A DNA stretch of 64,000 bases, taken from an uncultured Cohaesibacter sp. (GTDB lineage Bacteria > Pseudomonadota > Alphaproteobacteria > Rhizobiales > Cohaesibacteraceae). The stretch covers positions 3,799,501 to 3,863,500 of the forward strand of contig NZ_OY762934.1 in assembly GCF_963667045.1 (NCBI RefSeq), given 5' to 3'. The notes beneath the pieces were generated by a model. The model did no database searches. It was given only the letters and a program-made list of their open reading frames with translations, and was not told the origin of the DNA. This document shows, one piece after another, positions 1-64,000 of the stretch. Within the stretch, counting starts at the first letter, position 1. Every line of letters starts with the position of its first letter. The position numbers and the translations under genes were made by a program.

Positions 1-620
1 AGCGGACCGAACTGCTGCACAGCATTTTCGGCTCGGCGAAATTCTCGGCCGGAACGCTGGACGTGCTGGGGCAATCGGTGCGCTACTCCTCGCCCTCAGA
101 GGCCATCGAGGCGGGAATAGGCTTTGTACCGGAAGACCGGCTGCGAGACGGCTTGTTGCTGGATCATTCGGTGTCGGACAATCTGATCTTTGCCGCGCTC
201 GACAAGGTCTCCCGGTGGGGCTTCTGGAACAACAAGGCCATCCGTGATCTGACCGAGCGTCAGATCCGCGATCTCAATGTGAAACCGGCGGACGGCAGCA
301 AGATTGTCAAGCGCCTGAGCGGTGGCAATCAGCAGAAAGTGCTGCTCGGCAAGTGGCTGGAAATCGAGCCGAAAATCTTGTTCCTCGACGAGCCGACAGT
401 TGGTGTCGATGTCGGGGCCAAGGCCGAGATCTATGCTATTTTGCGCAAATTGCGAGCGCAGGGAACGGCTATCCTTCTGGTCTCTTCCGACATGGAAGAG
501 GTGATGGCCATCGCTGACCGCATTGCCGTCATGGTATCCGGTCGAATGACCATGACCTGCGCCGCCGATGACATCACCCAGGAAGAGCTGGTGCTTCAGA
601 TCAGTGGAGGAAACAAGTAA
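1..620 (+). CDS. Sugar ABC transporter ATP-binding protein, C-terminal part (cut by window start)
   Basis: The open frame runs in from the left edge (reading from base 3), so the N-terminal half is missing. What remains is the second nucleotide-binding domain of an RbsA/XylG-type double ATPase. It shows the signature LSGGNQQKV, Walker B ILFLDEP and the typical PTVGVDVG stretch. The protein would hydrolyse ATP to drive sugar import with the permease that follows. Its stop overlaps the permease start by one base (TAATG), so the two are translationally coupled. Confident in family; the sugar is unknown. Confidence 0.93.
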   Translation, partial: RTELLHSIFGSAKFSAGTLDVLGQSVRYSSPSEAIEAGIGFVPEDRLRDGLLLDHSVSDNLIFAALDKVSRWGFWNNKAIRDLTERQIRDLNVKPADGSKIVKRLSGGNQQKVLLGKWLEIEPKILFLDEPTVGVDVGAKAEIYAILRKLRAQGTAILLVSSDMEEVMAIADRIAVMVSGRMTMTCAADDITQEELVLQISGGNK

Positions 621-1579
621 TGCTGAGCCTGATTTCCTACCTCAGAACCGCCATCCCGACCTATGCCATGCCGGTCGCGCTGCTGATTGTCATCGGCCTG
701 TTTGGCGTTCTGGCACCGGTGTTCCTGACACCGGCCAACTTCACGGCCATCATCTATCAGATGTCGATCACCGGCATCATGGCGGTCTGCATGACCTTTG
801 TCATCATGACCGGCGGCATCGACCTGTCGGTTGGGCCGGTGCTGGCATCATCGGGGCTGGTGGTCTTCTTCCTGCTTCATATTGCCCATTTTCCGCTGCT
901 TCCTGCGGTGGTCTTGGGCGTTCTGACCGGAGCCGTCACCGGAGCCATCAGTGGGTTCGTCATCGCGCTGTTCAACCTGCCTGCGATGATCGTGACGCTT
1001 GGCATGCTGTCCATTGTCAGGGGGAGTGCGCTCCTTGCCGGTGGGCCGGACCTGCATCTGGTGCGTGAACAGCCGGGTTTCGAGTTTATCGGCAATGGCT
1101 TCCTGTTCGGCATTCCCTTCGCCATCTGGATTTTCGTAGCGGTCAGCCTGCTTCTGATCTTCATCCAGACGCGGACGACCTTCGGGCTGCAGGTGGCCGC
1201 TGTTGGTGACAATGAGCGGGCGGCCTATCTTTCGGGGCGTCGGGTCAAGCTCGTCAAGATGATGACCTACGTCATCTGTGGCATGGGGGCGGCGCTGGCC
1301 GGTATCATCCAGAGCTCGCAGGTCCATACCGCGGCGGCAACCTATGGCGAGTTCGGCACGGAGCTGGATGTGATCGCTGCTGTCGTGCTGGGCGGTGCGA
1401 GCCTGCTGGGTGGCAAGGGGTCTGTGGCCCGTACCATTCTGGGCGTGCTGTTCCTTGCGGTGCTCAACAATGGCTTCAACATTCTCAATGTGCCGATCGA
1501 CTACCAACTGATCATCAAGGGAGGCATCATCGTGATTGCGCTGTCCCTTACGGAATGGGCCAACAGCAAGATCGCCTAG
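620..1579 (+). CDS. Sugar ABC transporter permease, RbsC family
   Basis: A 319-residue hydrophobic protein, normal length for RbsC-type permeases, with about eight to ten membrane segments. It carries the conserved MTGGIDLSVG stretch near residue 57 and a GGASLLGGKG loop near residue 260, both typical of the BPD_transp_2 family. It forms the inner-membrane channel for the ATPase encoded just upstream. No binding protein is visible in the window; it probably lies before base 1. Confidence 0.93.
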   Translation: MLSLISYLRTAIPTYAMPVALLIVIGLFGVLAPVFLTPANFTAIIYQMSITGIMAVCMTFVIMTGGIDLSVGPVLASSGLVVFFLLHIAHFPLLPAVVLGVLTGAVTGAISGFVIALFNLPAMIVTLGMLSIVRGSALLAGGPDLHLVREQPGFEFIGNGFLFGIPFAIWIFVAVSLLLIFIQTRTTFGLQVAAVGDNERAAYLSGRRVKLVKMMTYVICGMGAALAGIIQSSQVHTAAATYGEFGTELDVIAAVVLGGASLLGGKGSVARTILGVLFLAVLNNGFNILNVPIDYQLIIKGGIIVIALSLTEWANSKIA

Positions 1580-1611
1580 CGACGGGCTCTCCAGTTGCCA
1601 CAAGAGACTCA

Positions 1612-1634
1612 GGGAGCGGCTCGGCCGCTCTTTG
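1612..1634 (+). terminator. Possible terminator after the ABC permease
   Basis: A perfect stem GAGCGGC / GCCGCTC with a 3-base loop lies 35 bases after the permease stop and is followed by TTTGTG. The T-run is weak, so termination may be incomplete and the kinase downstream could be partly co-transcribed. Confidence 0.45.
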
Positions 1635-1741
1635 TGCCGTTTTGGGCGGTGTGCCGATCTGGGGCGAGTGCTGAGATGTGAGCGGAGGATCAACGGCCAG
1701 TTTGTGTTGTCGTCTCCGATGCTCTGGTTTAAGGTGTTGCA

Positions 1742-2974
1742 ATGACAGAACAAACGTCCATCCCCGCGACATTTTCGACAGATCAGGTCATCAATATTAC
1801 CCGCGCGATTGCCGGTCGTGTCGGCTATCAGGCCGTTATCGATGCGATGAGCGAGGAGATCCAGGGGATCCTGCCGCACAATCACTTCGATGTGGTGATT
1901 CTGGATGAGGCCAAGGAGAATCTTGTCGCCTATGAAACAGGCATCCAGACCGAGTGGGGAGGGATCAACCGGAAGAATGTCTCCACCAGCCCGATCCGTG
2001 ACATTCTGCTGGGCAAGGTGGATTATCTCATCACCCCCAATGCGATGGAGGACACCCGCTTCAACAATCCTTCGATGTTCAACCGGCCGATCTTTGAACA
2101 CACGCTGCGTTCGCGTCTGCATGTTCAGGTCAGGGTGGCCGGTGAACTGATCGGTGCGCTGTCGATTTCGTCCACTCGTCCCGGTCTCTATTCCCTGCAG
2201 CATATCGAGAATGCCAAGCTGCTGAGCGACCTTATCGGCCCCTATTTCTTCGCGCTGTGGCAGTCGGAGCTGGTGCGGGTTTCGGAAATCGAGCGGGTCA
2301 AGGAAGCAGCCAGGCTCGAAGGCCTGCGTACCGGAGCGCGCTATGTTACCGACGAGCTGGAGCGGGCCCGCGCGCAGATCGGCATGGACCTGCACGACCA
2401 GGCGCTGGCCGATCTCTCGCGCACGTTGCGCTGGCTGGGGTCGGTGGATGAACTTGATCGCGATGAGCTGGATGAACTCAAGGAGGAGCTCGGCAGCTGC
2501 CTTCTGGGGCTCAGGCAGATCGTTGACGACGCCAAGCCGACGGTGCTGGAGATGTTCGGCCTGATGGAGGCGGTGGAAGCTCAGCTTGATCGCCAGATCA
2601 AGACGGCGCGGCAGGAGATCGATGTCGCGCTTGTCGACCAGTCGGACGGTCGCATCGACGAATTGCCGCTGAGCCTCAGGATCGTTTTCTACCGCATCCT
2701 GCAGGAAGCGGGTAACAATGCCATTCGCCATTCGGGCTGCAGCCATCTTCTTGTCACCTTCCGAAGCGACGATGACAGGCTGTTCATTTCCTTCCGCGAC
2801 AACGGCTGTGGCTATCAGCAGGAAAACTATGCCAGTCGCGGCGGCATGCTGAACATGCAGATCCGGGCATCTCTGGTCGGGGCGAAGGTGCGCTTTTCCT
2901 GTCCGGGAGAGCCTGCGGAGCTGACAATTTCCTATTCGCGAAAACAGGATGCAGGGGAGCCGATAGCGCTATGA
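1742..2974 (+). CDS. GAF-domain sensor histidine kinase (HisKA_3 / NarX-DegS type)
   Basis: A 410-residue protein without obvious membrane segments. Residues about 20-170 look like a GAF sensory domain. A coiled region follows with the HisKA_3 phospho-acceptor motif MDLHDQALADL (His218), then an HATPase_c domain with N-box QEAGNNAIRHSG and G-box DNGCGY and GGMLNM. It should autophosphorylate and pass the phosphate to the response regulator whose start overlaps its stop by 4 bases (ATGA). It lies 160 bases after a sugar ABC permease in the same direction, so sensing of a related solute is plausible but inferred. Confidence 0.9.
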   Translation: MTEQTSIPATFSTDQVINITRAIAGRVGYQAVIDAMSEEIQGILPHNHFDVVILDEAKENLVAYETGIQTEWGGINRKNVSTSPIRDILLGKVDYLITPNAMEDTRFNNPSMFNRPIFEHTLRSRLHVQVRVAGELIGALSISSTRPGLYSLQHIENAKLLSDLIGPYFFALWQSELVRVSEIERVKEAARLEGLRTGARYVTDELERARAQIGMDLHDQALADLSRTLRWLGSVDELDRDELDELKEELGSCLLGLRQIVDDAKPTVLEMFGLMEAVEAQLDRQIKTARQEIDVALVDQSDGRIDELPLSLRIVFYRILQEAGNNAIRHSGCSHLLVTFRSDDDRLFISFRDNGCGYQQENYASRGGMLNMQIRASLVGAKVRFSCPGEPAELTISYSRKQDAGEPIAL

Positions 2975-3690
2975 CAGCACGCTCGATACTGATCGTTGAA
3001 GATGACCTGCTGCATCGGGAATTCCTGCGCAAGGTGGTCAGCAATCCGGACATGGGCTTTGTCGATGTGCAGGAGGCCAGTGATGGCGAGGAGGGTCTTG
3101 CGCTGGCGCTCAAGTTCCGTCCCGATGCCATCATTCTCGATTTGCAGATTCCCAAGATAACCGGTGTCGACGTGGCCAAGGCAATCTGGGCCCGTTTCCC
3201 CGATCTGCCGATCATGTTCTGGTCGAACTATGCCGACGAAGCCTATGTGCGCGGTGTTGCCAAGGTGGCGCCATCGAACACCGCTTATGGCTATCTTCTC
3301 AAATCCTCGTCGTCCGATCGGCTTGAAAGGGCCATGCGGGGGATTTTCGAGGACCGACAGACCATCATCGACTATGAAGTGGTGGGCATCCAGAAGCGGG
3401 CCAAGAACAGCTATCATGCCCTCACCGACGCGGAATATGAGGTGCTGCTCGATATTGCGCTGGGGCTGACGGACAGTGCCATTTCGGAACGGCGCAATAT
3501 CTCGATGCGCACGGTGCAAAGCCGGTTGCAGAGCATCTATGCCAAGATGGGGATCAGTGAGGTTCCGAGCAGCAAGGGTGGTGCGGTGTTCAACCGGCGC
3601 AACCGGGCGGTCGTTCTGGCCCTGATGGCGCGGCAGATCAATAGCAAGACCCTTGAGGCGCTCAACAACGAACTGGCGTTTGACGATTAG
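2971..3690 (+). CDS. NarL/FixJ-type response regulator
   Basis: A 239-residue protein. The N-terminal receiver domain has the acidic pair D11/D12, phospho-acceptor D57 (IILDLQIPK) and conserved K111. A C-terminal LuxR-type helix-turn-helix lies around residues 150-195 (LTDAEYEVLLDIALG, then RTVQSRLQSIYAKMGI). It is the cognate partner of the upstream kinase, given the overlapping genes. Targets are unknown; the adjacent ABC transporter is the first candidate. Confidence 0.92.
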   Translation: MTARSILIVEDDLLHREFLRKVVSNPDMGFVDVQEASDGEEGLALALKFRPDAIILDLQIPKITGVDVAKAIWARFPDLPIMFWSNYADEAYVRGVAKVAPSNTAYGYLLKSSSSDRLERAMRGIFEDRQTIIDYEVVGIQKRAKNSYHALTDAEYEVLLDIALGLTDSAISERRNISMRTVQSRLQSIYAKMGISEVPSSKGGAVFNRRNRAVVLALMARQINSKTLEALNNELAFDD

Positions 3691-3711
3691 CTGCAAGTCG
3701 GGTTGCCAAGA

Positions 3712-3754
3712 AAGGCTGGCCGGTTTCTTGAAGACGCCTGCCAGCCTTGTTTTC
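3712..3754 (+). terminator. Terminator between convergent response regulator and yhcH-like gene
   Basis: Inverted repeat AAGGCTGGC / GCCAGCCTT with a 19-base loop, followed by GTTTTC. It lies between the + strand response regulator and the convergent minus-strand gene, where a terminator is expected. Confidence 0.6.
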
Positions 3755-3794
3755 AGAGGTGCTTTTCGCGCCAGACTCTGGTTGTCTTGTCGCT

Positions 3795-4256
3795 TCAGAG
3801 GGCGATCTTGACGACGACCTTGCGCACCATGGTCGGTTCGCCAGCGGCACAACCGGGGCGGTGCACATCCCATGGATAGACAACGGCATAGCTGCCCTCG
3901 GAAAGGCAGAGCATGCTTTCATCCGGCACGGATGCAAAGAAGCAGACGTCCTTTTCAGCCAGCAGGTCTTCGGACATTGCAGGGGCTTTTGCCAGCTGGG
4001 CAATGCCGATCAGTTCCTTGCCCTTGGCGACATACTGGATGTCGAGATAGCGCTTGTGTGCCTCGGGGCGGGCGTCTTCAAGCGACTTGGACTCGTATTC
4101 CTGCACCAGTGCAAAAATCCGGTCGCCATCGATGTCATGGCGTCCCAGAGGCAGGGACATCACGTCGGAATTGGCGATGAAACGAAGGCCTTCCAGGATG
4201 TTGGCCGGCAAGTTGGCCTCATCCAGAGACAGGTTTTCAAGAGAACCATAAATCAA
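3795..4256 (-). CDS. YhcH/YjgK/YiaL family protein (TabA-like)
   Basis: A 153-residue protein of the DUF386 family, cupin-like beta-barrel proteins often found in sugar-acid operons (E. coli TabA, YiaL). I chose a TTG start giving the family-typical N-terminus 'MIYGSLENL': it has a strong AAGGAGT ribosome site 7-8 bases upstream, whereas the upstream frame has no family similarity. The motif HKRYLDIQYV and the C-terminal DVHRPG match the family. Last gene of the GntR-headed TRAP operon. The biochemical role is unproven; sugar or sugar-acid isomerase/mutarotase roles have been proposed for the family. Confidence 0.85.
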   Translation of the reverse strand: MIYGSLENLSLDEANLPANILEGLRFIANSDVMSLPLGRHDIDGDRIFALVQEYESKSLEDARPEAHKRYLDIQYVAKGKELIGIAQLAKAPAMSEDLLAEKDVCFFASVPDESMLCLSEGSYAVVYPWDVHRPGCAAGEPTMVRKVVVKIAL

Positions 4257-4355
4257 GGTCAGACTCCTTGTTGAATGACGGCCCGGCCAAAATAGCCGGA
4301 CCGAGCGAGGTGAATGAACGTTCCATCCGGTAGGAGGGAGGAACAATCGCTCTGG

Positions 4356-5309
4356 TTAAAGCGTATTGACCGGATAGTGGACGGGTTCACCTTTCGCAAA
4401 CCGTACGGCCTCCTCGGCAACCTTGCGCTTCAACTCAGCAGAAGATTCCTCGGAATAATAGGCCATGTGAGGGGTCAGGAATACATTGTCCATGTCGAGA
4501 AGACGCGATTTCTTGTTGATCGGTTCCTGAGCAACACAGTCAAGGGCAGCTCCGCCCAGTGCACCTGCTTCAAGCAGATCGGCAAGAGCTTCTTCGTCGA
4601 CGATACCGCCGCGAGCAGTATTGATGACGAAAGCGCCCTGCTTCATGCTCTTGAGCCGCTCGTCATTGATCAGATTGCGCGTTTCATCGCTGAGCGGGCA
4701 ATGGATCGAGAGCACATCCGATCTGGCGAGAAGTTCGCTGATGTCGACCTGTCGAACACCCGGAATTCTGCTTTCCAGATCTTTCTTGTTGAGGTCACAC
4801 ACCAGAACTTCCTTGCCAAGCGGCAGGACTTTCCTGGCAAACAGTCCACCGATGCGGCCCGCACCGAGCACACCGATGGTCATCTCGGTGATGCGACGAA
4901 TCGGGGCCATCTTGCGGAAGTCCCAGTCGCGGTTGCGGGTATGGGAAACGGTTGCCGGGATCTTGCGGATGAGGGCCATCATCAGGGCAAGGGCGTGGTC
5001 GGAGACTTCATGCATGCCGTAGTCGGGCACATTGCAGACCTGAACGCCGTGGCGGGTGGCCGCTGCGAGATCGACATTGTCGACGCCTACGCCATAACGG
5101 ACGATCTGCTTGACTTCCGGCAGGGCAGTGAAGACGCGCTCATCGAACTTGCCATACTGGTTGAGGATGATGTTGCCACCCTTGCACTGCTCGATGACTT
5201 CGTCCTGGGTGCGTGCGGCCATGTGCGTGAAACCGAGCCCTGCCTTGGCGAGCACGTCGGTTTCGATCTGCATGGACTCGTGGTCGCAATCGGAAACGAT
5301 GACTTTCAT
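4356..5309 (-). CDS. D-isomer-specific 2-hydroxyacid dehydrogenase
   Basis: A 317-residue NAD(P)-dependent enzyme of the phosphoglycerate/hydroxypyruvate dehydrogenase superfamily. Visible are the Rossmann motif GVLGAGRIGG (about residue 147), the catalytic Arg in NTARGG, the Glu in AQEP and the catalytic His in TPHMA. The start at 5309 gives the natural N-terminus MKVIVSDCD; the frame extends upstream without homology. Within the operon it may reduce or oxidise a 2-keto/2-hydroxy sugar acid intermediate; the substrate is not readable from sequence. Confidence 0.9.
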   Translation of the reverse strand: MKVIVSDCDHESMQIETDVLAKAGLGFTHMAARTQDEVIEQCKGGNIILNQYGKFDERVFTALPEVKQIVRYGVGVDNVDLAAATRHGVQVCNVPDYGMHEVSDHALALMMALIRKIPATVSHTRNRDWDFRKMAPIRRITEMTIGVLGAGRIGGLFARKVLPLGKEVLVCDLNKKDLESRIPGVRQVDISELLARSDVLSIHCPLSDETRNLINDERLKSMKQGAFVINTARGGIVDEEALADLLEAGALGGAALDCVAQEPINKKSRLLDMDNVFLTPHMAYYSEESSAELKRKVAEEAVRFAKGEPVHYPVNTL

Positions 5310-5358
5310 GTGATTGACTTTCACTTTCTCAATTTGGCACTTTCTCAATTTGGCTCGA

Positions 5359-6117
5359 TTAACGACCCAGATAGCCGCCATCGACGGGGATGATGGTGCC
5401 GTTGACATAGTCGGAAGCGCCCGATGCGAGGAACAGCAGCGGCCCTTTCATGTCTTCAGGGGTGCCCCAGCGATGGGTCGGAATGCGGGCCGAGATCTCG
5501 GCGTTGCGTCCTTCATCGGCGAGCAGGGCACTGTTCATGTCCGTTGCCATGTAACCGGGGGCCAGGGCGTTGATGCAGATGCCCTTGCTGGCCCATTCGT
5601 TGGACAGGGCCTTGGTCAACTGGGCGATGCCGCCCTTGCTGGCAGCATAGGCGGGCACGGTGAAGCCGCCAAAGAAACTTAGCAGCGAGGCGATGTTGAC
5701 AATCTTGCCGCGGCCCTTGGGCAGCATGACACGGGCGGCGCGCTGGCAGAGGTCGAAGACGGCCGTGAGGTTGACTTCCAGCACGGCGTTCCAGTCTTCA
5801 AGCGGGAACTCTTCGCTCTTGTGGCGCTTCTGGACACCAGCGGCGGTGACCAGAATATCAAGGTCTCCACCGAGCAGTTCCAGGGCCTTGTCGAAGCCTT
5901 CGGCACGGGCCTTGGCGTCGGCGAGATCAACGGTCAGACCGTGGCAGGCAAAGCCGCGGTCGCAGAATTCCCTGGCAACGTCCTTGACGCTGGCGCCAGA
6001 GCCGAAAATCACAACCTCGACCCCGGCTTCGAGCAATACTTCGGCCATGCCCTTGCCAAGGCCGCGGGTGCCGCCGGTTACAATGGCTTTCTGGCCGGTT
6101 ACATCATATGGATTCAT
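5359..6117 (-). CDS. SDR-family oxidoreductase, KduD/gluconate 5-dehydrogenase-like
   Basis: A 252-residue classical short-chain dehydrogenase. It has the nucleotide motif TGGTRGLGKG, VTAAG in place of NNAG, catalytic Ser in NIASLLS and the YAASK pair, and ends with a typical VNGTIIPVDGG. The ATG at 6117 has GGGAG 8 bases upstream and is preferred to the TTG two codons earlier. It sits between a 2-hydroxyacid dehydrogenase and a Zn dehydrogenase, fitting oxidation of a sugar acid. Exact substrate unknown. Confidence 0.88.
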   Translation of the reverse strand: MNPYDVTGQKAIVTGGTRGLGKGMAEVLLEAGVEVVIFGSGASVKDVAREFCDRGFACHGLTVDLADAKARAEGFDKALELLGGDLDILVTAAGVQKRHKSEEFPLEDWNAVLEVNLTAVFDLCQRAARVMLPKGRGKIVNIASLLSFFGGFTVPAYAASKGGIAQLTKALSNEWASKGICINALAPGYMATDMNSALLADEGRNAEISARIPTHRWGTPEDMKGPLLFLASGASDYVNGTIIPVDGGYLGR

Positions 6118-6137
6118 GATCAATAACTCCCGATATC

Positions 6138-7160
6138 CTAAGCCTGACAGTCAACGAGGACCTTGACCGTGTTGACGGCCGGGTCGGCGATCATGTCGAA
6201 GATGCCTTCGGACTGTGTCAGCGGAACAACCTGGGTGACGACCTTTGCCAGATCTTCGGCAATGGTCTGGGCATAGGCGACGGAGACCTCGAATTCATTC
6301 TTGGTGTAGACGCGCGAGCCGATCAGGTTCTGTTCCTTGAAGTTCATGTCGCGCAGATCAACCGGGCGCGGCTCCTTGTGAATGCCGGTCATGCAGATGG
6401 TGCCGCCGATGCGGGTGATCTTGGTCATCTCGGCTGCCGAGCTCGGAGCGCCGGAACATTCGAAGACAATGTCGACGCCTTCGCCGTTGGTGCTGTCATT
6501 GATATAGTCGACCAGACTGGTGTCCTTGACATTGACAGTTTCCAGACCGAGTTCCTTGCAGACGTCGAGGCGGGCCTGATCCACGTCGGAAACGACGATC
6601 CGGGAAGCGCCGGAATGCTTGAGGACGATGGCGGTGAGGACGCCAATCGGTCCGGCGCCGGTCACAACGGTCGAATCGAGCACATTGAACCTGGCCTGAT
6701 GCAGGGAACGAACGACCACGGCGAGCGGTTCAACCAGAGCGGCGATCTTGTCGGTCATGGTGTCCGGAACCTTGAACAGCACGTCTTCATCGATCCAGGC
6801 GTGGTCGGCGATGCCACCATCCATGTCGATGCCGATCAGCTTGAGCGACTTGCAGACATGCGGATGGCCGGTGCGGCAGGCAAGGCACTCGCCGCAGGAA
6901 ATGAGCGGATAGGCAACAACGCGGTCGCCGACGGCAAGGCGGCCAGATCCGTCCTTGATTTCCTCGATGGTGCCGACGAATTCATGGCCCAGCACGAGAG
7001 GAGCCTTTGCGCGCGGATGCTTGCCTGCGAAAATGCCGATATCCGATCCGCAAATGCCGCAGTAGTGCATTTTCACTTTGGCTGCTCCACTACGACCTTT
7101 GGGCTCCGGAACGTCCTGAACTTCAACCTTGTGCGGGGCCGTATAAACTAGCGCTTTCAT
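6138..7160 (-). CDS. Zinc-dependent medium-chain alcohol dehydrogenase (sugar/aldonate type)
   Basis: A 340-residue MDR enzyme. The catalytic zinc motif is CGICGSD; GHEFVG follows; structural zinc cysteines are in GECLACRTGHPHVC; the NAD-binding motif is GAGPIG. The start at 7160 has AGGAG 8 bases upstream and gives the usual MKALVY N-terminus. Relatives oxidise L-idonate, L-galactonate, L-threonine or sorbitol. Its location directly after TRAP permeases suggests it acts on the imported sugar acid, probably as first or second step. Confidence 0.88.
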   Translation of the reverse strand: MKALVYTAPHKVEVQDVPEPKGRSGAAKVKMHYCGICGSDIGIFAGKHPRAKAPLVLGHEFVGTIEEIKDGSGRLAVGDRVVAYPLISCGECLACRTGHPHVCKSLKLIGIDMDGGIADHAWIDEDVLFKVPDTMTDKIAALVEPLAVVVRSLHQARFNVLDSTVVTGAGPIGVLTAIVLKHSGASRIVVSDVDQARLDVCKELGLETVNVKDTSLVDYINDSTNGEGVDIVFECSGAPSSAAEMTKITRIGGTICMTGIHKEPRPVDLRDMNFKEQNLIGSRVYTKNEFEVSVAYAQTIAEDLAKVVTQVVPLTQSEGIFDMIADPAVNTVKVLVDCQA

Positions 7161-7266
7161 TTCATTTCTCCTAGATGAGGCGTCATCGTTCCAATCGCTC
7201 CGATTGCCGAAGATGCGCCTGCTTGACCATTGCGCCCTAGCGCGCGAAAAAGTCAAAGATCTCCAG

Positions 7267-7290
7267 TTGCCGCGCACGGTCGCGCGGCAA
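7267..7290 (-). other. GC-rich hairpin between dctM and the Zn dehydrogenase
   Basis: A perfect 9-bp inverted repeat TTGCCGCGC / GCGCGGCAA with a 6-base loop lies in the 157-base gap between the TRAP large permease and the dehydrogenase. No U-run follows on the minus strand, so it looks more like an mRNA stabiliser or partial attenuator than a full terminator. Confidence 0.5.
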
Positions 7291-7317
7291 TTCCTTGTGT
7301 TGGCCTGCTCCTGATGA

Positions 7318-8625
7318 CTAGTTCATCAGGCCTGCTGCGCGAGGCAGCATGAGAGAGATTTCCGGAACAAAGGTCACAACCATCAACAGGGCGGTCAGGA
7401 TCAGGAAGTAGGGAAGCAGAGGTTTGACAACCTGTTCGATCTTCAAGTCCGCTATTCGACAGCCCACGAACAATATGGGCCCGACCGGCGGTGTAATGGT
7501 TCCTATGCAGAGGTTGAAGACCATCAGCACGCCGAAATGCACCACGTCAAAGCCGAGGGACAGCGCGATGGGCAGGAAGATCGGCGCGAAGATGAGAATT
7601 GCCGGTGTCGGGTCCATCACGCAGCCGAGCAGCAGCATGACAATGTTCATGATGACCATGATCAGAACCGGGCTGTCGGTAACGCTCAGAAGCGAGCTTG
7701 CGATGATGTTCGGGATTTTGGCAAAGGCCATGATCCAGCCCATGATGGCGGAAACGCCGATCATGAAGATGATCATTGCGGTTGTCTTGACGGTTGCCAG
7801 CAGAAACTGCGGGATCATGTCCACCGTGATGGTGCGGTAGATGAAAGACAGGATCGTGACATAGACAACGGCGATACAGCTGGCTTCGGTTGGCGTGAAG
7901 ATACCGGAGATGATCCCGCCGACGACCACGAAGATCAGGAAGAGCGAGGGGACGGCATCAATGGTGATCTTCAGGTTGTCCTTAAAGGAGCCGAGTTTTT
8001 CGGACTTGTAGCCTGCTTTGCGGGCAAAGAACAGGGCAGGGATCATACAGCCCAGCCCCCACAGGATGCCCGGGCCGTAGCCTGCCACGAACAGGGCCGC
8101 AACGGAGGCTCCGCCACTGGCAAGCGAGTAGATGATGAAGGTGTTGCTCGGAGGAATGAGCATGCCGGCGGGTGCAGACGCGATGTTCGCTGCGGCTGCC
8201 ACGTTCGGGTCATAGCCTTCGTTTTTCTGCTGCGGGCCGATCGCACCGCCGATGGCGGCTGCGGCTGCCACACCGGAGCCGCTGATGGCGCCGAACAGCA
8301 TGTTGGCAACGATGTTGGTCTGGATCAGCGCACCGGGAATGAACCATATCACCGCCTTGGCGAAATTGATCAGTCTTTGCGCGATCCCGCCGTTGGTCAT
8401 GATGATGCCAGCGAGGACAAAGAAGGGGATTGCCAGCAGGGAGAAGGAGTTGATGCCGGCAAAAATGCGCTGTGCTGCGGTGATTGCCATCCGGTCAAAG
8501 CCGAAGATGGTGGTCATGGCCAGCACCGAGCCAATGCCCATGCTGACACTGATGGGCACACCGATCGCCAGCAGGATCGGTATGGAGATAAGCATGATAA
8601 GGCCGATATCAGCTGCGTTTGCCAT
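7318..8625 (-). CDS. dctM: TRAP transporter large permease (DctM)
   Basis: A 435-residue, very hydrophobic protein with about 12 membrane segments, the usual DctM length. Family features include GAISGSGVAAAAAIG, the PAGMLIPPSN stretch and the C-terminal GTITPPVGPILFVG. It forms the substrate channel of a sodium-coupled TRAP importer with the DctQ and DctP encoded upstream; the gap to dctQ is only 3 bases. Neighbouring sugar-acid enzymes suggest a hexuronate or aldonate substrate. Confidence 0.95.
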   Translation of the reverse strand: MANAADIGLIMLISIPILLAIGVPISVSMGIGSVLAMTTIFGFDRMAITAAQRIFAGINSFSLLAIPFFVLAGIIMTNGGIAQRLINFAKAVIWFIPGALIQTNIVANMLFGAISGSGVAAAAAIGGAIGPQQKNEGYDPNVAAAANIASAPAGMLIPPSNTFIIYSLASGGASVAALFVAGYGPGILWGLGCMIPALFFARKAGYKSEKLGSFKDNLKITIDAVPSLFLIFVVVGGIISGIFTPTEASCIAVVYVTILSFIYRTITVDMIPQFLLATVKTTAMIIFMIGVSAIMGWIMAFAKIPNIIASSLLSVTDSPVLIMVIMNIVMLLLGCVMDPTPAILIFAPIFLPIALSLGFDVVHFGVLMVFNLCIGTITPPVGPILFVGCRIADLKIEQVVKPLLPYFLILTALLMVVTFVPEISLMLPRAAGLMN

Positions 8626-8628
8626 GAA

Positions 8629-9138
8629 TCAGCCCTCCGCTCTGCTTGGTTGGCCCTGGTTCATTCCGACCAGGGTTCTGAAATCGTTCCAGATGTTGTA
8701 AAGGCAGTAGAAGACCGAGAAACCACCGCACAGGGGAAGAGCCAGATAGATCTGTCCCGTCTTGATATAGGGAATGGCGGCGTTGGTCTGGCGCATCGTC
8801 CGCTGCACTGCATCGATCCCACCAATGAGCAGAATGCTCGTGATGAAGCCGAGGATCAGGATGCTGATGATGATCTGGAAAATGGTCTGCGTTCGGGGGG
8901 GCATGATATCGAGGCCGAATTCGATGGCCATATGTCCCTTTTCGCCGAAGAGAAGGGCTGCGCCCAACAGGACAAACCAAACGAACATGATCTTTGCCAG
9001 CTCTTCGGATACGGCCCCGGAGCTGTTGAAGAAGAAGCGGCCGATGACCTGCCAGGTAACGGCAACCACCAGAAGTCCGCAGAGAATTGTGCAAGTCGTC
9101 GCCAGAATTCTGTCAGCCCAGCGCTTGATCGCATGCAT
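8629..9138 (-). CDS. dctQ: TRAP transporter small permease (DctQ)
   Basis: A 169-residue protein with four predicted membrane segments, as expected for DctQ. It has the characteristic RFFFNSSGAVSEELAK loop followed by WFVLLGAALLF. The start at 9138 is supported by GGAGG upstream. It partners DctM immediately downstream. Confidence 0.92.
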   Translation of the reverse strand: MHAIKRWADRILATTCTILCGLLVVAVTWQVIGRFFFNSSGAVSEELAKIMFVWFVLLGAALLFGEKGHMAIEFGLDIMPPRTQTIFQIIISILILGFITSILLIGGIDAVQRTMRQTNAAIPYIKTGQIYLALPLCGGFSVFYCLYNIWNDFRTLVGMNQGQPSRAEG

Positions 9139-9217
9139 CGAAAATACCTCCCTCGAGCCGGAGTGAGGTCCGGATGAAACCACCCGGAGCCTCTCGGCGT
9201 CGAAATTCCGCTAAAGA

Positions 9218-10210
9218 TTATTCACCGTGGATCTGTGCGTAGATCTTCTTGGTGACATCGCTGCTGAGTTTCTTTTCGGTCAGCGGCTTGACAGCGTCAC
9301 GGAAGGACTGCAGATCAACTTCGTTGAACTTTGCACCAGCTTTTTCAGCATCGGCCTTTGCAACGGATACGGCTTCGGCGAAGGACGAGAATTCGTAGTC
9401 GACAGCCTTCGGCAGCTCTTCAGCGAAGATCTGTTTTACGTTGTCCGGCAGGTCGTTGTAGATGTCGGCGCTCATGATCAGATAGTCCGGCATCATCAGG
9501 TGCTGGGTGTAGGAGTAGAACGGAGCGATTTCACTATGCTTCAGGGAAGAATAGACGATCTCGTTGTTTTCGCCGCCGTCAAGCACGCCGGTCTGGATGG
9601 CGGTGTAAACTTCGCCCTGACCCATTGCGATGCCGTTGCCGCCCATCAGGTTCATCATTTCGATGTTGGTGTCGGACTGCATGACGCGGATCTTGTCGCC
9701 ACCCAGATCAGCCGGTTTGGTCACCGGACCGGATTTGCGGTATACGTTGCGAACGCCGCCATGGAAGGCTGCCAGAACAACGATGCCCTGATCTTCAACG
9801 GAGTGATAGAGATCGCCAACGATGGCAGGGTCGTTCACAACCTTGCGCTGCTGCTCGATGCTGTCGAACATGTAAGGCAGGTTGAAGACAACGAAGTCAG
9901 GGTTCCAGCTTTCCAGAAGACTTGCCGCTGCCAGAGACATCGCAATGGTGCCGGTCTGGGTCATCTCGATGGCTTCTTTCTGGGCGCCCAGCAGCTCGTT
10001 CGGATAGACTTCAACCTTGTATTCGCCGTTGGTGCGTGCAGCAAGGGCTTCGCCGAATTTCTGCATGGCCTTGAACTGCGGATGGGATTCAGGCTGGTTG
10101 AAAGCAACCTGGAATACGGTTTCAGCCAATGCCGGGGTTGCGCTGTAGACGGCAGAGAGCGCGAGAGCGCCCATGCCTGCGAATGCAGCGATTGCACTGA
10201 AATGCTTCAT
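9218..10210 (-). CDS. dctP: TRAP transporter substrate-binding protein (DctP)
   Basis: A 330-residue periplasmic solute receptor. A signal peptide ends at about residue 30 (ATPALAE). The body is typical DctP, with ESHPQFKAMQKF near the N-terminus, an IRVMQSD segment for the conserved carboxylate-binding arginine, and GVLDGGENN. The start at 10210 has GGAGGAAG upstream. It delivers a carboxylated solute to DctQM encoded next. First structural gene after the regulator. Confidence 0.94.
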   Translation of the reverse strand: MKHFSAIAAFAGMGALALSAVYSATPALAETVFQVAFNQPESHPQFKAMQKFGEALAARTNGEYKVEVYPNELLGAQKEAIEMTQTGTIAMSLAAASLLESWNPDFVVFNLPYMFDSIEQQRKVVNDPAIVGDLYHSVEDQGIVVLAAFHGGVRNVYRKSGPVTKPADLGGDKIRVMQSDTNIEMMNLMGGNGIAMGQGEVYTAIQTGVLDGGENNEIVYSSLKHSEIAPFYSYTQHLMMPDYLIMSADIYNDLPDNVKQIFAEELPKAVDYEFSSFAEAVSVAKADAEKAGAKFNEVDLQSFRDAVKPLTEKKLSSDVTKKIYAQIHGE

Positions 10211-10270
10211 AACTTCCTCCATATATGAACAAAGACAGCAGCAAGCCCCTTTCATTGAAGACGCTGGCTG

Positions 10271-11038
10271 CTAGGTTGGAGAAGAGATGTCTCTTCCCCA
10301 TCTATCGAGGACTTGATCCAAGTCCCCGACAAAATAGCTTGGGTTATGGTCCCGAATGACACGAAGGTCTTCGGCACTCAGGCCATCCAAATGCAACCGC
10401 ATGGCTTCTGCTGCGCGGTTCTCATCGTGTTCGGCAATTGCCTCGACGATATTCCTGTGTTCTTCCAGCACGCGTTCCATGCGCATTGGATGCTGCAGGG
10501 TCAGAAGTCTGTAGCGGTCCACCTGGATCTTGATGCGGTCTATGATGGTCCAGATCCCCGGATATCCGCCCGCAACGGCGATCGCATGGTGCAAATCCTC
10601 GTCCGACTTGTAGAACTTCTCGTAGTTGACGGCTTCCTTCTGCTCCTGCTGCACGACCAGCACGGCCCGCATGCTTGCGATGTCACTGCCCTTGGCGCGC
10701 TTGACGGCTGCTATCGTGGTCACCTGCTCAAGGGCAGCCCTGGCCACCTGTGATTCAAGAACGTCGGCAATCGGAATTTTTGCGACAGCGGTGCCGGACT
10801 TCGGGACAATGTCGACCAGACGCTCTTCTGACAGCCGGAGAAGAGCTTCGCGGATAGGGGTGCGGCTGACACCGATCTCCAATGCAATCTCTTTTTCGCT
10901 AATCGGTGCTCCGGGGAGGCGCTGCATGGAGATGATTTCATTACGAAGGCGCTGGTGCACGATCTGGGTCGTGGTCAACGCTCTCTGACTATATCCTCCA
11001 GCAGCATTTCGCCTCTCATCAGTCAGGCTACTGATCAT
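10271..11038 (-). CDS. GntR-family regulator, FadR/FCD subfamily
   Basis: A 255-residue protein. The N-terminal winged helix covers about residues 25-90 (LRNEIISMQRLPG, then EKEIALEIGVSRTPIREALLRL), followed by an all-helical FCD ligand-binding domain (ALEQVTTIAAV, DEDLHHAIAVAGG, HRNIVEAIAEHD). Such regulators bind organic acids or sugar acids and usually repress adjacent catabolic genes. It is the first gene of the TRAP/dehydrogenase operon, 60 bases before dctP, so autoregulation and control of the whole operon are likely. Confidence 0.92.
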   Translation of the reverse strand: MISSLTDERRNAAGGYSQRALTTTQIVHQRLRNEIISMQRLPGAPISEKEIALEIGVSRTPIREALLRLSEERLVDIVPKSGTAVAKIPIADVLESQVARAALEQVTTIAAVKRAKGSDIASMRAVLVVQQEQKEAVNYEKFYKSDEDLHHAIAVAGGYPGIWTIIDRIKIQVDRYRLLTLQHPMRMERVLEEHRNIVEAIAEHDENRAAEAMRLHLDGLSAEDLRVIRDHNPSYFVGDLDQVLDRWGRDISSPT

Positions 11039-11053
11039 CGCATTTTCCTCTCA

Positions 11054-11080
11054 GGTATATCTCGTATATCTTGTATATAA
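11054..11080 (-). promoter_or_regulatory. Three tandem 9-bp repeats upstream of the GntR gene
   Basis: On the + strand the bases read GGTATATCT, CGTATATCT, TGTATATAA: three copies of an N-GTATAT-NN unit in exact 9-base phase, 16-42 bases upstream of the gntR start. The spacing suits protein binding. The rest of 11081-11460 shows no gene that I can support. Confidence 0.4.
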
Positions 11081-11463
11081 GTTTGTAAAGCCCGTTTCTC
11101 GGGTCCCATTCATGAAACGATAATCGGATGTCGGCTTTCAATCTGAGAGCGGGATCAAGTTGCCATGCGTTAAAACACTGATGTATTTCCGGCCTCTTGA
11201 CAGGATTATCGTTTGAAAACGGAAGGTGATCGTTTTGCCGTAGCAAACAGTTTCCTTCAGCGCTAGTCATTTTTAACTAGCGAGTTAACGGGGGGCTGCT
11301 GCTGTTTCCTGCATGTCACGGGCATCACGAATCTTGGGGACATCTTTTGGTGGCGTCGGAGAGGCCCTGTGTAGCGTCCGCAAGCAAGGGGTGGGCTGAG
11401 GTGGGGGGGAGCTGATGGTTGCTGCGGGGAGGGCGAGGATTGTTCGTGGTCGCGCCCGGACAC

Positions 11464-11512
11464 AAAAAAGCCGGCCGGAGGCGTTCGGCCCCCGGCTGGC
11501 TTGAGAGTGGTG
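11464..11512 (-). terminator. Rho-independent terminator after the truncated kduI
   Basis: On the minus strand a strong hairpin (AAGCC-GCCGG arms, one mismatch) ends in six T residues, 10 bases after the stop of the truncated kduI. A well-preserved terminator next to a truncated gene suggests recent damage. Confidence 0.75.
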
Positions 11513-11520
11513 CTGACCGC

Positions 11521-12189
11521 CTAGCGCAGTTCGCTGATCTTCAGGTGGTCCATGTCGTCAAACACCTGGTTTTCGCCAACCATGCCCCAGATGAAGGTGT
11601 AGGCCTTGGTGCCGACGCCGCTGTGGATCGACCAGCTCGGCGAAATCACGGCCTGTTCGTTGTGAACCAGAATGTGACGGGTCTGGGTTGGCTCGCCCAT
11701 CATGTGGAAGACGGCATTATCCTCGTCGATGTCAAAATACAGGTAGACTTCCATGCGCCGGTCGTGGGTATGGCAGGGCATGGTGTTCCAGATGCTACCC
11801 GGAGCCAGCCGGGTTAGCCCCATGGTCAGCTGGCAGGTCGGCAGGACATCGGGAATGATGAACTTGTTGATCGTGCGTTCATTGCAGCTTTCCTTGTCAC
11901 CCATGGCGACCTGTACCGCGTCGTCCTTGCTGATCTTGGTGGTCGGGTAGGCGCAATGGGCCGGAGCGCTGTTGTAGTAGAGCTTGGCAGGATTGGATGG
12001 ATCGATGCTGGCGAAGGACACATTGCGCGAGCCCATCGAGATGTAGAGGGCCTGCTCGTTGTCGATGTCATAGACCGTGCCGTCGACGGTAACCTTGGCC
12101 GGGCCACCGATGTTGATCAGGCCGAACTCGCGGCGTTCGAGAAAATAACTGACGCCGAGGCCCTTGCCGAAGTCATCGGACAGTTTGCA
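11521..12189 (-). pseudogene. kduI: 5-keto-4-deoxyuronate isomerase (kduI), 5'-truncated
   Basis: The open frame encodes about 222 residues matching KduI from near residue 66 of the E. coli protein to its C-terminus ([10 protein letters not shown], then [11 protein letters not shown] with the metal-binding His residues, then [15 protein letters not shown] and [12 protein letters not shown]). Two in-frame TGA codons lie immediately upstream (12190-12195) and the first ~65 residues are absent, so the 5' end was lost by deletion or rearrangement. The first in-frame ATG is at 12036. KduI normally converts 5-keto-4-deoxyuronate to 3-deoxy-D-glycero-2,5-hexodiulosonate. An intact second kduI lies at 31786. 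Confidence 0.85.
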
Positions 12190-12367
12190 TCATCAGGTCG
12201 TCAGTTTCGAGGAATCGCGCCTTGCGGTCGCGGATGCTGCTGACAATCTCATCCACGCCATCGGTGGCAACAAGCCTGAATAGGGGCGTTGTTCCTCGCA
12301 GCTCGCCTGACATCACCCGGTTTGCTGGCCGGAGCGCTTGCCGCTGGGCGAACCCATCCTGGCACAA
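12173..12367 (-). other. Unrecognised 64-codon open frame fused to the broken 5' end of kduI
   Basis: This frame ([18 protein letters not shown] near its end) overlaps the truncation point of kduI by 17 bases in another phase. It does not resemble the KduI N-terminus and I recognise no family. It may be the tail or middle of another gene brought in by the rearrangement that removed the kduI start, or chance coding. The stretch 12368-12669 shows nothing I can support. Confidence 0.25.
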
Positions 12368-12669
12368 TCCCGTTTGAATTTAATAGAATTTTTTCGATCC
12401 GCGTTCCCTGCTGCTGACCAGTGGACTTCTCCCAATGTTCGAAATCTACACTAAGATATTGATGCGGCTGTCTTACAGGAACTGATCGCAGTTTGCATGT
12501 TTTTCAGTCAGAAATTCATACATGACTTAATTCATTTATTTATGAGCAGTCTTGATATCGGCGATACGAGACCCATGAAAAGAGCGTAAGACGTTTGTTT
12601 ACACGATCAAGGACTTGCCCCTGACCCCGATTGTTGAAGATCAAGCAATCTGCACTAAGCGAAAATATT

Positions 12670-12807
12670 ATGGTCAGCTTTATCGAAAATCTGCTCAAGC
12701 GCAATGGCTACCCCAGGTCTATCGCGCTGGCGATCAAATTCCCGGTCGAGGATGACTTCATCAATGGCGAAAGCATCGACGTCAATGGTGGCCTGACCAT
12801 TCGGTAA
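12670..12807 (+). pseudogene. C-terminal remnant of a short-chain dehydrogenase
   Basis: A 45-codon frame ends in EDDFINGESIDVNGGLTIR, matching the extreme C-terminus of SDR enzymes (…SFINGxxxDVNGG). The body of the enzyme, including the Rossmann motif and YxxxK, is absent. Only the tail survives, so no activity is expected. It belongs to the decayed zone around the truncated kduI; 12808-13041 holds no recognisable gene. Confidence 0.65.
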
Positions 12808-13041
12808 GGCCTTTTCGGGTTGGTCGGATCACCCCTTGCCGGTCCAGCGGTTCGTCAGGGCGCGTCTGCTGGAAGGGATCGAGCAGGACTGAGGGTTTGT
12901 GGGGGCGGGTGTCCATCCTCCCGTCCGACCCTGTGAGTTTCCTCAAAACCGGCGTCCTTGATCGTGTTTCAGGTCTCGGACGCCGGAAAAATCATCAACA
13001 GTATCTCCATCACATCATCTTCATGTTTGTCTGGAGGCACC

Positions 13042-14058
13042 ATGCAATTATTCGCACTTCTCTTTGTTGTCCTTATCGCAGGCTGGGCTGGCGGCCCGGC
13101 ATCAGCCAGCGCGGGGACGGGTTTTCGTCAGATTGCCCTTGCCGATGGCCCTGTCATGGTCTGGTATCCGACCGCACAGGACGCGCCTGTCACCACGGTT
13201 GCTGACAACAGGGCATTTTTCGGCGTCGACGTTATTCGGGATGCTCCCGTATCGGGCGCTAACCATCCTCTTGTCATCTTGTCTCACGGCTATAGCGGGC
13301 TCTGGCGCAATCAGGCGTGGCTCGCCGGCTATCTGGCCCGGGCGGGCTACGTTGTGGCATCGTTCAACCACGTCGGGACCAGCTTTGGCAGCATGGATCC
13401 GTCATGGGCAAAGGATCTGCGTCGGCGACCCGCTCAGGTGTCACGGGTGCTTGATGCCCTGCTTGTCGACGAAGACCTCGCACCAGCCATCAATGCTGAA
13501 CGGATTTCGGTGATCGGGCATTCGTTGGGGGGATCAACTGCCCTGTTGCTGGCTGGGGGTGTGTTCGAACCAGCGCGCCTGCTCGATGCCTGTGGTGATG
13601 ACAGCCGCAAGCTTGTCTGCACTGTCTATCGCAAGGGTGGGCTCAGCCGCGATATGGCCCCCGTTTCTGCTGCTGATCCGCGCGTCTCTTCAATCGTGCT
13701 GCTTGACATGGAGGGTATTCGAGCCTTTACGCCGGAGAGTCTCAAGGGTATCGGTATCCCGGTGCTGGCGCTGGTGTCGGGGGTTGAGGATCCGGCTCTG
13801 CCGCTTGGCTGGGAGGGCCGGGAGCAGGCGGCGCTGTTGCCAGCCGCAACCAGCCGCTATGCCGAGGTCATCGGTGCGACACATTTCAGCTTCATGAGCC
13901 AGTGCAAGCCGGGGGCTGTCGAGATGCTGGAAGAGGACGCCTATGTCTGTCAGGGGGAAACCGCGCCACGGGAGCAATTGCACCGGCGCATTGCCGAGAC
14001 GATTATCACATTCCTGACTGCCGGAAAGCAGTTGGTGTCAGCCCTTCAAGTTCCTTGA
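13042..14058 (+). CDS. Secreted alpha/beta hydrolase (PAF-acetylhydrolase/dienelactone hydrolase-like)
   Basis: A 338-residue protein with an N-terminal signal peptide (MQLFALLFVV… to about residue 24). The start at 13042 is supported by TGGAGG; the frame is open upstream but lacks homology. The oxyanion region is LSHGYSG, the nucleophile elbow GHSLGGS, and a likely catalytic His lies in GATHFSF near the C-terminus. Fold and motifs suggest an esterase or lipase-like enzyme acting in the periplasm or outside the cell. Its last 53 bases overlap the end of a convergent gene. Substrate unknown. Confidence 0.82.
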   Translation: MQLFALLFVVLIAGWAGGPASASAGTGFRQIALADGPVMVWYPTAQDAPVTTVADNRAFFGVDVIRDAPVSGANHPLVILSHGYSGLWRNQAWLAGYLARAGYVVASFNHVGTSFGSMDPSWAKDLRRRPAQVSRVLDALLVDEDLAPAINAERISVIGHSLGGSTALLLAGGVFEPARLLDACGDDSRKLVCTVYRKGGLSRDMAPVSAADPRVSSIVLLDMEGIRAFTPESLKGIGIPVLALVSGVEDPALPLGWEGREQAALLPAATSRYAEVIGATHFSFMSQCKPGAVEMLEEDAYVCQGETAPREQLHRRIAETIITFLTAGKQLVSALQVP

Positions 14059-15046
14059 AGACGCGATTGAAATTGGACTTTGTCTGGAAGCCGGCGTCCA
14101 GCATGATTTCGGTAACGGGCAAGTCCGATCCTTTCAGCAATCGCCTTGCTTCCTCGACGCGATAGCGGTTGACCAGATCGGTGATACTGAAGCCATGGAC
14201 CTGATTGACGGCCCGGGAAATGGTCCGGGCCGGAATATGGGCGCGACGTGCCAGCCGCGCCAGCGTGAGGTCGTGGTCCTTGTAGAGCCCCTGTTGCAGC
14301 AGAGCTTCCACGGAGGCAAGGGTCTCACGGGCTTCTTCCTCGGCAAGGAGCGGAGCAGAGGTTGTCGGTTCCTCTAACAAGGCTTGCGAAGCAATGGTTT
14401 CCGGGGTCTCAGCTTCTTGTATCCGAGGGTCAGGCTCGGGAGGCATTTCCAGTCCGGTCCGTCCCAACAGGCCGCCGATGATGACAAGCAGCACGGCACT
14501 GAGGGTCGCAGCAACCACGGGCGCGGCAAGGCTGGTGTAGCCAAGGTTGAGGACTGCCGAGACAACCATGTCAGAGACCGCACTGAGGACCAGCGCAGCC
14601 GCCACGCCCTTTCGCATGTGGGCAATGGTGGCCTCGCTGCCAAGGCGTGCGTTGGGGGATACCCCATCGACGGGTTTGCCCGTGTAGATGAGCCAGCCGT
14701 AGCAAAGAAACTCCAGGCTCAGCAGCATGTCGATGGCAGCAGGCAGCCACAGAAGGACCGTGACCATGGCCAGAGGCCACAGCATGGGACGCCATGAGGG
14801 ACGGCGGCCATCGAGATCCGAGAAGGCGAGGAAGGCCGAGAGCGGAACGATGGACGCAAGCACCGGCTGGATGGGATGCAGCCAACTGAGGTCCGTGCTC
14901 CATCTAAGGCCGACGATGGTGGTCTGAAGGGCAGCCACCCCCAGAAAAATCAGAAACCAGCGATTGCGCATCCCGCGTTTCCACAGTGTGGCGATGATCG
15001 CCAGAAGCACGCCAGTGGCGATGAAGGGCAGGGGGATGGTCGGCAT
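14006..15046 (-). CDS. Membrane-anchored AraC-family transcriptional regulator
   Basis: A 346-residue protein. The first ~210 residues hold about six or seven hydrophobic segments; the C-terminal ~110 residues form an AraC/XylS DNA-binding domain with two helix-turn-helices (LARRAHIPARTISRAV and VTEIMLDAGFQTKSNFNRVFKE). The start at 15046 has CGGAG upstream. Membrane-embedded AraC proteins of this layout are common but poorly characterised and presumably sense an envelope signal. It converges on and overlaps the secreted hydrolase gene and diverges from the OpgC-like gene. Confidence 0.85.
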   Translation of the reverse strand: MPTIPLPFIATGVLLAIIATLWKRGMRNRWFLIFLGVAALQTTIVGLRWSTDLSWLHPIQPVLASIVPLSAFLAFSDLDGRRPSWRPMLWPLAMVTVLLWLPAAIDMLLSLEFLCYGWLIYTGKPVDGVSPNARLGSEATIAHMRKGVAAALVLSAVSDMVVSAVLNLGYTSLAAPVVAATLSAVLLVIIGGLLGRTGLEMPPEPDPRIQEAETPETIASQALLEEPTTSAPLLAEEEARETLASVEALLQQGLYKDHDLTLARLARRAHIPARTISRAVNQVHGFSITDLVNRYRVEEARRLLKGSDLPVTEIMLDAGFQTKSNFNRVFKELEGLTPTAFRQSGM

Positions 15047-15362
15047 GGAATCTCCGGTGGGCTTGGTGGGCTGGGCCGTTGCTGCACGGTGCCACAGAAA
15101 AGGCGTTGGAGAAAAGGGCAATCGGGCGAATTCCAACGGCCAGTTGCCTGTTGAGCCTGTGGTTCAATCTTGCCTGTTTGCTTGGCCGGAAATGCTGTGT
15201 CAATGGTACGGAGGTATGCATCCATGCCGTGCGGAATCTGTGCGTTGCCTCTCTTTCTCCCTTTTTGTGTCGCTTTTCTCCTCTATTGCAGCAGACCGCC
15301 AAAGCGAAGGACGGCCAGCTCCTACAGGGGGGAGGAGCGCCCTCGATGAAAAGGATGATAGT

Positions 15363-16523
15363 GTGAGTGCAATGTCGACGACCCATGGGGCTCCCAATGC
15401 CGGACGTGATATCAGGATTGACGTGCTGCGCGGTCTGGCGCTGATCACGATTTTCATCAACCACGCGCCTTATACGCCCTGGTCCAACTACACCATGGGT
15501 CACTTCGGCTTTGCCGACGCTGCCGAGGCATTTGTGCTGATGTCCGGTATCGCTGCCGGGCTTGCCTATTCCCGGACCTTTTTTGAAGGGCGTACCTGGC
15601 AGGCCAGTCTGAAGATCTGGCACCGTGCCGGCGTGATCTATAGTGCCCATGTCATGGCAACCGTCGTGGTGATGGCTCTTCTTCTGACGCTTTCGCTGGT
15701 CTGGCCGTTGCAAACCCTGATCAGGGAATTGAATGTGGTGCCGTTTCTCGCCAATCCTGTCAAAGCGGTAGCGGGTCTGTTCTCCCTCTCCTATCAGTTG
15801 GGCTACTTCAACATTCTGCCGCTCTATTGTGCGTTGCTGCTGGTGCTGCCGGCGCTGTTGTGGATTGCCCGGTGGCGACTGGATGTGTTGCTGTTCCTGT
15901 CTGCCGGTCTTTGGCTCGTCAGCCATCTGTACGGTCTCTATGTGCCCGGCTGGCCCTCCGGTGCCCGCTGGTTCCTCAATCCGTTCGGTTGGCAGCTGCT
16001 GTTCGTGGTCGGGCTGATGATCGGCATCCGCAAGAAGCAGGGCCGTGAGCTGGTGCCGTTCAACGGCTGGCTCTTTGGGGTCTGTGTTGCCTATCTGGTC
16101 GCAAGTCTGTTGTGGCAGATGACGGGGCGCCCCGATTTTCCCCGTTTCGAGCTTGTGCCTGGCTTTGTCTATGACATGGACAAAGGCAATCTGGCCTTTG
16201 TGCGGTTTCTGCATATTTTTGCTCTGGCCTATGTCGTTGCTCATAGTGGGATGATCGGGTGGCTGCTGGAGCGGCCCTTCTTCCGCTTCTTTGCCGTGCT
16301 CGGGCAGGCCAGCCTCACGGTGTTTGTCGCCGGATCTCTCCTCGCCGCCTTCCTGCAAATGATGCGGGTTGTCGTGCCACAGGATGTCGCGCTTGATACT
16401 GCGCTCCTGCTGATCGGCGTGGCGGTACAATATGGCCTTGCCCGCCGGGCTGTCGAGGCAAAGAAGACCCGAGTTGAGCGCCAAAAGCGCCCGTCGCTTG
16501 AGGTTTCCAGCCCGCTGGTTTAA
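15363..16523 (+). CDS. opgC: OpgC-like membrane acyltransferase
   Basis: A 386-residue polytopic protein similar to OpgC, which adds succinyl groups to periplasmic glucans. The N-terminus RIDVLRGLALITIFINH and GFADAAEAFVLMSG with following membrane segments are typical. I chose a GTG start at 15363, about 7 bases after AAAGGAT; an in-frame ATG at 15372 is possible. The length matches the E. coli OpgC (about 385). The 316-base gap 15047-15362 is a divergent promoter region with the AraC gene and holds no other gene I can see. Confidence 0.82.
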   Translation: MSAMSTTHGAPNAGRDIRIDVLRGLALITIFINHAPYTPWSNYTMGHFGFADAAEAFVLMSGIAAGLAYSRTFFEGRTWQASLKIWHRAGVIYSAHVMATVVVMALLLTLSLVWPLQTLIRELNVVPFLANPVKAVAGLFSLSYQLGYFNILPLYCALLLVLPALLWIARWRLDVLLFLSAGLWLVSHLYGLYVPGWPSGARWFLNPFGWQLLFVVGLMIGIRKKQGRELVPFNGWLFGVCVAYLVASLLWQMTGRPDFPRFELVPGFVYDMDKGNLAFVRFLHIFALAYVVAHSGMIGWLLERPFFRFFAVLGQASLTVFVAGSLLAAFLQMMRVVVPQDVALDTALLLIGVAVQYGLARRAVEAKKTRVERQKRPSLEVSSPLV

Positions 16524-16979
16524 ATCTCGGCGCCCCAGAAGGGGTGAGGGCCAAAATAGTCGACCATGAATTCGATGAAGGTCTGGATATTGGGGAGCAA
16601 GAACTGGCGGTGGGGATAACCCGCGTAGGCCCAGAAGGGGTCAGTTTCCCACTCTGGCAAGAGGTGCACCAGACGTCCGTTGCGCAGATGGTCAAAGGTC
16701 AGGAAGGTTGGCTGGTAGATGGCCGCCCAACCCGCTCGCTGATACGTAGCGTGCCCCGTGGCTTTGCTGTGTCACTGGCGGAATCCTGTTCGGTTTCTGC
16801 CACCAGCGCAAGGATCTGCATCGACTTGTGATAGTAGGTGTTGCCTGCCTCCGTGATCGAAAGCTGGCGACATAGCGCGATGCCATTCCGCGCGACATGC
16901 CAAGCGTATCGGCGGCCTTGGTGAAACTCTTCAGCTCCACGACCTTGGTGAAGACCTGCATGCCTTTGAAGACATCCAT
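16520..16979 (-). pseudogene. LysR-family regulator, internally deleted and frameshifted
   Basis: The N-terminus is a clear LysR winged helix (MDVFKGMQVFTKVVELKSF, AADTLGMSRGMASRYVA) from the ATG at 16979. After about 40 residues the frame shifts (a neighbouring frame continues ITEAGNTYYHKSMQIL). Most of the effector-binding domain is missing, and a C-terminal tail (HLRNGRLVHLLPEWE to FWGAEI) resumes and stops at 16520. At least one frameshift and a deletion of over 100 residues make it non-functional. Its stop region overlaps the end of the OpgC-like gene by 4 bases. 16980-17236 shows no further gene. Confidence 0.85.
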
Positions 16980-17236
16980 TGTCATGGGTAACGATCCTAC
17001 GGTTCCTCGCCCTGGCTGAAATGCCATGTGCTGCGTTTGGGTATCTCACTCGGGGGTGGTGGGCTCTGGGGCGGCTTTTGATTGATGCATAATAATAAAA
17101 TAAGAAGTTCAAACTTAGGTATTTGTCTCAATGACTGCAACTCTTGTTGTGCTGCTCTCAATGATGGGCGTTGTCAACGCGAAGCGCTGGGCAGGCCAAA
17201 GAACCCGTGCAGATTATAAAAAACAAGAGGCACATC

Positions 17237-17683
17237 ATGACTGAAAAACTGCTCGATTGCGCCCGCAAGGTCGTTCTCCGGGGCGTATTCCTCAGCATGA
17301 AATATGAGATCCCCAAGATGCTCAAGACGGGCGGAGGGACCATCGTCAACATCGCATCGGTGGCCAGTGTGATCGCCGATCCGGGCATGTCGCCCTATGC
17401 TGCGGCCAAGCATGGTGTTGTCGTCCGACCAAGACTGCTGTGCTCGACTACGCGAGACAGGGTATCCGCGTGAATGCGCTGGCCCCTGTAGCCTGCGCAC
17501 GCCAATGACCGAGCGCAGGCTACAGGGCGAGGCTTTTGCCGCAAGCCTCCTTGCGGGCAGCCTGATACACTGTGCGGACGATCCTGAAAAATTGCAGGAA
17601 CGGTGCTGTTTCTCTGTTCTCCGACGGCAAGTTTCACCACCGGACAGGTTTATCTCGCCGCTGGCGGGCGGACTGCACACTGA
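17237..17683 (+). pseudogene. Short-chain dehydrogenase, multiply frameshifted
   Basis: Pieces of one SDR can be followed through several frames. GVFLSMKYEIPKML and NIASVASVIADPG with YAAAKHGVV (YxxxK motif) come first; after a shift near 17415, KTAVLDYARQGIRVNALAP; after another shift, TPMTERRLQG; and a C-terminal tail ASFTTGQVYLAAGGRTAH stopping at 17681-17683. The N-terminal Rossmann half is gone. The second shift coincides with a perfect 14-bp inverted repeat (17485-17526). Confidence 0.85.
17485..17526. repeat. Perfect 14-bp inverted repeat inside the SDR pseudogene
   Basis: Left arm CCTGTAGCCTGCGC (17485-17498), 14-base loop, right arm GCGCAGGCTACAGG (17513-17526). The right arm reads as normal SDR coding (RRLQG); the left arm replaces the expected codons after NALAPG and causes a frameshift. 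Confidence 0.85.
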
Positions 17684-17780
17684 GAACCGTTGCGGCCCTC
17701 GGTGGAGCCGCCGACGTCTACTGTGGATGTCCGTATCTTAAAACAACAAAAAAGGGATCGGTTCAACATGTCCAGCTCAA

Positions 17781-17984
17781 AAGACCATCAAAGCGGGGGC
17801 GGGGATCGGGGCCTTGCCGGAATTTGTAGTGCAGAGGAATACAGCCCTTGTTCCCCTCCCGGACCAGTCTCCACTGCTTGAACGCGAAATCTGGTTGGTG
17901 ACACATGCCGAGCAACGCCATGACGCTCGGGTTCAAACGATTATGCAGGGTCTGAGACAAGCGCTGAAAGAGGGAGGGCTGTAA
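17781..17984 (+). pseudogene. C-terminal remnant of a LysR-family regulator
   Basis: A 67-codon stretch reads KTIKAGAGIGALPEFVV, then LPDQSPLLEREIWLVTH and ARVQTIMQGLRQAL, ending in a stop at 17982. This is the typical C-terminal part of a LysR effector domain (…GxGIGxLP…, …REIWLxTH…). The DNA-binding domain is absent and no start precedes it. It is unrelated in sequence to the LysR remnant at 16520. Confidence 0.8.
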
Positions 17985-18099
17985 TCGGCTGCCAGTCTCC
18001 TTGTCTTCGTCATGCGCTCCGCTGCCCAGCGCCCCCGCAGCGGCGAACGGCAACCTTGAAATGCTGCGAGATGTACCTATTTGAGTTGCTAGGAAATGA

Positions 18100-18267
18100 G
18101 CGCATCCCATTTGGGGCTCCACCAATGGCAGAACAGGGTTTGATCCAGACATCCCCTCACTTTTGCCGGATATGACCAACAATGACGCTCGGCGTCTTGT
18201 CGAAGAGACACACCAGATTTGACCATAGTGCAACGACACACGCGAAATGATCGACGTGCGCTTGCCC
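18100..18267 (+). pseudogene. Ohr/OsmC-type organic hydroperoxide resistance protein, C-terminal remnant with two stops
   Basis: The frame reads NGRTGF…LLPDMTNNDARRLVEETHQI, then stop-P-stop-C, then N-TRE-IDVRL. This matches the C-terminal third of Ohr proteins (LPGM…DAQ.LV..AHQVCPYSNATRGNIDV). The resolving-cysteine motif CPYS has become TGA-P-TAG-C: the Cys and Tyr codons each became a stop, consistent with single base changes. The rest of the gene is missing. 17985-18099 shows nothing else. Confidence 0.6.
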
Positions 18268-18292
18268 AATGAAATAGAAGAGACTTTAACCA

Positions 18293-19450
18293 ATGAAAAA
18301 TTTCGATTATCGCAACCCCACGCACATTCTGTTTGGGAAGGGCCGTATCGCGGATCTGAAAGATCAGGTTCCTGCTGACGCCAAGGTCCTTGTCATCTAT
18401 GGTGGGGGCAGCGCGGAGCGGACCGGCGTTCTGGCTCAGGTGCGTGAGGCACTTGCGGGCCGCACTGTGGTTGAGTTTGGCGGGATCGAACCGAACCCCC
18501 GCTTTGAAACGGCATTGAAGGCCGTTGAACTGATCGGCAAGGAAGACATAACCTTCCTGCTTGCTGTCGGCGGCGGGTCTGTCATCGATGCCACCAAGTT
18601 CATTGCGGCCGCCGCTCTTCATGACGGCGACCCTTGGGAAATCCTGACCACGCATGGGGCTGTCGTGAAGGGTGCCATGCCGTTCGGTACCGTGCTGACA
18701 TTGCCTGCCACAGGGTCTGAGATGAATTCCGGCGCGGTGATCACCAACGCAGAGAAGGGCGCAAAGCTCTCCTTCATGAGCCCTCTTTGCTATCCGACCT
18801 TTTCGGTGCTTGACCCCGAGGTGACCTTCTCGTTGCCTCCGCGCCAAATCGCCAACGGTGTTGCCGATGCCTTTGTTCATATCATCGAACAGTATCTTAC
18901 CTACCCGTCGGCTGCCTATGTTCAGGACGGATTTGCCGAAACCCTGCTGCGCACCCTGATCGACCTTGGACCCAAAGCCCTTGAAGCACCCAAGGACTAT
19001 GATATCCGGGCCAACCTGATGTGGACGGCTACGCTGGCGCTCAACGGTCTGATCGGGGCAGGGGTCCCGCAGGACTGGTCAAGCCATATGATCGGTCATG
19101 AGATCACCGCGCTCAACGATACCGATCACGCGCGGACCCTGGCGGTGGTGCTGCCCTCCCTGATGAATGATCAACGCGACCGGAAACGCGAGAAACTGCT
19201 GCAATATGCTGCCAATGTCTGGGACATCCGCACCGGGTCTGACGATGAGCGGATCGACGCGGCAATCGAAGCCACACGTGGATTCTTCGAGTCCATTGGC
19301 ATCAAGACACGGTTGGGTGACTACGACGTTGCCGCACCGGAAATCGACCGCATCGTGGCTGCCTTGAAGGACCATGGCCTGACTGCGCTTGGTGAGCATG
19401 GTGCGATCACCCCCGATGATGCCCGCCGCATTCTTGAAGCAGCGCAATAA
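18293..19450 (+). CDS. yqhD: Iron-containing alcohol dehydrogenase, YqhD type
   Basis: A 385-residue group III metal-dependent alcohol dehydrogenase; E. coli YqhD has 387 residues. It begins with the family-typical MKNFDYRNPTHILFGKG, has the nucleotide-binding GGGSVIDATKF, and metal ligands in DAFVHIIEQY and in the SSHMIGHE…DTDHA segment. YqhD reduces short-chain and lipid-derived aldehydes with NADPH. A DJ-1 family gene follows 186 bases later, fitting a reactive-aldehyde detoxification pair. The ribosome site is weak (AGAAGAGA). Confidence 0.92.
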   Translation: MKNFDYRNPTHILFGKGRIADLKDQVPADAKVLVIYGGGSAERTGVLAQVREALAGRTVVEFGGIEPNPRFETALKAVELIGKEDITFLLAVGGGSVIDATKFIAAAALHDGDPWEILTTHGAVVKGAMPFGTVLTLPATGSEMNSGAVITNAEKGAKLSFMSPLCYPTFSVLDPEVTFSLPPRQIANGVADAFVHIIEQYLTYPSAAYVQDGFAETLLRTLIDLGPKALEAPKDYDIRANLMWTATLALNGLIGAGVPQDWSSHMIGHEITALNDTDHARTLAVVLPSLMNDQRDRKREKLLQYAANVWDIRTGSDDERIDAAIEATRGFFESIGIKTRLGDYDVAAPEIDRIVAALKDHGLTALGEHGAITPDDARRILEAAQ

Positions 19451-19636
19451 GAACTCGCGACCTTCATTAAGACCGAACCGCAAACCGCCAGCTTGTGCTG
19501 GCGGTGCGCCCGACTGCGCTCCAAATGCGCTTTGGGAGCGGCAAAATTGTATGCCGCGAAAAGCGCGTCGGGTTGCTAAACGGAAGAAATTCTGACAAGC
19601 GCGTCATCCGCGCTGACGAAAACAGAAAGCAAGATT

Positions 19637-20314
19637 ATGAAAATTCTAATGGTACTCACCTCCCATGACAGCCTTGGGGACACAGGCAAGAAAACCGGCT
19701 TCTGGCTGGAAGAATTTGCGGCTCCTTACTATGTGTTCAAGGATGCTGGCGCTGACATCACATTGGCTTCGCCCAAAGGTGGGCAGCCGCCGATTGATCC
19801 CAACAGCGACGGTCCGGACGCCCAGACCGATGACACCCGCCGTTTCAAGGATGATAGTGACGCACAGAAACATCTGGCGAACACGCTGAAGCTTTCGGAC
19901 GTAACCGCAGACGGATTTGACGCCATCTTCTATCCGGGCGGTCATGGCCCCTTGTGGGACCTTGCCGAAGACGCGGACAGCAAGCGATTGATCGAAGCCT
20001 TCGCTGGTGCAGACCGGCCGGTTGGAGCGGTTTGCCACGCGCCTTCCGTGTTCCGCCACACTGAGGGCAAGGACGGCAAACCGCTGGTTTCCGGCCGCCG
20101 GGTGACAGGCTTCACCAACACCGAAGAAGAGGGCGCGGGGCTGACCGAGGTTGTGCCGTTCCTGGTTGAAGACATGCTCAAGGCAAATGGCGGTCTTTAT
20201 GAAAAAGGCCCCGACTGGGGCAGCTTCGTTCTGCGTGATGGCAAGCTCGTGACCGGCCAGAACCCGGCCTCATCGGCGGCCACCGCACAAGAGATCGTGG
20301 CGTTGCTGAAATAA
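19637..20314 (+). CDS. DJ-1/PfpI family protein, Hsp31-like (type 1 glutamine amidotransferase fold)
   Basis: A 225-residue protein with the nucleophile-elbow cysteine C133 in GAVCHAPS, a nearby YPGGHGP turn, and an N-terminal GFWLEEFAAPYY segment supplying the acidic partner residue. Relatives act as glutathione-independent glyoxalase III / protein deglycase or stress chaperone; which applies here cannot be read from sequence. It follows the YqhD-like reductase on the same strand. Confidence 0.88.
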   Translation: MKILMVLTSHDSLGDTGKKTGFWLEEFAAPYYVFKDAGADITLASPKGGQPPIDPNSDGPDAQTDDTRRFKDDSDAQKHLANTLKLSDVTADGFDAIFYPGGHGPLWDLAEDADSKRLIEAFAGADRPVGAVCHAPSVFRHTEGKDGKPLVSGRRVTGFTNTEEEGAGLTEVVPFLVEDMLKANGGLYEKGPDWGSFVLRDGKLVTGQNPASSAATAQEIVALLK

Positions 20315-20496
20315 AAGAAAGGACGCTGACATAACCTGTGCCAAAGAAGCCCGTCTCTGTTCGGAAGAATAGATAGACTATGGGCTTCAGGCCGGGTGCC
20401 TGTGTCGTCAATCGGGGCGGGTCCTGCGCGGGTCCGCCCTTATTGCATCCGGGCTTGGCTCGGATGTGCCGCAGAACCGGTTGAGCCGAGAGCTGT

Positions 20497-21600
20497 TCAG
20501 CTCTTTCGGGGCGCTGCGCAAGAGCGGCGGTCGACGAGTTCCACGCCGATCCCGATGCGTTTGGCCGGTGAGGTGGGGAAGGCGCCTCGTTCAAGCAGCG
20601 TTTTGACTGCGGCCACGCCGACTTGCTTGCGGTCGATATTGATCGAGGCAATCGGCGGAATGGAATGCGCGCCAACGGCTAACCCATCAAAACCAATGAC
20701 AGAGATGTCCTCCGGTACAGAGAGGCCGCACTCCTTGATGGCCTGAACGGCGCCCAAAGCGACAACATCGGACATGCAGAAAAAGGCGGTTGGTGGCGTT
20801 TTTCTTGCTTTGATGAAATCCCGGATGATCGAGCTGGCCGCCACACTGATCATGTCAGGGGAGCCCAGATCCAGAATATGCTGATCAAAATCAAAGGTGA
20901 TGTCGACCGTTTCCAACGCGTCTCTAAATCCGGATTCCCGCTGGGTGATGGATTCGCGATAAGCATGGGTGATATGGACGATGTCGCGGTGCCCCAAATC
21001 CAGCAAATGCTTGGTGGCCAGCCAGCCACCATAATAATAGTCAGGCGAAACGCTGGAAACCTGCATTTGGGGATCGATGCCGTTGACCAGCACAGTGGCA
21101 ACATTCTTGCTGCCGAGCATCTGAACGACACCGGGCACATCGGCCCCCATGATGATGGCTGATTTGGGAAATGTGCTGAGGGACTGGAAGCTCTGGTCGG
21201 GTTGGCTTTCATCCAGAATGCAGATCTCGACGGACAGCCCTTCCCTTGAAGCTTCCTCGACAATGCCGTCAACAATATCACCATAAAAAGCATCATTGCC
21301 GAGCATGCGTCCGTAAGACAATAGCGTGACGTTCGAAAGCGCCTTCGGCGAATAGGCTTCTTCCTCAACCGCATATCCCAGCTGTATGGCGGCCTTGAGC
21401 ACGGCGGTCCGATTGCGTTTGCTGACACCGGTTTTCCTGTTCAGGGCTTTTGATGCCGTCCCAACGGAGACGCCGGCTGCGCGCGCCACATCCTGCAATT
21501 TTGCCTTGCCGGAAAGCGGGGCTTTGTCCGCAAGACGATCAGGGGTCTCCGCACCAGTTGGATCTGAAGGGTCAACGATGGGTGATGGCGAGGGTGTCAT
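20497..21600 (-). CDS. LacI-family transcriptional regulator
   Basis: A 367-residue protein. The helix-turn-helix starts around residue 35 (KLQDVARAAGVSVGTASKALN) after an unusually long proline/serine-rich N-terminal extension of about 30 residues. A periplasmic-binding-protein-like effector domain follows. The start at 21600 is preferred over upstream in-frame codons, which lie in AT-rich non-coding sequence; the ribosome site is weak. It diverges from the GH88/TRAP uronate locus, which it probably represses until an oligo-uronide or KDG-type ligand appears. Confidence 0.92.
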   Translation of the reverse strand: MTPSPSPIVDPSDPTGAETPDRLADKAPLSGKAKLQDVARAAGVSVGTASKALNRKTGVSKRNRTAVLKAAIQLGYAVEEEAYSPKALSNVTLLSYGRMLGNDAFYGDIVDGIVEEASREGLSVEICILDESQPDQSFQSLSTFPKSAIIMGADVPGVVQMLGSKNVATVLVNGIDPQMQVSSVSPDYYYGGWLATKHLLDLGHRDIVHITHAYRESITQRESGFRDALETVDITFDFDQHILDLGSPDMISVAASSIIRDFIKARKTPPTAFFCMSDVVALGAVQAIKECGLSVPEDISVIGFDGLAVGAHSIPPIASINIDRKQVGVAAVKTLLERGAFPTSPAKRIGIGVELVDRRSCAAPRKS

Positions 21601-21680
21601 TGTTCGTTCCCGTGGATTCGGCTTGTTAGTCTCCAGAATAAGCATGTTTTTCGTGCTGTAACAAGCGGGAATGATATTGC

Positions 21681-21699
21681 TTTTCCAATAAATGGAAAA
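21681..21699. promoter_or_regulatory. Palindrome in the lacI-GH88 divergent promoter region
   Basis: TTTTCCA-ATAAA-TGGAAAA, a perfect 7-bp inverted repeat with a 5-base centre, 81 bases upstream of the LacI-family start. It sits in a strongly AT-rich tract (21660-21760) with further imperfect TGGAAAA/TAGAAAA copies. It lacks the central CG of classical LacI operators. Candidate regulator site; the 371-base gap 21601-21971 holds no gene. Confidence 0.45.
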
Positions 21700-21971
21700 T
21701 ATGGAAAAAATAGAAAATGTGGAAATAATAGAAAATAAATTGATTATGGGAAAATTTTGAGCCATCCTTCCTCCAATGCAAGAGAAGGCTTGGGCCCGCT
21801 TCAAGCCTATTCGCAACGAGGGTTACGCAGAGCACCGCAATGTGGAGGAAGCCTTGGAAATTGCGCTCAGTGACATTCCGTTTTCAAAAAATGGTCACGC
21901 GACACATGCGCCCATGTGCTCTCAATTCGTCGAAACATCCGCGAGCAATTGGATAGGATATACTAAGAAAA

Positions 21972-23207
21972 ATGATCAATAGACTGTTCCCCTTGCATGA
22001 CGAAGGGAAGACTATTCCATCCATCGATGTCACCGAACAAAAGAGCCTGGATGCCATCAAGCAAAGCGTTCTGGGAAGTCTGGAGCGCAACGTTCCGCGC
22101 GTCGGTTCCAGAAATCCTATGATTGGCGCAGGGGGAGATGACCATCGTTGGCAGTATCCCGAAATCGGATATTTCTGGACGGATGCCTTCTGGCTGGGCG
22201 AGCTGTGGCTTGCCTATATGCTGACGGGTAAATCTGAATATTTGAATTCTGCCCGGCTTCGGAATGGCCATCTGAAAAAGATCCTGGATACCCCATTGTG
22301 GTTGAGCCACGATCTTGGCTTTCTTTTCTCGCTTTCGGCGGTGGCCGACTACAAGCTGACGGGCTGTCAGGAAGCGCGCCAATTGGGGTTAAGGGCCGCA
22401 GAGTCGCTGCGCAGTCGTTACAATTGGGCAGGCAACTATCTGGTCGCCTGGACTGCAAGCCATCACAATATGGACCATGCGCGCAAGGTTCAGGGCAAAA
22501 TCATCATCGATTCCATCCAGAATCTCTCGCTGCTGCTGTGGGCTTATCAGGAAACAAACGTTGCTTCCTTCTACGATGCAGCCATTGGCCATGCCGAGAC
22601 GCTGGCAAAGTATATCGTGCGTGACGATTACAGCACATTCCACACCTTTGATTTCGACACCTCGACCGCAGAGCCAATCGGCGGCAGTACCGCTCAGGGT
22701 TATGCCGACGGGTCTTGCTGGAGCAGGGGACAAGCCTGGGCCATCCACGGATTTGCGCAGATTGCAGAGATCACGGGCGAGCTTCGCTATCTGGAGATCA
22801 GTGCAAGGCTCGCAGACTATGCGCTTGAGAAAATGGGCGATGATCCGGTACCAGTTTGGGACTATCTGCTTCCCGCCGGTGAGGAGCCTTACAAGGACAC
22901 ATCCGCCGGTTCGGTTACATCAGCAGGTTTGTTCATTCTGTCTGACGTCTATCGCAGAGTTGGGAACACGGAACGGGCGCTTCATTACAGAGCGGCGGGC
23001 ATGAAAATGCTCTTTGGTTTGCGCGAAGGGCATGATTTGACGCACTTGGACGAGGCCGAAGGCTTGCTGTCATGTGGCGCGTCTCATGTTCACGGTGCGA
23101 CCAAGACCGGGCAATCAAAACTCGCCAAGGCGATGTTGCCTTACGGAGACTACTACTATTTCGAAGCCGTTTTGAGGGCTTTGGGGCATCGCCAGTTTTT
23201 CTGGTGA
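21972..23207 (+). CDS. Glycoside hydrolase family 88, unsaturated glucuronyl hydrolase
   Basis: A 411-residue (alpha/alpha)6-barrel enzyme. Family marks are HDLGF with likely catalytic Asp114, IIIDSIQN with Asp180, GSCWSRGQAWAI and the C-terminal YGDYYYFEAVLRALG. GH88 enzymes remove the 4,5-unsaturated uronic acid left at the non-reducing end by polysaccharide lyases, yielding 5-keto-4-deoxyuronate, the substrate of the KduI encoded 9 kb downstream. No signal peptide, so it probably works in the cytoplasm on imported oligosaccharides. First gene of the LacI-controlled locus. Confidence 0.92.
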   Translation: MINRLFPLHDEGKTIPSIDVTEQKSLDAIKQSVLGSLERNVPRVGSRNPMIGAGGDDHRWQYPEIGYFWTDAFWLGELWLAYMLTGKSEYLNSARLRNGHLKKILDTPLWLSHDLGFLFSLSAVADYKLTGCQEARQLGLRAAESLRSRYNWAGNYLVAWTASHHNMDHARKVQGKIIIDSIQNLSLLLWAYQETNVASFYDAAIGHAETLAKYIVRDDYSTFHTFDFDTSTAEPIGGSTAQGYADGSCWSRGQAWAIHGFAQIAEITGELRYLEISARLADYALEKMGDDPVPVWDYLLPAGEEPYKDTSAGSVTSAGLFILSDVYRRVGNTERALHYRAAGMKMLFGLREGHDLTHLDEAEGLLSCGASHVHGATKTGQSKLAKAMLPYGDYYYFEAVLRALGHRQFFW

Positions 23208-23244
23208 GAATCTAACTTAAAGATAACCGAATAGGGAGTGAAAT

Positions 23245-24234
23245 ATGAATATTCGTTCGGCAATGCTTGGTCTTGCCTGTTTTGCAGGCCTCATGGCATC
23301 TGGTGCTCAGGCTGCAAATTACAAGTTTGCCACCAACACAACAGCAGATGTGGGCCCCGGGGCTCTTATTCAGGAATTTGCTGATGAGGTGCGCGAAAAG
23401 ACAGACGGGCGCGTGAAGATCAAGGTCTTTGCAAATGGTGTTCTGGGTAGCCAGACCGACTATCTGCAGCAGATCCAGAAAGGGGTTGTTGATCTGGGTC
23501 TGGTCAACAGTGCAACTTTGGAAAATATCATTCCCGAATTCTCGGTCGTGAACCTTCCATACATGTTCCGCACGCTTGATGAATATGGCAAGGTCATGGG
23601 CAATGCTGACATTCAGCAGATGCTGTTTGAAACGGCCAAGGATCATCGTTTTGTACCGCTCGGCTTCCTGTCAAACGGGTTCCGCAGCTTGTCCCTGATC
23701 AAGCCTGTCAACAAAATGGCAGACCTCAAGGGCATGAAAATCCGTACGATGTCCAGCGCAACATATGTTCGCATGTACGAATTGTTCGGGGCTGTTCCGA
23801 CCCCAATGGCGTTCGGCGATACCTTCCCAGCGCTTCAGCAGGGCGTTATCGATGGGGCTGGTGGATCTCTCAGCGGCTTGTATGACCTCAACTATGGCCA
23901 GGCAACCAAATATGCAGCGCGCACGGAACATACCCGTCTGACCGACTTCATCGTGGTCAGCGACAAATTCCGCAACAGCCTGTCGGATGAAGATCTGAAG
24001 ATCGTCAAGGACGAGCTGAACAAGATCAGCATGAAGTCTCTCGAAGTGATCGACAGTGCTTTTGCTGCCAGTGAGCAGAAAGGCGTCGAGAAATTCGGTG
24101 TGACCGTGGTTGATGTTGACAAGGCTCCGTTCATGGCTGCTGTTCAGCCCATGTATGATGATGCTGCAAAAGATCCAAAGAAACTGAAGTTGCTCGAAAA
24201 AATCTTCGAACTCGAAGGTCGTGAACTGAAGTAA
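23245..24234 (+). CDS. dctP: TRAP transporter substrate-binding protein (DctP), second system
   Basis: A 329-residue periplasmic receptor. The signal peptide ends at ASGAQA near residue 23. Typical features are QEFADEVREKTDGRVKIKVF, GVLGSQTDY and the MKIRTMSS segment with the conserved Arg. It starts with an AGGGAG site 37 bases after GH88. The gene context suggests uptake of unsaturated di- or oligo-uronides or free uronates. Confidence 0.94.
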   Translation: MNIRSAMLGLACFAGLMASGAQAANYKFATNTTADVGPGALIQEFADEVREKTDGRVKIKVFANGVLGSQTDYLQQIQKGVVDLGLVNSATLENIIPEFSVVNLPYMFRTLDEYGKVMGNADIQQMLFETAKDHRFVPLGFLSNGFRSLSLIKPVNKMADLKGMKIRTMSSATYVRMYELFGAVPTPMAFGDTFPALQQGVIDGAGGSLSGLYDLNYGQATKYAARTEHTRLTDFIVVSDKFRNSLSDEDLKIVKDELNKISMKSLEVIDSAFAASEQKGVEKFGVTVVDVDKAPFMAAVQPMYDDAAKDPKKLKLLEKIFELEGRELK

Positions 24235-24245
24235 ACCGATATTTT

Positions 24246-24301
24246 GGAGGTGGAGATGCTCAGCAATCGCGCCAGGCGACTTGTGAAACGCCTTCACCTC
24301 C
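24246..24301 (+). other. Long intercistronic hairpin between dctP and dctQM
   Basis: GGAGGTG (24246-24252) pairs with CACCTCC (24295-24301), with a smaller GCGCC/GGCG element inside. It lies 12 bases after the dctP stop in a 204-base gap. Such hairpins commonly protect the binding-protein mRNA and lower permease expression. No U-run follows. Confidence 0.5.
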
Positions 24302-24438
24302 ATCCATACACTTTGCCAAGTGGGTCTTTGTTGTTCAACAAAACCAACCGAACGGATCGGCAGCGGTCGCCAACTTGGCGCATCTTTTCTGTAGCTTAAA
24401 AAACAAGCTCAAGCATCGCTAGATGGATAGCAAAATCA

Positions 24439-26358
24439 ATGCAGCAAGGTTCGGATTGTTCGTCTCCTCGACTGGTGCGTTTGTTTGAAGGGGGCTACGA
24501 TGCTCTCAAACTGGCGCTTAAGTCGGTCTTGGTCGTGATGACCCTATCAATGAGCGCGATGATCACTTATCAGGTCATCAGTCGCTACTTCTTTAATGCA
24601 CCAAGCGCCTTGACCGAAGGCCTGCTCCGATATGCGTTGATCTGGCTGGGGCTTCTTGGCGCTGGCTATTGTTTTATGGAACGCCGGCACCTGAATTTGC
24701 CCCTTGTTCTGGATGTGCTCTCACCCGGCAAGGCGTCTTTCCTTAAAGCAGTCAATATGTGGTTGATGCTGATTTTCGGCGCAATTCTGGTCTGGTCCGG
24801 ATATAACGCCGTTCAGGTCAACTCGGGAATGCATGCCCCCATCATCAACATTTCAATCGGGGCCCTGCAAAGTGTTCTGATGCTTTGTGGCATTCTGGCT
24901 ATTCTGGCGCAGCTTGTTGATATCGGCAAGCTCATCTCATCGCGGGAAATATCGTTTGTCCGCGCCATATTGGCGCTGGTGCTCATCGCTGCATTTGTCG
25001 GTGCCATGTGGCAATTCAGCAAGACCGATCTCTACGCCTATCTGGTTGACGAGCGCCTTGAGCTTTTCTCGGTTGTGGTTCTGTTTGGCCTGTTCTTCAT
25101 TCTGCTGATCATCGGCACGCCGATTGCCATCGGTCTTGTCTTCTCGGGTGTTCTGACCCTGAGCCTCCAGCTTGATCCGGCTTCCATGCTGTCGACGACT
25201 GGTGAGAAACTGTTCAACAGTCTGGACAATTTTGGATTTCTCGCGCTGCCGTGCTTTGTGCTGGCGGGCAACATCATGACCCATGCCGGCATCGCACGGC
25301 GTTTGATTGATCTGGCCATGCTGATGGGCCGACGCATTCCTGGCAACCTGTGGCAGGCAAACGTCATCGCCAACATGTTGTTCGGCTGTCTCTCTGGTTC
25401 GGGCATTGCCGCGGCAACCGCAATCGGCTCCATGGTTGCGCCGATTGCAAAAGAGAAAAATTACGACATGCCCTTCACCACGGCGGTGAATGCGGCGTCC
25501 GCTCCTGCGGGGATGCTCATCCCACCGTCCGGTCCGTTTATCATCTATTCGCTGATCAGTGGTGGGTCCGCCTCGATTGTTGCCCTGTTCCTGGCGGGCT
25601 ATGTCCCCGGGATCATCATGGGGCTTTCGGTGATGATCGTTGCCTACGTTTATGCACGGCGCAACAAATATCCGACAGACAAATCCCCATACAAGGCTTC
25701 TGAAGTTCTTGTCACTCTGACACGCGCCTTGCCAAGCCTGACGCTTGTGCTGGTGGTGATCGGTGGCATCGTCGGCGGTGTCTTTACCGCCATCGAAGGG
25801 TCGGGCGTGGCTGTCTTCTATAGCCTGCTGTTGGCGCTTCTCTACAAAAGCATCAGTTTCAAACAGTTGTTGCAGGCCTGTGTCGATACTGTTTTCGCCT
25901 CTGGCGTCATCCTGCTGCTGATCGCCGCTTCTGGCTTGATGAGCTGGAGTATGACCTTTGCGAGCATTCCCGATAGCATCGGCTCCTTCCTGGTTGGCAT
26001 CAGCGAAAGCAAATATGTCATTCTGGTGCTCATCAATATCGGTCTGCTGATCGGTGGAATCTTTATGGACATGTCAGCGGCCCTGCTGATCTTCACGCCA
26101 ATCCTGTTCCCGGTTGTTACCCATATGGGCGTGGATCCGGTGCATTTCGGTGTCGTCATGATGTACAACCTGTGCATGGGCGTCGTAACGCCCCCTGTGG
26201 GGACGGTGTTGTTCGTTTCCTGCGGGATTACCGGCGAACCGATCAGCCGTGTCGTCAAACCGTTGTTGCCGATTTTCATTATGCAAATTATCGGTTTGCT
26301 CGCCATTACTTACATTCCAGAGTTAAGCCTGTTCCTCCCGAGACTCTTTGGAATGTAA
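24439..26358 (+). CDS. dctQM: Fused TRAP transporter permease (DctQ-DctM)
   Basis: A 639-residue membrane protein. Residues about 20-165 are a DctQ-like four-helix small permease (RYFFNAPSALTEGLLRYALIW); about 170-205 include an extra membrane segment acting as linker; about 205-639 are the DctM channel (CLSGSGIAAATAIG, PAGMLIPPSGPF, GVVTPPVGTVLFVSCG). It pairs with the DctP upstream. The other TRAP system in this window keeps DctQ and DctM separate, so the two are not recent duplicates. Confidence 0.94.
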   Translation: MQQGSDCSSPRLVRLFEGGYDALKLALKSVLVVMTLSMSAMITYQVISRYFFNAPSALTEGLLRYALIWLGLLGAGYCFMERRHLNLPLVLDVLSPGKASFLKAVNMWLMLIFGAILVWSGYNAVQVNSGMHAPIINISIGALQSVLMLCGILAILAQLVDIGKLISSREISFVRAILALVLIAAFVGAMWQFSKTDLYAYLVDERLELFSVVVLFGLFFILLIIGTPIAIGLVFSGVLTLSLQLDPASMLSTTGEKLFNSLDNFGFLALPCFVLAGNIMTHAGIARRLIDLAMLMGRRIPGNLWQANVIANMLFGCLSGSGIAAATAIGSMVAPIAKEKNYDMPFTTAVNAASAPAGMLIPPSGPFIIYSLISGGSASIVALFLAGYVPGIIMGLSVMIVAYVYARRNKYPTDKSPYKASEVLVTLTRALPSLTLVLVVIGGIVGGVFTAIEGSGVAVFYSLLLALLYKSISFKQLLQACVDTVFASGVILLLIAASGLMSWSMTFASIPDSIGSFLVGISESKYVILVLINIGLLIGGIFMDMSAALLIFTPILFPVVTHMGVDPVHFGVVMMYNLCMGVVTPPVGTVLFVSCGITGEPISRVVKPLLPIFIMQIIGLLAITYIPELSLFLPRLFGM

Positions 26359-26365
26359 CCAGCGA

Positions 26366-26414
26366 CTCTGGCGTCGATCATGCTTTGTCCCCCGGCAAAT
26401 GATCGGCGTCAGAG
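26366..26414 (+). other. Hairpin between dctQM and the DUF2264 gene
   Basis: A 16-base stem (CTCTGGCGTCGATCAT / ATGATCGGCGTCAGAG, two G-U compatible mismatches) with a 17-base loop begins 8 bases after the permease stop. No T-run follows, so probably an mRNA stability or attenuation element. Confidence 0.5.
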
Positions 26415-26459
26415 CGCACTTCAAAACCATTTGCGGCATGGCCACCCAGGACAAAGAAA

Positions 26460-28292
26460 ATGCCTTACTACAAGAAATTCTCAAATAACCCTATGACAAC
26501 ACGCGCGGACTTTCAGGCGCTGGTCAATGATCTTGTCGAGCCTGTTGTTCCCTATATGGAAGCCAAAGGTGCAAGGCTCGATTTTGATGAGGGGGCCGCA
26601 GTGTTCGGCATGGAATCCAGTTCCCTTGAGGGCATTGCCCGCCTGCTGTGGGGATTGGCGCCGTTGAGTGGCGGCGGTGGCAAGACCGAGCATTGGAAAT
26701 TGGTCCGAAAGATATTGGCCCAAGGGACGGATCCCGAGCATCCCGACTATTGGGGCCCGACACAGGATCATTGCCAGCACAGCGTGGAAATGGCCGCCAT
26801 TGCCGTCATGATCATGGTTGACCCTGTTGAGGGGTGGCAGGCCTTCTCCAGCAAAGAGCAGGAAAATCTGCTCAACTGGCTCGCACATATTCAGAAGGTC
26901 TGGCTGGTGAATAACAACTGGCTGTTCTTTGGCGTGTTGGTGCAGGAAGCGCTCAAGGCTGTGGGACGGTCCGATCTCGTCGATACATCCGTTGAGGCCG
27001 ATTATATCGAACGGGTCACATCCTGGTATCTGGGCAATGGCTGGTATGGGGATGGCCCCACGCTGCCGGTTGATCACTATGGTGCATTTGCCATCCATTT
27101 CTATTCCTTGATCTATTGCCACTTTGCCAAGGATCCCGATCCTGAACTCGTAGCGTTGTTCCGCACACGGGCAGAAGCCTTCATGCAGTCATTCTGCTAT
27201 TGGTTTGCCGAGAATGGCGAGACCCTCATTCAGGGCCGGTCGCTGATTTATCGTTTTGCGTCGGCCGCTTTTTGGGGCATGGCCGGTGTTTGTGAGCTTG
27301 AAGGGCTCACCCAGGGCCAGATCAAGGGCATGTGGGCCCGCCAGATTCGCTGCTGGAAAGACAAGCCCATCTTTACCGCTGATGGCTTGTTGACGCGCGG
27401 CTATCACTATCCGAACCTGATGATGTGTGAGGAATATAATTCGCCCACGTCGCCCTACTGGGCCATGAAGGCGTTTCTGCCGTTGGCTCTCTCGCCTGAC
27501 GCGCCATTCTGGCAGGCCGAAGAGGAACCTTTCCCCTTCAACGAGACCCTTGTTCCCAATCCTGAGAACAAGACCGTCGTTCAGCGGGTCGATGGGCATT
27601 CCATCGTACATTATGGCGCGCATGTGCGCGAAGACGTGCAGCCCGACAAATATAACAAATTCGCCTATAGCACGAATTTCGGCATGGAAGTCAACGCCCT
27701 GCAGGCGTCTGAGGATTTCCGGTTTGGCGACAATATTCTGGCCTTCAGCTTTGATGGTGGCATCAACTGGCAGATGCGGCGCAAGAATCTCAACAGTCGG
27801 GTTGAGGGCACTCTGCTGCTGATCGATTGGACAAGCGGTGAGCAACAGGTCTCAACGCGCATCGAGCCCCTTGAAGAGGGTCTGTTCTTGCGCCGTCATG
27901 TCTTTGAGCTCAACAGGCCCGCTCTGGTGGTCGAAAGTGGCTTTGCGGTCAACCAATGGTATGAAGACGCCGAAATTCTGGCGCCGGAAGTCGAGAAGGC
28001 CAATCCGTATCTGTTGCGCGGCAACGATGATATCGCTTCGCTTTTGGCTGAGAAAGCCTTGGTGGCGATCCGTGGCACAAACGGTATTTCCGCCATGCGA
28101 AGTGTGGATGGATTGCCTAAATTTGCAGGCGCAGCCCGTAGGACCAACACCAATCTCAGCGCCCCGCGCACCATGGTTCCGTTCCTTTTGACGAGTTTGC
28201 CTGCGGGTTGCCACACAATTGAACATATGTTTGGGGTATCTCCGTCATCTGCATCTACATTCATGGACGCATTCTCTTCCCGGTCGGCTTGA
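26460..28292 (+). CDS. DUF2264 domain protein, probable glycoside hydrolase (GH154-type)
   Basis: A 610-residue protein matching the DUF2264 family: residues about 10-370 form a helical domain with WLAHIQKVWLVNNNWLFF, WYGDGPTLPVDHYGAF and GRSLIYRFASAAF, followed by a beta-rich C-terminal part. From memory, DUF2264 proteins were classed as GH154 with activity on glucuronic-acid-containing glycans; treat that as recalled knowledge. It has no signal peptide. It lies between the TRAP permease and a GH3 enzyme, so removal of uronic-acid caps from imported oligosaccharides is the simplest role. Confidence 0.8.
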   Translation: MPYYKKFSNNPMTTRADFQALVNDLVEPVVPYMEAKGARLDFDEGAAVFGMESSSLEGIARLLWGLAPLSGGGGKTEHWKLVRKILAQGTDPEHPDYWGPTQDHCQHSVEMAAIAVMIMVDPVEGWQAFSSKEQENLLNWLAHIQKVWLVNNNWLFFGVLVQEALKAVGRSDLVDTSVEADYIERVTSWYLGNGWYGDGPTLPVDHYGAFAIHFYSLIYCHFAKDPDPELVALFRTRAEAFMQSFCYWFAENGETLIQGRSLIYRFASAAFWGMAGVCELEGLTQGQIKGMWARQIRCWKDKPIFTADGLLTRGYHYPNLMMCEEYNSPTSPYWAMKAFLPLALSPDAPFWQAEEEPFPFNETLVPNPENKTVVQRVDGHSIVHYGAHVREDVQPDKYNKFAYSTNFGMEVNALQASEDFRFGDNILAFSFDGGINWQMRRKNLNSRVEGTLLLIDWTSGEQQVSTRIEPLEEGLFLRRHVFELNRPALVVESGFAVNQWYEDAEILAPEVEKANPYLLRGNDDIASLLAEKALVAIRGTNGISAMRSVDGLPKFAGAARRTNTNLSAPRTMVPFLLTSLPAGCHTIEHMFGVSPSSASTFMDAFSSRSA

Positions 28293-28331
28293 CGATACGG
28301 TCCCAACCATAACTCTGGCAGAGGCAACAGC

Positions 28332-30791
28332 ATGGACAAGGCGCAAGACATTCTGGACAAAATGACCTCCGACGAACAGGCTTCCCTGCTCGCGGGTGCG
28401 GACTTCTGGACAACGCATGCTGTGCCCCGTCTGGACGTGCCCAAGATCAAGGTTTCCGATGGCCCCAATGGTGCCAGAGGGGCAGGCGCGCTTGGGGGGG
28501 AGGTGACCTCCAATTGCTTCCCTTGCGGTATTGCCCTAGGGGCCAGTTGGAACCAGAAGGCGCTTTATCAGGTTGGTGCGGCGCTGGCCGAAGAAGCAAA
28601 GGCCAAGAAGGCATCCGTCTTGCTCGCTCCGACGGTCAATTTGCACCGCTCCGGGCTGAATGGGCGCAATTTCGAGTGCTTTTCCGAAGACCCCACTGTC
28701 ACGGCGCATCTGGCGGTTTCCTATATAACCGGTCTTCAGGATCAGGGCGTCGGGGCGACCATCAAGCATTTCGTGGGCAACGAGTCGGAATTTGAAAGAC
28801 AGACCATGTCTTCCGATATCGACGAACGGTCCCTTCGGGAGCTCTATATGGTCCCCTTTGAGGCGGCGGTGAAAGAGGCTGGCGTCTGGGCGATCATGTC
28901 GTCCTACAACCGGCTCAACGGGACCTATACAAGCGAACATGAATGGCTCCTGTCGACCGTGCTGCGCGGTGAGTGGCGCTATGACGGCATCGTCATGTCA
29001 GACTGGTATGGCTCGCATTCGACGGTGCAATCTGTTGAGGCTGGCCTTGATCTTGAGATGCCAGGGCCGGGTCGCTTCCGTGGGGACCGTCTCGCACGCG
29101 CTCTTCATGATGGCGAAGTCTCTGCCAAAAGTGTCAAAGAATCGGCGGGGCGGATGCTCAAGCTGATCGAGCGCGTTGAGACATTCAATCAGGATACATT
29201 GTCCGAAGAAGGCTCGGTTGACACCCCCGCGCTTCGCGCCTTCCTGCGCGACATGGCAGCTGAAGGCGCCGTGTTGCTCAAAAATGATGACATTCTTCCC
29301 TTGCAAAAGTCCGGGCTGAAAAGTGTCGCGGCCATTGGTCCGAACGCGGCTGTTGCCCGGATCATGGGGGGAGGCAGCGCCCAGATCAACACAGCCTATA
29401 AGATCAGCCCGTTGGAAGGATTGCAAAAGGCGCTGGGGGCCAACATCGTCCAGTTCGCGCCGGGATGCTCCAACAATCGATTGGTTCAGGCCATTGATGG
29501 CACCATCAAGGTTGATTTCTTTGCGGGCAGGGAGTTTGCCGGGGAGCCGGTTCATTCCTCCACCAGTGCAATCAGTGAATTCTTCTGGTTCGATCCGCCT
29601 GTCGCGCAACTGGGCATGACGGATTTTTCCGTTCGCGTGAAAACCACCGTGTCCGTCGAGAAAAGCGGATTATATCGTCTGGGCTTGTGCAATGCCGGTC
29701 TGGCTTGCCTGTATCTGGATGGCACGCTTGTGGTGGATGGTGTTGAAGGCTGGCAGAAGGGTGAAAATTTCTTCGGCCTTGGCAACAGCGAGCGCACGGT
29801 CGAGCTTCCTCTGGAAAGCGGCAAGAGCTATGAGATTGTCGCCGAATATCGCCCCCATTCTGCCGAATGGGAGGGCATTGATATCCGTGCCTTGCGCTTT
29901 GGCTTGGAGCCTGTGCTTGGCGAAGCTGAACTGGCTGAGGCAGAACGCATCGCCGCATCGGCAGACGTCGCGATCGTGTTTGCCGGACGCAGCGGAGAGT
30001 GGGATACAGAAGGTCTCGATCTGCCCAATTTCGATTTGCCCGGATCTCAGAACGCCCTCATCTCACGCGTCGCAAAGGCCAATGCCAACACCATTGTGGT
30101 GCTTCAAACTGGCGGCCCTGTGACCATGCCCTGGTTGTCCGAGGTCAAGGCTGTGTTGCAGCTTTGGTATCCCGGACAGGAACTGGGACATGCCGTCGCG
30201 GATATCCTTCTGGGCGAGGCGGAGCCGGCAGGTCGTCTGCCACAGACATTCCCCAAAGGGATGGAAGACTCGCCGGTCCTCATGCAAACGCCGGAAAGAT
30301 ATCCTGGTGTTGATGGTCATGTGCGCTATGACGAAGGGCTTTCCATCGGCTATCGCCACTATGATCGGCACAAGGGGGCTGTTCTGTTCCCCTTTGGCTA
30401 TGGCCTATCCTACACCAGCTTTGATTGGACCCTCGCGCCTGAGGGGTCTCTGACGCTCGACAAAAGCGGCGCTGTCATCTCGGTCGAGGTTGAAAACAAA
30501 GGCTCCAGAAGCGGAGCGGATGTCGTCCAGCTATATATGGCGCCTCCAAAAGGATCGGTCGACAGGCCAGAGAAAGAACTGCGTTGTTTTGAAAAGGTCA
30601 AACTCGACCCCGGGCAGAAGAGCACGGTTCACTTTTCCATTTCGCCACGCGATTTGTGTTTCTATTCGCCTGAGGATCACGCTTTCCGTGCCGATCCCGG
30701 CACCTATCAAATGCAAATTTGCAAGAATGCCCATGAACCCATCGGGGTCGTGTCGGTCATTCTTGAAGAAACGGTTTTCTATTCAGTCTAG
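28332..30791 (+). CDS. Glycoside hydrolase family 3 beta-glycosidase with PA14 insert
   Basis: An 819-residue enzyme. The N-terminal GH3 barrel has the nucleophile Asp224 in IVMSDWYGSH and the substrate-binding KHFVGNESE. The second GH3 domain begins about residue 320 and is interrupted by a PA14-like beta insert (about 390-540); a C-terminal Fn3-like domain follows (VENKGSRSGADVVQLY). PA14-bearing GH3 enzymes are beta-glucosidases or related exo-glycosidases. No signal peptide, so cytoplasmic. It starts 39 bases after the DUF2264 gene and so likely shares its operon. Confidence 0.93.
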   Translation: MDKAQDILDKMTSDEQASLLAGADFWTTHAVPRLDVPKIKVSDGPNGARGAGALGGEVTSNCFPCGIALGASWNQKALYQVGAALAEEAKAKKASVLLAPTVNLHRSGLNGRNFECFSEDPTVTAHLAVSYITGLQDQGVGATIKHFVGNESEFERQTMSSDIDERSLRELYMVPFEAAVKEAGVWAIMSSYNRLNGTYTSEHEWLLSTVLRGEWRYDGIVMSDWYGSHSTVQSVEAGLDLEMPGPGRFRGDRLARALHDGEVSAKSVKESAGRMLKLIERVETFNQDTLSEEGSVDTPALRAFLRDMAAEGAVLLKNDDILPLQKSGLKSVAAIGPNAAVARIMGGGSAQINTAYKISPLEGLQKALGANIVQFAPGCSNNRLVQAIDGTIKVDFFAGREFAGEPVHSSTSAISEFFWFDPPVAQLGMTDFSVRVKTTVSVEKSGLYRLGLCNAGLACLYLDGTLVVDGVEGWQKGENFFGLGNSERTVELPLESGKSYEIVAEYRPHSAEWEGIDIRALRFGLEPVLGEAELAEAERIAASADVAIVFAGRSGEWDTEGLDLPNFDLPGSQNALISRVAKANANTIVVLQTGGPVTMPWLSEVKAVLQLWYPGQELGHAVADILLGEAEPAGRLPQTFPKGMEDSPVLMQTPERYPGVDGHVRYDEGLSIGYRHYDRHKGAVLFPFGYGLSYTSFDWTLAPEGSLTLDKSGAVISVEVENKGSRSGADVVQLYMAPPKGSVDRPEKELRCFEKVKLDPGQKSTVHFSISPRDLCFYSPEDHAFRADPGTYQMQICKNAHEPIGVVSVILEETVFYSV

Positions 30792-30914
30792 AGAAAAATC
30801 GGTTCAGGAATCTCGGCTTCGGGAAACAGGTTTGCAATGCACTCATCTCGTCAAGCGCGTTGGAAATCTGCGTTTTCCGAGGGGCTGTTTTCTGTTCTCT
30901 GAAGGGACAAAGAG

Positions 30915-31727
30915 TTGAGAGTAACGATCTGTAACAAGGATGCTGTTCATCTATGTTCTGCTGAAGGGCATGATGAGCTGTGGCTTATTCACGAAGCCGA
31001 GTATGAACCGGGCGACACTATTGAGATCTTGGACGACAAGGCAGACACGTTTCTTGTTGTGCAACTGGATGATGCCATGTCCCCCGCGCTTTGCTTCTTG
31101 AAAGACGGGAAAGCCTCTTTTCAGATCCCTTTCGGTGAGATGGCGAGCATCTATTCTACTCGTAGCTTTCATGGGAAAAGCCACTATGTGCATGTAAGGC
31201 GTGCCTATAAGAGGGAAATTGCGAATTATCGCGACATGGCGCTGAACCCGTATGATCAGAAGCAGAATAGGGCGCTTTTTCCTCACGCATTTGCCAATGT
31301 GGAGACAAGAAACGAATATGGCTTTGCTGCCAGAAACGCTATAGATGGCTTCAAGAGCAACGATAATCATGGCGTTTGGCCCTATACAAGTTGGGGCATC
31401 AATCAAGATCCTCAGGCGCGGCTGACGGTTGATTTTGGCCGCGAAATAGATGCTGACAAGGTCGTCATCTATCTACGGGCAGATTTCCCTCATGATGCCT
31501 GGTGGACGTCGGCAAAGCTGGACTTTTCGGACGGAACCGGGCTGGATGTTTCCTTTGAGAAGACCGGAAAAGCGCAGTGTTTCCGCTTCAAGACAAAGCG
31601 CATCCGAAATGTGTCCCTGCATTCCCTGATAAAGGCGGATACGCCATCACCTTTCCCCGCCCTGACCGCAATCGAGGTTTGGGGTACCGAGGCCTCATTG
31701 GGCGACAAGACCTTGCCTGAGATATAG
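30915..31727 (+). CDS. Uncharacterised protein, possible carbohydrate-binding (discoidin-like) domain
   Basis: A 270-residue protein that I cannot assign to a named family. The start is TTG at 30915 with AAGGGA about 8 bases upstream; no in-frame ATG gives a better fit. The first ~100 residues are beta-rich. Residues about 130-265 (SWGINQDPQARLTVDFGREI, ADKVVIYLRADFP, FKTKRIRNVSL, TAIEVWG) resemble the F5/8 type C galactose-binding fold. It has no signal peptide or membrane segment. Placed between GH3 and kduI, it may bind or process uronate glycans. Confidence 0.7.
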   Translation: MRVTICNKDAVHLCSAEGHDELWLIHEAEYEPGDTIEILDDKADTFLVVQLDDAMSPALCFLKDGKASFQIPFGEMASIYSTRSFHGKSHYVHVRRAYKREIANYRDMALNPYDQKQNRALFPHAFANVETRNEYGFAARNAIDGFKSNDNHGVWPYTSWGINQDPQARLTVDFGREIDADKVVIYLRADFPHDAWWTSAKLDFSDGTGLDVSFEKTGKAQCFRFKTKRIRNVSLHSLIKADTPSPFPALTAIEVWGTEASLGDKTLPEI

Positions 31728-31785
31728 GCAGCACAAGTCTTGAGCCTTTCAACAATATTCACAATAGCAACCAAGGAGATGCCAT

Positions 31786-32628
31786 ATGGATATCCGCTAT
31801 TCCGTTAATCAGAAACATTTTAAACGGATGACCACTGAAGAGGTCGCCGAAGAATTCAAGATCACCAATCTTTATGTCGCCGACACCATTCAGGCCGTCT
31901 ATAGCCATGTGGACCGTATGGTGACCTTCGGCTGCATGCCGGTGAGCGAAACCGTTCCTCTGGACAAGGGCATCGAATGCATGAAGACATTCGGTACGGA
32001 CTATATTCTGGAACGGCGCGAAATCGGTATCTTCAACCTTGGCAACACCGGTACCATTGTTGCCGATGGCGTCAGCTACACGCTCGATTTCCAGGATTGC
32101 CTCTATATTTCCCGCGGTACCAAGGACGTGACTTTCCAGAGCGCTGATGGATCCAAGCCGGCCAAATTCTACATGGTCAGTGCTCCGGCCCACAAAGCCT
32201 GCAAGACAACCTCCCTGAAAATGGCTGACGCCAAAAAGGTTCCTCTGGGCGATCAGGAAAACTGCAACAAGCGCGTCATCAACCAGTTCATCCATCCTGA
32301 CGTTTTGGAAACCTGCCAACTCTCCATGGGCCTGACCCAGCTGGAGCCGGGCAATGTCTGGAATACCATGCCAGCGCACACCCATGAGCGCCGCATGGAA
32401 ATCTACACCTATTTCAATCTGCCCGAAGATCAGGCTGTCTTCCATATGATGGGGGAGGGCGATCAGACCCGCCATATCATGATGCATGACGGGGATGCTG
32501 TTATCAGCCCATCCTGGAGCATCCATGCCGGCTGCGGCACCTGCGCCTATACCTTCATCTGGGCGATGGGGGGTGAGAACCAGACCTTCAATGACATGGA
32601 CGTTATTCCGATCAACGAGCTGGCCTGA
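31786..32628 (+). CDS. kduI: 5-keto-4-deoxyuronate isomerase (KduI)
   Basis: A full-length 280-residue KduI (E. coli 278). Key features: YILERREIGIFNLG, the metal-binding THERRMEIYTYF region, DVLETCQLSMGLTQLEPG and the C-terminal FNDMDVIPINELA. It isomerises 5-keto-4-deoxyuronate, the GH88 product, to 3-deoxy-D-glycero-2,5-hexodiulosonate for the next enzyme. A clear AAGGAG site precedes the ATG. The sequence differs substantially from the truncated kduI at 11521, so the two are diverged homologues rather than a recent duplication. Confidence 0.95.
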   Translation: MDIRYSVNQKHFKRMTTEEVAEEFKITNLYVADTIQAVYSHVDRMVTFGCMPVSETVPLDKGIECMKTFGTDYILERREIGIFNLGNTGTIVADGVSYTLDFQDCLYISRGTKDVTFQSADGSKPAKFYMVSAPAHKACKTTSLKMADAKKVPLGDQENCNKRVINQFIHPDVLETCQLSMGLTQLEPGNVWNTMPAHTHERRMEIYTYFNLPEDQAVFHMMGEGDQTRHIMMHDGDAVISPSWSIHAGCGTCAYTFIWAMGGENQTFNDMDVIPINELA

Positions 32629-32699
32629 GTGCCGGTTCGATCCGGAGCCCCTTCTCGCGGAGGGGGCGTCCCCCAATTCAAATTCAAAAGGGTACTATA

Positions 32700-33485
32700 A
32701 TGAACTTCCCAACAAGCTTTTCCCTGGAAGGCAAAACGGCCTTGGTAACGGGTGCCTCCTATGGCATCGGGTTTGCCATTGCCAGCGCGCTGGCAGGAGC
32801 CGGTGCAAAGATCGTCTTCAATGACATCAATGAGGATTTTCTGGCCAAGGGCCTTCAAGCCTACAAGGAGGCTGGCATTGATGCGCACGGATATATTTGC
32901 GATGTGACCGACGAAGATGCCGTTGACGCGATGGTGGCCCAGATTGCAAAAGACGTGGCGCCGGTTGATATCCTGGTCAACAATGCCGGGATTATCAAAC
33001 GCATCCCCATGACGGAAATGAAGGCAGAAGAATTCCGGCAAGTGATTGATGTTGATCTCAATGCCCCGTTCATCGTTTCAAAGGCCGTTATTCCAAGCAT
33101 GATCGAACGTGGCGGCGGCAAAATCATCAATATCTGCTCCATGATGAGTGAGCTCGGCCGTGAAACCGTATCTGCCTATGCAGCGGCCAAGGGTGGGCTG
33201 AAAATGCTCACGCGCAATATTGCTTCCGAGTATGGTGCGCATAACATCCAGTGCAACGGTATTGGCCCGGGATATATTGAAACCCCGCAGACCGCTCCGC
33301 TAAGAGAGGATGGCCACCCATTCAACGCCTTTATCCTCTCCAAAACACCGGCAAATCGCTGGGGCACAACGGGCGATCTTGAAGGCCCTGCCGTCTTTTT
33401 GGCGTCAAGCGCTTCCGACTTCGTCAATGGTCATGTGCTGTATGTCGATGGTGGTATCCTGGCCTATATTGGCAAACAGCCTTGA
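32700..33485 (+). CDS. SDR dehydrogenase, KduD / gluconate 5-dehydrogenase-like
   Basis: A 261-residue classical SDR: TGASYGIG nucleotide motif, NNAG, catalytic Ser in NICSMMS, YAAAK, and a C-terminal VNGHVLYVDGG. Directly after kduI it most likely reduces 3-deoxy-D-glycero-2,5-hexodiulosonate to 2-keto-3-deoxygluconate (KduD function). Sequence alone also allows a gluconate 5-dehydrogenase. An AAAGGG site precedes the ATG. KDG kinase and KDPG aldolase are not in this window. Confidence 0.88.
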   Translation: MNFPTSFSLEGKTALVTGASYGIGFAIASALAGAGAKIVFNDINEDFLAKGLQAYKEAGIDAHGYICDVTDEDAVDAMVAQIAKDVAPVDILVNNAGIIKRIPMTEMKAEEFRQVIDVDLNAPFIVSKAVIPSMIERGGGKIINICSMMSELGRETVSAYAAAKGGLKMLTRNIASEYGAHNIQCNGIGPGYIETPQTAPLREDGHPFNAFILSKTPANRWGTTGDLEGPAVFLASSASDFVNGHVLYVDGGILAYIGKQP

Positions 33486-33506
33486 GGCTACCGGCCTTTG
33501 CTGTAA

Positions 33507-33556
33507 CCGTGCAAAAGCCATCTGATCTTACCATGTAAGATCTTGGTTTTGCACGG
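33507..33556. terminator. Strong hairpin terminator ending the uronate locus
   Basis: CCGTGCAAAAGCCATCTGATCTTAC pairs (in parts) with GTAAGATC…GGTTTTGCACGG around a CATG loop, a stem of about 20 bp with small bulges. It lies 21 bases after the last catabolic gene and has A- and T-rich flanks on both arms, so could act in either direction. Confidence 0.65.
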
Positions 33557-33744
33557 CAGCGCATCAAGGGGCCAAAATTGGCCCTTGATTGCATTATCTC
33601 CCGACGAGGAAGACATGATGACGTTGGTTGACGGGCCGGTCGTGGCCTCGCCGCTTTTTGCGGAGCTGTGGAGGCACCAAGACGTTCATGGCTGCTGCCG
33701 CGGAAAGCGGAGCTTCATCGTCGAAGGGGCCGGATACAACAGCC

Positions 33745-33780
33745 CAAATTGCGAGGAGGGTTTTGCGGGGCTCCAGCTTC
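33745..33780. mobile_element. Relic of an IS5-family inverted-repeat end
   Basis: AAATTGCGAGGAGGGTTTTGCGGGGCTCCAGC is nearly the same as the right end of the IS5-family element at 57777-57808 of this window. No transposase coding accompanies it, so it is a solo scar. The rest of 33557-33925 (about 370 bases) shows no gene I can support. Confidence 0.6.
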
Positions 33781-33925
33781 CAGAATTGCGGGCACCTTGG
33801 TGCTTTAAATAGTCTGTCGCTCACAATCGATCAGCAAGAGCATTTCGTTTGTCACGTGGTTGCGTTTTCGAGTATTGAACAGTTCAATGTAGTCGAAGAC
33901 GTTCTGTCTGGCAGGAGCCCTTATC

Positions 33926-35131
33926 ATGATCCGCACTGTTCTTACGCTACTCTGGTTTTCTCTGCTGCAGCTTCCTCTCGAGGCGGCTCCCTTGTTCCCC
34001 TCGCAACCTCAGTCGGAGCGGCTGACAGCACTGGATGCGTTCTGGGCGGACTGGAAGCAGACCTATTTGCGCGCCGGGTGTGGTGGCGCCTATGTTGACA
34101 CCTCCGGCGATGAAAAACCCACTTGGGGCGGCAGCGCAACGGATACGCTCACCGTTTCCGAAGCGCATGGTTATGGCATGCTCGCGCTCGTCAAGATGGC
34201 GCCGCGCGACCCCGCGGCACAGGCACAATTCGCGGACATGGTTTTGTTCTACAATGCGCATCCGGCGGGTTCTGGCGCTGGGTTGATGGCGTGGAACCAG
34301 ACGCGCGATTGCCGAGATGCCGCCGATGGTGGCGAAATGTCTGCAACTGATGGCGATCTCGATACGGCTTTGGCGCTCTATCTGGCGGACAGAAAATGGG
34401 GCGGCTATCGCCAAGCTTTCGATCGGGCACAGACAGCCATTCTGGAACGTGACGTCACGGAAGACGGCATGATGAGGCTTGGCGACTGGGCCGTTGAAGG
34501 AGCGTATGCCCACGCATCCCGTTCGTCCGACTTCATGCCGGCAAGTTTCGCCGCCTTTGCTGGGGCCGCAGGCGATCGGTCAGCCCGCTGGTCGGCCATA
34601 CGGGATCGTGGGTATCGCGTGTGGGGTCGCATTTCAGAAGACTATGCCGAAGATACTGGGCTCGTCCCTGACTTTCTGGTGGGGCTTCCCGACAAACCTC
34701 GGCCCGCAGAAGCCTTTTTTCTGGAAGGGGCAGGCGACGGCCAATTCTCTTGGAACGCGCTTCGGTTTCCCTGGCGCCTCTCGCTCGATTTTCTCGAAAC
34801 GAACGATGCGCGTGCGGCAGCGCATCTTAGCGTGATCAACCGCTGGATTCGCAAGGCGACAGGCGATGACCCGTCTCAGATTACTACGTCATATCGGCTC
34901 GATGGCAGCATCCCTGAAGATCAATCCACTGGTTCGGCCGCGTTTATTGCCATTTTCTCCGCAGCCGCCATCGCTGGAAGCGGCGATTTGGAAGGCGATC
35001 AGCGCTGGATCGATGCCCTCTGGTCGGCGCTTGCTGCCATTCCCATCGAGGATGAGGATTATTACGGCAATACGCTCAAGCTTCTGGCGATGATCGAGCT
35101 GGCTGGGCAATGGGATGAGGGGCAGGACTGA
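33926..35131 (+). CDS. Glycoside hydrolase family 8 (endo-glucanase/chitosanase type)
   Basis: A 401-residue secreted enzyme. A signal peptide occupies about the first 20 residues (TLLWFSLLQLPLEAAP). The GH8 signature is VSEAHGYGM with the proton-donor Glu79, and ATDGDLDTALAL around residues 140-151 matches the second conserved acidic region. CAGGAG lies upstream of the ATG. In alphaproteobacteria GH8 genes often accompany cellulose or other exopolysaccharide synthesis, but no synthase is nearby. It is isolated between IS scars, so its job here is unclear. Confidence 0.88.
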   Translation: MIRTVLTLLWFSLLQLPLEAAPLFPSQPQSERLTALDAFWADWKQTYLRAGCGGAYVDTSGDEKPTWGGSATDTLTVSEAHGYGMLALVKMAPRDPAAQAQFADMVLFYNAHPAGSGAGLMAWNQTRDCRDAADGGEMSATDGDLDTALALYLADRKWGGYRQAFDRAQTAILERDVTEDGMMRLGDWAVEGAYAHASRSSDFMPASFAAFAGAAGDRSARWSAIRDRGYRVWGRISEDYAEDTGLVPDFLVGLPDKPRPAEAFFLEGAGDGQFSWNALRFPWRLSLDFLETNDARAAAHLSVINRWIRKATGDDPSQITTSYRLDGSIPEDQSTGSAAFIAIFSAAAIAGSGDLEGDQRWIDALWSALAAIPIEDEDYYGNTLKLLAMIELAGQWDEGQD

Positions 35132-35181
35132 CCCGATGGCTGTGCGCGGACAAAATCCGGGGTGAGCTTCAGTCATGGCGG

Positions 35182-35237
35182 GCAATGATCGAGAGCCTGA
35201 ACCGGGTGATCCGCAAGACCATCAACACGCAAGGCAC
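35182..35237 (+). mobile_element. Fragment of an IS256-family transposase
   Basis: A short stretch reads AMIESLNRVIRKTINTQG, matching the conserved 'TNAIESLNR.IRK..K.RG' block near the C-terminus of IS256/mutator-type transposases. Only about 18 codons survive, 50 bases after the GH8 stop. Confidence 0.6.
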
Positions 35238-35315
35238 CTTGGGTCGTCCTTCGCCATATCGAATCCTCCGTTGTCCCAACTATGACGGTGGACCAATTCA
35301 GTGGGGGAGGATCTG
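35238..35315 (-). mobile_element. Left-end relic of an IS3-family element
   Basis: Read on the minus strand, this 78-base piece (CCTCCCCCACTGAATTGGTC, then GGACAACGGAGGATTCGATATGGCGAA) aligns with the left end and orfA start of the IS3-family element at 56209-56285 of this window. It breaks off after about eight codons, exactly where the IS256 fragment begins. 35316-35455 holds nothing recognisable. Confidence 0.7.
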
Positions 35316-35455
35316 ACATTGATAGGGGGTATCGAGAGGTTTTAGCCAAAGCGAGCTTCTCCATGCCGTCACAAGATCTCCAGGACAGCGCCCTGTATCC
35401 ACGCAAGCTGGAATAATCGTGCGAAGACTATAGGGGATTGCGACGCGCCCCGCTG

Positions 35456-36427
35456 CTAGGCTTTAATCAGGGCCTGAGCAAGGGCTTGATCAACGCAAAG
35501 ATGCGTTACGTAGCCACCGCGAATGGCCGCCAGCACCGCATTCTTGCGCCTGATGCTCCCGGCGATCAGCAATTTTTTGGGGACTCGCTGTAATGCGTCA
35601 AAATCTATCGCAATGAGTCGTTTATCGGGCGCAACGCGAACGGGCTCGCCTTCGGCATTGATATAGCGGCAACAGATCACTCCCACCGCTCCTGCCTTTC
35701 TTGCCGCTTCCAGCTCTTCAGGTGTCGTCATGTGTGCTCGAATCATATGGGTCTGGTCTTGCACATGACCGATGGAAGCAACATACATGTCCAGATCGTT
35801 GAGCTTTTCCAGTTGCTGCTTGATTGTTGGTTCATTCCGCAACAATTCTGCGATCTCGTCATTGGACCCGACAGCAGGCGCATGCAATGTCGAGCATTGT
35901 GCTGACAGCATATTGGCTATCTGGATTGCACAGCGTTCGGAGGCCGGAACAGTGTCTGATCTCATGGAGCCGATCATCTGCCGCACAATCACATCTTTCT
36001 TGTGGACCTTAGGCATTTGCTCGGATACCGTGAAAACGGTTTCGCCCCATGCAACCCCGAGTGTTTCTCCCGGCGCGATGATCTCAGCCAATGCAATAGC
36101 ACCAACGCGGCCCAATTGGTGCAGCATTTCATTTCTTGTAACTTTAGCTCCGTCGACACCACTGGTTGAGATGTAAACATCTGTTAGGCCATATTTCTCG
36201 CGCAAGTCCTGAGACAGAGACGATCCTGCAAGATATTTGCCATCAACCAGAATTTCGACCACACGATTTTCGCGTGCCTCACGCAGCATATTGACGACGG
36301 TGGCGCGTGAAACATTCATACGCTTCGCAATGTCGTTTTGGGTCAAACCCTCCCCATAATAGAGGAGGGCCACATTTGCGAGCGTTGATTCTTTGTTGAA
36401 ATATCGTGAGGTTTGGTCTTTGTCCAT
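35456..36427 (-). CDS. SorC-family sugar-binding transcriptional regulator
   Basis: A 323-residue protein. The N-terminal helix-turn-helix is at about residues 15-50 (LYYGEGLTQNDIAKRMNVSRATVVNMLREA), followed by a SorC-type phospho-sugar-binding domain (GVAWGETVF, HAPAVGSNDEIAELL, GVICCRYINAEG, IAIDFDALQRVPKKLLIAGS). Such regulators respond to phosphorylated sugars. It is the last gene of the kinase/dehydrogenase/aldolase operon, only 3 bases after the aldolase, and is the likely reader of the CANNTGTAAA motif found in two nearby divergent promoters. Confidence 0.93.
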   Translation of the reverse strand: MDKDQTSRYFNKESTLANVALLYYGEGLTQNDIAKRMNVSRATVVNMLREARENRVVEILVDGKYLAGSSLSQDLREKYGLTDVYISTSGVDGAKVTRNEMLHQLGRVGAIALAEIIAPGETLGVAWGETVFTVSEQMPKVHKKDVIVRQMIGSMRSDTVPASERCAIQIANMLSAQCSTLHAPAVGSNDEIAELLRNEPTIKQQLEKLNDLDMYVASIGHVQDQTHMIRAHMTTPEELEAARKAGAVGVICCRYINAEGEPVRVAPDKRLIAIDFDALQRVPKKLLIAGSIRRKNAVLAAIRGGYVTHLCVDQALAQALIKA

Positions 36428-36430
36428 AAT

Positions 36431-37096
36431 TTAGCTATTAACAGACTTCTGCCCTGCTTGGCCATAGTTCTTTCTGAACCATTCAAAGCAACGAACAATT
36501 TCTTCCTGTGGTAATTCTTCAACCTCACCGCGCAACATTGCCAGATGCGTGGTCATGGCCGCTTCCTCGAGATACATGGCCACGGACGTGGCTTCCGTCG
36601 CGGATTTGCCCATCGTGAAAACGCCATGGGCCTTGACCAGAGCCGCATAGCCGCCTTGGGCTGCCTCAAGGATGGCCTCGCCTGTATCCACTTCACCCGC
36701 AGTTGCGTATCGTGAGCAGGGCACATCGCGGCCAATCATGTGGGTAATTGGGGTGAGTACCGCTGGGATACGCTCCCCACGCGCAGCAAAGCTGGTCGCA
36801 TAGGGCGAATGGGTGTGCGTGATGCCGCCGATATCATCCCTGTTGCGATAGAGATAAAGATGAATGCCAGCATCAACCGATGGTTTCATTTCGCCCTCGA
36901 TGACGTTGCCGTCGATATCGATGACCACCATCGTGTCGGGTGTCAATTTCGCAAACTTCACGCCCGATGGCTTGATAACAATAAGCCCTGTCTCTTTGTC
37001 GCGGCCGGATACATTGCCCCCCGACCCGACGACAAGATTGTTGCGCGGTAGTTCGTGGTTCTGATCGCAGACTTCTTCTTTAAGTGCTTCAAGCAT
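36431..37096 (-). CDS. Class II aldolase/adducin family protein (fuculose-phosphate aldolase-like)
   Basis: A 221-residue enzyme of the AraD/FucA family. Features: NNLVVGSGGNVSGRD, IKPSGVKFAKL, the metal-binding THTHSPYATSFAARG and the later KAHGVFTMG histidine. Members cleave ketose-1-phosphates to DHAP and an aldehyde, epimerise ribulose-5-phosphate, or decarboxylate keto-acids. With an FGGY kinase in the same operon, aldol cleavage of a phosphorylated ketose is most likely. AAAGGAGG supports the start at 37096, which overlaps the dehydrogenase gene by 8 bases. Confidence 0.88.
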   Translation of the reverse strand: MLEALKEEVCDQNHELPRNNLVVGSGGNVSGRDKETGLIVIKPSGVKFAKLTPDTMVVIDIDGNVIEGEMKPSVDAGIHLYLYRNRDDIGGITHTHSPYATSFAARGERIPAVLTPITHMIGRDVPCSRYATAGEVDTGEAILEAAQGGYAALVKAHGVFTMGKSATEATSVAMYLEEAAMTTHLAMLRGEVEELPQEEIVRCFEWFRKNYGQAGQKSVNS

Positions 37097-38153
37097 CACT
37101 GGCCTCCTTTGGAATGCCGTGCGGGTAAACGAGAATTTTGAGGGATTTTTCGGCGTCGACCAACATGCGGAAAGCCTCGGCAGAGTCCGCGATGTCAAAC
37201 CGGTGGGAAATGGCTTCGCCAGCCATGATCCGCCCCGCTTCGAGCAATCGGATGTAACTGTAGGTGTCCGTATGGTCGGAGGAATAGCGCGAGGTGATGG
37301 TCACCTGATTGAAATAGGCCTTGTTGCCATCCTGCACCCAATCGGTATCCGGCGCGAGCGGTGCACCCAAATGCAGGCATCCGCCTTCTTCCACCAGACT
37401 ACCCGCAAGCGCCCAGGCCGGCGGGAAAGGCGCGATCACAATAACCGTATCTGCAAGGCGTCCATTGTTGAGTGCTCTAAGGGCTGCAACCGGATCACTC
37501 TCTGTTTTTGGGTTGATCGTGTGTGTCGCTCCAAAGCGTTTGGCCTGTTCAAGGCGCCAATCAGAGAAGTCCAGCGCAATCACCTTGCCTGCGCCAAATA
37601 ACGGGGCCATATGCACAAAGCCCTGTCCCATGAAGCCGGCCCCAACGACTGCCACTGTGTCGCCGGGCTGAATGTTGCACACTTTAAGGCCTGACATCAC
37701 ACAGGACCACGGCTCGATTGTCACCGCCGCTTCGGTTGAAATGCTGTCCGGCAGTTTGTGGGCATCCATCATCAGATGCTGAGCGGTAACGCGGTAATAT
37801 TCACAGACGCCGCCCGGATCGAGTCTGGTGGTTGAATAGAAAGGATCTCGCGTGAAATGGCCGCGCCGTGACCAATGGCTGTTCACACGCCCCACATGGT
37901 GATTGATGAACAGACGATCCCCGATCGCGAAGTCTGTCACATTGGCTCCCACTTCCACCACTTCGCCAATTGGCTCGTGTCCGAGCACCTTGGGCTTGGA
38001 TTTCTTGTACCAGGACATAGCCTCGCCGCCACACAATCCGCAGACCAATGTCTTGAGAAGAACCTCATCGGGTCCGATTTCCGGGATTGGCCGCTCTTCA
38101 AGGCGAATGTCGTCAATCGCGTAATAGACAGCGGCTTTCATCATGTTGCTCAT
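37089..38153 (-). CDS. Zinc-type alcohol (polyol) dehydrogenase
   Basis: A 354-residue medium-chain dehydrogenase: CGLCGGE in place of the usual CGxCGSD, GHEPIGEV, and the NAD-binding GAGFMGQG. The canonical structural-zinc cysteine cluster is missing; that region reads HHVGRVNSHWSRRGHFTRD, so the lobe differs from classical sorbitol dehydrogenases. The start at 38153 overlaps the kinase stop by 4 bases (ATGA). It probably oxidises a polyol or secondary sugar alcohol to the ketose used by the kinase and aldolase. Confidence 0.86.
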   Translation of the reverse strand: MSNMMKAAVYYAIDDIRLEERPIPEIGPDEVLLKTLVCGLCGGEAMSWYKKSKPKVLGHEPIGEVVEVGANVTDFAIGDRLFINHHVGRVNSHWSRRGHFTRDPFYSTTRLDPGGVCEYYRVTAQHLMMDAHKLPDSISTEAAVTIEPWSCVMSGLKVCNIQPGDTVAVVGAGFMGQGFVHMAPLFGAGKVIALDFSDWRLEQAKRFGATHTINPKTESDPVAALRALNNGRLADTVIVIAPFPPAWALAGSLVEEGGCLHLGAPLAPDTDWVQDGNKAYFNQVTITSRYSSDHTDTYSYIRLLEAGRIMAGEAISHRFDIADSAEAFRMLVDAEKSLKILVYPHGIPKEASDA

Positions 38154-39664
38154 AGTTCGTCTTTCATCTGTTTTAGCTGCTTTGACAGAAGTCGGGCATT
38201 TTCTGAGAGAAGCTTGTAGCGTTTGAAAATCTTGCAATAGGCTGCGTGTGCCTCAGCGTTCGGCTCATAGCGCTGGACTTTCTCTTCGCGCTTGACCAAG
38301 GACATGACGTCGCCCAGTCCTGCTGCAGCCGCTCCGATGCAGGCCGCCCCCCAAAGCCCCTGATCGGAGGCTTCAGAGACAACAATAGGCACGCCAATCA
38401 CATCGCTGATGATTTGACACCAAACGGGGTTTTTCGACCCTCCGCCAGTCAGTTGAACAGCTTCGCTCGGCAGGCCCCCTTCCATCTCAAAACAGTGACG
38501 CAGGCTCATTGCGCCTCCCTCCAAAACGGCTCGCCCCATGTCAGCTTTTGTGCTTCTTGAGGTTAAGCCTTGAAAGGAGGCGGTCACGTTAGGAGAGACG
38601 AAAGGGGCACGCTCACCATTCAAATAGGGCAGGAACGTTACGCCATTTGCGCCGACAGGAACTTTGGTCACAAGTTCATTGAGCTTGGCTGCCACCTCGC
38701 CGGGCGTATCGCCACCAAGGCTCAGTGGATGCAGTTCCGTAAACCAGTTAAACGCCGACGCTCCGGTTGTGGGCGCCAAAATTCTGATAATCACATCCGA
38801 TGTGGCGTGCAGCGCGCTGGCACCCACGGGCTGGTCATGTGTTTCAATATGATCTGTTAAAATGTTGACAACGGCCGTGGTACCCATGATCATCATGGTC
38901 TGTCCGGGTTGGTCCATCCCCATCCCGACGATCATCGCAGTAAGATCCAATGTCGGCGTGGAAACCGGCAAACCTTCCGGCAGACCTGTCAAGCGCGCGG
39001 TCTCGGCGGTCAAGGTGCCCAATGGCGTTGTTGCGCGTTGCGGCTCAAGCAGATGCTGCTGGATGTCAGCGCAGTCCAGAGCGTCAGCAACGTCGGAACT
39101 GTAAGTACGCGTAGAGAAATCAATGAACGGTATGGAAGCGTTCGAGAAATCGGTTCCTGCCTGACCGGTCAAGTTCAAACCGATCCAGTCGCCGCAGGTG
39201 AAAATCGTCGCAATTTTGCTGACGATTTCTGGTTCATTTTGCTTCAACCAGCGCCATAGCGCACCAGAAGTGCCAGGCCATAAGGACGTGTGGCAGGCCC
39301 GACCAACAGCTGCGGCTTTTCCAGATGTCGTGAGTTGTTCGACATCTACTGATGCGCGCGTGTCGTTCCAGAGCATAGCAGGCCCCACGGGCTTGCCTGT
39401 CTCATCAACGGCCCAAAGCCCATCGCCCTGAGCGCTGATACCCAGCGAGACAGGAACAAAGTCATTGATTTTGCTCGCAATGGATTTCAATGCGTCCAAA
39501 GCCACGGAAAGGACGGCATTCATGTCCTGCTCAGATTTGCCTTCGCGTCCTGTTACATCTGGTGCAGATTTCTCCACCATTGCCACTATCTGACCGGTCG
39601 AATCATACGCTGCGGCCTTGATCGAGGTTGTCCCAATATCAAGGCCAAGTCTCACAGCTGTCAT
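38150..39664 (-). CDS. FGGY-family carbohydrate kinase (xylulokinase-like)
   Basis: A 504-residue sugar kinase. The N-terminal ATP-grasping LGLDIGTTSIKAAAYD and the second-domain QLTGGGSKNPVWCQIISDVIG are family hallmarks. The start at 39664 is set by GGGAGGT and the natural MTAVRLGLDIG N-terminus; the longer open frame upstream runs through the promoter. It is the first gene of the operon, so it phosphorylates the imported ketose or polyol. It resembles xylulose/erythritol-type kinases; the exact substrate is unknown. Confidence 0.9.
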   Translation of the reverse strand: MTAVRLGLDIGTTSIKAAAYDSTGQIVAMVEKSAPDVTGREGKSEQDMNAVLSVALDALKSIASKINDFVPVSLGISAQGDGLWAVDETGKPVGPAMLWNDTRASVDVEQLTTSGKAAAVGRACHTSLWPGTSGALWRWLKQNEPEIVSKIATIFTCGDWIGLNLTGQAGTDFSNASIPFIDFSTRTYSSDVADALDCADIQQHLLEPQRATTPLGTLTAETARLTGLPEGLPVSTPTLDLTAMIVGMGMDQPGQTMMIMGTTAVVNILTDHIETHDQPVGASALHATSDVIIRILAPTTGASAFNWFTELHPLSLGGDTPGEVAAKLNELVTKVPVGANGVTFLPYLNGERAPFVSPNVTASFQGLTSRSTKADMGRAVLEGGAMSLRHCFEMEGGLPSEAVQLTGGGSKNPVWCQIISDVIGVPIVVSEASDQGLWGAACIGAAAAGLGDVMSLVKREEKVQRYEPNAEAHAAYCKIFKRYKLLSENARLLSKQLKQMKDEL

Positions 39665-39727
39665 ATAAATACCTCCCGGACAGCAAATTATCGAGTTCCT
39701 AGGTAATACAAATGACAAACAATCGAT

Positions 39728-39785
39728 CATATGTAAAGAAATAAGACAAAAAAATATTGACATGTGTAAAAAATTTTTACATGTG
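39728..39785. promoter_or_regulatory. Divergent kinase/ABC promoter with three CANNTGTAAA motifs
   Basis: CATATGTAAAG (39728-39738), CATGTGTAAAA (39761-39771) and, on the opposite strand, CACATGTAAAA (39775-39785). The last two face each other around an AATT core, making an almost perfect inverted repeat, and ACATGTGTA also occurs twice directly, 19 bases apart. A TTGACA lies at 39757. Candidate SorC operator region for both the kinase operon (left) and the ABC operon (right). Confidence 0.65.
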
Positions 39786-39878
39786 TATAGGGCAATGTAG
39801 TTCACTTTTAAGGCAGGGTCTAGCATCTGGGAGGTTGGAGGATGCTGCCTGAATTTAGAATCCGAAGGGGAGGATAGA

Positions 39879-40847
39879 ATGAAACTCAAGCTAGTCACTT
39901 TGGTATCTGCGGCAGCGATGCTGTTTGCAGGTTCCGCAAACGCTGAAGATTTGAGTCTTGCAGGAAAGCGCATCGGCATTGCCGTTGTCGGCACGCAGCA
40001 TTTCTGGGATCGTGAAGCGTTCAATGGCGCCGTTTCCACCGTCGAGAAACTCGGTGGTGAAGTTGTCCCGGTCGATGGTGGCCGCGACAATCAGGTGCAC
40101 GCCGACAATCACGACATTTTGCTCACCAACAAAGTGGATGCTGTCATCTCCATTCTGGGTGATGCGGCTGTAGAACCCAAATTCAAGGCCCTCACGGAAG
40201 CTGGTATTCCGGTCTTTACCGTTGATCACCCATCTCAATATTCGGTGAACAACACCACATCCGATAACTACTATATGGGAACGACCATCGGACGCTTCAT
40301 GGCGGATGCCATTGGTGGCAAGGGCAAGGTTGCTGTTTTCAATGCGTTCGAGAAATCTCTGCGCATTTGCGGCATCCGCGTAGGGCTGTGGAAGTATGTT
40401 CTTCAGGACTATCCGGAAATCGAAATCATTCAGCCAGAGCTCGCTGAAGCCTATGCAAATGCGCCTGAAGATGCGCGTAAGAAAACCCTTGATCTGCTGA
40501 GCCAATATCCAGAAGGCACACTTGATGTCATCCATGTTGGGTGTTGGGACCAGCCCGCCATTGGTGTGGTTCAGGCTCTTGAAGAAACCGGCCGGACCGA
40601 TGTTTTGGTAACCGCGCTGGATGGTGGCCCGGATACTCTGGAAATCATGGCCGAAGAAGGCAGCCCATTCGTTGCCAACGTTGCGCAGCAGCCAAACAAG
40701 ATTGGCGCAACCGCTGCGAAAAATGTTGCTCGTTACTTTGCTGGCGAAACCCTGCTTCCACAGACTTATGTCGACGTTGTTCCTATCAACGGACGGGAAG
40801 GTGCCAAGAAAGCTTACGAAGAACTGGGCTACGGTAAGATCGACTAA
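39879..40847 (+). CDS. Sugar ABC transporter substrate-binding protein (RbsB family)
   Basis: A 322-residue periplasmic binding protein with a signal peptide ending at about residue 23 (FAGSANAED). The body follows the ribose/galactose-binding type I fold: GKRIGIAVVGTQHFWDREAF, VDGGRDNQVHADN, DAVISILGDA, TALDGGPDTLEIM. First gene of the four-gene importer. The ligand is unknown, but the divergent kinase/aldolase operon points to a pentose, tetrose or polyol. Confidence 0.93.
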   Translation: MKLKLVTLVSAAAMLFAGSANAEDLSLAGKRIGIAVVGTQHFWDREAFNGAVSTVEKLGGEVVPVDGGRDNQVHADNHDILLTNKVDAVISILGDAAVEPKFKALTEAGIPVFTVDHPSQYSVNNTTSDNYYMGTTIGRFMADAIGGKGKVAVFNAFEKSLRICGIRVGLWKYVLQDYPEIEIIQPELAEAYANAPEDARKKTLDLLSQYPEGTLDVIHVGCWDQPAIGVVQALEETGRTDVLVTALDGGPDTLEIMAEEGSPFVANVAQQPNKIGATAAKNVARYFAGETLLPQTYVDVVPINGREGAKKAYEELGYGKID

Positions 40848-40931
40848 TCATCGTTCCTTCTTGACAAAAAATCGGTGGCTGATGCCTATCAGCTGCCGAT
40901 GACCAGAATATCCATATGGGAGGATTAGGTC

Positions 40932-42458
40932 GTGTCTGATTTCGCTCTTGAGATGCGAAACATCACCAAAGAATTTCCCGGTGTTCGCGCGCTTGATCAA
41001 GCGAGCTTGTCCATCAAGCCCGGTGAAATTCACGGTCTCGTCGGAGAAAATGGCGCCGGCAAATCTACAATCATCAAGGTTCTTGCCGGTGTCTATAAGC
41101 CCGAAGCGGGTCAAGTGGATGTTTTTGGCAAAGCCCTGCCACAGGGTTTTGACCCAACAGCTGTTCATGCTGCGGGTGTGCGTTTCATCCATCAGGAACT
41201 GCACTTGGTGCCGCATTTTACCGTTGCCGAATCCGTCTTCATGGCTCAGGAGAAGTTCGATTGGAAAGGACTGAAGTTCCCAGAGATGCGCAAGAAGACC
41301 GAAGATTTTCTTCGCGAGAAACTTGCGGTGACTATTTCCGGCAAGCGCTTGGTTCGGGATCTGAGCACTGCTGAACGCAAGCTCGTCCAGATTGCGCGCG
41401 CGCTGATTGATGATGAAGCCAGGATCGTTGTCTTTGATGAACCGACGGCACCGCTTGCGAGCGGCGAGGTCGAGACATTGATGAATGCGATTGCGCAGCT
41501 GAAAGCATCCGGGATTTCAATTCTTTATGTCTCCCACTATCTCGATGAGATTACCGACATTTGTGATCGCGTAACCGTCTTTCGTCAGGGCAAGAATGTC
41601 GCTGTCTTTGACGAGATTTCCAAGGCGAGCGGTCAAGAGCTGGTCTCTGCCATGGTTGGCCGCGATTTGGGCTCGCTTTATCCGGAAAGCAACAGAGTTC
41701 CGGGAAGTCCCGTGCTGGAATTGAAAGAATTCGGCGATGGTGACAACTTCCGAAACGTCAATCTGTGCGCCCACCGGGGACAGATTCTGGGAATTGCAGG
41801 CCTTATCGGCTCCGGCCGTCAGGAACTGATCGATTGCATCTATGGCCTCAGACGGGCCAATGAAGGCAAGATGTTCCTCAATGGCTCCCAGATTTCAATT
41901 CGCAACGCAGCGCAGGCTGTGAAAAATGGTGTCGTGCTGGTTCCGAGGGATCGCCGACAAGACGGCTTGGTTTTGCCTATGACCGTCACTGAAAATGTGA
42001 CATTGGCAACCTTGGACCAGGTTTCCTCTTTTGGTCTTGAAAACCGGACTTCGTCCAAGGCGTCGGCGCAAAAGCAGATCAAGGATCTGGACATCCGGAC
42101 GCCTTCTGCTGACACCGTGACGCGATTGCTCAGCGGTGGCAACCAGCAGAAGGTCGTTCTGGGCCGCTGGTTGGCCAAGGACGCAAAAGTATTCATTCTC
42201 GATGAGCCAACTGTCGGTGTCGATGTTGGGGCTCGCGTCGAGATTTACCAATTGATCGAGCAATTGGCAGCCAATGGAACAACAGTCATTGTGTCGTCTT
42301 CCGACCCGGCAGAACTGATCGGTATCTGTGATCGGATCGCTGTCTTGATGCGTGGTGAAATAACCCACGAGGTTGAAACAGAGAATTTGACGGTTGATCG
42401 GTTGGTTGCAATTACGACAGGCGCAGAAAAGAGGGAGGATCTCGCAAATGCAAGCTAA
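40932..42458 (+). CDS. Sugar ABC transporter ATP-binding protein (RbsA family)
   Basis: A 508-residue double ATPase. The first domain has Walker A GENGAGKST; its signature region is degenerate (DLSTAERKLV) with Walker B IVVFDEPTAPLASGE. The second domain has a changed Walker A (GLIGSGRQE), a canonical LSGGNQQKV and FILDEPTVGVDVGARVE. This asymmetry is normal for RbsA/XylG proteins. It energises import with the two permeases encoded next; its end overlaps the first permease gene by 11 bases. Confidence 0.94.
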   Translation: MSDFALEMRNITKEFPGVRALDQASLSIKPGEIHGLVGENGAGKSTIIKVLAGVYKPEAGQVDVFGKALPQGFDPTAVHAAGVRFIHQELHLVPHFTVAESVFMAQEKFDWKGLKFPEMRKKTEDFLREKLAVTISGKRLVRDLSTAERKLVQIARALIDDEARIVVFDEPTAPLASGEVETLMNAIAQLKASGISILYVSHYLDEITDICDRVTVFRQGKNVAVFDEISKASGQELVSAMVGRDLGSLYPESNRVPGSPVLELKEFGDGDNFRNVNLCAHRGQILGIAGLIGSGRQELIDCIYGLRRANEGKMFLNGSQISIRNAAQAVKNGVVLVPRDRRQDGLVLPMTVTENVTLATLDQVSSFGLENRTSSKASAQKQIKDLDIRTPSADTVTRLLSGGNQQKVVLGRWLAKDAKVFILDEPTVGVDVGARVEIYQLIEQLAANGTTVIVSSSDPAELIGICDRIAVLMRGEITHEVETENLTVDRLVAITTGAEKREDLANAS

Positions 42459-43425
42459 TGCGATCAGAGGAAGTATCCTCGGCGAGGTCATCGGTGCAGC
42501 GCCCGTAATGATCTTTGCGGTGCTTCTGATTTACATCGGAATGAATGCGCCAAACTTCTTGACGCTGATCAACCTCAAGCTGATCCTGATGCAGAGCCTG
42601 CCAATCGTACTGGTTTGCGTCGGCCTTTCGGCCGTTGTCATGGCTGGCGGCGATGATGCGGTCTCTGGCGGTATTGATCTTTCCATTCCTGCGACATGTG
42701 TTTTGTGCGCAGGGATCATAGCGAGCACGATTACGACTGGTACGCCGCTTATTCTGGCGGCACTCTATGCATTGGTCGCAGCCCTGATCATTGGATCAAT
42801 CAATGCGTTTCTTGTCACCCGCGTTGGCATGACCCCCCTGTTGACATCGCTGTCCATGTTTGTGGCCGTTGTCGGGGTGAACAAGGTTGTCACCCAAAGT
42901 CGCCGCATTAACGTCAACAACGAAACCATTCTCTCCTTGCGAGATGGAGCGGTGCTTGGCGTGCCTATCGGCATATGGGTTGTTGGCCTCGTCGTTTTGG
43001 TTGGCTATCAGTTGATGCACCGAACCAAGTGGGGGCTCAACATGCAGGCGGTTGGTGGAAGTCGGGATGCGGCAGAAATTTCTGGCCTCAACACCAATCG
43101 CCTGTTTGCCCAGTCCTTCATTATTGCAGCGGTCCTTGGGTTCATAACCAGCTTCTTTGTGATCGCCAGAGGCTCGGGTATTTCACCCGGCGTGCAAGAC
43201 AATCTGATGCTGGAAATGGTGCTGGCCACATTCCTGGGCGCTGCTTTCTCACCGCGCAGGGTCGTGACGATGTGGGGCGCTGTTCTGGGGGCGGTTCTTG
43301 TCGCTGCTATCTCCATCGGCTTCAAGTCGATGGGTGTGAATGTCTTCTGGACCGGCCTCATCAAAGGGTCAATGATCGTTGTTGTCGTTGCAATGGGAGC
43401 CATTTCCCAGAGGGTACAACGATGA
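42448..43425 (+). CDS. Sugar ABC transporter permease 1 (RbsC family)
   Basis: A 325-residue membrane protein with the SGGIDLSIP motif and EMVLATFLGAAFSPRR loop. The start at 42448 follows GGGAGG. It overlaps the next permease by 4 bases (ATGA), so two distinct permeases are co-translated, suggesting a heterodimeric channel rather than the usual RbsC homodimer. Confidence 0.93.
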   Translation: MQANAIRGSILGEVIGAAPVMIFAVLLIYIGMNAPNFLTLINLKLILMQSLPIVLVCVGLSAVVMAGGDDAVSGGIDLSIPATCVLCAGIIASTITTGTPLILAALYALVAALIIGSINAFLVTRVGMTPLLTSLSMFVAVVGVNKVVTQSRRINVNNETILSLRDGAVLGVPIGIWVVGLVVLVGYQLMHRTKWGLNMQAVGGSRDAAEISGLNTNRLFAQSFIIAAVLGFITSFFVIARGSGISPGVQDNLMLEMVLATFLGAAFSPRRVVTMWGAVLGAVLVAAISIGFKSMGVNVFWTGLIKGSMIVVVVAMGAISQRVQR

Positions 43426-44411
43426 GTATTTCTTCCATTCCGGGCAAGGGGAATAAAGTGAACTTTCCGAGTCTAAAAAGCACCTTTGTAAGATATGGCT
43501 TTGTTGTCGTCTTCGTGTGTTTCTTCCTGTTCTTTGCCGCATGGAACCCGGTGTTTGTGCAGGCACAGAACCTGACCAATATCTTTGAAGCATCATCGAT
43601 CTTGTTGATCCTGGCGCTGGGGATGACTTTGGTTGTTGCAACCGGCGGCATTGATCTTTCGGTCGGGATTGCCCTCGACTTCGGTGCGGCCTTCTCGGTG
43701 GTCGCCATGAAATCCTACGGGATGGACTGGTGGAGTGCTTCGATGATCGGCATTGCTGGCGGAAGCCTCGTGGGCATGTTGAACGCGGCGCTTGTTGTTG
43801 GATTGAAGATCAGTCCATTTTTGGCAACTCTGAGCACATTCTTCATCGGCTCGTCCGTTCAGCGTATTTTTACCAATGGTGGCGGCCCCATCTCTTACCG
43901 CAGGATGCCGATCGAATATCGCAATCTGGCGCAAGGCGAGATCTATGGGATTCCGACTGAAATTGTCATTGCAGCCGTGGTGGCGATTATCTACTTCATC
44001 ATTCTTGAACGGTCCATTTGGGGTCGACAGATCCATGCGATGGGCATGCAGAGATCAGCGTCCATCGTTGCCGGTCTACGCGTGAACAAGCTTCTGGTCA
44101 TATGCTTTGTAGCAGCGTCAGCCACATGCGCCATTGCGGGTTTGCTCGCTGCGTCCAATCTTAGAATGTTCACGCCACTGGCAGGCTTTGCCTATCTTCT
44201 CGACGCGATTGCTGCAGTCTTTATCGGCGCTGCCCTTCATCCACGCGGCAGGCCCAATATACCGGGCACTGTGGCTGGGGTGCTTTTCCTGGGAATGGTT
44301 GCCAATGGCCTGAATTTGATGGGGTTGAACTTCAACACCAAGGACGCCCTCTCTGGGATCATCCTTGTCTCGGCTCTTGCACTGGCCGTTGCACAAAGAA
44401 AGATGCGCTGA
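43422..44411 (+). CDS. Sugar ABC transporter permease 2 (RbsC family)
   Basis: A 329-residue polytopic protein with the TGGIDLSVG motif and a DAIAAVFIGAALHPRG loop; C-terminus NLMGLNFNTKDALSG is family-typical. It is only distantly similar to permease 1. Last gene of the importer operon, followed by a strong terminator. Confidence 0.93.
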   Translation: MSISSIPGKGNKVNFPSLKSTFVRYGFVVVFVCFFLFFAAWNPVFVQAQNLTNIFEASSILLILALGMTLVVATGGIDLSVGIALDFGAAFSVVAMKSYGMDWWSASMIGIAGGSLVGMLNAALVVGLKISPFLATLSTFFIGSSVQRIFTNGGGPISYRRMPIEYRNLAQGEIYGIPTEIVIAAVVAIIYFIILERSIWGRQIHAMGMQRSASIVAGLRVNKLLVICFVAASATCAIAGLLAASNLRMFTPLAGFAYLLDAIAAVFIGAALHPRGRPNIPGTVAGVLFLGMVANGLNLMGLNFNTKDALSGIILVSALALAVAQRKMR

Positions 44412-44476
44412 CAATCAAGAGATGGTGCGGCCTCTTGCTCTGCCTCGTTTGACCTACACCGCTTTTCTCCCAAAAC

Positions 44477-44510
44477 TAAACCCCCGGACATTGTTCGAGG
44501 GTTTTTTTTA
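44477..44510 (+). terminator. Rho-independent terminator of the ABC operon
   Basis: AAACCC…GGGTT stem followed by eight T residues, 66 bases after the last permease stop. On the opposite strand it would also lie just after the convergent molybdoenzyme gene. Confidence 0.75.
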
Positions 44511-44545
44511 AGGTTGATACCATTATCGAAATGGAAGACGTCGGT

Positions 44546-46810
44546 TCAGGCAGAAAGGATTGGCGGTTTGTCTATCGTCAAGGCAGGCAGCGCGCCTTGC
44601 CATTTTTCGACGCGTACCAATGCGGTATGAGCCATGTTCCCTTGGGAAAGACCGGAGCATCCCTTGTCCTTGGTCAGAACGTTCGGATTGCCGTGCACCT
44701 CTAGCGCAATGCCATTCACGATTTGAGGATCAAACCAGGCCCCCGTGGCAAGTGACACACAATCAGGACGGATATCATCGCAATATCTCAAGCCCGCAAG
44801 GCACGCGCCACGTTGATTGAATATCCGCACAATTGATCCGTTCTCCAAGCCTCTGGCGCTTGCTGTCTCGGAATGGATATAAGCTGGCTCTCTTCCCTCG
44901 ATCTTGTCGGCAAGCGCTTCAGACCCTCTGTCATTTTGTGAGTGAAGGCGTGTATCAGGCTGCCCTGATATCAAGTGGAGTTCGTCTTCTTCTGCACTCA
45001 ACAGGCTTTCACATGGCTCCAGCCAAGACGGATGGGGTGGGCAATCGGGAAGCGCCATGGCTTCAATTGCTTTATTGAAAAGCGTGATTTTGCCGCTCTC
45101 TGTTTTGAGGGGATGGGTTTCAGGATCGGCGACAAACGCCTCAAAAGCGATACGCTGGGTCGTAGAGTTTGGCACATCGAACCGCCCCCTTTCGCGGAAG
45201 GCCTCAAAGGAGGGAAGCTCAAACCCTTCTGTTATCGCCACGCGCTGACAATCGGTCCAGATTGTTTGTAGCCATCCGTCTTGATCGCGCCCTTCGGTAA
45301 ATTCTTCTGCGAATCCCAATTCCTTTGCCAGCAAGCTGAAAATCTCAAAGTCGCTCTTTGACTGCCCGAAGGGTTCAAAAAGCTGCGACATGAACAGCAA
45401 TGTGCTGTCACGCCGGTTGATCATGATATCTTCGCGTTCCAAAGGGGTAGAGGCCGGAAAAACAATGTCGGCTCTTCTCGCCGTTGCGGTCCAGCTATGA
45501 TCGTTGACAATAATCGTTTCCGGTTTGGCCCAGCCAGTTTCAAGTCTGTTCAGGTCCTGGTGGTGATGGAATGGATTGCCGCCAGCCCACCAGACGAGCT
45601 TGATGTCGGGATAGGTTCTGTCCTGCCCGTTATATTTGTAGGATCCACCCGGATGGAGCAGCATGTCCGCAATACGGGCCACCGGAATGTATTCGGAGAC
45701 GGGATTGCGGCCTTGTGAAACGGATGGCCATGATATCAAGCGGGTAGGGCGGCCCACTGGCGTGGTCGATCCATAGCCAAAAGCAAAGCCTGTTCCGGCT
45801 TTCCCGATCTGGCCTAGTGCACAGGCCAATGCGAGCCCCGCCCAAAGGGGTTGCTCGCCGTGATCGCCGCGTTGAATCCCCCAGGACATGGCGATCATGC
45901 TCTTCTTGGACGCAAGTTGCATGGCCAGCGTTCTGATCTGTGTGGCGGGCAGATCGCAAATGGAGGCAGCCCATTCCGGTGTCTTGGCTTGCCCGTCTTT
46001 GCCATGCCCCAGAATATAGCTTTTGAACGCGTCCCAACCGCTGGTGCAGCGCGCAAGGAAGTCTTCATCTGCCTTCCCTGTCTCAACAAGTACAAAGATC
46101 AAGGCGAGCAGCAAGGCCGTGTCCGTACCCGGTCGGATCGAAAGCCATTCAGATCCTTCAAGATCGCTTTTCTTTGGCGAGACATTGACCAATTGGACAT
46201 GCCGGTCTTGCAATGTCCTGAGCCAACCGGGGATTTCATGTTTGGACGTGCCTGCCGAGGCAATCTGGGCCGTTCGGCCTGAAATGCCGCCGAAAACGAG
46301 CAACAGCTCGCAATGATCCGCAACCAAAGGCAACGAGGTCATTTCATCCTGAAAGGCACGGTTGCTCAGGCCCAGTATGTGCGGAAACAGAACTTCAGCG
46401 GCTGCGTGGGAATAGGTTTCGCGGGCGCCCACAAACCCTCCGGTCATATTCAGGAACCGCCGCAACTGGCTCTGGGCATGGTGAAAGCGCCCGGCACTGG
46501 ACCATCCGTAGGACCCGCCGAAAATCGCGCCATTGCCATAGTCTTCCCTGATACGCCGCACTTCTCGCGCTGCGAGTGAGAGGGCCTGGTCCCAGCTGAC
46601 TTCGACATATTTGTCGTTGCAGCGATTTTTGCCGCCGTCACCCTCCAGCCAACCCGCGCGTATTGCGGGTTGGCGGATGCGGCTATTCTGATCGCGTGCA
46701 GCACTCTGCCAACCTTTCCCGATACGGGAGGGGGATGGGTCATCTGCAATAGGCCGCAAGCTCTTGTCGTCAATTTCATAGGCGCCCCAATGGGCTGCGG
46801 TATATTTCAT
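44546..46810 (-). CDS. Molybdopterin-guanine-dinucleotide oxidoreductase, BisC/TorA type, cytoplasmic
   Basis: A 754-residue DMSO-reductase-superfamily enzyme. It lacks both an N-terminal Fe-S cysteine motif and a Tat signal. GGSYGWSSAGRFHHAQSQLRRF matches BisC/TorA, and Ser in the following YSHAAAEV or SYGW region should ligate molybdenum. Later marks are RPGTDTALLLAL, WGIQRGDHGEQPLW, and the C-terminal KGCSGLSQGN. BisC relatives reduce biotin or methionine sulfoxide and N-oxides. It starts 3 bases after a Zn dehydrogenase gene, so the two form an operon divergent from transketolase. A sulfoxide/N-oxide reductase in a sugar regulon is unusual. Confidence 0.85.
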   Translation of the reverse strand: MKYTAAHWGAYEIDDKSLRPIADDPSPSRIGKGWQSAARDQNSRIRQPAIRAGWLEGDGGKNRCNDKYVEVSWDQALSLAAREVRRIREDYGNGAIFGGSYGWSSAGRFHHAQSQLRRFLNMTGGFVGARETYSHAAAEVLFPHILGLSNRAFQDEMTSLPLVADHCELLLVFGGISGRTAQIASAGTSKHEIPGWLRTLQDRHVQLVNVSPKKSDLEGSEWLSIRPGTDTALLLALIFVLVETGKADEDFLARCTSGWDAFKSYILGHGKDGQAKTPEWAASICDLPATQIRTLAMQLASKKSMIAMSWGIQRGDHGEQPLWAGLALACALGQIGKAGTGFAFGYGSTTPVGRPTRLISWPSVSQGRNPVSEYIPVARIADMLLHPGGSYKYNGQDRTYPDIKLVWWAGGNPFHHHQDLNRLETGWAKPETIIVNDHSWTATARRADIVFPASTPLEREDIMINRRDSTLLFMSQLFEPFGQSKSDFEIFSLLAKELGFAEEFTEGRDQDGWLQTIWTDCQRVAITEGFELPSFEAFRERGRFDVPNSTTQRIAFEAFVADPETHPLKTESGKITLFNKAIEAMALPDCPPHPSWLEPCESLLSAEEDELHLISGQPDTRLHSQNDRGSEALADKIEGREPAYIHSETASARGLENGSIVRIFNQRGACLAGLRYCDDIRPDCVSLATGAWFDPQIVNGIALEVHGNPNVLTKDKGCSGLSQGNMAHTALVRVEKWQGALPALTIDKPPILSA

Positions 46811-46813
46811 AGA

Positions 46814-47875
46814 TCACAAATGCAGATCAAGGATCACCTTGATTTGCACTTCCCCTGGGTTTGGTTTACGCGAAAGGGCGGTTTCAAATTCCTCGAGCGG
46901 ATAGCGATGGGTGATGCAGGCGTCACCATCAATCAGGCCACGTGCCATCAGATCCAGAGCCGTGGCATAGGTGAAGGGGGCGAGATGGCCACCAAGAATA
47001 TTCAACTCCTTGAACTCGCCGAATATGTTGAGATCGACATTTACCTTGTCCTTATAGACCCCAAAGACAACAATCGTGCCGCGCTTGCGGATCAGCTCCA
47101 GACCTCTGGTGAAGGCGGATGTCTGCCCTGATGCTTCCAGATAAACGTCGGCCCCGCGTCCCCCTGTCAGATCCCCAATCGCCTGATCCAGCTTCGGATC
47201 ATCGGGATGGAAAGCAAGATCGGCTCCGAGCGTTTTCGCCAGCGCGCGTTTAGCTTCTCCGGGATTGACCAGAATGAGTTTTCTAGGGGTTTTCAGGCGG
47301 GCTGCTTGCAGCATACCCATGCCGATCGGCCCTGCACCGGATACGATCACCACGTCCTGAAACTGGATGTTGGCCCGCTCCACGCCGTGGATTGCATTGG
47401 CCAGTGGCTCGGTAAAGCAAGCCGCGTCATTGGACAGACCATCGGGCACCTTGTGGACTACGCAATCGGCTGGATAGATCATGTAGTCCGCCCAAGCGCC
47501 ATTGAGCGTCGCACCAAGCACATCCATCTTGTCGCTAAGGTGATAGAGCCCGCGTTGGCGGAAATAATCATTCCCATAGGTGATGTTGAGCTCTGCGACG
47601 GCACGATCGCCGACTTTGACTGCGTGGCGCTCTCCGGCACCCTCTCCAAGTTCGACCACTGTACCGGTGAATTCGTGGCCCGGTATGAACGGGAATGGGA
47701 GCTCCCATGGAGCTGTGGCGTCATACATGGCGCGATCCGCAGCACATATGCCTGACGCATCAACTTGCACCAAAATCTCGCCCGGGCCGGGTTCGGGTAC
47801 CGGTTGTTTTGTAGTCAAGCGATGCTGGCCACCAAATCCGTGACACTGCACAGCGCGCATCATCTTCCCTGTCAT
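46814..47875 (-). CDS. Zinc-dependent medium-chain dehydrogenase
   Basis: A 353-residue MDR enzyme: CAADRAMY in place of CGxCxxD around the catalytic zinc (the Cys retained), GHEFTGTV, ACFTEPLANAIHGV and NAD-binding GAGPIGMG. The structural-zinc cysteine cluster typical of sorbitol dehydrogenase is absent. The start at 47875 follows GGAGG; the TTG 12 bases upstream is less likely. It may oxidise a C3-C5 sugar alcohol or reduce an aldehyde from the aldolase/transketolase steps. Shares a promoter region with transketolase. Confidence 0.86.
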   Translation of the reverse strand: MTGKMMRAVQCHGFGGQHRLTTKQPVPEPGPGEILVQVDASGICAADRAMYDATAPWELPFPFIPGHEFTGTVVELGEGAGERHAVKVGDRAVAELNITYGNDYFRQRGLYHLSDKMDVLGATLNGAWADYMIYPADCVVHKVPDGLSNDAACFTEPLANAIHGVERANIQFQDVVIVSGAGPIGMGMLQAARLKTPRKLILVNPGEAKRALAKTLGADLAFHPDDPKLDQAIGDLTGGRGADVYLEASGQTSAFTRGLELIRKRGTIVVFGVYKDKVNVDLNIFGEFKELNILGGHLAPFTYATALDLMARGLIDGDACITHRYPLEEFETALSRKPNPGEVQIKVILDLHL

Positions 47876-47935
47876 TTGTTCCTCCAAAGGCTATTTCTGA
47901 TTGATTTTTAGCTCGCACAAAAAATCCTTCTTGAT

Positions 47936-47970
47936 TTTTACATATGGATATAATATTGACAATTGTAAAA
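47936..47970. promoter_or_regulatory. Divergent dehydrogenase/transketolase promoter with two CANNTGTAAA motifs
   Basis: CATATGTAAAA on the minus strand (47936-47946) and CAATTGTAAAA on the plus strand (47960-47970), the same motif as in the kinase/ABC promoter. TATTGACANNTGTAAAA is shared base for base with 39754-39770 apart from the two middle positions. A TATAAT lies at 47949-47954. Confidence 0.65.
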
Positions 47971-47985
47971 TGAGAGGAGATTGCT

Positions 47986-48912
47986 ATGCGCAATGAAAAA
48001 ACGACAGAAGAGGTTGCTCTCGGTATTCGTCGTCGGGTGTTTGAGCACACGATGCGAAACAACGGGGGGTATCTGTCTCAGGCTTGTTCGGCCGCCGAGC
48101 AATTGGCTTGGTTGTATAACGAGCAGCTCAATCTGGGGGCACCAACGCTTCCAGCCATCCCGAAACCTTTTGCCGGCGTGCCGTCTGCTGACAATCCCGA
48201 TTATCACACGGGGGCGGGCTATAACGGCCCTGCGACACCGGAGTTTGATCGTCTCTTTATTGCGCCAGCCCATTACGCGCTGGTTGCCTATGCCACGTTG
48301 ATTGAGGTGGGGCGTATGGATGAAGAGGGCCTCAAGATGTTCAATCAGGATGGCTCCTCTGTCGAGATGATCGGTGCGGAGCATTCTCCGGGCATGGAAG
48401 TGCATAATGGCACGCTGGGGGTTGGTTTCTCCACCGCTGCCGGTCTTGCCTATGGCCGTCGCCTGAAGGGCGAAACCGGCAAGACATGGGTCTTCATGTC
48501 TGATGGCGAAGTGGAAGAAGGCCAGACCTGGGAAGCGGTGCAGGCCGCGCGTTTTCATCGCATCGACAATCTGTGCGCCATCATGGATGTGAATGAACAG
48601 CAATGCGATGGTGCCATGTCATCGGTGATGGAAGTGGGCGATATCCGCCAGAAATTCATCGATTTCGGTGCAGCATGTATTGAAGTGGATGGTCATGATC
48701 TTAACGCCATCCGTCAGGCATCCGAGGAACCCCATGAAGGACGTCCCCTGATCATCATGGCCCGGACCTCTCCGTTCAAAGCCATGAGTATTCTGGAAGA
48801 GCGGTTCCCACGTCTCCACTATGTGCGCTTCAAATCCGAAGAAGAGCGTGCCCGTTTCAACGTCTCGATTGCGGCAGACCTTGGTGTCGAGCCCGTCGAT
48901 TACAGCCATTAA
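47986..48912 (+). CDS. Transketolase, N-terminal (TPP-binding) subunit
   Basis: A 308-residue protein equal to the TPP-pyrophosphate-binding domain of transketolase. Features: GMEVHNGTLGVGFSTAAGLAYG, the thiamine-diphosphate/Mg motif VFMSDGEVEEGQTWEA…DVNEQQ. Split transketolases are common in archaea and some bacteria, often next to sugar catabolic genes, and transfer two-carbon units between ketoses and aldoses. GAGGAG precedes the start. The partner subunit follows after 12 bases. Confidence 0.93.
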   Translation: MRNEKTTEEVALGIRRRVFEHTMRNNGGYLSQACSAAEQLAWLYNEQLNLGAPTLPAIPKPFAGVPSADNPDYHTGAGYNGPATPEFDRLFIAPAHYALVAYATLIEVGRMDEEGLKMFNQDGSSVEMIGAEHSPGMEVHNGTLGVGFSTAAGLAYGRRLKGETGKTWVFMSDGEVEEGQTWEAVQAARFHRIDNLCAIMDVNEQQCDGAMSSVMEVGDIRQKFIDFGAACIEVDGHDLNAIRQASEEPHEGRPLIIMARTSPFKAMSILEERFPRLHYVRFKSEEERARFNVSIAADLGVEPVDYSH

Positions 48913-48924
48913 GGAGGCCTCATC

Positions 48925-49929
48925 ATGGTTGAAATGGTTAGTCGCCCCTATGCCCGCTCTTTCGAGAAATTCGCAGCCGGCAATCCCGATATTCTGTGTC
49001 TGTCCGCCGATCTGACCTCATCCTGCGAGGTTGACGGGTTCCGGGATCGGCATCCGGATCAGTTCCTGAGCCTTGGCATGGCCGAGCAGAATATGCTCAG
49101 CTTTGCCGGTGGACTGGGGCTTGCCGGGTTCCGTCCCTTCATTCACACCTTTGGCGTCTTCATGTATCGCCGCCCTTACGATCAGTTGATGGCCTCCATT
49201 GCCTACCCCCGCAGAAAAGTGCGGCTGATGGGCTTCCTGCCCGGCGTTACCACCCCCGGTGGGATGACCCATCAGTCGATCGAGGATATCTCGGTCATGC
49301 GCTCGATCCCCAATATGACCATATTGGAAACAGGCGATGCGACAGAGGTTGAATCGATTTGCGAGGCTGCCGACAGCATCGATGGACCGGTCTGGTGCCG
49401 GGTGCTGCGTGGCTCTGTGCCGCGTCTGTTCGATACCCCCATCAAGGTGGGTGAGATGCGTGTTTTGTCCGAAGGCGATGATATTCTGGTTGTCACCGCA
49501 GGCATCACCACCGAAGAAGCCATGCGGGCGCGCTCTGCGCTCAAGCAGGCCGGGCTTTCCATCCGCCATCTGCATCTGCACACCATCAAGCCGTTCGATG
49601 CCAAGGCATTGCTCGACCATATCGGTTCGGTCAAGCATGGGGTGATCACGCTGGAGAACCATGTCACCGAAGGCGGCATTGGCTCACTGGTTGCCGAGAC
49701 CATGGCGGATGCCGGTGTTGGCAAACGTCTCATTCGTCTGGGCCTCAAAGACACCTATGCCCATGGCGGATCACGGTCCTATCTGATGCGCTATTATGGT
49801 CTTGATGCCCTGGCACTCGTCAAGGGTATGGAAGATCTGATGGGGCAACAGTTTGGTATCACCGAAGACGACCTTGATACAGCCCGCGTCGAAGACGTCC
49901 ACTCCCTCGTCAAGGCGGAGGCACTCTGA
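48925..49929 (+). CDS. Transketolase, C-terminal subunit
   Basis: A 334-residue protein comprising the pyrimidine-binding and C-terminal domains of transketolase. Features: FLSLGMAEQNMLSFAGGLG with the catalytic Glu, FGVFMYRRPYDQLMASIAYP, GVTTPGGMTHQSIEDI and the C-terminal domain ITLENHVTEGGIGSLVAE. It works with the N-terminal subunit. AAGGAGG precedes its ATG. The pair may be a housekeeping paralogue dedicated to the pathway of the neighbouring kinase and aldolase. Confidence 0.93.
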   Translation: MVEMVSRPYARSFEKFAAGNPDILCLSADLTSSCEVDGFRDRHPDQFLSLGMAEQNMLSFAGGLGLAGFRPFIHTFGVFMYRRPYDQLMASIAYPRRKVRLMGFLPGVTTPGGMTHQSIEDISVMRSIPNMTILETGDATEVESICEAADSIDGPVWCRVLRGSVPRLFDTPIKVGEMRVLSEGDDILVVTAGITTEEAMRARSALKQAGLSIRHLHLHTIKPFDAKALLDHIGSVKHGVITLENHVTEGGIGSLVAETMADAGVGKRLIRLGLKDTYAHGGSRSYLMRYYGLDALALVKGMEDLMGQQFGITEDDLDTARVEDVHSLVKAEAL

Positions 49930-49981
49930 AGCCTCAGCGAAGAGGCTGCAAAGTGACAGGTTGCTACGTCAATTGAACCAT

Positions 49982-50012
49982 AAAAGCCCCGCCATGATGG
50001 CGGGGCTTTTAT
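49982..50012. terminator. Bidirectional terminator between transketolase and dmsC
   Basis: TAAAAGCCCCGCC-ATGAT-GGCGGGGCTTTTA: a perfect 12-13 bp stem with an A-run on one side and T-run on the other, 52 bases after the transketolase stop and 59 bases from the convergent dmsC stop. Confidence 0.9.
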
Positions 50013-50070
50013 TGTTTGGTCTCATCTGTAGCCATCAAAATGACAGGGTTCTTCGAGAAGCAAGCCAGAC

Positions 50071-50925
50071 CTAACTCAAGCCTTCAGTCATATGCAGCCC
50101 ATAATGCACATTGCGTCCGATAATCTCGGCAAACAAAAACAGCAACGCGCAAAGGAGGGTGACAAAAAGCCCGCCGCCAGCGGCAGTTAAAAGCAGCCAA
50201 AGCAAGCAGGCTGCGCATAGCAAGATAAACCGGACTGACATAAGGGCCTTATATGCAGGAAACACAGTATCCCCCGAGCGCAGGGCGGTCTTGATGTTGG
50301 GGAGGGCTCTTGCTTGCAAGACTGTGGTTACTGCGGAGACGGCAATTGCGCAAATGGTCATGACCAAAGGTCCGTTTTTCAAAACCTCGACGTCATTGCA
50401 TCCGGTTGCCTTAAACAAAATGGCCGCCATGATGCTGCCGCCAATGAGAATGGATGCGATAAAGTGCAAGGGTGTGAAAATCGTGTTCCATGTTGGAACG
50501 GTGCGCAGCATGTAAAGCGCGACCATATTATACATGAAGGCCAAACTCAGCAGAAATGTCATGGAAAGGGCAAGCGGCAACAGGCTTGCGGGCAGGAAGG
50601 ACACCTGCGACAAAAGCCAACTCAAGCCCCCGAAGGCCGCCGAGGCACTTCCAAAAACGATTTCGTTGGAGAATGGCGACCGTCTAAATCGGAAGATGGC
50701 ATTTATGCCCCGCAGGGGCCTGCCAAGATGCAAACTGGCAATTCCGAAGGAGAGGCCAAGAGCGATCCATATCGCGAGCATTCCAGTCAGTAAGGAGCCT
50801 TTCTGGTCCGGCGTAAGATCAACCAGGGAGAGGGCGATCAGGCACCACCAGAAGGCTCCTATTGCTGACTGCGCCAACACGGTGAAAACCATCAACGGCC
50901 ATTCTTTCCAAACAATCATGGTCAT
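50071..50925 (-). CDS. dmsC: DMSO reductase membrane anchor subunit (DmsC)
   Basis: A 284-residue hydrophobic protein with eight predicted membrane helices, as in E. coli DmsC. It should oxidise menaquinol/quinol and pass electrons to DmsB. Recognisable features are the FGIASLHLGRPLRGINAIF segment with the conserved quinol-site His and NAIFRFRRSPFSNEI. Its start overlaps the dmsB stop by 4 bases. Last gene of dmsABC. Confidence 0.9.
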   Translation of the reverse strand: MTMIVWKEWPLMVFTVLAQSAIGAFWWCLIALSLVDLTPDQKGSLLTGMLAIWIALGLSFGIASLHLGRPLRGINAIFRFRRSPFSNEIVFGSASAAFGGLSWLLSQVSFLPASLLPLALSMTFLLSLAFMYNMVALYMLRTVPTWNTIFTPLHFIASILIGGSIMAAILFKATGCNDVEVLKNGPLVMTICAIAVSAVTTVLQARALPNIKTALRSGDTVFPAYKALMSVRFILLCAACLLWLLLTAAGGGLFVTLLCALLFLFAEIIGRNVHYGLHMTEGLS

Positions 50926-51542
50926 ACCTCCTTGGGATTGCCAAGCAAACCAGAATGGTCATCCGTGGCGCGGGCCGTTCGACCGGGCGTAATCGTGAGA
51001 TTGGGGTCAGTGAGCGTTGCAGCTGGCAGAGGGGCGATAGAGGCTTGGCCTCCATATTTCGCTCGAAGCTCGTCAATGGGACCAAAATCAAGCGCACGTA
51101 GTGGGCAGGATTCCACACAGATGGGTTGCAGCCCGAGCGAAATCCTTTCAGCGCATCCGTTGCATTTGGTCATGATCCCCTTGCGTTCATCATATTGGGG
51201 GGACCCATAAGGACAGGCCATTTCGCAAGACTGACACCCGATGCAGACATCCTCATTGACGGATACCAGCCCGTTGTCCTCCTGTTTATACATGGCTCCC
51301 GTTGGGCAGATCGAAACACAAATCGGGTCCGAGCAATGATTGCAGGAAATTGACAGATAATAGGCGAAGACGTCGTTGGTCCAGCCATCGTCCGTTTTTT
51401 GCCAACCGCCGCCTGTGAATTCATAGACACGGCGAAAATTGATATCGGCGGGCAAATCTTTGTAATCCTTGCAAGCAAGCTGACAGGTCTTGCAACCAGT
51501 GCAGCGGGATACGTCAATGTAAAATCCATATTCCTGCTTCAT
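50922..51542 (-). CDS. dmsB: DMSO reductase iron-sulfur subunit (DmsB)
   Basis: A 206-residue ferredoxin-type electron carrier with four cysteine clusters: CTGCKTCQLAC, CSDPICVSICP, CIGCQSCEMACP and CNGC…CVESCP, holding four [4Fe-4S] centres. The N-terminus MKQEYGFYIDVSRC matches DmsB. It links the quinol-oxidising anchor to the catalytic subunit. The gap to dmsA is 9 bases. Confidence 0.95.
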   Translation of the reverse strand: MKQEYGFYIDVSRCTGCKTCQLACKDYKDLPADINFRRVYEFTGGGWQKTDDGWTNDVFAYYLSISCNHCSDPICVSICPTGAMYKQEDNGLVSVNEDVCIGCQSCEMACPYGSPQYDERKGIMTKCNGCAERISLGLQPICVESCPLRALDFGPIDELRAKYGGQASIAPLPAATLTDPNLTITPGRTARATDDHSGLLGNPKEV

Positions 51543-51551
51543 GTTCAGACC

Positions 51552-53966
51552 TCAGGCTTTTGTCACTTCAACCAGATTGGTGTGTTGCGGATTGCCTTTT
51601 GCCAATGCCGTTGGCCGCTGGGATGTCAGGCTGTTTATGGATCCGACAATGTCATTGCCGCTCTCGTCGGTTTTGTGCCAGATGCCTTGCTCAAGAGCGA
51701 CGACACCGGGCATGATGCGCGGCGTGATTTTGGCTTCGATGAAGGTGTAGGCCCGTTTGCTCTGGATCCGAACCCTGTCGCTATCTTTGATCCCTCGATC
51801 CTTTGCATCGATCGGGTTGATCCAGAGATTATCGGTGACGGCCTGACGCAGCACTTTGACATTGTGATAGGTGGAATGGGTTCGCCCCTTTGGATGGCGT
51901 CCGAACAACTGAAGCGGGAAGGTCTTGCGTGTGTCTCGATCCTCATAGCTCTCCCAAGCGGCCGTATATTCAGGCAGCGGAGTGATGACGTCGCCTTCAG
52001 CAAGCTCCCAGGTGCTGGCAATGTCTGCCAATTGTTCGGAATAGATCTCAATCTTCCCACTTGGTGTGCGAAGAGGATGCGCCTTGGGGTCAGACCGGAA
52101 GCCTGCGAGGCCAACCTTTGTTTCTTCCGGGGCGTTGCGCTTGATCATGCCCATTGCACGCGCCGTCTCAAGATCAGGAAGGTCCGGGTCACTCTTGCGC
52201 ATGTGTTCGTGGGCAGCCTGAAGCCATTCTTCGAGTGTCTTGTTTTCGGTGAATGCTTCCTCGACCCCGAGTTCCTTTGACAGAAGGGTGCAAACGTCCC
52301 AGGCGGACTTGCACTCATACATCGGGTCGATGACCGGCGATAAATAGATCGGTCCTCCCATCTCCCCAACTGCATAGCCATTTTCGATGATGTCGCGGGT
52401 CTCAAAGTTTGTGACATCCGGCAGCAATATGTCGGCGAACTTGGCGCTGGGGGTCATATGGGTGTCGATGACCAGAATGAATTCGCACTGGGATTCATCT
52501 TCAAGGATCTCTTTGGTCTTCTTGATATCCGAGTGCTGATTGATGAGGGCGTTGCTGGCATAGTTCCAAATGAACTTGATCGGGTTTTTAAGCTTCTCGG
52601 CCCCTTTGATGCCGTCTGCCAGGGCAGTCATTTCGGGGCCTCGTGTGACCGCATCAGTCCACAGAAAGCAAGGGATGGTGGCCTTGACCTTATTCTCCGG
52701 GATCGGCAGGAGAGGAACCGGATAGGTGTAATTTCCGGGCTCTTCGCCAAGATTGGTGCCCGGCAACCCAATGTTGCCGGTCAAAATGGGTAACATGCAG
52801 ATGGCGCGCGCGGTCTGCTCACCGTTGACCTGCCGCTGAGGTCCCCAGCCCTGCGCGACGAAGACCGGATCGGTTTGGCCAATCTCTCGCGCCAGGCGGG
52901 CAATCCTGTCTGACGGGATGCCGGTGATCTCGGCTGCCCATTGGGGCGTTTTTGCCACCTTGTCGGGCCCGCTGCCCAGAATATAGTCCTTGTAAGATCC
53001 GTTCTTGGGAGCGCTTTTGGGAAGCGTTTTGGCGTCATAGCCGATGCAGTGCGTGTCCAGAAATGCCTGATCAACACGCTCTTCCGTTATCAGAATATAG
53101 GCTATGGCGTTGACCAGCGCAGCGTCGGTTCCCGGGCGTATCGGGATCCACTCGTCTTCTTTGCCCAACATGCTATCGGTATAGATGGGGTCGATAAAAA
53201 TAGTGTGGACGCCTTCCGAACGCATGCGCTCGGTGATCTGATAGACCTCGCCGCCGCCACTCATCCGCGTTTGAGCGGGATTGTAGCCAAAAAAGACGCA
53301 CAATTTTGCATTGCTGATTTCTGTGCTCAGGCTGCGGTGGTCAACATAATCCTCGCCATAGGTGTATGCGAGGGCACACTCGATCTGACCCTTGCTATAG
53401 GTGTTGTGATAGCCAAGATAGCCGCCAATCGTGCTCAGAAATCGGTAGCAGCATCTCTCGCCATTGAAATTATAGCCGACGGTGCCCGTGCCATACTGGT
53501 AGTAGATGGCATCATTGCCATAAGTGTCGATGGTGTGCCTGAGACGATCGGCAATCGTTTTGATTGCCTCGTCCCAGCTGATGCGTTCGAATTTCCCCTC
53601 ACCGCGTTTGCCAACGCGCTTCATGGGATATTGAAGCCGGTCTTCAGAATATACCCGGTGTTTGGCTGAGCGCCCCCTCAGACACGCACGAACCTGATGC
53701 TGGGAGAAGTGATCCTTGCCCGTGGCTCCATTGTCTTCCTGCGTGATCCAGCGGATCTTGCCATCAACCACATGGCATTTGAGCGGACATCTGCTGCCGC
53801 AATTGACAACACAGGCATTCATGACCTCGCGCTCCTGTGTTCCAACAATAGAGCAGACGGTCTTTTCAGTACGGTGCCATGGAAAGGAATAGGGCAGGGA
53901 TGCGCTCATCCCATCGAGCTTACTCTTCAAGAAGTTGGTGAGGTTGGCCATCATCATCCCAGTCAT
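51552..53966 (-). CDS. dmsA: DMSO reductase catalytic molybdopterin subunit (DmsA)
   Basis: An 804-residue protein closely similar to E. coli DmsA along its length. It has the Fe-S motif CVVNCGSRCPLKC at about residue 52, QVRACLRGRS, RMSGGGEVY, the probable Mo-ligand Ser in NTYSKGQIE, EDEWIPIRPGTDAALVN and a C-terminal RPTALAKGNP. It reduces DMSO or other S-/N-oxides in anaerobic respiration. No twin-arginine signal is visible in the N-terminal ~50 residues (TNFLKSKLDGMSASLPY…), unlike E. coli DmsA. Start uncertain: several Met codons lie within the first six residues and none has a strong ribosome site. Confidence 0.93.
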   Translation of the reverse strand: MTGMMMANLTNFLKSKLDGMSASLPYSFPWHRTEKTVCSIVGTQEREVMNACVVNCGSRCPLKCHVVDGKIRWITQEDNGATGKDHFSQHQVRACLRGRSAKHRVYSEDRLQYPMKRVGKRGEGKFERISWDEAIKTIADRLRHTIDTYGNDAIYYQYGTGTVGYNFNGERCCYRFLSTIGGYLGYHNTYSKGQIECALAYTYGEDYVDHRSLSTEISNAKLCVFFGYNPAQTRMSGGGEVYQITERMRSEGVHTIFIDPIYTDSMLGKEDEWIPIRPGTDAALVNAIAYILITEERVDQAFLDTHCIGYDAKTLPKSAPKNGSYKDYILGSGPDKVAKTPQWAAEITGIPSDRIARLAREIGQTDPVFVAQGWGPQRQVNGEQTARAICMLPILTGNIGLPGTNLGEEPGNYTYPVPLLPIPENKVKATIPCFLWTDAVTRGPEMTALADGIKGAEKLKNPIKFIWNYASNALINQHSDIKKTKEILEDESQCEFILVIDTHMTPSAKFADILLPDVTNFETRDIIENGYAVGEMGGPIYLSPVIDPMYECKSAWDVCTLLSKELGVEEAFTENKTLEEWLQAAHEHMRKSDPDLPDLETARAMGMIKRNAPEETKVGLAGFRSDPKAHPLRTPSGKIEIYSEQLADIASTWELAEGDVITPLPEYTAAWESYEDRDTRKTFPLQLFGRHPKGRTHSTYHNVKVLRQAVTDNLWINPIDAKDRGIKDSDRVRIQSKRAYTFIEAKITPRIMPGVVALEQGIWHKTDESGNDIVGSINSLTSQRPTALAKGNPQHTNLVEVTKA

Positions 53967-54022
53967 TTCAGCTGATGTTTGATCAGAATTGCTAGGAATC
54001 TAATTTCATATTCAAGTTAAAG

Positions 54023-54054
54023 ATATGACTAATGTCAAAAAATATGACTAATGT
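54023..54054 (-). promoter_or_regulatory. Two 13-bp direct repeats upstream of dmsA
   Basis: ATATGACTAATGT occurs exactly twice (54023-54035 and 54042-54054), 19 bases apart, about 60-90 bases upstream of dmsA. Read on the dms coding strand the unit is ACATTAGTCATAT. Spacing of almost two helical turns suits a dimeric activator. Confidence 0.55.
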
Positions 54055-54074
54055 ACATTTTCGGAGCGGGAGGC

Positions 54075-54239
54075 CGAAGTGTGATATGGGGGACCGCCGT
54101 GCTCTGTCATCATTGGCTCAAGATTACTTGAGCTTATGCCGTATCTGCAGTCCCAATGGACTGCCTGCAAGATCACATCACCCTGAAAATAGCGCCACTT
54201 GAAGCCTTCATGCATGCACCGTATCTGTTTGAATTTCAT
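54075..54239 (-). pseudogene. IS6-family transposase, N-terminal fragment
   Basis: The frame reads GFKWRYFQGDVILQAVHWDC, RYGISSSNLEPMMTEHG, resembling the N-terminus of IS6/IS26-type transposases (FKGRHF…ILxxVRWYCRYxISYRDLEEMMxERG). Coding similarity stops just after HTS, and no DDE domain follows, so it is a fragment. The remaining sequence of 54240-54488 shows no gene. Confidence 0.6.
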
Positions 54240-54488
54240 CCTATAATTGACGGTACATTTTGTGCAATCGAACGCCATTCCTCTGGTCTTTAGTGTATTG
54301 AGGCAGTTGGCACGGAGGTGTATTGGCTTTGGCAATTAGAGATTGTCTGACATGGTGTTGTACTTAACGCAGAAAAGCAGCTCTTTAAGTTCCAGTTTAT
54401 GGAAATTTTACCTAAGTAAAGCTTCCTAAGGATATGTCATCCTTCCGGGAGAGAAACTGGAATGCGTACTTAGGTCTTAACTAGCAAT

Positions 54489-54578
54489 ATATGCTCAAGC
54501 ATATCGTTTTCCGGCTTCGATATGCCCAAGAAGATCAATCTTGCAAAAGCACCATATTTTTGATATGCTATAGCATAT
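54489..54578 (+). promoter_or_regulatory. Two palindromic candidate HipB operators upstream of hipBA
   Basis: ATATGCT-CA-AGCATAT (54489-54504) and the perfect 16-bp palindrome ATATGCTATAGCATAT (54563-54578), centre to centre 74 bases (seven helical turns). A half-copy GATATGC lies at about 54519. The inner palindrome ends 16 bases before the first possible hipB ATG, a position fitting autorepression. Confidence 0.7.
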
Positions 54579-54594
54579 GATATAAATAAAAAAT

Positions 54595-54915
54595 ATGTTA
54601 GAACGTATCATTATGGCGAGTGAGTTATTCGAAGATATCAAACGGGCACGCGCGGAAAAGCGCCTCAGTCAACGGGACTTGGGGCGTCTTCTTGGTATGC
54701 CGCAAAGCCATATTTCTAAAATAGAGAGTGGTGCGGTTGATATTAAGCTCTCGAGTCTTACCCAAATTTGCCGGGTTCTTGACCTTGAATTGCAGCTTGT
54801 ACCACGCAAAAACGTTCCGGCGGTTGAGGCCATCATCAAGGCTTCTTCATCGAGACTAACAGAGCAAGAGGCTCCGCGTCCTGCCTATTCTCTGGAGGAG
54901 GATGAAGATGAATGA
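54595..54915 (+). CDS. hipB: HipB-like antitoxin, Xre-family helix-turn-helix
   Basis: A 106-residue protein (100 if the second ATG at 54613 is used; neither start has a strong ribosome site). The Xre helix-turn-helix is AEKRLSQRDLGRLLGMPQSHISKIESG (about residues 20-47), and the C-terminus is acidic (EEDEDE). It should neutralise HipA and repress the operon by binding the palindromes upstream. Its stop overlaps the hipA start by 8 bases. Confidence 0.88.
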   Translation: MLERIIMASELFEDIKRARAEKRLSQRDLGRLLGMPQSHISKIESGAVDIKLSSLTQICRVLDLELQLVPRKNVPAVEAIIKASSSRLTEQEAPRPAYSLEEDEDE

Positions 54916-56143
54916 AATTACGGCTCTCAATGTTCTTCTGCATGACAAGCTGATCGGGTCGATTTCTCTTCTGCCGGGGGATCGTTCCATTTTCGCTTTT
55001 ACGGAGAGCTATATTGAAGATCAATCCCGCGATGTGTTGAGCCTTTCTTTCAAGGATCAGTATGGCGAGTTGATTACCGATCACCGCGCAACAGGCCCAA
55101 AGCTTCATCCCTTCTTCTCCAATCTTCTGCCGGAAGGCTCCTTGCGCCGTTATCTTGCCGAACGAGCTGGCGTCAAGCAGGTTCGTGAACTGTACCTGCT
55201 CTGGATATTAGGACAGGACTTACCGGGGGCCGTGAGGGTTGAGCCTAGTGATGGTAATGCTTTTCCGATCCTGTCGAGCGATGAGACGGAGAAGCAAAGA
55301 CAGGATCGGCGAGACAAGGCTCTGCGCTTTTCGCTCGCTGGGGTGCAACTTAAATTCTCGGCTCTGCGTAATGATGGCAAGAATGGTGGACTTGTTATCC
55401 CTGCCTCAGGACTTGGCGGCGAGTGGATCGTAAAGCTTCCAGCGGAGCGTTTTGAACGGGTGCCGGAGAATGAATATTCTTTCATGACTCTCGCCCGTAT
55501 GATCGGCATTGATGTACCCGAGATTGATCTTCTCAATGTTAAGGATATTGAGGGGCTTCCTGATGGCCTCGGTCGGCTGGAGGGAGAGAAGGCTTTCATC
55601 ATCAAGCGTTTTGATCGGACAGATGATGGCCCTGTTCATATAGAAGATTTTGCGCAGGTTTTTGGGGTTCTACCGGAGAACAAATATGGCAAGGCCAGCT
55701 ATCGCAATATCGCGACGGTGTTGGGCATCGAGACGGATCAGACAGACATTGCCGAATTCATCCGCCGTTTGGTTTTCTCTACCTTGATCGGCAATGATGA
55801 TATGCATTTGAAAAATTGGTCGTTGATCTTTCATGATAGGAAAGTGGCTAGTCTAGCTCCTGCCTACGACTTGCTATCGACCATTGCCTATCTGCCAAGT
55901 GAGACAGCGGCTCTAAAATATGCCCGTACAAACAAAATGGCCGAACTGGATTTTGATGAACTGGCCTATTTGGCTGACAAGGCTCGGTTGCCTGAAAAGC
56001 TCGTGCTGGATACGGCGAAAGAGACGGTTTCAGTCTTTCTGGATGTCTGGGCCAAGGAAAAGAACAATCTGCATCTTGATGCGGAGATTGTTGCTGTTGT
56101 CGATGCGCATCTTGCCAAGCTGGCGCTTATATCCGGCAAATGA
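54908..56143 (+). CDS. hipA: HipA-family serine/threonine kinase toxin
   Basis: A 411-residue HipA protein from the ATG at 54908, 7 bases after GGAGGAG (the ATG at 54902 is too close to that site). N-terminal domain: FFSNLLPEGSLRRYLAERAG. Kinase core: SLAGVQLKFSAL (phosphate-binding loop with regulatory Ser), IIKRFDR, and the catalytic STLIGNDDMHLKNWSLI followed by LAPAYDLLST. In E. coli HipA phosphorylates glutamyl-tRNA synthetase and causes persistence; the target here may differ. All kinase residues look intact. Borders a large IS island. Confidence 0.93.
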   Translation: MNEITALNVLLHDKLIGSISLLPGDRSIFAFTESYIEDQSRDVLSLSFKDQYGELITDHRATGPKLHPFFSNLLPEGSLRRYLAERAGVKQVRELYLLWILGQDLPGAVRVEPSDGNAFPILSSDETEKQRQDRRDKALRFSLAGVQLKFSALRNDGKNGGLVIPASGLGGEWIVKLPAERFERVPENEYSFMTLARMIGIDVPEIDLLNVKDIEGLPDGLGRLEGEKAFIIKRFDRTDDGPVHIEDFAQVFGVLPENKYGKASYRNIATVLGIETDQTDIAEFIRRLVFSTLIGNDDMHLKNWSLIFHDRKVASLAPAYDLLSTIAYLPSETAALKYARTNKMAELDFDELAYLADKARLPEKLVLDTAKETVSVFLDVWAKEKNNLHLDAEIVAVVDAHLAKLALISGK

Positions 56144-56208
56144 GGCGCAATCCTTTTTGAAAAGGCGCTTTACCGGGAGTGCCCGCTCGTCTGTGTATCG
56201 GGTCAGGC

Positions 56209-56519
56209 TGATCCTCCCCCAATGAACTGGTCCACCGTTATAGTTAGGAAAACGGAGGATTCGCTATGGCGAACAAACGACCCAAGCCGGAAGAAATTGT
56301 CACGAAGTTGCGTCAGGTTGAGATCTTGACGGGGCAAGGAATGCCTCGCCTCGATGCGATCCGTCAGATTGGCGTGACTGAGCAAACCTATTCAGATGGA
56401 AGAAGAAGTTCGGGGGGATGGGCACAGATCAGCTCAAGGAACTCAAGCGCCATCAGAAAGAGAATGAGCGCTTGAGAAAGGCGGTTTCTGATCTGACTCT
56501 GGACAAGCTGATCCTGTCT
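56209..56519 (+). mobile_element. IS3-family element A, left part, interrupted by an IS5-family copy
   Basis: The left end TGATCCTCCCCCAATGAACT lies 57 bases before orfA. The element is cut at about 56520 within the last codons of orfA (LILSEA) by the IS5-family insertion, and no orfB is found on the far side. The same left end survives as a solo scar at 35238-35315. Confidence 0.8.
56266..56519 (+). pseudogene. IS3-family transposase orfA, frameshifted and interrupted
   Basis: It begins MANKRPKPEEIVTKLRQVEI and IRQIGVTEQTY, a standard IS3-family orfA helix-turn-helix. A one-base deletion just after TEQTY shifts the frame; the correct frame resumes as MGTDQLKELKRHQKENERL and RKAVSDLTLDKLILSEA before the IS5-family insertion. 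Two independent lesions, so inactive. Confidence 0.85.
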
Positions 56520-57808
56520 GAAGCTGGAGACCCGCAAAAACCGCTTGATTTGACCGCTGGAAATCCATCAAGGCTGGCGGCCACGGCTCATTTCAGCGCT
56601 GATTGCGCTATTTTCGATGATATTGGGTCTTCTTTCTGCCCTTTTGGGCAGACTCATGCCATGGCGCTTCTGCGTTCATGGAAGATCAAGCGATCAAAAT
56701 TGTAGGCGAGGTTGGCCAGCGTCAGTTTCGTTTCAGCCCGAGCAATCCCGATCGTGCGTATGAACAGGCCGTAGCGGTTCTTCTGATGGGCAAAGACATG
56801 CTCGACACGAGCACGTATCGATGACTTTCTTCGCATTGGCACGGGATGTTGCCATCGGCATGGGTTTGCCTGCTGGCTTGCGTCGATGGACTTGGCTTGT
56901 CAGCATGTTGCTGGCCAGCCATTTCTCATTGCTCTGAGAACGATAGGCACTATCAGCCCAGACATCGGAGGCAGTATTGTCCTTACACAAGACATATCTT
57001 AACTGACGCCCGTCCGCATCAGCGGCCGACGTCACCATGCTGCCCCTTATGAAGCCGAATTTGCGATCAATGCTGATATGGCTCTTGTAGCCAAATACTG
57101 GAAGGGCAATCTGAGGCAATGGTGTTCCGTCTGGCCGATAGCGCACTTTTCCGCCAATCTTCAGTGTCCAGCGAGCATTGGTATCCTTTTGCGCGGCCTT
57201 ATTCGGCTGATCTGGCCAAATCTCTTTGGCAGACTTGCCTTCCTTGACCGCCTCCTTCTCGCCATCGGTATTGCGTTGCTTGGGAGCGGGAACCAAAGTG
57301 GCATCCACTATCTGTCCCGACATAGGGATGTAGCCCTTCTTGTGCAATTGCCAATCAAAGGCCTTCATGACGCGCTTCAGGGTACCGGTCTCCGTCATGC
57401 GATTGCGGAAATGACGGATGGTATTCTCGTCGGGAGTGGAGCCCCCCAATTCAAAGTTCAGAAACCGCATCCAGGACAGGCGATCACGGATCATGAATTC
57501 CATTTTGGCATCGGACAAATTGTGCTGAGCCTGCAGGATCAGGACCTTGAACATGGACACAGGGTCAAACGGAGGGCGACCGCCCTTGGACCCACCACCG
57601 TAGCCGAGACCTTCAACAAGCCAGACACGAAAATACTCAAAGTCAATCGTGGCATCGAGAACCTCAAGAGGATCACCATGCTTGCTCAGACGTTCAAGAT
57701 GCTCGGGCAAACCGAAAAGATTGCTTGGATTCATGCCATATCCCCCATGACATCAGGGAATCACACACCCGTCAAAATTGCGAGAGGTTTTTGCGGGGCT
57801 CCAGCTCC
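56520..57808 (-). mobile_element. IS5-family insertion sequence
   Basis: About 1.29 kb. Left end (A)GCTGGAGACCCGCAAAAACC and right end, read inward, GGAGCTGGAGCCCCGCAAAAACC form imperfect terminal inverted repeats. It sits inside orfA of IS3 element A; exact tips and target duplication could not be settled by eye. A near-identical right end occurs alone at 33745-33780. Confidence 0.75.
56654..57734 (-). pseudogene. IS5-family transposase, frameshifted
   Basis: Starting at 57734, 300 codons read as an IS5-family DDE transposase (MNPSNLFGLPEHLERLSK, GRPPFDPVSMFKVLILQAQ, MSGQIVDATLVPAPKQ, GYKSHISIDRKFGFI, DVWADSAYRS). Near 56820 an extra base shifts the frame after AKKVID; the true C-terminus continues in another frame as RARVEHVFAHQKNRYGLFIR and ends at 56654. 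The catalytic Glu region lies after the shift, so the enzyme is probably dead. Confidence 0.82.
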
Positions 57809-57922
57809 CTGTTTTTGATTGTGCTCTGCGAAGAGTTGTTGTAACCACCCGATTGGCACCGCCTACTGGAGTTGGTCTGGATGGCTTAAGACAGGTCATT
57901 AACGACGTCGTTTGCGACGTGT

Positions 57923-58936
57923 CTTAGGTGTTTGGTCCCGGGATTTGATGGATCGGATTTATTTTGAATTTTTCCGGTTCCTCTGTCCACTTTTTGCAGA
58001 TGAATTCGTATGGGGTCAGGCCCCTTAGCGTCTTCAATCGTCTAGCGAAGTTGTAGGCGTCGATGAAAACAGCCAGATGCTTCTGGAGTTGCTCGTGACC
58101 GCCGTAATGGAACCGTTTGACGGTGGCATCCTTAATCGTCCGGTTCATCCTCTCGACCTGACCGTTGGTCCATGGGTGCTTCACCTTTGTCAGGCGGTGT
58201 TCAATGCCGTTTCCAGTGCAGACCCGGTCAAAGATGTGCTTGACCTCATGGAGATCGCGCGCCCGGTTAGTGAACTGGATGCCATTGTCGGTCAGAACGG
58301 TATGGATGGTATAGGGCACAGTTGCGACCAGATTACGCAGGAACTGTGCAGCATTCATCTTTCCTGCCTTGGTATAGAGTTCGACGAAGGCATACTTGGA
58401 TGTCCGGTCAATAGCCACAAAGAGATAGATCTTGCCTTCAGCTGTCTGCACCTCAGCAATATCGATATGGAAATAGCCGATCGGATAGCTCTTGAAACGC
58501 TTCTTTGGCTGCTTGTCGCCTTCGACATTTGGTAGCCGTGAAACTCCATGTCTTTGCAGGCATCTGTGTAGTGAGGAGCGCGTCAGATGTGGGATTGTCG
58601 GCTGGAGTGCATAAAGGCAGTCGTCGAGAGGCAGCAAGGTGTGCCTGCGGAAGGCGACAATGGTCGCTTCTTCTTGCCGCGACAGCACCGTCGAACGTGG
58701 TTCCTTCGGCCCGGTTCTCAAGTCCGTTTGTGAAGCACGCTTCTTCCACTTCACGACCGTTTTCTGATTGATGCCATATCGCTTCGAAAGCGCTCTCAGG
58801 CTCTCTTGACTATTTTGTATTGCTCGACGGACTGTCTTTGTCGTCGTGGCGCTGCCGTGTAGAACTTGGCCCATAGTGCTTCCCTCCATTCAAATGAGAA
58901 AGGTGCACCATCAAAGCCTGGGATCAAACAACTAGA
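57923..58936 (-). mobile_element. IS481-family insertion sequence
   Basis: About 1.0 kb with imperfect terminal inverted repeats: left TTAGGTGTTTGGTCCCGGGA and right (read inward) CTAGTTGTTTGATCCCAGGC, both continuing TTTGATGG. The transposase stop codon lies inside the left repeat. The 57809-57922 spacer between this and the IS5-family copy has no recognisable gene. Confidence 0.75.
57924..58874 (-). CDS. IS481-family transposase
   Basis: A 316-residue transposase from MGQVLHGSATTTKTVRRAIQ. The N-terminal helix-turn-helix is LRALSKRYGINQKTVVKWKKR; the integrase catalytic core has YFHIDIAEVQ (first Asp), VLTDNGIQFT (second Asp) and HPWTNGQVERMNRTIKD (catalytic Glu). The frame is intact, so this copy may still be able to move. 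Start taken at the second Met codon, nearer the family N-terminus. Confidence 0.88.
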   Translation of the reverse strand: MGQVLHGSATTTKTVRRAIQNSQESLRALSKRYGINQKTVVKWKKRASQTDLRTGPKEPRSTVLSRQEEATIVAFRRHTLLPLDDCLYALQPTIPHLTRSSLHRCLQRHGVSRLPNVEGDKQPKKRFKSYPIGYFHIDIAEVQTAEGKIYLFVAIDRTSKYAFVELYTKAGKMNAAQFLRNLVATVPYTIHTVLTDNGIQFTNRARDLHEVKHIFDRVCTGNGIEHRLTKVKHPWTNGQVERMNRTIKDATVKRFHYGGHEQLQKHLAVFIDAYNFARRLKTLRGLTPYEFICKKWTEEPEKFKINPIHQIPGPNT

Positions 58937-58980
58937 TGTGGTCTTTGCCTTTTAGAAAGACGCAGTTTTCAAAGGAGTTT

Positions 58981-59250
58981 TCACGACTTGTTCTTGCTTT
59001 TCTCGTGATTGCTTCGACAAGCAGCTCTTGCACGGGCAACTTCGGCAGTTTGTTTTTCTGCTCCTCGGTTATAACGGCCAGTTATTTTGATGTCAGAATG
59101 CGTGGCAAGCTGTCTGGTCTGTTCACTATTGGCCCCGGCATCCATAGCTTCCGTAATGCCTCCTGCTCGATAGTATCGTGACCAGATGTCATCTGGGACG
59201 CCAGCGGCTTGAGCAATTTCGCGATACTTCCTTGCAAAGTGTCGATGAAA
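58981..59250 (-). pseudogene. Phage-type tyrosine recombinase/integrase, C-terminal fragment
   Basis: The frame reads HRHFARKYREIAQAAGVPDD, YRAGGITEAMDAGANSEQT and RQLATHSDIKITGRYNRGAE, matching the C-terminal catalytic region of tyrosine-recombinase-like integrases, where the conserved H-x-x-R box and terminal Tyr (in GRYNRG) lie. The N-terminal part is missing because the second IS3 element begins at about 59250. Shows that an integrase once bordered this island. Confidence 0.7.
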
Positions 59251-59269
59251 CCACAGCACTGCCTTTAAA

Positions 59270-59539
59270 GTGAAAGTGGCGCTTGCCGCGATCAAGGGCG
59301 AGAAGACTTTGATAGAGCTTTCGCAGCAATTCAACGTTCACGCCAATCAGATCAAGCAATGGAAGGACCAACTGCTGGAGGGGGCGGTTGATGTCTTCGG
59401 TGATGGCCGGAAAGAAGAAGCCGCTCCAACGGTTGATGTCAAAAGCCTGCATGCCAAGATCGGGGAATTGACGTTGGAGAATGATTTTTTATCCGGCGCG
59501 CTCACCAAGGCCGGACTGTTGGCGAGCGCAAAGAAATGA
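59270..59539 (+). pseudogene. IS3-family transposase orfA, 5'-truncated
   Basis: FKVKVALAAIKGEKTLIELS, then QFNVHANQIKQWKDQLLEGA and the C-terminal leucine-rich LHAKIGELTLENDFLSGAL, all typical of IS3-family orfA. The usual N-terminal residues are missing (an in-frame TGA lies at 59246-59248); a GTG at 59270 could only give a shortened protein. Its stop overlaps the orfB start by 4 bases, as expected for frameshift-coupled IS3 genes. Confidence 0.78.
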
Positions 59540-60581
59540 TTGACCGGAACCATGAGCTTTCCATATCGCGGCAAGCCAAGACGCTTGGCATCAGTCGTGG
59601 CTGCGTCTATTACCTGCCACGTCCGACATCCGCATCCGATTTGGCCCTGATGCGCCGGATTGATGAGCTTCATCTGGATTACCCTTTCGCCGGGAGCCGG
59701 ATGTTACAATGGCTTTTGAAGGGGGAAGGCTTCGACGTTGGCCGCCTGCATGTCAGAACACTGATGAAGAAGATGGGCATTGAGGCGATTTATCGTCGTC
59801 CCAACACGTCAAAGCCCGAGCCAGGCCACAAGGTTTACCCCTATTTGCTGCGTAATCTTCCCGTCACGAGGCCCAATCAGGTCTGGGCAATGGATATCAG
59901 CTATAGTGCGCCTCGCGCCGGATAGTCCGGGGTGCATATGCTTGGAATGCAAACAGAAAGGAGAAACAGAAGAATGCCTTGCTCCCTGCTGTGAGGAAGC
60001 ATGAGCCGAAGCGGTGGTGACCTGTTGTCAACTAACAGGGTGACGTAGCCCGTGGGAAAAGGGGATTGAGGCGAAGCCATTAAGCCAAGATGGTTCCCGA
60101 GGCTAAGCATTGGAAGGTTGAGGAACACGAACCGGTTCACTCGCATCTGAGGGCTGGAATGTCGCCTCCACCTACATGGCTTATGAGGTGGAATACCGAT
60201 GATGATGCTGGATATGTATGTGGCATCTTGGAACATAAGCAGAAATATAGCCTGCTTTTGTGGCGCTGTGGTGAGAACGCAGTCAGACCATAGCATCGGT
60301 AACGACTTGCGGAAAGCAAGGGTAAAGACTGCGACCGGCAACCGACCCAATGCGTATTAAGTCCAGCATATGAACGAGGGAAGGCATGATGGAATGCCAA
60401 CGATGCCAAGATGCATCTCAAGGGAGTTGACCCTGATATCCATCATGCTGGCGGAGTTCCCGTAGTAGTCTGAGACAGGGAGAGCCTGTTACACGATTCT
60501 GGAATGAGCCAGAACCTGGCGAAGGGGAATAGTTCAAACTGCTTGAAGAGCAAACTACCTGACCAAACGAGGTGAAGACCT

Positions 60582-62108
60582 TTGATAATCAGTGAACTGC
60601 AAAACAAGCTCGCAACATGGGCCGAGAAAGAACCAGACCGACGGTTTGATCGACTACTCAGGCTCATTGCTAATCGGGATTGGCTTGCCGAGTCCGCCCG
60701 AATTGTTCTTGCGTCAAGTGGCGCTCGAACACCGGGTATTGACGGAATGGATAAGAGGCGTCTGCAAATCGAGTTGGACCACCATCTTGCTAATTTGCGG
60801 GTGAACCTGCTGAACGGGAGCTACTGCCCCCAGCCGGTCAAACGTATCTATATCCCGAAATCAAATGGCAAGCTACGCCCACTGGGTATTCCCACCCTGA
60901 TAGACCGTATTGTCCAACGTGCCATGCTTATGGTGATGGAGCCAATATGGGAGAGCGACTTCCACCGTCTTTCCTATGGCTTCCGGCCTGAGCGCAGCGT
61001 GCATCACGCGGTCCGTACTGTGAAGATACAGCTTCAAGATTGCGGAGAAACAAGAGGTCGCTGGGTCATAGAAGGTGATTTGGCGAGCTACTTCGATACC
61101 GTACATCACCGGCTGCTTATCACATGTGTGCGGCAGCGTATCAGAGACAGGCGGTTTGTTGAACTTCTCTGGCGTATCCTTAAATCAGGCCACATCGACC
61201 GTGGCTTGTTCAAGGCTTCCAGTGAAGGTGTTCCGCAAGGGGGCGTACTGTCTCCTCTCCTTTCCAACATCATGCTCCATGAGTTTGATATGTGGCTGGA
61301 GGCGAAGTACCTGAACAAGAAAGCCCGCAAGGATCGCTGGGCATGGAACTTCGGCATCAAGCAAGGTCGCCCCATTGCTGTTCGAGAGAACCGGCAATGG
61401 AAACCGGCTGCTGCCTATTGTCGGTATGCCGATGACTTCGTTGTTATCGTCAAAGGAACAAAGGCCCATGCAATGAAGATCCGTGAAGAATGCCGTGCCT
61501 TTCTGGAAGGCCGCCTGAAATTGACGTTGAATATGGAGAAAACCCATATCACCCACGTCAATGATGGTTTTGTCTTTCTGGGGCATCGGATCATTCGCAA
61601 GCGAGGGAAACGCGGACAGATGTCCGTTGTCACGACAATACCCAAGGAAAAGGCCAAGGGGTTTGTTCACAAACTCACGCAGACCCTTTCCGGCAATCAT
61701 AGCATCAGTGCGGTTAACATGGTTGACCGCCTTAACCGTCAGTTGGCGGGATGGGCGGCCTTCTACAAGTTCACTGACTTTACAGCTTATGTCTTCCAGC
61801 GCATAGACTCTGCCGTGTTCTGGAAAATGGCGCACTGGCTGGGGTGCAAATACCGATCCCGCATCAAACCCTTAATGCGGAAATGGTTCAGAGCCCCACA
61901 AGCTGGCAAAGCCAAGACATGGCTGATCTATGGAATAAGTGAACAGGGTCATCGCATTGGCAAGGATCTGCGGCGCTTGGTAGCAAGCCCAAAAGCTCAG
62001 TTCCGATGGAGGAACCCGGATAGAAATCCGTATATCTTCCGCATGGAAGATCGTTCCACAATCACGTCTCGATACTATGATGTTGCAATGGCCATGGGCC
62101 AAGCTTGA
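60582..62108 (+). CDS. ltrA: Group II intron reverse transcriptase/maturase
   Basis: A 508-residue intron-encoded protein starting at TTG (60582) 7-8 bases after GAGGTG. RT motifs: RPLGIPTLIDRIVQRA (99-114), SYGFRPERS (131-139), EGDLASYFD (catalytic Asp166), EGVPQGGVLSPLLSNI (215-230) and YADD (282-285). A maturase (X) domain with NRQLAGWAAFYKF follows. There is no HNH endonuclease domain after it, so mobility would rely on replication-linked retrohoming. The frame is intact. It stops 6 bases before domain V. Confidence 0.94.
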   Translation: MIISELQNKLATWAEKEPDRRFDRLLRLIANRDWLAESARIVLASSGARTPGIDGMDKRRLQIELDHHLANLRVNLLNGSYCPQPVKRIYIPKSNGKLRPLGIPTLIDRIVQRAMLMVMEPIWESDFHRLSYGFRPERSVHHAVRTVKIQLQDCGETRGRWVIEGDLASYFDTVHHRLLITCVRQRIRDRRFVELLWRILKSGHIDRGLFKASSEGVPQGGVLSPLLSNIMLHEFDMWLEAKYLNKKARKDRWAWNFGIKQGRPIAVRENRQWKPAAAYCRYADDFVVIVKGTKAHAMKIREECRAFLEGRLKLTLNMEKTHITHVNDGFVFLGHRIIRKRGKRGQMSVVTTIPKEKAKGFVHKLTQTLSGNHSISAVNMVDRLNRQLAGWAAFYKFTDFTAYVFQRIDSAVFWKMAHWLGCKYRSRIKPLMRKWFRAPQAGKAKTWLIYGISEQGHRIGKDLRRLVASPKAQFRWRNPDRNPYIFRMEDRSTITSRYYDVAMAMGQA

Positions 62109-62113
62109 ATGGA

Positions 62114-62182
62114 GAGCCGTATGCGCTGAGAGGTGCACGTACGGTTCGGGGAGGAGAAGCGCAATTGCGCTTCTTACTCCAC
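62114..62182 (+). ncRNA. Group II intron domains V and VI
   Basis: Domain V is the 34-base hairpin at 62114-62147 (GAGCCGTATGC … GTACGGTTC) with the catalytic AGC-type base. Domain VI (62148-62182) folds as GGAG-AGAAGCGC-AATT-GCGCTTCT with a bulged A at 62176, seven bases from the 3' splice site, the expected branch point. Confidence 0.9.
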
Positions 62183-62857
62183 TTCCGATGGCCAAGGGCT
62201 TTGTGTATCTTTGCGCCGTTGTCGACTGGTTCAGCCGCCGGGTCTTGTCCTGGCGCTTGTCGATTACGCTGGAAACGGCTTTTTGCATTGAGGCTTTTCA
62301 TGACGCGTTGTCACGTTATCCCAAGCCAGAGATAATCAATACGGACCAGGGTAGCCAGTTCACATCAACCGACTTCACGCAAATGCTGAAAGACGCCAAA
62401 ATCAAAATCTCGATGGATGGCAAGGGGCATGGCGGGACAATGTCTTTGTCGAACGGCTCTGGCGTTCAGTCAAATACGAGGAGGTTTATCTGCATGCCTA
62501 CAAATCTGTGCCAGAGGCTCACCAAGGCATCGGAAAATATTTTGCATTCTACAACACCCGCCGCCCACATTCATCGCTTGACCGGATGACCCCGGATCAG
62601 GTCTACTTCAACCAAACGCTGCCAGAAAATCTGGCCGCATAACCAACACCAAAATCCAGTTATAATCAGACATAAAACTGTTCAAACAAACCGAGCCACT
62701 TCATTAGCGCTGCAGCAGAGTTTCTTGCAAAACTTTCAGTTTATGGATAGGTCATATATTTAAGAGTACTTGGGCCTTCTTCGCTTCCCACTCAAAACCT
62801 GACTTCCAGATATTTTTCAAGATTTTCTTGGGTCCCTTCCCAACCAACTGCAACTGA

Positions 62858-63754
62858 CTACCGCGTGCCCACCGCTTCTTTCATTGCGTCCTTAAACGCC
62901 TCGACAATCCTCCGCTGCGGGCTATTTTCATTTTCTACGAAAACCATATCGAAGCAAAGCTTGGTAGAAACCGGTCGTGCCGTGACGTGCTCATTGGCCA
63001 ATGCCCTGTAGACGAGTGAATCGACGATACTGATGCATTGAAGTGCTTTGACCAGCCCGATGGCAAAGGATGGGGCAAAGGAAGTCATGATCTTGTTTGG
63101 CGTCACGTTAGCCCGCTCGAACGCTTCCATTACCGTGTGACCAATAGGGGCATGCGGGCTGAGCAAAACACTTGGATAGACGGCAAAATCCTCGAGATCC
63201 ACAAACTCTTTACGTGCCAAAGGGTGCGTCGCCGGCATAATTGCAACCAGCGTTTCTTCACGCAGTATGGTAATGCGCAGTCCTGCTTGTGGCTGAACCG
63301 AGCCGGCCAATCCCACATCAATAATCCCCGAGCGGATGGCTCTGATCTGCTCGATGGCCCGACCGCTGTCAACTGTAACTTCAGTTCTTGGAACCTTGTG
63401 TCGCCAAATCTCAAGCGCCTTTGGCAGCAATTCGAAGGCCACAGACGTAGCCGACATGATGCGCAGAGCCTCCCCTTCACCGGAGCGGATGGCCTCGACA
63501 TTATTCTCCACTCTTTCCATGCCTTCTATGAGGCCGGTGGTATCTGAATAGAAGCGCTGAGCTTCCCAGGTGGGTTCCGTTCGCCCCTTTTCCCGTGCAA
63601 ACAGTGCAAAGCCCAACTCGTCTTCAAGCACAGCGATATGTCGGCTCACGGTCGGCTGTGATAATCCCATTCTTCGGGCGGCCTGACGAATGCTGCCAAT
63701 CTCGTAAATGGCTCGAAAAATCTTGAGGCGCTGAAAGTTCAGAGGGCGTTTCAT
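62858..63754 (-). CDS. LysR-family transcriptional regulator
   Basis: A 298-residue regulator. The N-terminal winged helix is LKIFRAIYEIGSIRQAARRM and GLSQPTVSRHIAVLEDELG; the effector domain has RIMSATSVAFELLPKAL and GLAGSVQPQAGL. The start at 63754 gives the natural MKRPLNFQRLKIF N-terminus; the open frame extends 52 codons further into the promoter. It diverges from a gene starting at 63972, its probable target. It is intact, unlike the two LysR remnants earlier. 62704-62857 shows no gene. Confidence 0.9.
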   Translation of the reverse strand: MKRPLNFQRLKIFRAIYEIGSIRQAARRMGLSQPTVSRHIAVLEDELGFALFAREKGRTEPTWEAQRFYSDTTGLIEGMERVENNVEAIRSGEGEALRIMSATSVAFELLPKALEIWRHKVPRTEVTVDSGRAIEQIRAIRSGIIDVGLAGSVQPQAGLRITILREETLVAIMPATHPLARKEFVDLEDFAVYPSVLLSPHAPIGHTVMEAFERANVTPNKIMTSFAPSFAIGLVKALQCISIVDSLVYRALANEHVTARPVSTKLCFDMVFVENENSPQRRIVEAFKDAMKEAVGTR

Positions 63755-63971
63755 TGAAGGTATATTCCGATTGTGAGAAGGCTTCAGACTGACCAAACAT
63801 TGTGCAAATCTTGATTTGCTGAAAAATTGTTCAAATCCACTGAGGTCGTCATCGAAAAAAGGCGTAACAATACAACTCACCATATAGCATATCACTATCA
63901 CATGCAGCAAATTTACGGTTTGACTTCACATTCAGCTTGCCTCTTTAGATGGTGCAAAGGAGACAAACAGA

Positions 63972-64000
63972 ATGCCAATCATCCCTCTGCTGTTTTTATT
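63972..64000 (+). CDS. Start of a gene cut by the window end
   Basis: ATG at 63972 preceded by AAAGGAGA at a good distance, reading MPIIPLLFL, a hydrophobic start that could be a signal peptide or membrane segment. Divergent from the LysR gene. Too short to identify. Confidence 0.55.

Follow-up and report, generated by a model that had tools for sequence, protein, structure and literature searches.

The window analysed here, 64 kb of DNA from an uncultured Cohaesibacter sp., carries a set of putative catabolic genes arranged about two divergent gaps (Table 1). All genes named in the first-pass annotation were found, intact and in the orientation it described. That annotation had also reported a motif common to both divergent promoters, and it is indeed there: the half-site CAWNTGTAAA occurs four times in the 64 kb, all four copies lie inside the two gaps, and one operator type precedes both divergent units. 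The full inverted pair of half-sites occurs once in the window versus 0.00 in shuffled sequence. A looser 12-mer, with one mismatch allowed, gave 3 matches against 1.18 by chance, so the weight of the motif rests on its position and conservation. A general promoter scan found 10 against 8.8 expected and was uninformative. The SorC regulator is the likely owner of the common operator. The hairpin 3' of tkB is the longest of 22 such sites in the region, where 15.2 would be expected.

Table 1. Genes and predicted elements of the Cohaesibacter locus, with positions counted from the first letter of the window
Feature	Position	Strand	Details
SorC/DeoR-type sugar-binding regulator	35456..36427	-	323 aa; Pfam Sugar-bind 200 bits; adjoins other core genes in relatives
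Class II aldolase/epimerase family enzyme, AraD-like	36431..37099	-	222 aa; best NCBIfam PRK06557, 243.9 bits
Zn-dependent MDR dehydrogenase 1	37089..38144	-	351 aa; Pfam ADH_N + ADH_zinc_N
FGGY carbohydrate kinase, xylulokinase-like, altered sugar site	38150..39655	-	501 aa; TIGR01312, 279.6 bits
Operator half-site CAWNTGTAAA (predicted)	39728..39737	+	
Operator half-site CAWNTGTAAA (predicted)	39761..39770	+	
Rbs-type periplasmic sugar-binding protein (SBP)	39879..40847	+	322 aa; Peripla_BP_4
Sugar ABC ATPase	40932..42458	+	508 aa; AraG-like, 499.9 bits (below cut-off of 689)
ABC permease 1	42448..43425	+	open frame and conservation beside SBP/ATPase
ABC permease 2	43422..44411	+	open frame and conservation beside SBP/ATPase
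BisC-type molybdoenzyme	44546..46810	-	754 aa; TIGR00509, 822 bits (cut-off 1017.55)
Zn-dependent MDR dehydrogenase 2	46814..47887	-	tdh-like, 197.6 bits (cut-off 458)
Operator half-site, left arm of inverted pair (predicted)	47937..47946	-	
Operator half-site, right arm of inverted pair (predicted)	47960..47969	+	
TkA, N-terminal half of divergent two-subunit transketolase	47986..48912	+	Transketolase_N
TkB, pyrimidine-binding and C-terminal half	48925..49929	+	Transket_pyr + Transketolase_C
Terminator-like intrinsic hairpin 3' of tkB	49980..50012	+	15-bp stem, 8 G-C pairs

Co-conservation of the gene set

The SorC regulator, aldolase-family enzyme, Zn dehydrogenase, FGGY kinase and two-subunit transketolase (TkAB) were found together in 20 loci, hereafter FGGY-type, three of which run past the edge of the sequence stretch examined. 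These core genes co-occur in named genera as well as in further genomes, and the BisC molybdoenzyme adjoins them in 19 of the 20 loci. The aldolase-family protein is present in 9 of 397 genomes of the order, and all nine fall among the 27 that have TkB (hypergeometric 7.6e-12 with the window's own genome, 1.1e-10 without it, 2e-5 by genus). With the near-identical locus L150 left out, dehydrogenase 1 shows 72-86% identity among cluster relatives, and the SBP 76-86% among relatives with an Rbs-type importer. Dehydrogenase 2 is less constant, occurring in 7 of the 11 loci with an Rbs-type importer (the window locus, L150, L152, L035, L038, L218 and L219) and absent from the other four (L158, L159, L167 and L169). 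The first-pass annotation had proposed a single catabolic regulon and suggested checking it by co-conservation of the molybdoenzyme and transketolase with the kinase and ABC genes; in relatives they are co-conserved, and the idea survived. Such co-conservation shows that the arrangement did not arise by chance, and we conclude with great confidence that the gene set is one co-regulated catabolic regulon.

The cluster also has variants. At L034, L114, L115 and L217 a sulfatase and an SsuA/TauA-type (sulfonate-type) importer are found; such a pair can replace the usual importer, a point missed in the earlier annotation. A plain methylthio-pentitol substrate does not explain this variant. Another variant carries an extra PfkB kinase.

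A divergent transketolase among methylthioribose genes

Of 787 genomes sampled from two orders, 59 carry TkAB, and in 39 of these it adjoins the methylthioribose isomerase MtnA; 38 of the 39 also have MtnK, and 38 a RuBisCO-like protein (RLP). In the first order sample 16 of 27 TkB genomes have TkAB next to MtnK and MtnA; in the second, 23 of 32 have it next to MtnA and RLP, with MtnK in 22. Four FGGY-type loci (L158, L159, L167, L169) also hold an RLP. The adjacency of TkAB and MtnA is a new fact, as is the loss of the donor-reading histidine described below. Methylthioribose is a by-product of methionine metabolism.

The active site of TkAB is modified. Across 40 subunit pairs none of the classical residues His26, His100, His461 and Asp469 is kept, and the histidine that reads the donor C1 hydroxyl is absent from all: His26 is Tyr and Asp469 is Gly in 40/40, and His100 is Met in 39 and Leu in one. 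The same four residues are present in 4/4 transketolases of the window genome that were aligned. Positions 26 and 100 lie in TkA, and 411, 469, 473 and 520 in TkB. Arg520, His473, His66 and Glu411, the glutamate that serves ThDP, are kept in all 40 pairs, position 358 is Arg in 38 and Lys in two, and position 385 is Ser in 39 and Asn in one. We take Arg358, Ser385 and Arg520 to be the transketolase phosphate site, and His26 and His461 to have sugar-site roles. In excerpts of PMC7661550, His100 is a donor-binding residue of transketolase that is Phe in DXP synthases, and replacing it in a transketolase makes the enzyme more active with pyruvate, which as a donor has no C1 hydroxyl. The best solved relative of both subunits, the split transketolase of Carboxydothermus hydrogenoformans (6yaj/6yak), has the same two-subunit build but, according to the same excerpts, keeps His100, whereas in TkAB this position is Met or Leu and the donor site is altered elsewhere as well. 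Judged by its residues TkAB is not an ordinary transketolase, which the earlier annotation missed, and it probably acts on a common 1-substituted xylulose-5-phosphate. It is also compatible with 5-deoxy sugars (X = H).

No MtnA, MtnK or RLP of the TkAB-linked type was found in the window genome, which has a distant RuBisCO-family protein with 24% identity over part of its length; the kinase route must therefore feed TkAB. MtnA is present in five of the seven genus genomes examined and lies elsewhere in the genome in seven of the nine FGGY-type genomes of the order, the exceptions being G000 and G013, where protein search and TIGR00512 found none. The MtnK/MtnA and FGGY routes can thus coexist.

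Candidate roles of the epimerase-like enzyme, kinase and molybdoenzyme

The aldolase-family enzyme scores just below the PRK06557 (L-ribulose-5-phosphate 4-epimerase) cut-off of 251 bits. All 14 cluster copies aligned have the AraD-type Asp76 and Thr116 with His at position 120, and it shares the zinc histidines with AraD. In the same 14 copies the FucA-type Glu73 and Tyr113 are replaced by Asp and Thr, which speaks against a FucA-type DHAP-forming aldolase. The epimerase and aldolase residues were compared with PMC5434028. The enzyme differs from AraD in the His in place of Asp120, the lack of a sugar isomerase beside the gene and the score below cut-off. A C-terminal Tyr-Gly-Gln is present; the AraD reference stops at 206, leaving Tyr229 unaligned. 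We propose that the enzyme may be a 4-epimerase of 1-methylthio-L-ribulose-5-phosphate. The FGGY kinase falls short of the TIGR01312 cut-off of 380.25 bits, and it departs from a classical xylulokinase: of what we read as the xylulokinase motifs, QMHG has become QGDG and GGxGDN has Asp-Leu for Asp-Asn, both in 15/15 copies aligned.

The first-pass annotation had called the molybdoenzyme cytoplasmic, in agreement with a BisC profile match that begins at residue 5 and leaves no room for a leader. Aligned along its length with 1eu1, it keeps the DMSO reductase Tyr, Trp and Ser (we take Tyr114 and Trp116 to be catalytic and Ser147 to be the Mo ligand), although it lies under the NCBIfam cut-off, as does a genus paralogue (809.5 bits). 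The Tyr-Gly-Trp and Tyr-Ser motifs are kept in 20/20 TkAB-linked copies; they occur in nearly all other BisC copies too and so do not single out a substrate. Of 17 FGGY-type loci, 16 have BisC next to TkAB, against 0 of 17 MtnK/MtnA-type loci (Fisher 1.5e-8), and in a second sample 6/6 FGGY-type loci (three already counted) have it there against 0/23 MtnA-type, so BisC is not needed by TkAB. A supported clade of 32 BisC copies holds 19 of the 20 TkAB-linked ones and 13 unlinked, and a BisC from another branch has been recruited into an MtnA/TkAB/RLP operon of Ponticoccus. BisC is not beside the otherwise complete G016 cluster (L152, L197), and G016 has a BisC-like reading frame elsewhere, split in two pieces. 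From these residues and contexts we propose that BisC may be an S-oxide reductase of a methylsulfinyl pentitol or pentulose. The S-oxide of methylthioadenosine has been measured in the medium of a cultured human cell line (PMC2219991).

A proposed route and its alternatives

In the reading we favour, at even odds, the SorC-controlled regulon serves a pentitol or pentulose with a methyl-sulfur group on a terminal carbon, probably as the S-oxide; the methylthio/methylsulfinyl substrate class is as even a call. The earlier suggestion of a sulfoxide-bearing sugar or polyol fits here: elsewhere the TkAB family goes with methylthioribose genes, and BisC keeps S/N-oxide reductase residues. We infer the following order of steps. 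The Rbs-type importer would take up a methylsulfinyl pentitol, cytoplasmic BisC would reduce methylsulfinyl to methylthio, dehydrogenase 1 would oxidise the carbon beside CH2-SCH3 to give 1-methylthio-L-ribulose, the FGGY kinase would phosphorylate C5, and the AraD-like enzyme would invert C4 to yield 1-methylthio-D-xylulose-5-phosphate. TkAB would then cut C2-C3, which frees glyceraldehyde-3-phosphate and leaves on ThDP a methylthio fragment of two carbons. In a tentative and rather unlikely extension, TkAB would be a new ThDP-dependent, phosphoketolase-like methylthio-ketose lyase. Loss of methanethiol from its two-carbon intermediate would yield acetyl-ThDP, the products being glyceraldehyde-3-phosphate, acetyl-phosphate (or acetate/acetyl-CoA) and CH3SH. 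Neither an isomerase nor a glycosidase lies in the cluster, so free aldoses and glycosides are not covered by the scheme. In the literature searched we met neither a methylthio- or methylsulfinyl-pentitol nor a pathway with such a gene set.

Among the closest known systems, the MTA-isoprenoid shunt of Rhodospirillum rubrum and Rhodopseudomonas palustris (MtnP, MtnA, the DeepYkr RuBisCO-like 1,3-isomerase and a cupin methylsulfurylase) would share the intermediate 1-methylthio-D-xylulose-5-phosphate, which RuBisCO-like isomerases make from methylthioribose (PMC6302742 and PMC5893883), and TkAB relatives lie beside MtnA and RLP. The window genome instead has a dehydrogenase, kinase and epimerase-type enzyme without MtnA, MtnK or such an RLP; TkAB is proposed to stand where the shunt has its cupin, and the S-oxide reductase is an addition. 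In the DHAP shunts and 5-deoxyribose disposal (DrdK, DrdI, DrdA) a kinase and a class II aldolase family enzyme are also encoded together, in some cases along with a sugar transporter, and act on pentoses modified at C5 (PMC6079011, in excerpt); the window differs in having an FGGY kinase rather than MtnK/DrdK, no isomerase, an AraD-like enzyme, and the transketolase and molybdoenzyme.

Breakdown of a 5-deoxy-pentitol, with only H on the terminal carbon, is unlikely but the best placed of the alternatives. TkAB would split 1-deoxy-xylulose-5-phosphate by reverse DXP synthase chemistry and BisC would be an accessory enzyme that repairs oxidised methionine or biotin, repair roles being known for BisC-type enzymes. 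The His100 change resembles DXP synthase (PMC7661550, in part), and the methylthioribose-kinase homologue DrdK also accepts 5-deoxyribose in the excerpts of PMC6079011; yet BisC tracks the FGGY front end and was recruited from two branches, which would be odd for general repair. Slightly less probable still is ordinary pentose or pentitol catabolism (e.g., L-ribulose or L-arabinitol to D-xylulose-5-phosphate) in which TkAB would be an auxiliary transketolase, in split form, for the pentose phosphate pathway and BisC a passenger. The kinase, epimerase and dehydrogenase families and the Rbs-type importer match pentitol routes, but the kinase sugar site is altered, TkAB elsewhere accompanies MtnK/MtnA/RLP, and it has lost all four classical residues although four full-length transketolases, above cut-off, are encoded elsewhere in the genome.

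The first-pass annotation had pointed to a ketose-1-phosphate that is split into DHAP and an aldehyde; the kinase would make the former, the class II aldolase would cleave it, and the aldehyde could carry the methylthio group. Family membership and the DHAP shunts of methylthioribulose-1-phosphate described in parts of PMC6302742 and PMC5893883 speak for it, but we now consider it improbable: the cluster enzyme is AraD-type where the class II aldolases near MtnA (L151, L153, L155) are FucA-type, and TkAB, to which the C-C cleavage is better assigned, would be left without a role. In marine arsenosugars C5 of the ribose bears an oxidised group, and sulfate and sulfonate conjugates of them exist. 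A dimethylarsinoyl or other terminal oxide reducible by a DMSO-reductase-family enzyme would suit the sulfatase/sulfonate-importer loci as handling sulfate- or sulfonate-bearing forms, but this is very improbable: the cluster has no glycosidase, the incomplete gene tables of L114 and L115 name no arsenic gene, and the context of TkAB is methylthio.

The methylthio reading ties a divergent two-subunit transketolase family to methylthio-sugar metabolism, and points to a definite class of substrates, an altered active site and front ends that are swapped on one enzyme; the window regulon is proposed as a second way into methylthio-sugar breakdown, replacing MtnK/MtnA/RLP. The fate of the RLP product becomes testable in organisms where TkAB adjoins RLP, and if the lyase reading is true its cleavage by TkAB would be a further fate. 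Our data suggest that Roseobacter-type and related bacteria draw carbon and sulfur from oxidised methylthio sugars, possibly with release of methanethiol. Should TkAB prove to be such a lyase, the regulon would be the first dedicated methylsulfinyl-pentitol route, through which marine relatives would give off methanethiol from a hidden source.

A recurrent gene set under a common operator

Every gene named in the first-pass annotation was found present, intact and in the layout stated, on the single-contig genome of 5.24 Mb that contains the window at 3799501-3863500. The joint occurrence of the molybdoenzyme (BisC), the split transketolase (TkA and TkB, together TkAB), the SorC regulator and the FGGY kinase, which it proposed to look for in other genomes, was borne out, as these genes recur together across loci. 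Among the best 80 of at least 592 BisC relatives in named genomes, TkAB adjoins BisC at eight loci (Roseobacter cerasinus, Sagittula marina, Roseitalea, two Boseongicola, Tateyamaria, Silicimonas and a Rhodobacteraceae); seven of these also carry the FGGY kinase, Zn dehydrogenase 1, the aldolase-family gene and SorC, and at the eighth, one of the Boseongicola loci, the contig ends. Marinovum algicola and Paracoccus seriniphilus also carry the cluster on plasmids, and when its full sequence was compared with plasmids by megablast, one record matched, in the tkAB portion only.

Within the window's order, 27 of 397 genomes have TkB (E <= 1e-80); nine have the aldolase-family protein (E <= 1e-70), all within the 27, for which the hypergeometric chance is 7.6e-12 (1.1e-10 with the own genome excluded). 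Like the Fisher values for BisC and front end, these overstate independence since the loci are related; counted by genus, the chance is 2e-5. In a second sample, drawn from the order around Sagittula, 32 of 390 genomes have TkB, and a class-wide search gave it in 3 of 385, the own genome counted; some of the genomes compared are drafts or MAGs. A chance neighbourhood is ruled out by this co-conservation.

Loci were called FGGY-type when at least one of the FGGY kinase, Zn dehydrogenase 1 and the aldolase-family gene lay near TkAB (above 42% identity in the comparison of 17 against 17 loci). Twenty loci were so classed: the window's own (W), that of the near twin G013 (L150), L152, L034, L035, L036, L038, L039, L041, L061, L114, L115, L154, L158, L159, L167 and L169, followed by L217, L218 and L219, with the stretch compared not showing all core genes for L167, L218 and L219. 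L037 and L166 were excluded from the count, as their contigs stop short of the kinase genes, and neither FGGY-type nor MtnK/MtnA-type are L116, L120, L168, L175-L177, L229, L231 and L242.

A motif shared by both divergent promoters had been claimed, and this was confirmed: the 64 kb contain four copies of the half-site CAWNTGTAAA, all of them inside the two divergent gaps, which together make up 321 bp. It lies upstream of TkA, BisC or Zn dehydrogenase 2, or of the FGGY kinase, the importer's binding protein or TauA, in 16 of the 18 core loci scanned, being missing from L167 and L169; the 16 include L039 and L115, where it precedes a sulfonate-type importer. Only two other matches fall within the 18 core loci (L114, L150), and the background is 14 matches in 1.32 Mb of 71 other BisC loci. 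The half-site stands in front of TkA in all three of the new FGGY-type loci L217-L219, before TkA in 0/23 MtnA-type loci of the second sample, and in 1/17 loci of other types (L156). A terminator-like hairpin of 15 bp lies 3' of TkB.

TkAB and its two front ends

Outside the FGGY cluster, TkAB is accompanied by methylthioribose genes. Ponticoccus alexandrii carries a BMP-type importer, purine nucleoside phosphorylase, amidohydrolase, mtnA (methylthioribose-1-phosphate isomerase), BisC, TkA, TkB and a RuBisCO-like protein (RLP), and Shinella, Mariluticola and strain NT-25 have SorC, a sugar importer, mtnK (methylthioribose kinase), mtnA, TkA, TkB and RLP, the RLP of NT-25 carrying another label and being detected by tblastn. 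Curated cut-offs were passed by the MtnA of L116 and the MtnK of L151, and the TkAB-linked RLPs match MtnW-type models under cut-off. MtnK and MtnA lie beside TkAB in 16 of the 27 TkB genomes from the window's order, with RLP too in 15 and a cut contig in the sixteenth (L171, with a cut TkB, and L172, a repeat of L118, belong to the 16 and stand outside the comparison of 17 against 17 loci); the other 11 are nine FGGY-type genomes (G773 over two contigs), G693, with BisC, RLP and TkAB together and MtnK/MtnA elsewhere in the genome, and G036, with neither front end. The second sample's 32 TkB genomes comprise six FGGY-type (L217-L219, with L034, L035 and L039 common to the named-genome set), 23 with MtnA and RLP (22 also with MtnK), two with RLP only and one with neither, and seven of the 18 genomes in the window's genus have TkB, three FGGY-type and four MtnK/MtnA-type. 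On the TkAB tree (41 pairs, Vibrio root) MtnA/RLP-type loci occupy the deep branches and parsimony gives nine front-end changes, so the FGGY genes appear to have replaced the other front end of TkAB later and more than once.

TkAB residues (40 pairs picked from 68 aligned, the remainder mostly the same places again) were compared with the four transketolases of the own genome, with the numbering of E. coli transketolase. His26 is replaced by Tyr, His461 by Phe and Asp469 by Gly in 40/40, His at position 100 by Met in 39/40 and Leu in one, and the His261 column is an alignment gap. His66, His473, Glu411 and Arg520 are retained in 40/40; position 358 is R in 38 and K in two, and position 385 is S in 39 and N in one. 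According to PMC7661550, donor-binding residues of transketolase include H66, H100, G114 and H473, position 100 is Phe in DXP synthases, and H100F and H100L variants gained pyruvate activity; D469T alters acceptor use (PMC5073344). From these residues we infer that TkAB retains its grip on the phosphate end and has lost the reader of the C1-OH. Split transketolases also serve as apulose-4-phosphate transketolase and in the sulfoquinovose sulfo-TK route, identities that were set aside because the neighbours of TkAB are MtnK, MtnA and RLP. That TkAB is an ordinary transketolase of the pentose phosphate pathway is disfavoured, since its donor site is changed and the genome already encodes four full-length ones.

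Genome searches found no MtnA, MtnK or TkAB-linked RLP in the window genome or in G013, and therefore the dehydrogenase, kinase and aldolase-family enzyme must feed TkAB there. MtnA was not found in 5/7 other cluster-bearing genomes, some of them incomplete, and lies elsewhere in the genome for 7/9 FGGY-type genomes of the window's order. In the FGGY kinase QMHG has become QGDG in 15/15 and the loop round the catalytic Asp is changed too. All 14 aligned copies of the aldolase-family enzyme carry Asp76 and Thr116 as AraD does, and His at 120, and the class II aldolases near MtnA (L151, L153, L155) have Glu, Tyr and Ala at those positions; the catalytic residues of AraD are Asp120 and Tyr229, with docking giving Asp76 as base, and cleavage by FucA uses Glu73 (PMC5434028). 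The DHAP-forming aldolase first suggested is thus disfavoured, the residues being AraD-type and not FucA-type. Instead, 5-methylthio-D-ribitol would be oxidised next to the sulfur-bearing carbon to 1-methylthio-L-ribulose, which phosphorylation at C5 and then inversion at C4 would convert to 1-methylthio-D-xylulose-5-phosphate, on presumed stereochemistry. This is the main product of RuBisCO-like isomerases according to PMC6302742 and PMC5893883, and therefore the FGGY and MtnA/RLP front ends would converge on one TkAB substrate.

BisC, a proposed S-oxide reductase, and DmsABC

BisC falls in family TIGR00509, under cut-off, and aligns full-length with DMSO and TMAO reductases, retaining their catalytic Tyr, Trp and Ser; nearly all other BisC copies have the same motifs. 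On the BisC tree (119 sequences, midpoint root) 19/20 TkAB-linked copies belong to a single clade (32 members, support 1.0), the rest of which is 11 paralogues from the genus and two further copies with no TkAB link. The twentieth, from Ponticoccus, falls elsewhere, and judged by this placement it is a second recruitment beside TkAB. BisC adjoins TkAB in 16/17 FGGY-type loci versus 0/17 MtnK/MtnA-type loci, and in 6/6 versus 0/23 in the second sample. G016 (L152/L197) has the entire cluster without BisC, which counts against a strict need for it. Because its partners are methylthio-linked, the simplest role we infer for BisC is to reduce a methylsulfinyl group. MTA sulfoxide has been measured in human cell-line medium (PMC2219991).

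A BisC paralogue, 57-61% identical, occurs at 11 places in genomes of the genus including the own (L002/L186, L007-L016), and at L186 it adjoins a SelO-type gene. The complete DmsABC-type membrane S-oxide reductase directly after tkAB (DmsA 1114 bits, cut-off 777.7; DmsB 265.1, cut-off 214.1; DmsC also there) was rejected as a member of the system, as the window and L150 are the only ones among the loci mapped where it adjoins the cluster.

Cluster variants and surroundings

After the dms genes, the HipA-like, transposase, integrase and group II intron genes and a lower GC at 54-56 kb indicate that mobile DNA flanks the right side; the genes upstream suggest another carbohydrate locus.

Coordinates of features in and around the compared loci
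Location	Coordinates	Feature
Window	24439-35131	TRAP transporter, DUF2264 protein, GH3 glycosidase, SDR, GH8-type gene
Window	47986-48912 (+)	TkA
Window	48925-49929 (+)	TkB
Window	50071-53966	DmsABC
Window	54902-62108	HipA-like gene, transposase and integrase genes, group II intron reverse transcriptase
G000 (window genome)	C1:2525747-2527248	Second two-subunit transketolase, nearer ordinary ones (159.7 bits vs 59.7 for TkA)
G000	C1:2763265-2764179	Distant RuBisCO-family protein, 24% to TkAB-linked RLP
G016	C21:64448-66692	BisC-like reading frame as two overlapping pieces, away from cluster
L114	15440-16972	Sulfatase-family protein
L115	14657-16201	Sulfatase-family protein
L120 (Vibrio nigripulchritudo)	10038-15673	Distant TkAB (46-52%) with RLP and FGGY kinase of another type
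L196	5408-6352	PfkB kinase by Pfam

In L194-L196, clusters which also contain RLP, an additional gene separates SorC from the aldolase-family gene, and L191 has a homocysteine S-methyltransferase-family gene about 6 kb from BisC. A sulfonate-type importer, with an SsuA-like binding protein under cut-off, is present in L034, L039, L114, L115 and L217, and a diverged one in L061. A sulfatase-family protein occurs mostly with this importer variant (L034, L041, L061, L114, L115, L217); a CMPAR motif is seen in L034, L061 and L115, and the protein's nearest solved structures are sulfatases and phosphonate monoester hydrolases. The importer, sulfatase, PfkB and homocysteine S-methyltransferase variants are not explained by the proposed route.

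No description of the gene set or of TkAB was found in the literature on methylthio sugars, RLPs, split transketolases and sulfoxide reductases, with few subscription papers covered. The gene set is more coherent than was first known, and looks like a new form of methylthio-pentose breakdown, not a known pathway. The substrate of the sulfatase-family protein could disclose the cluster's natural compound.
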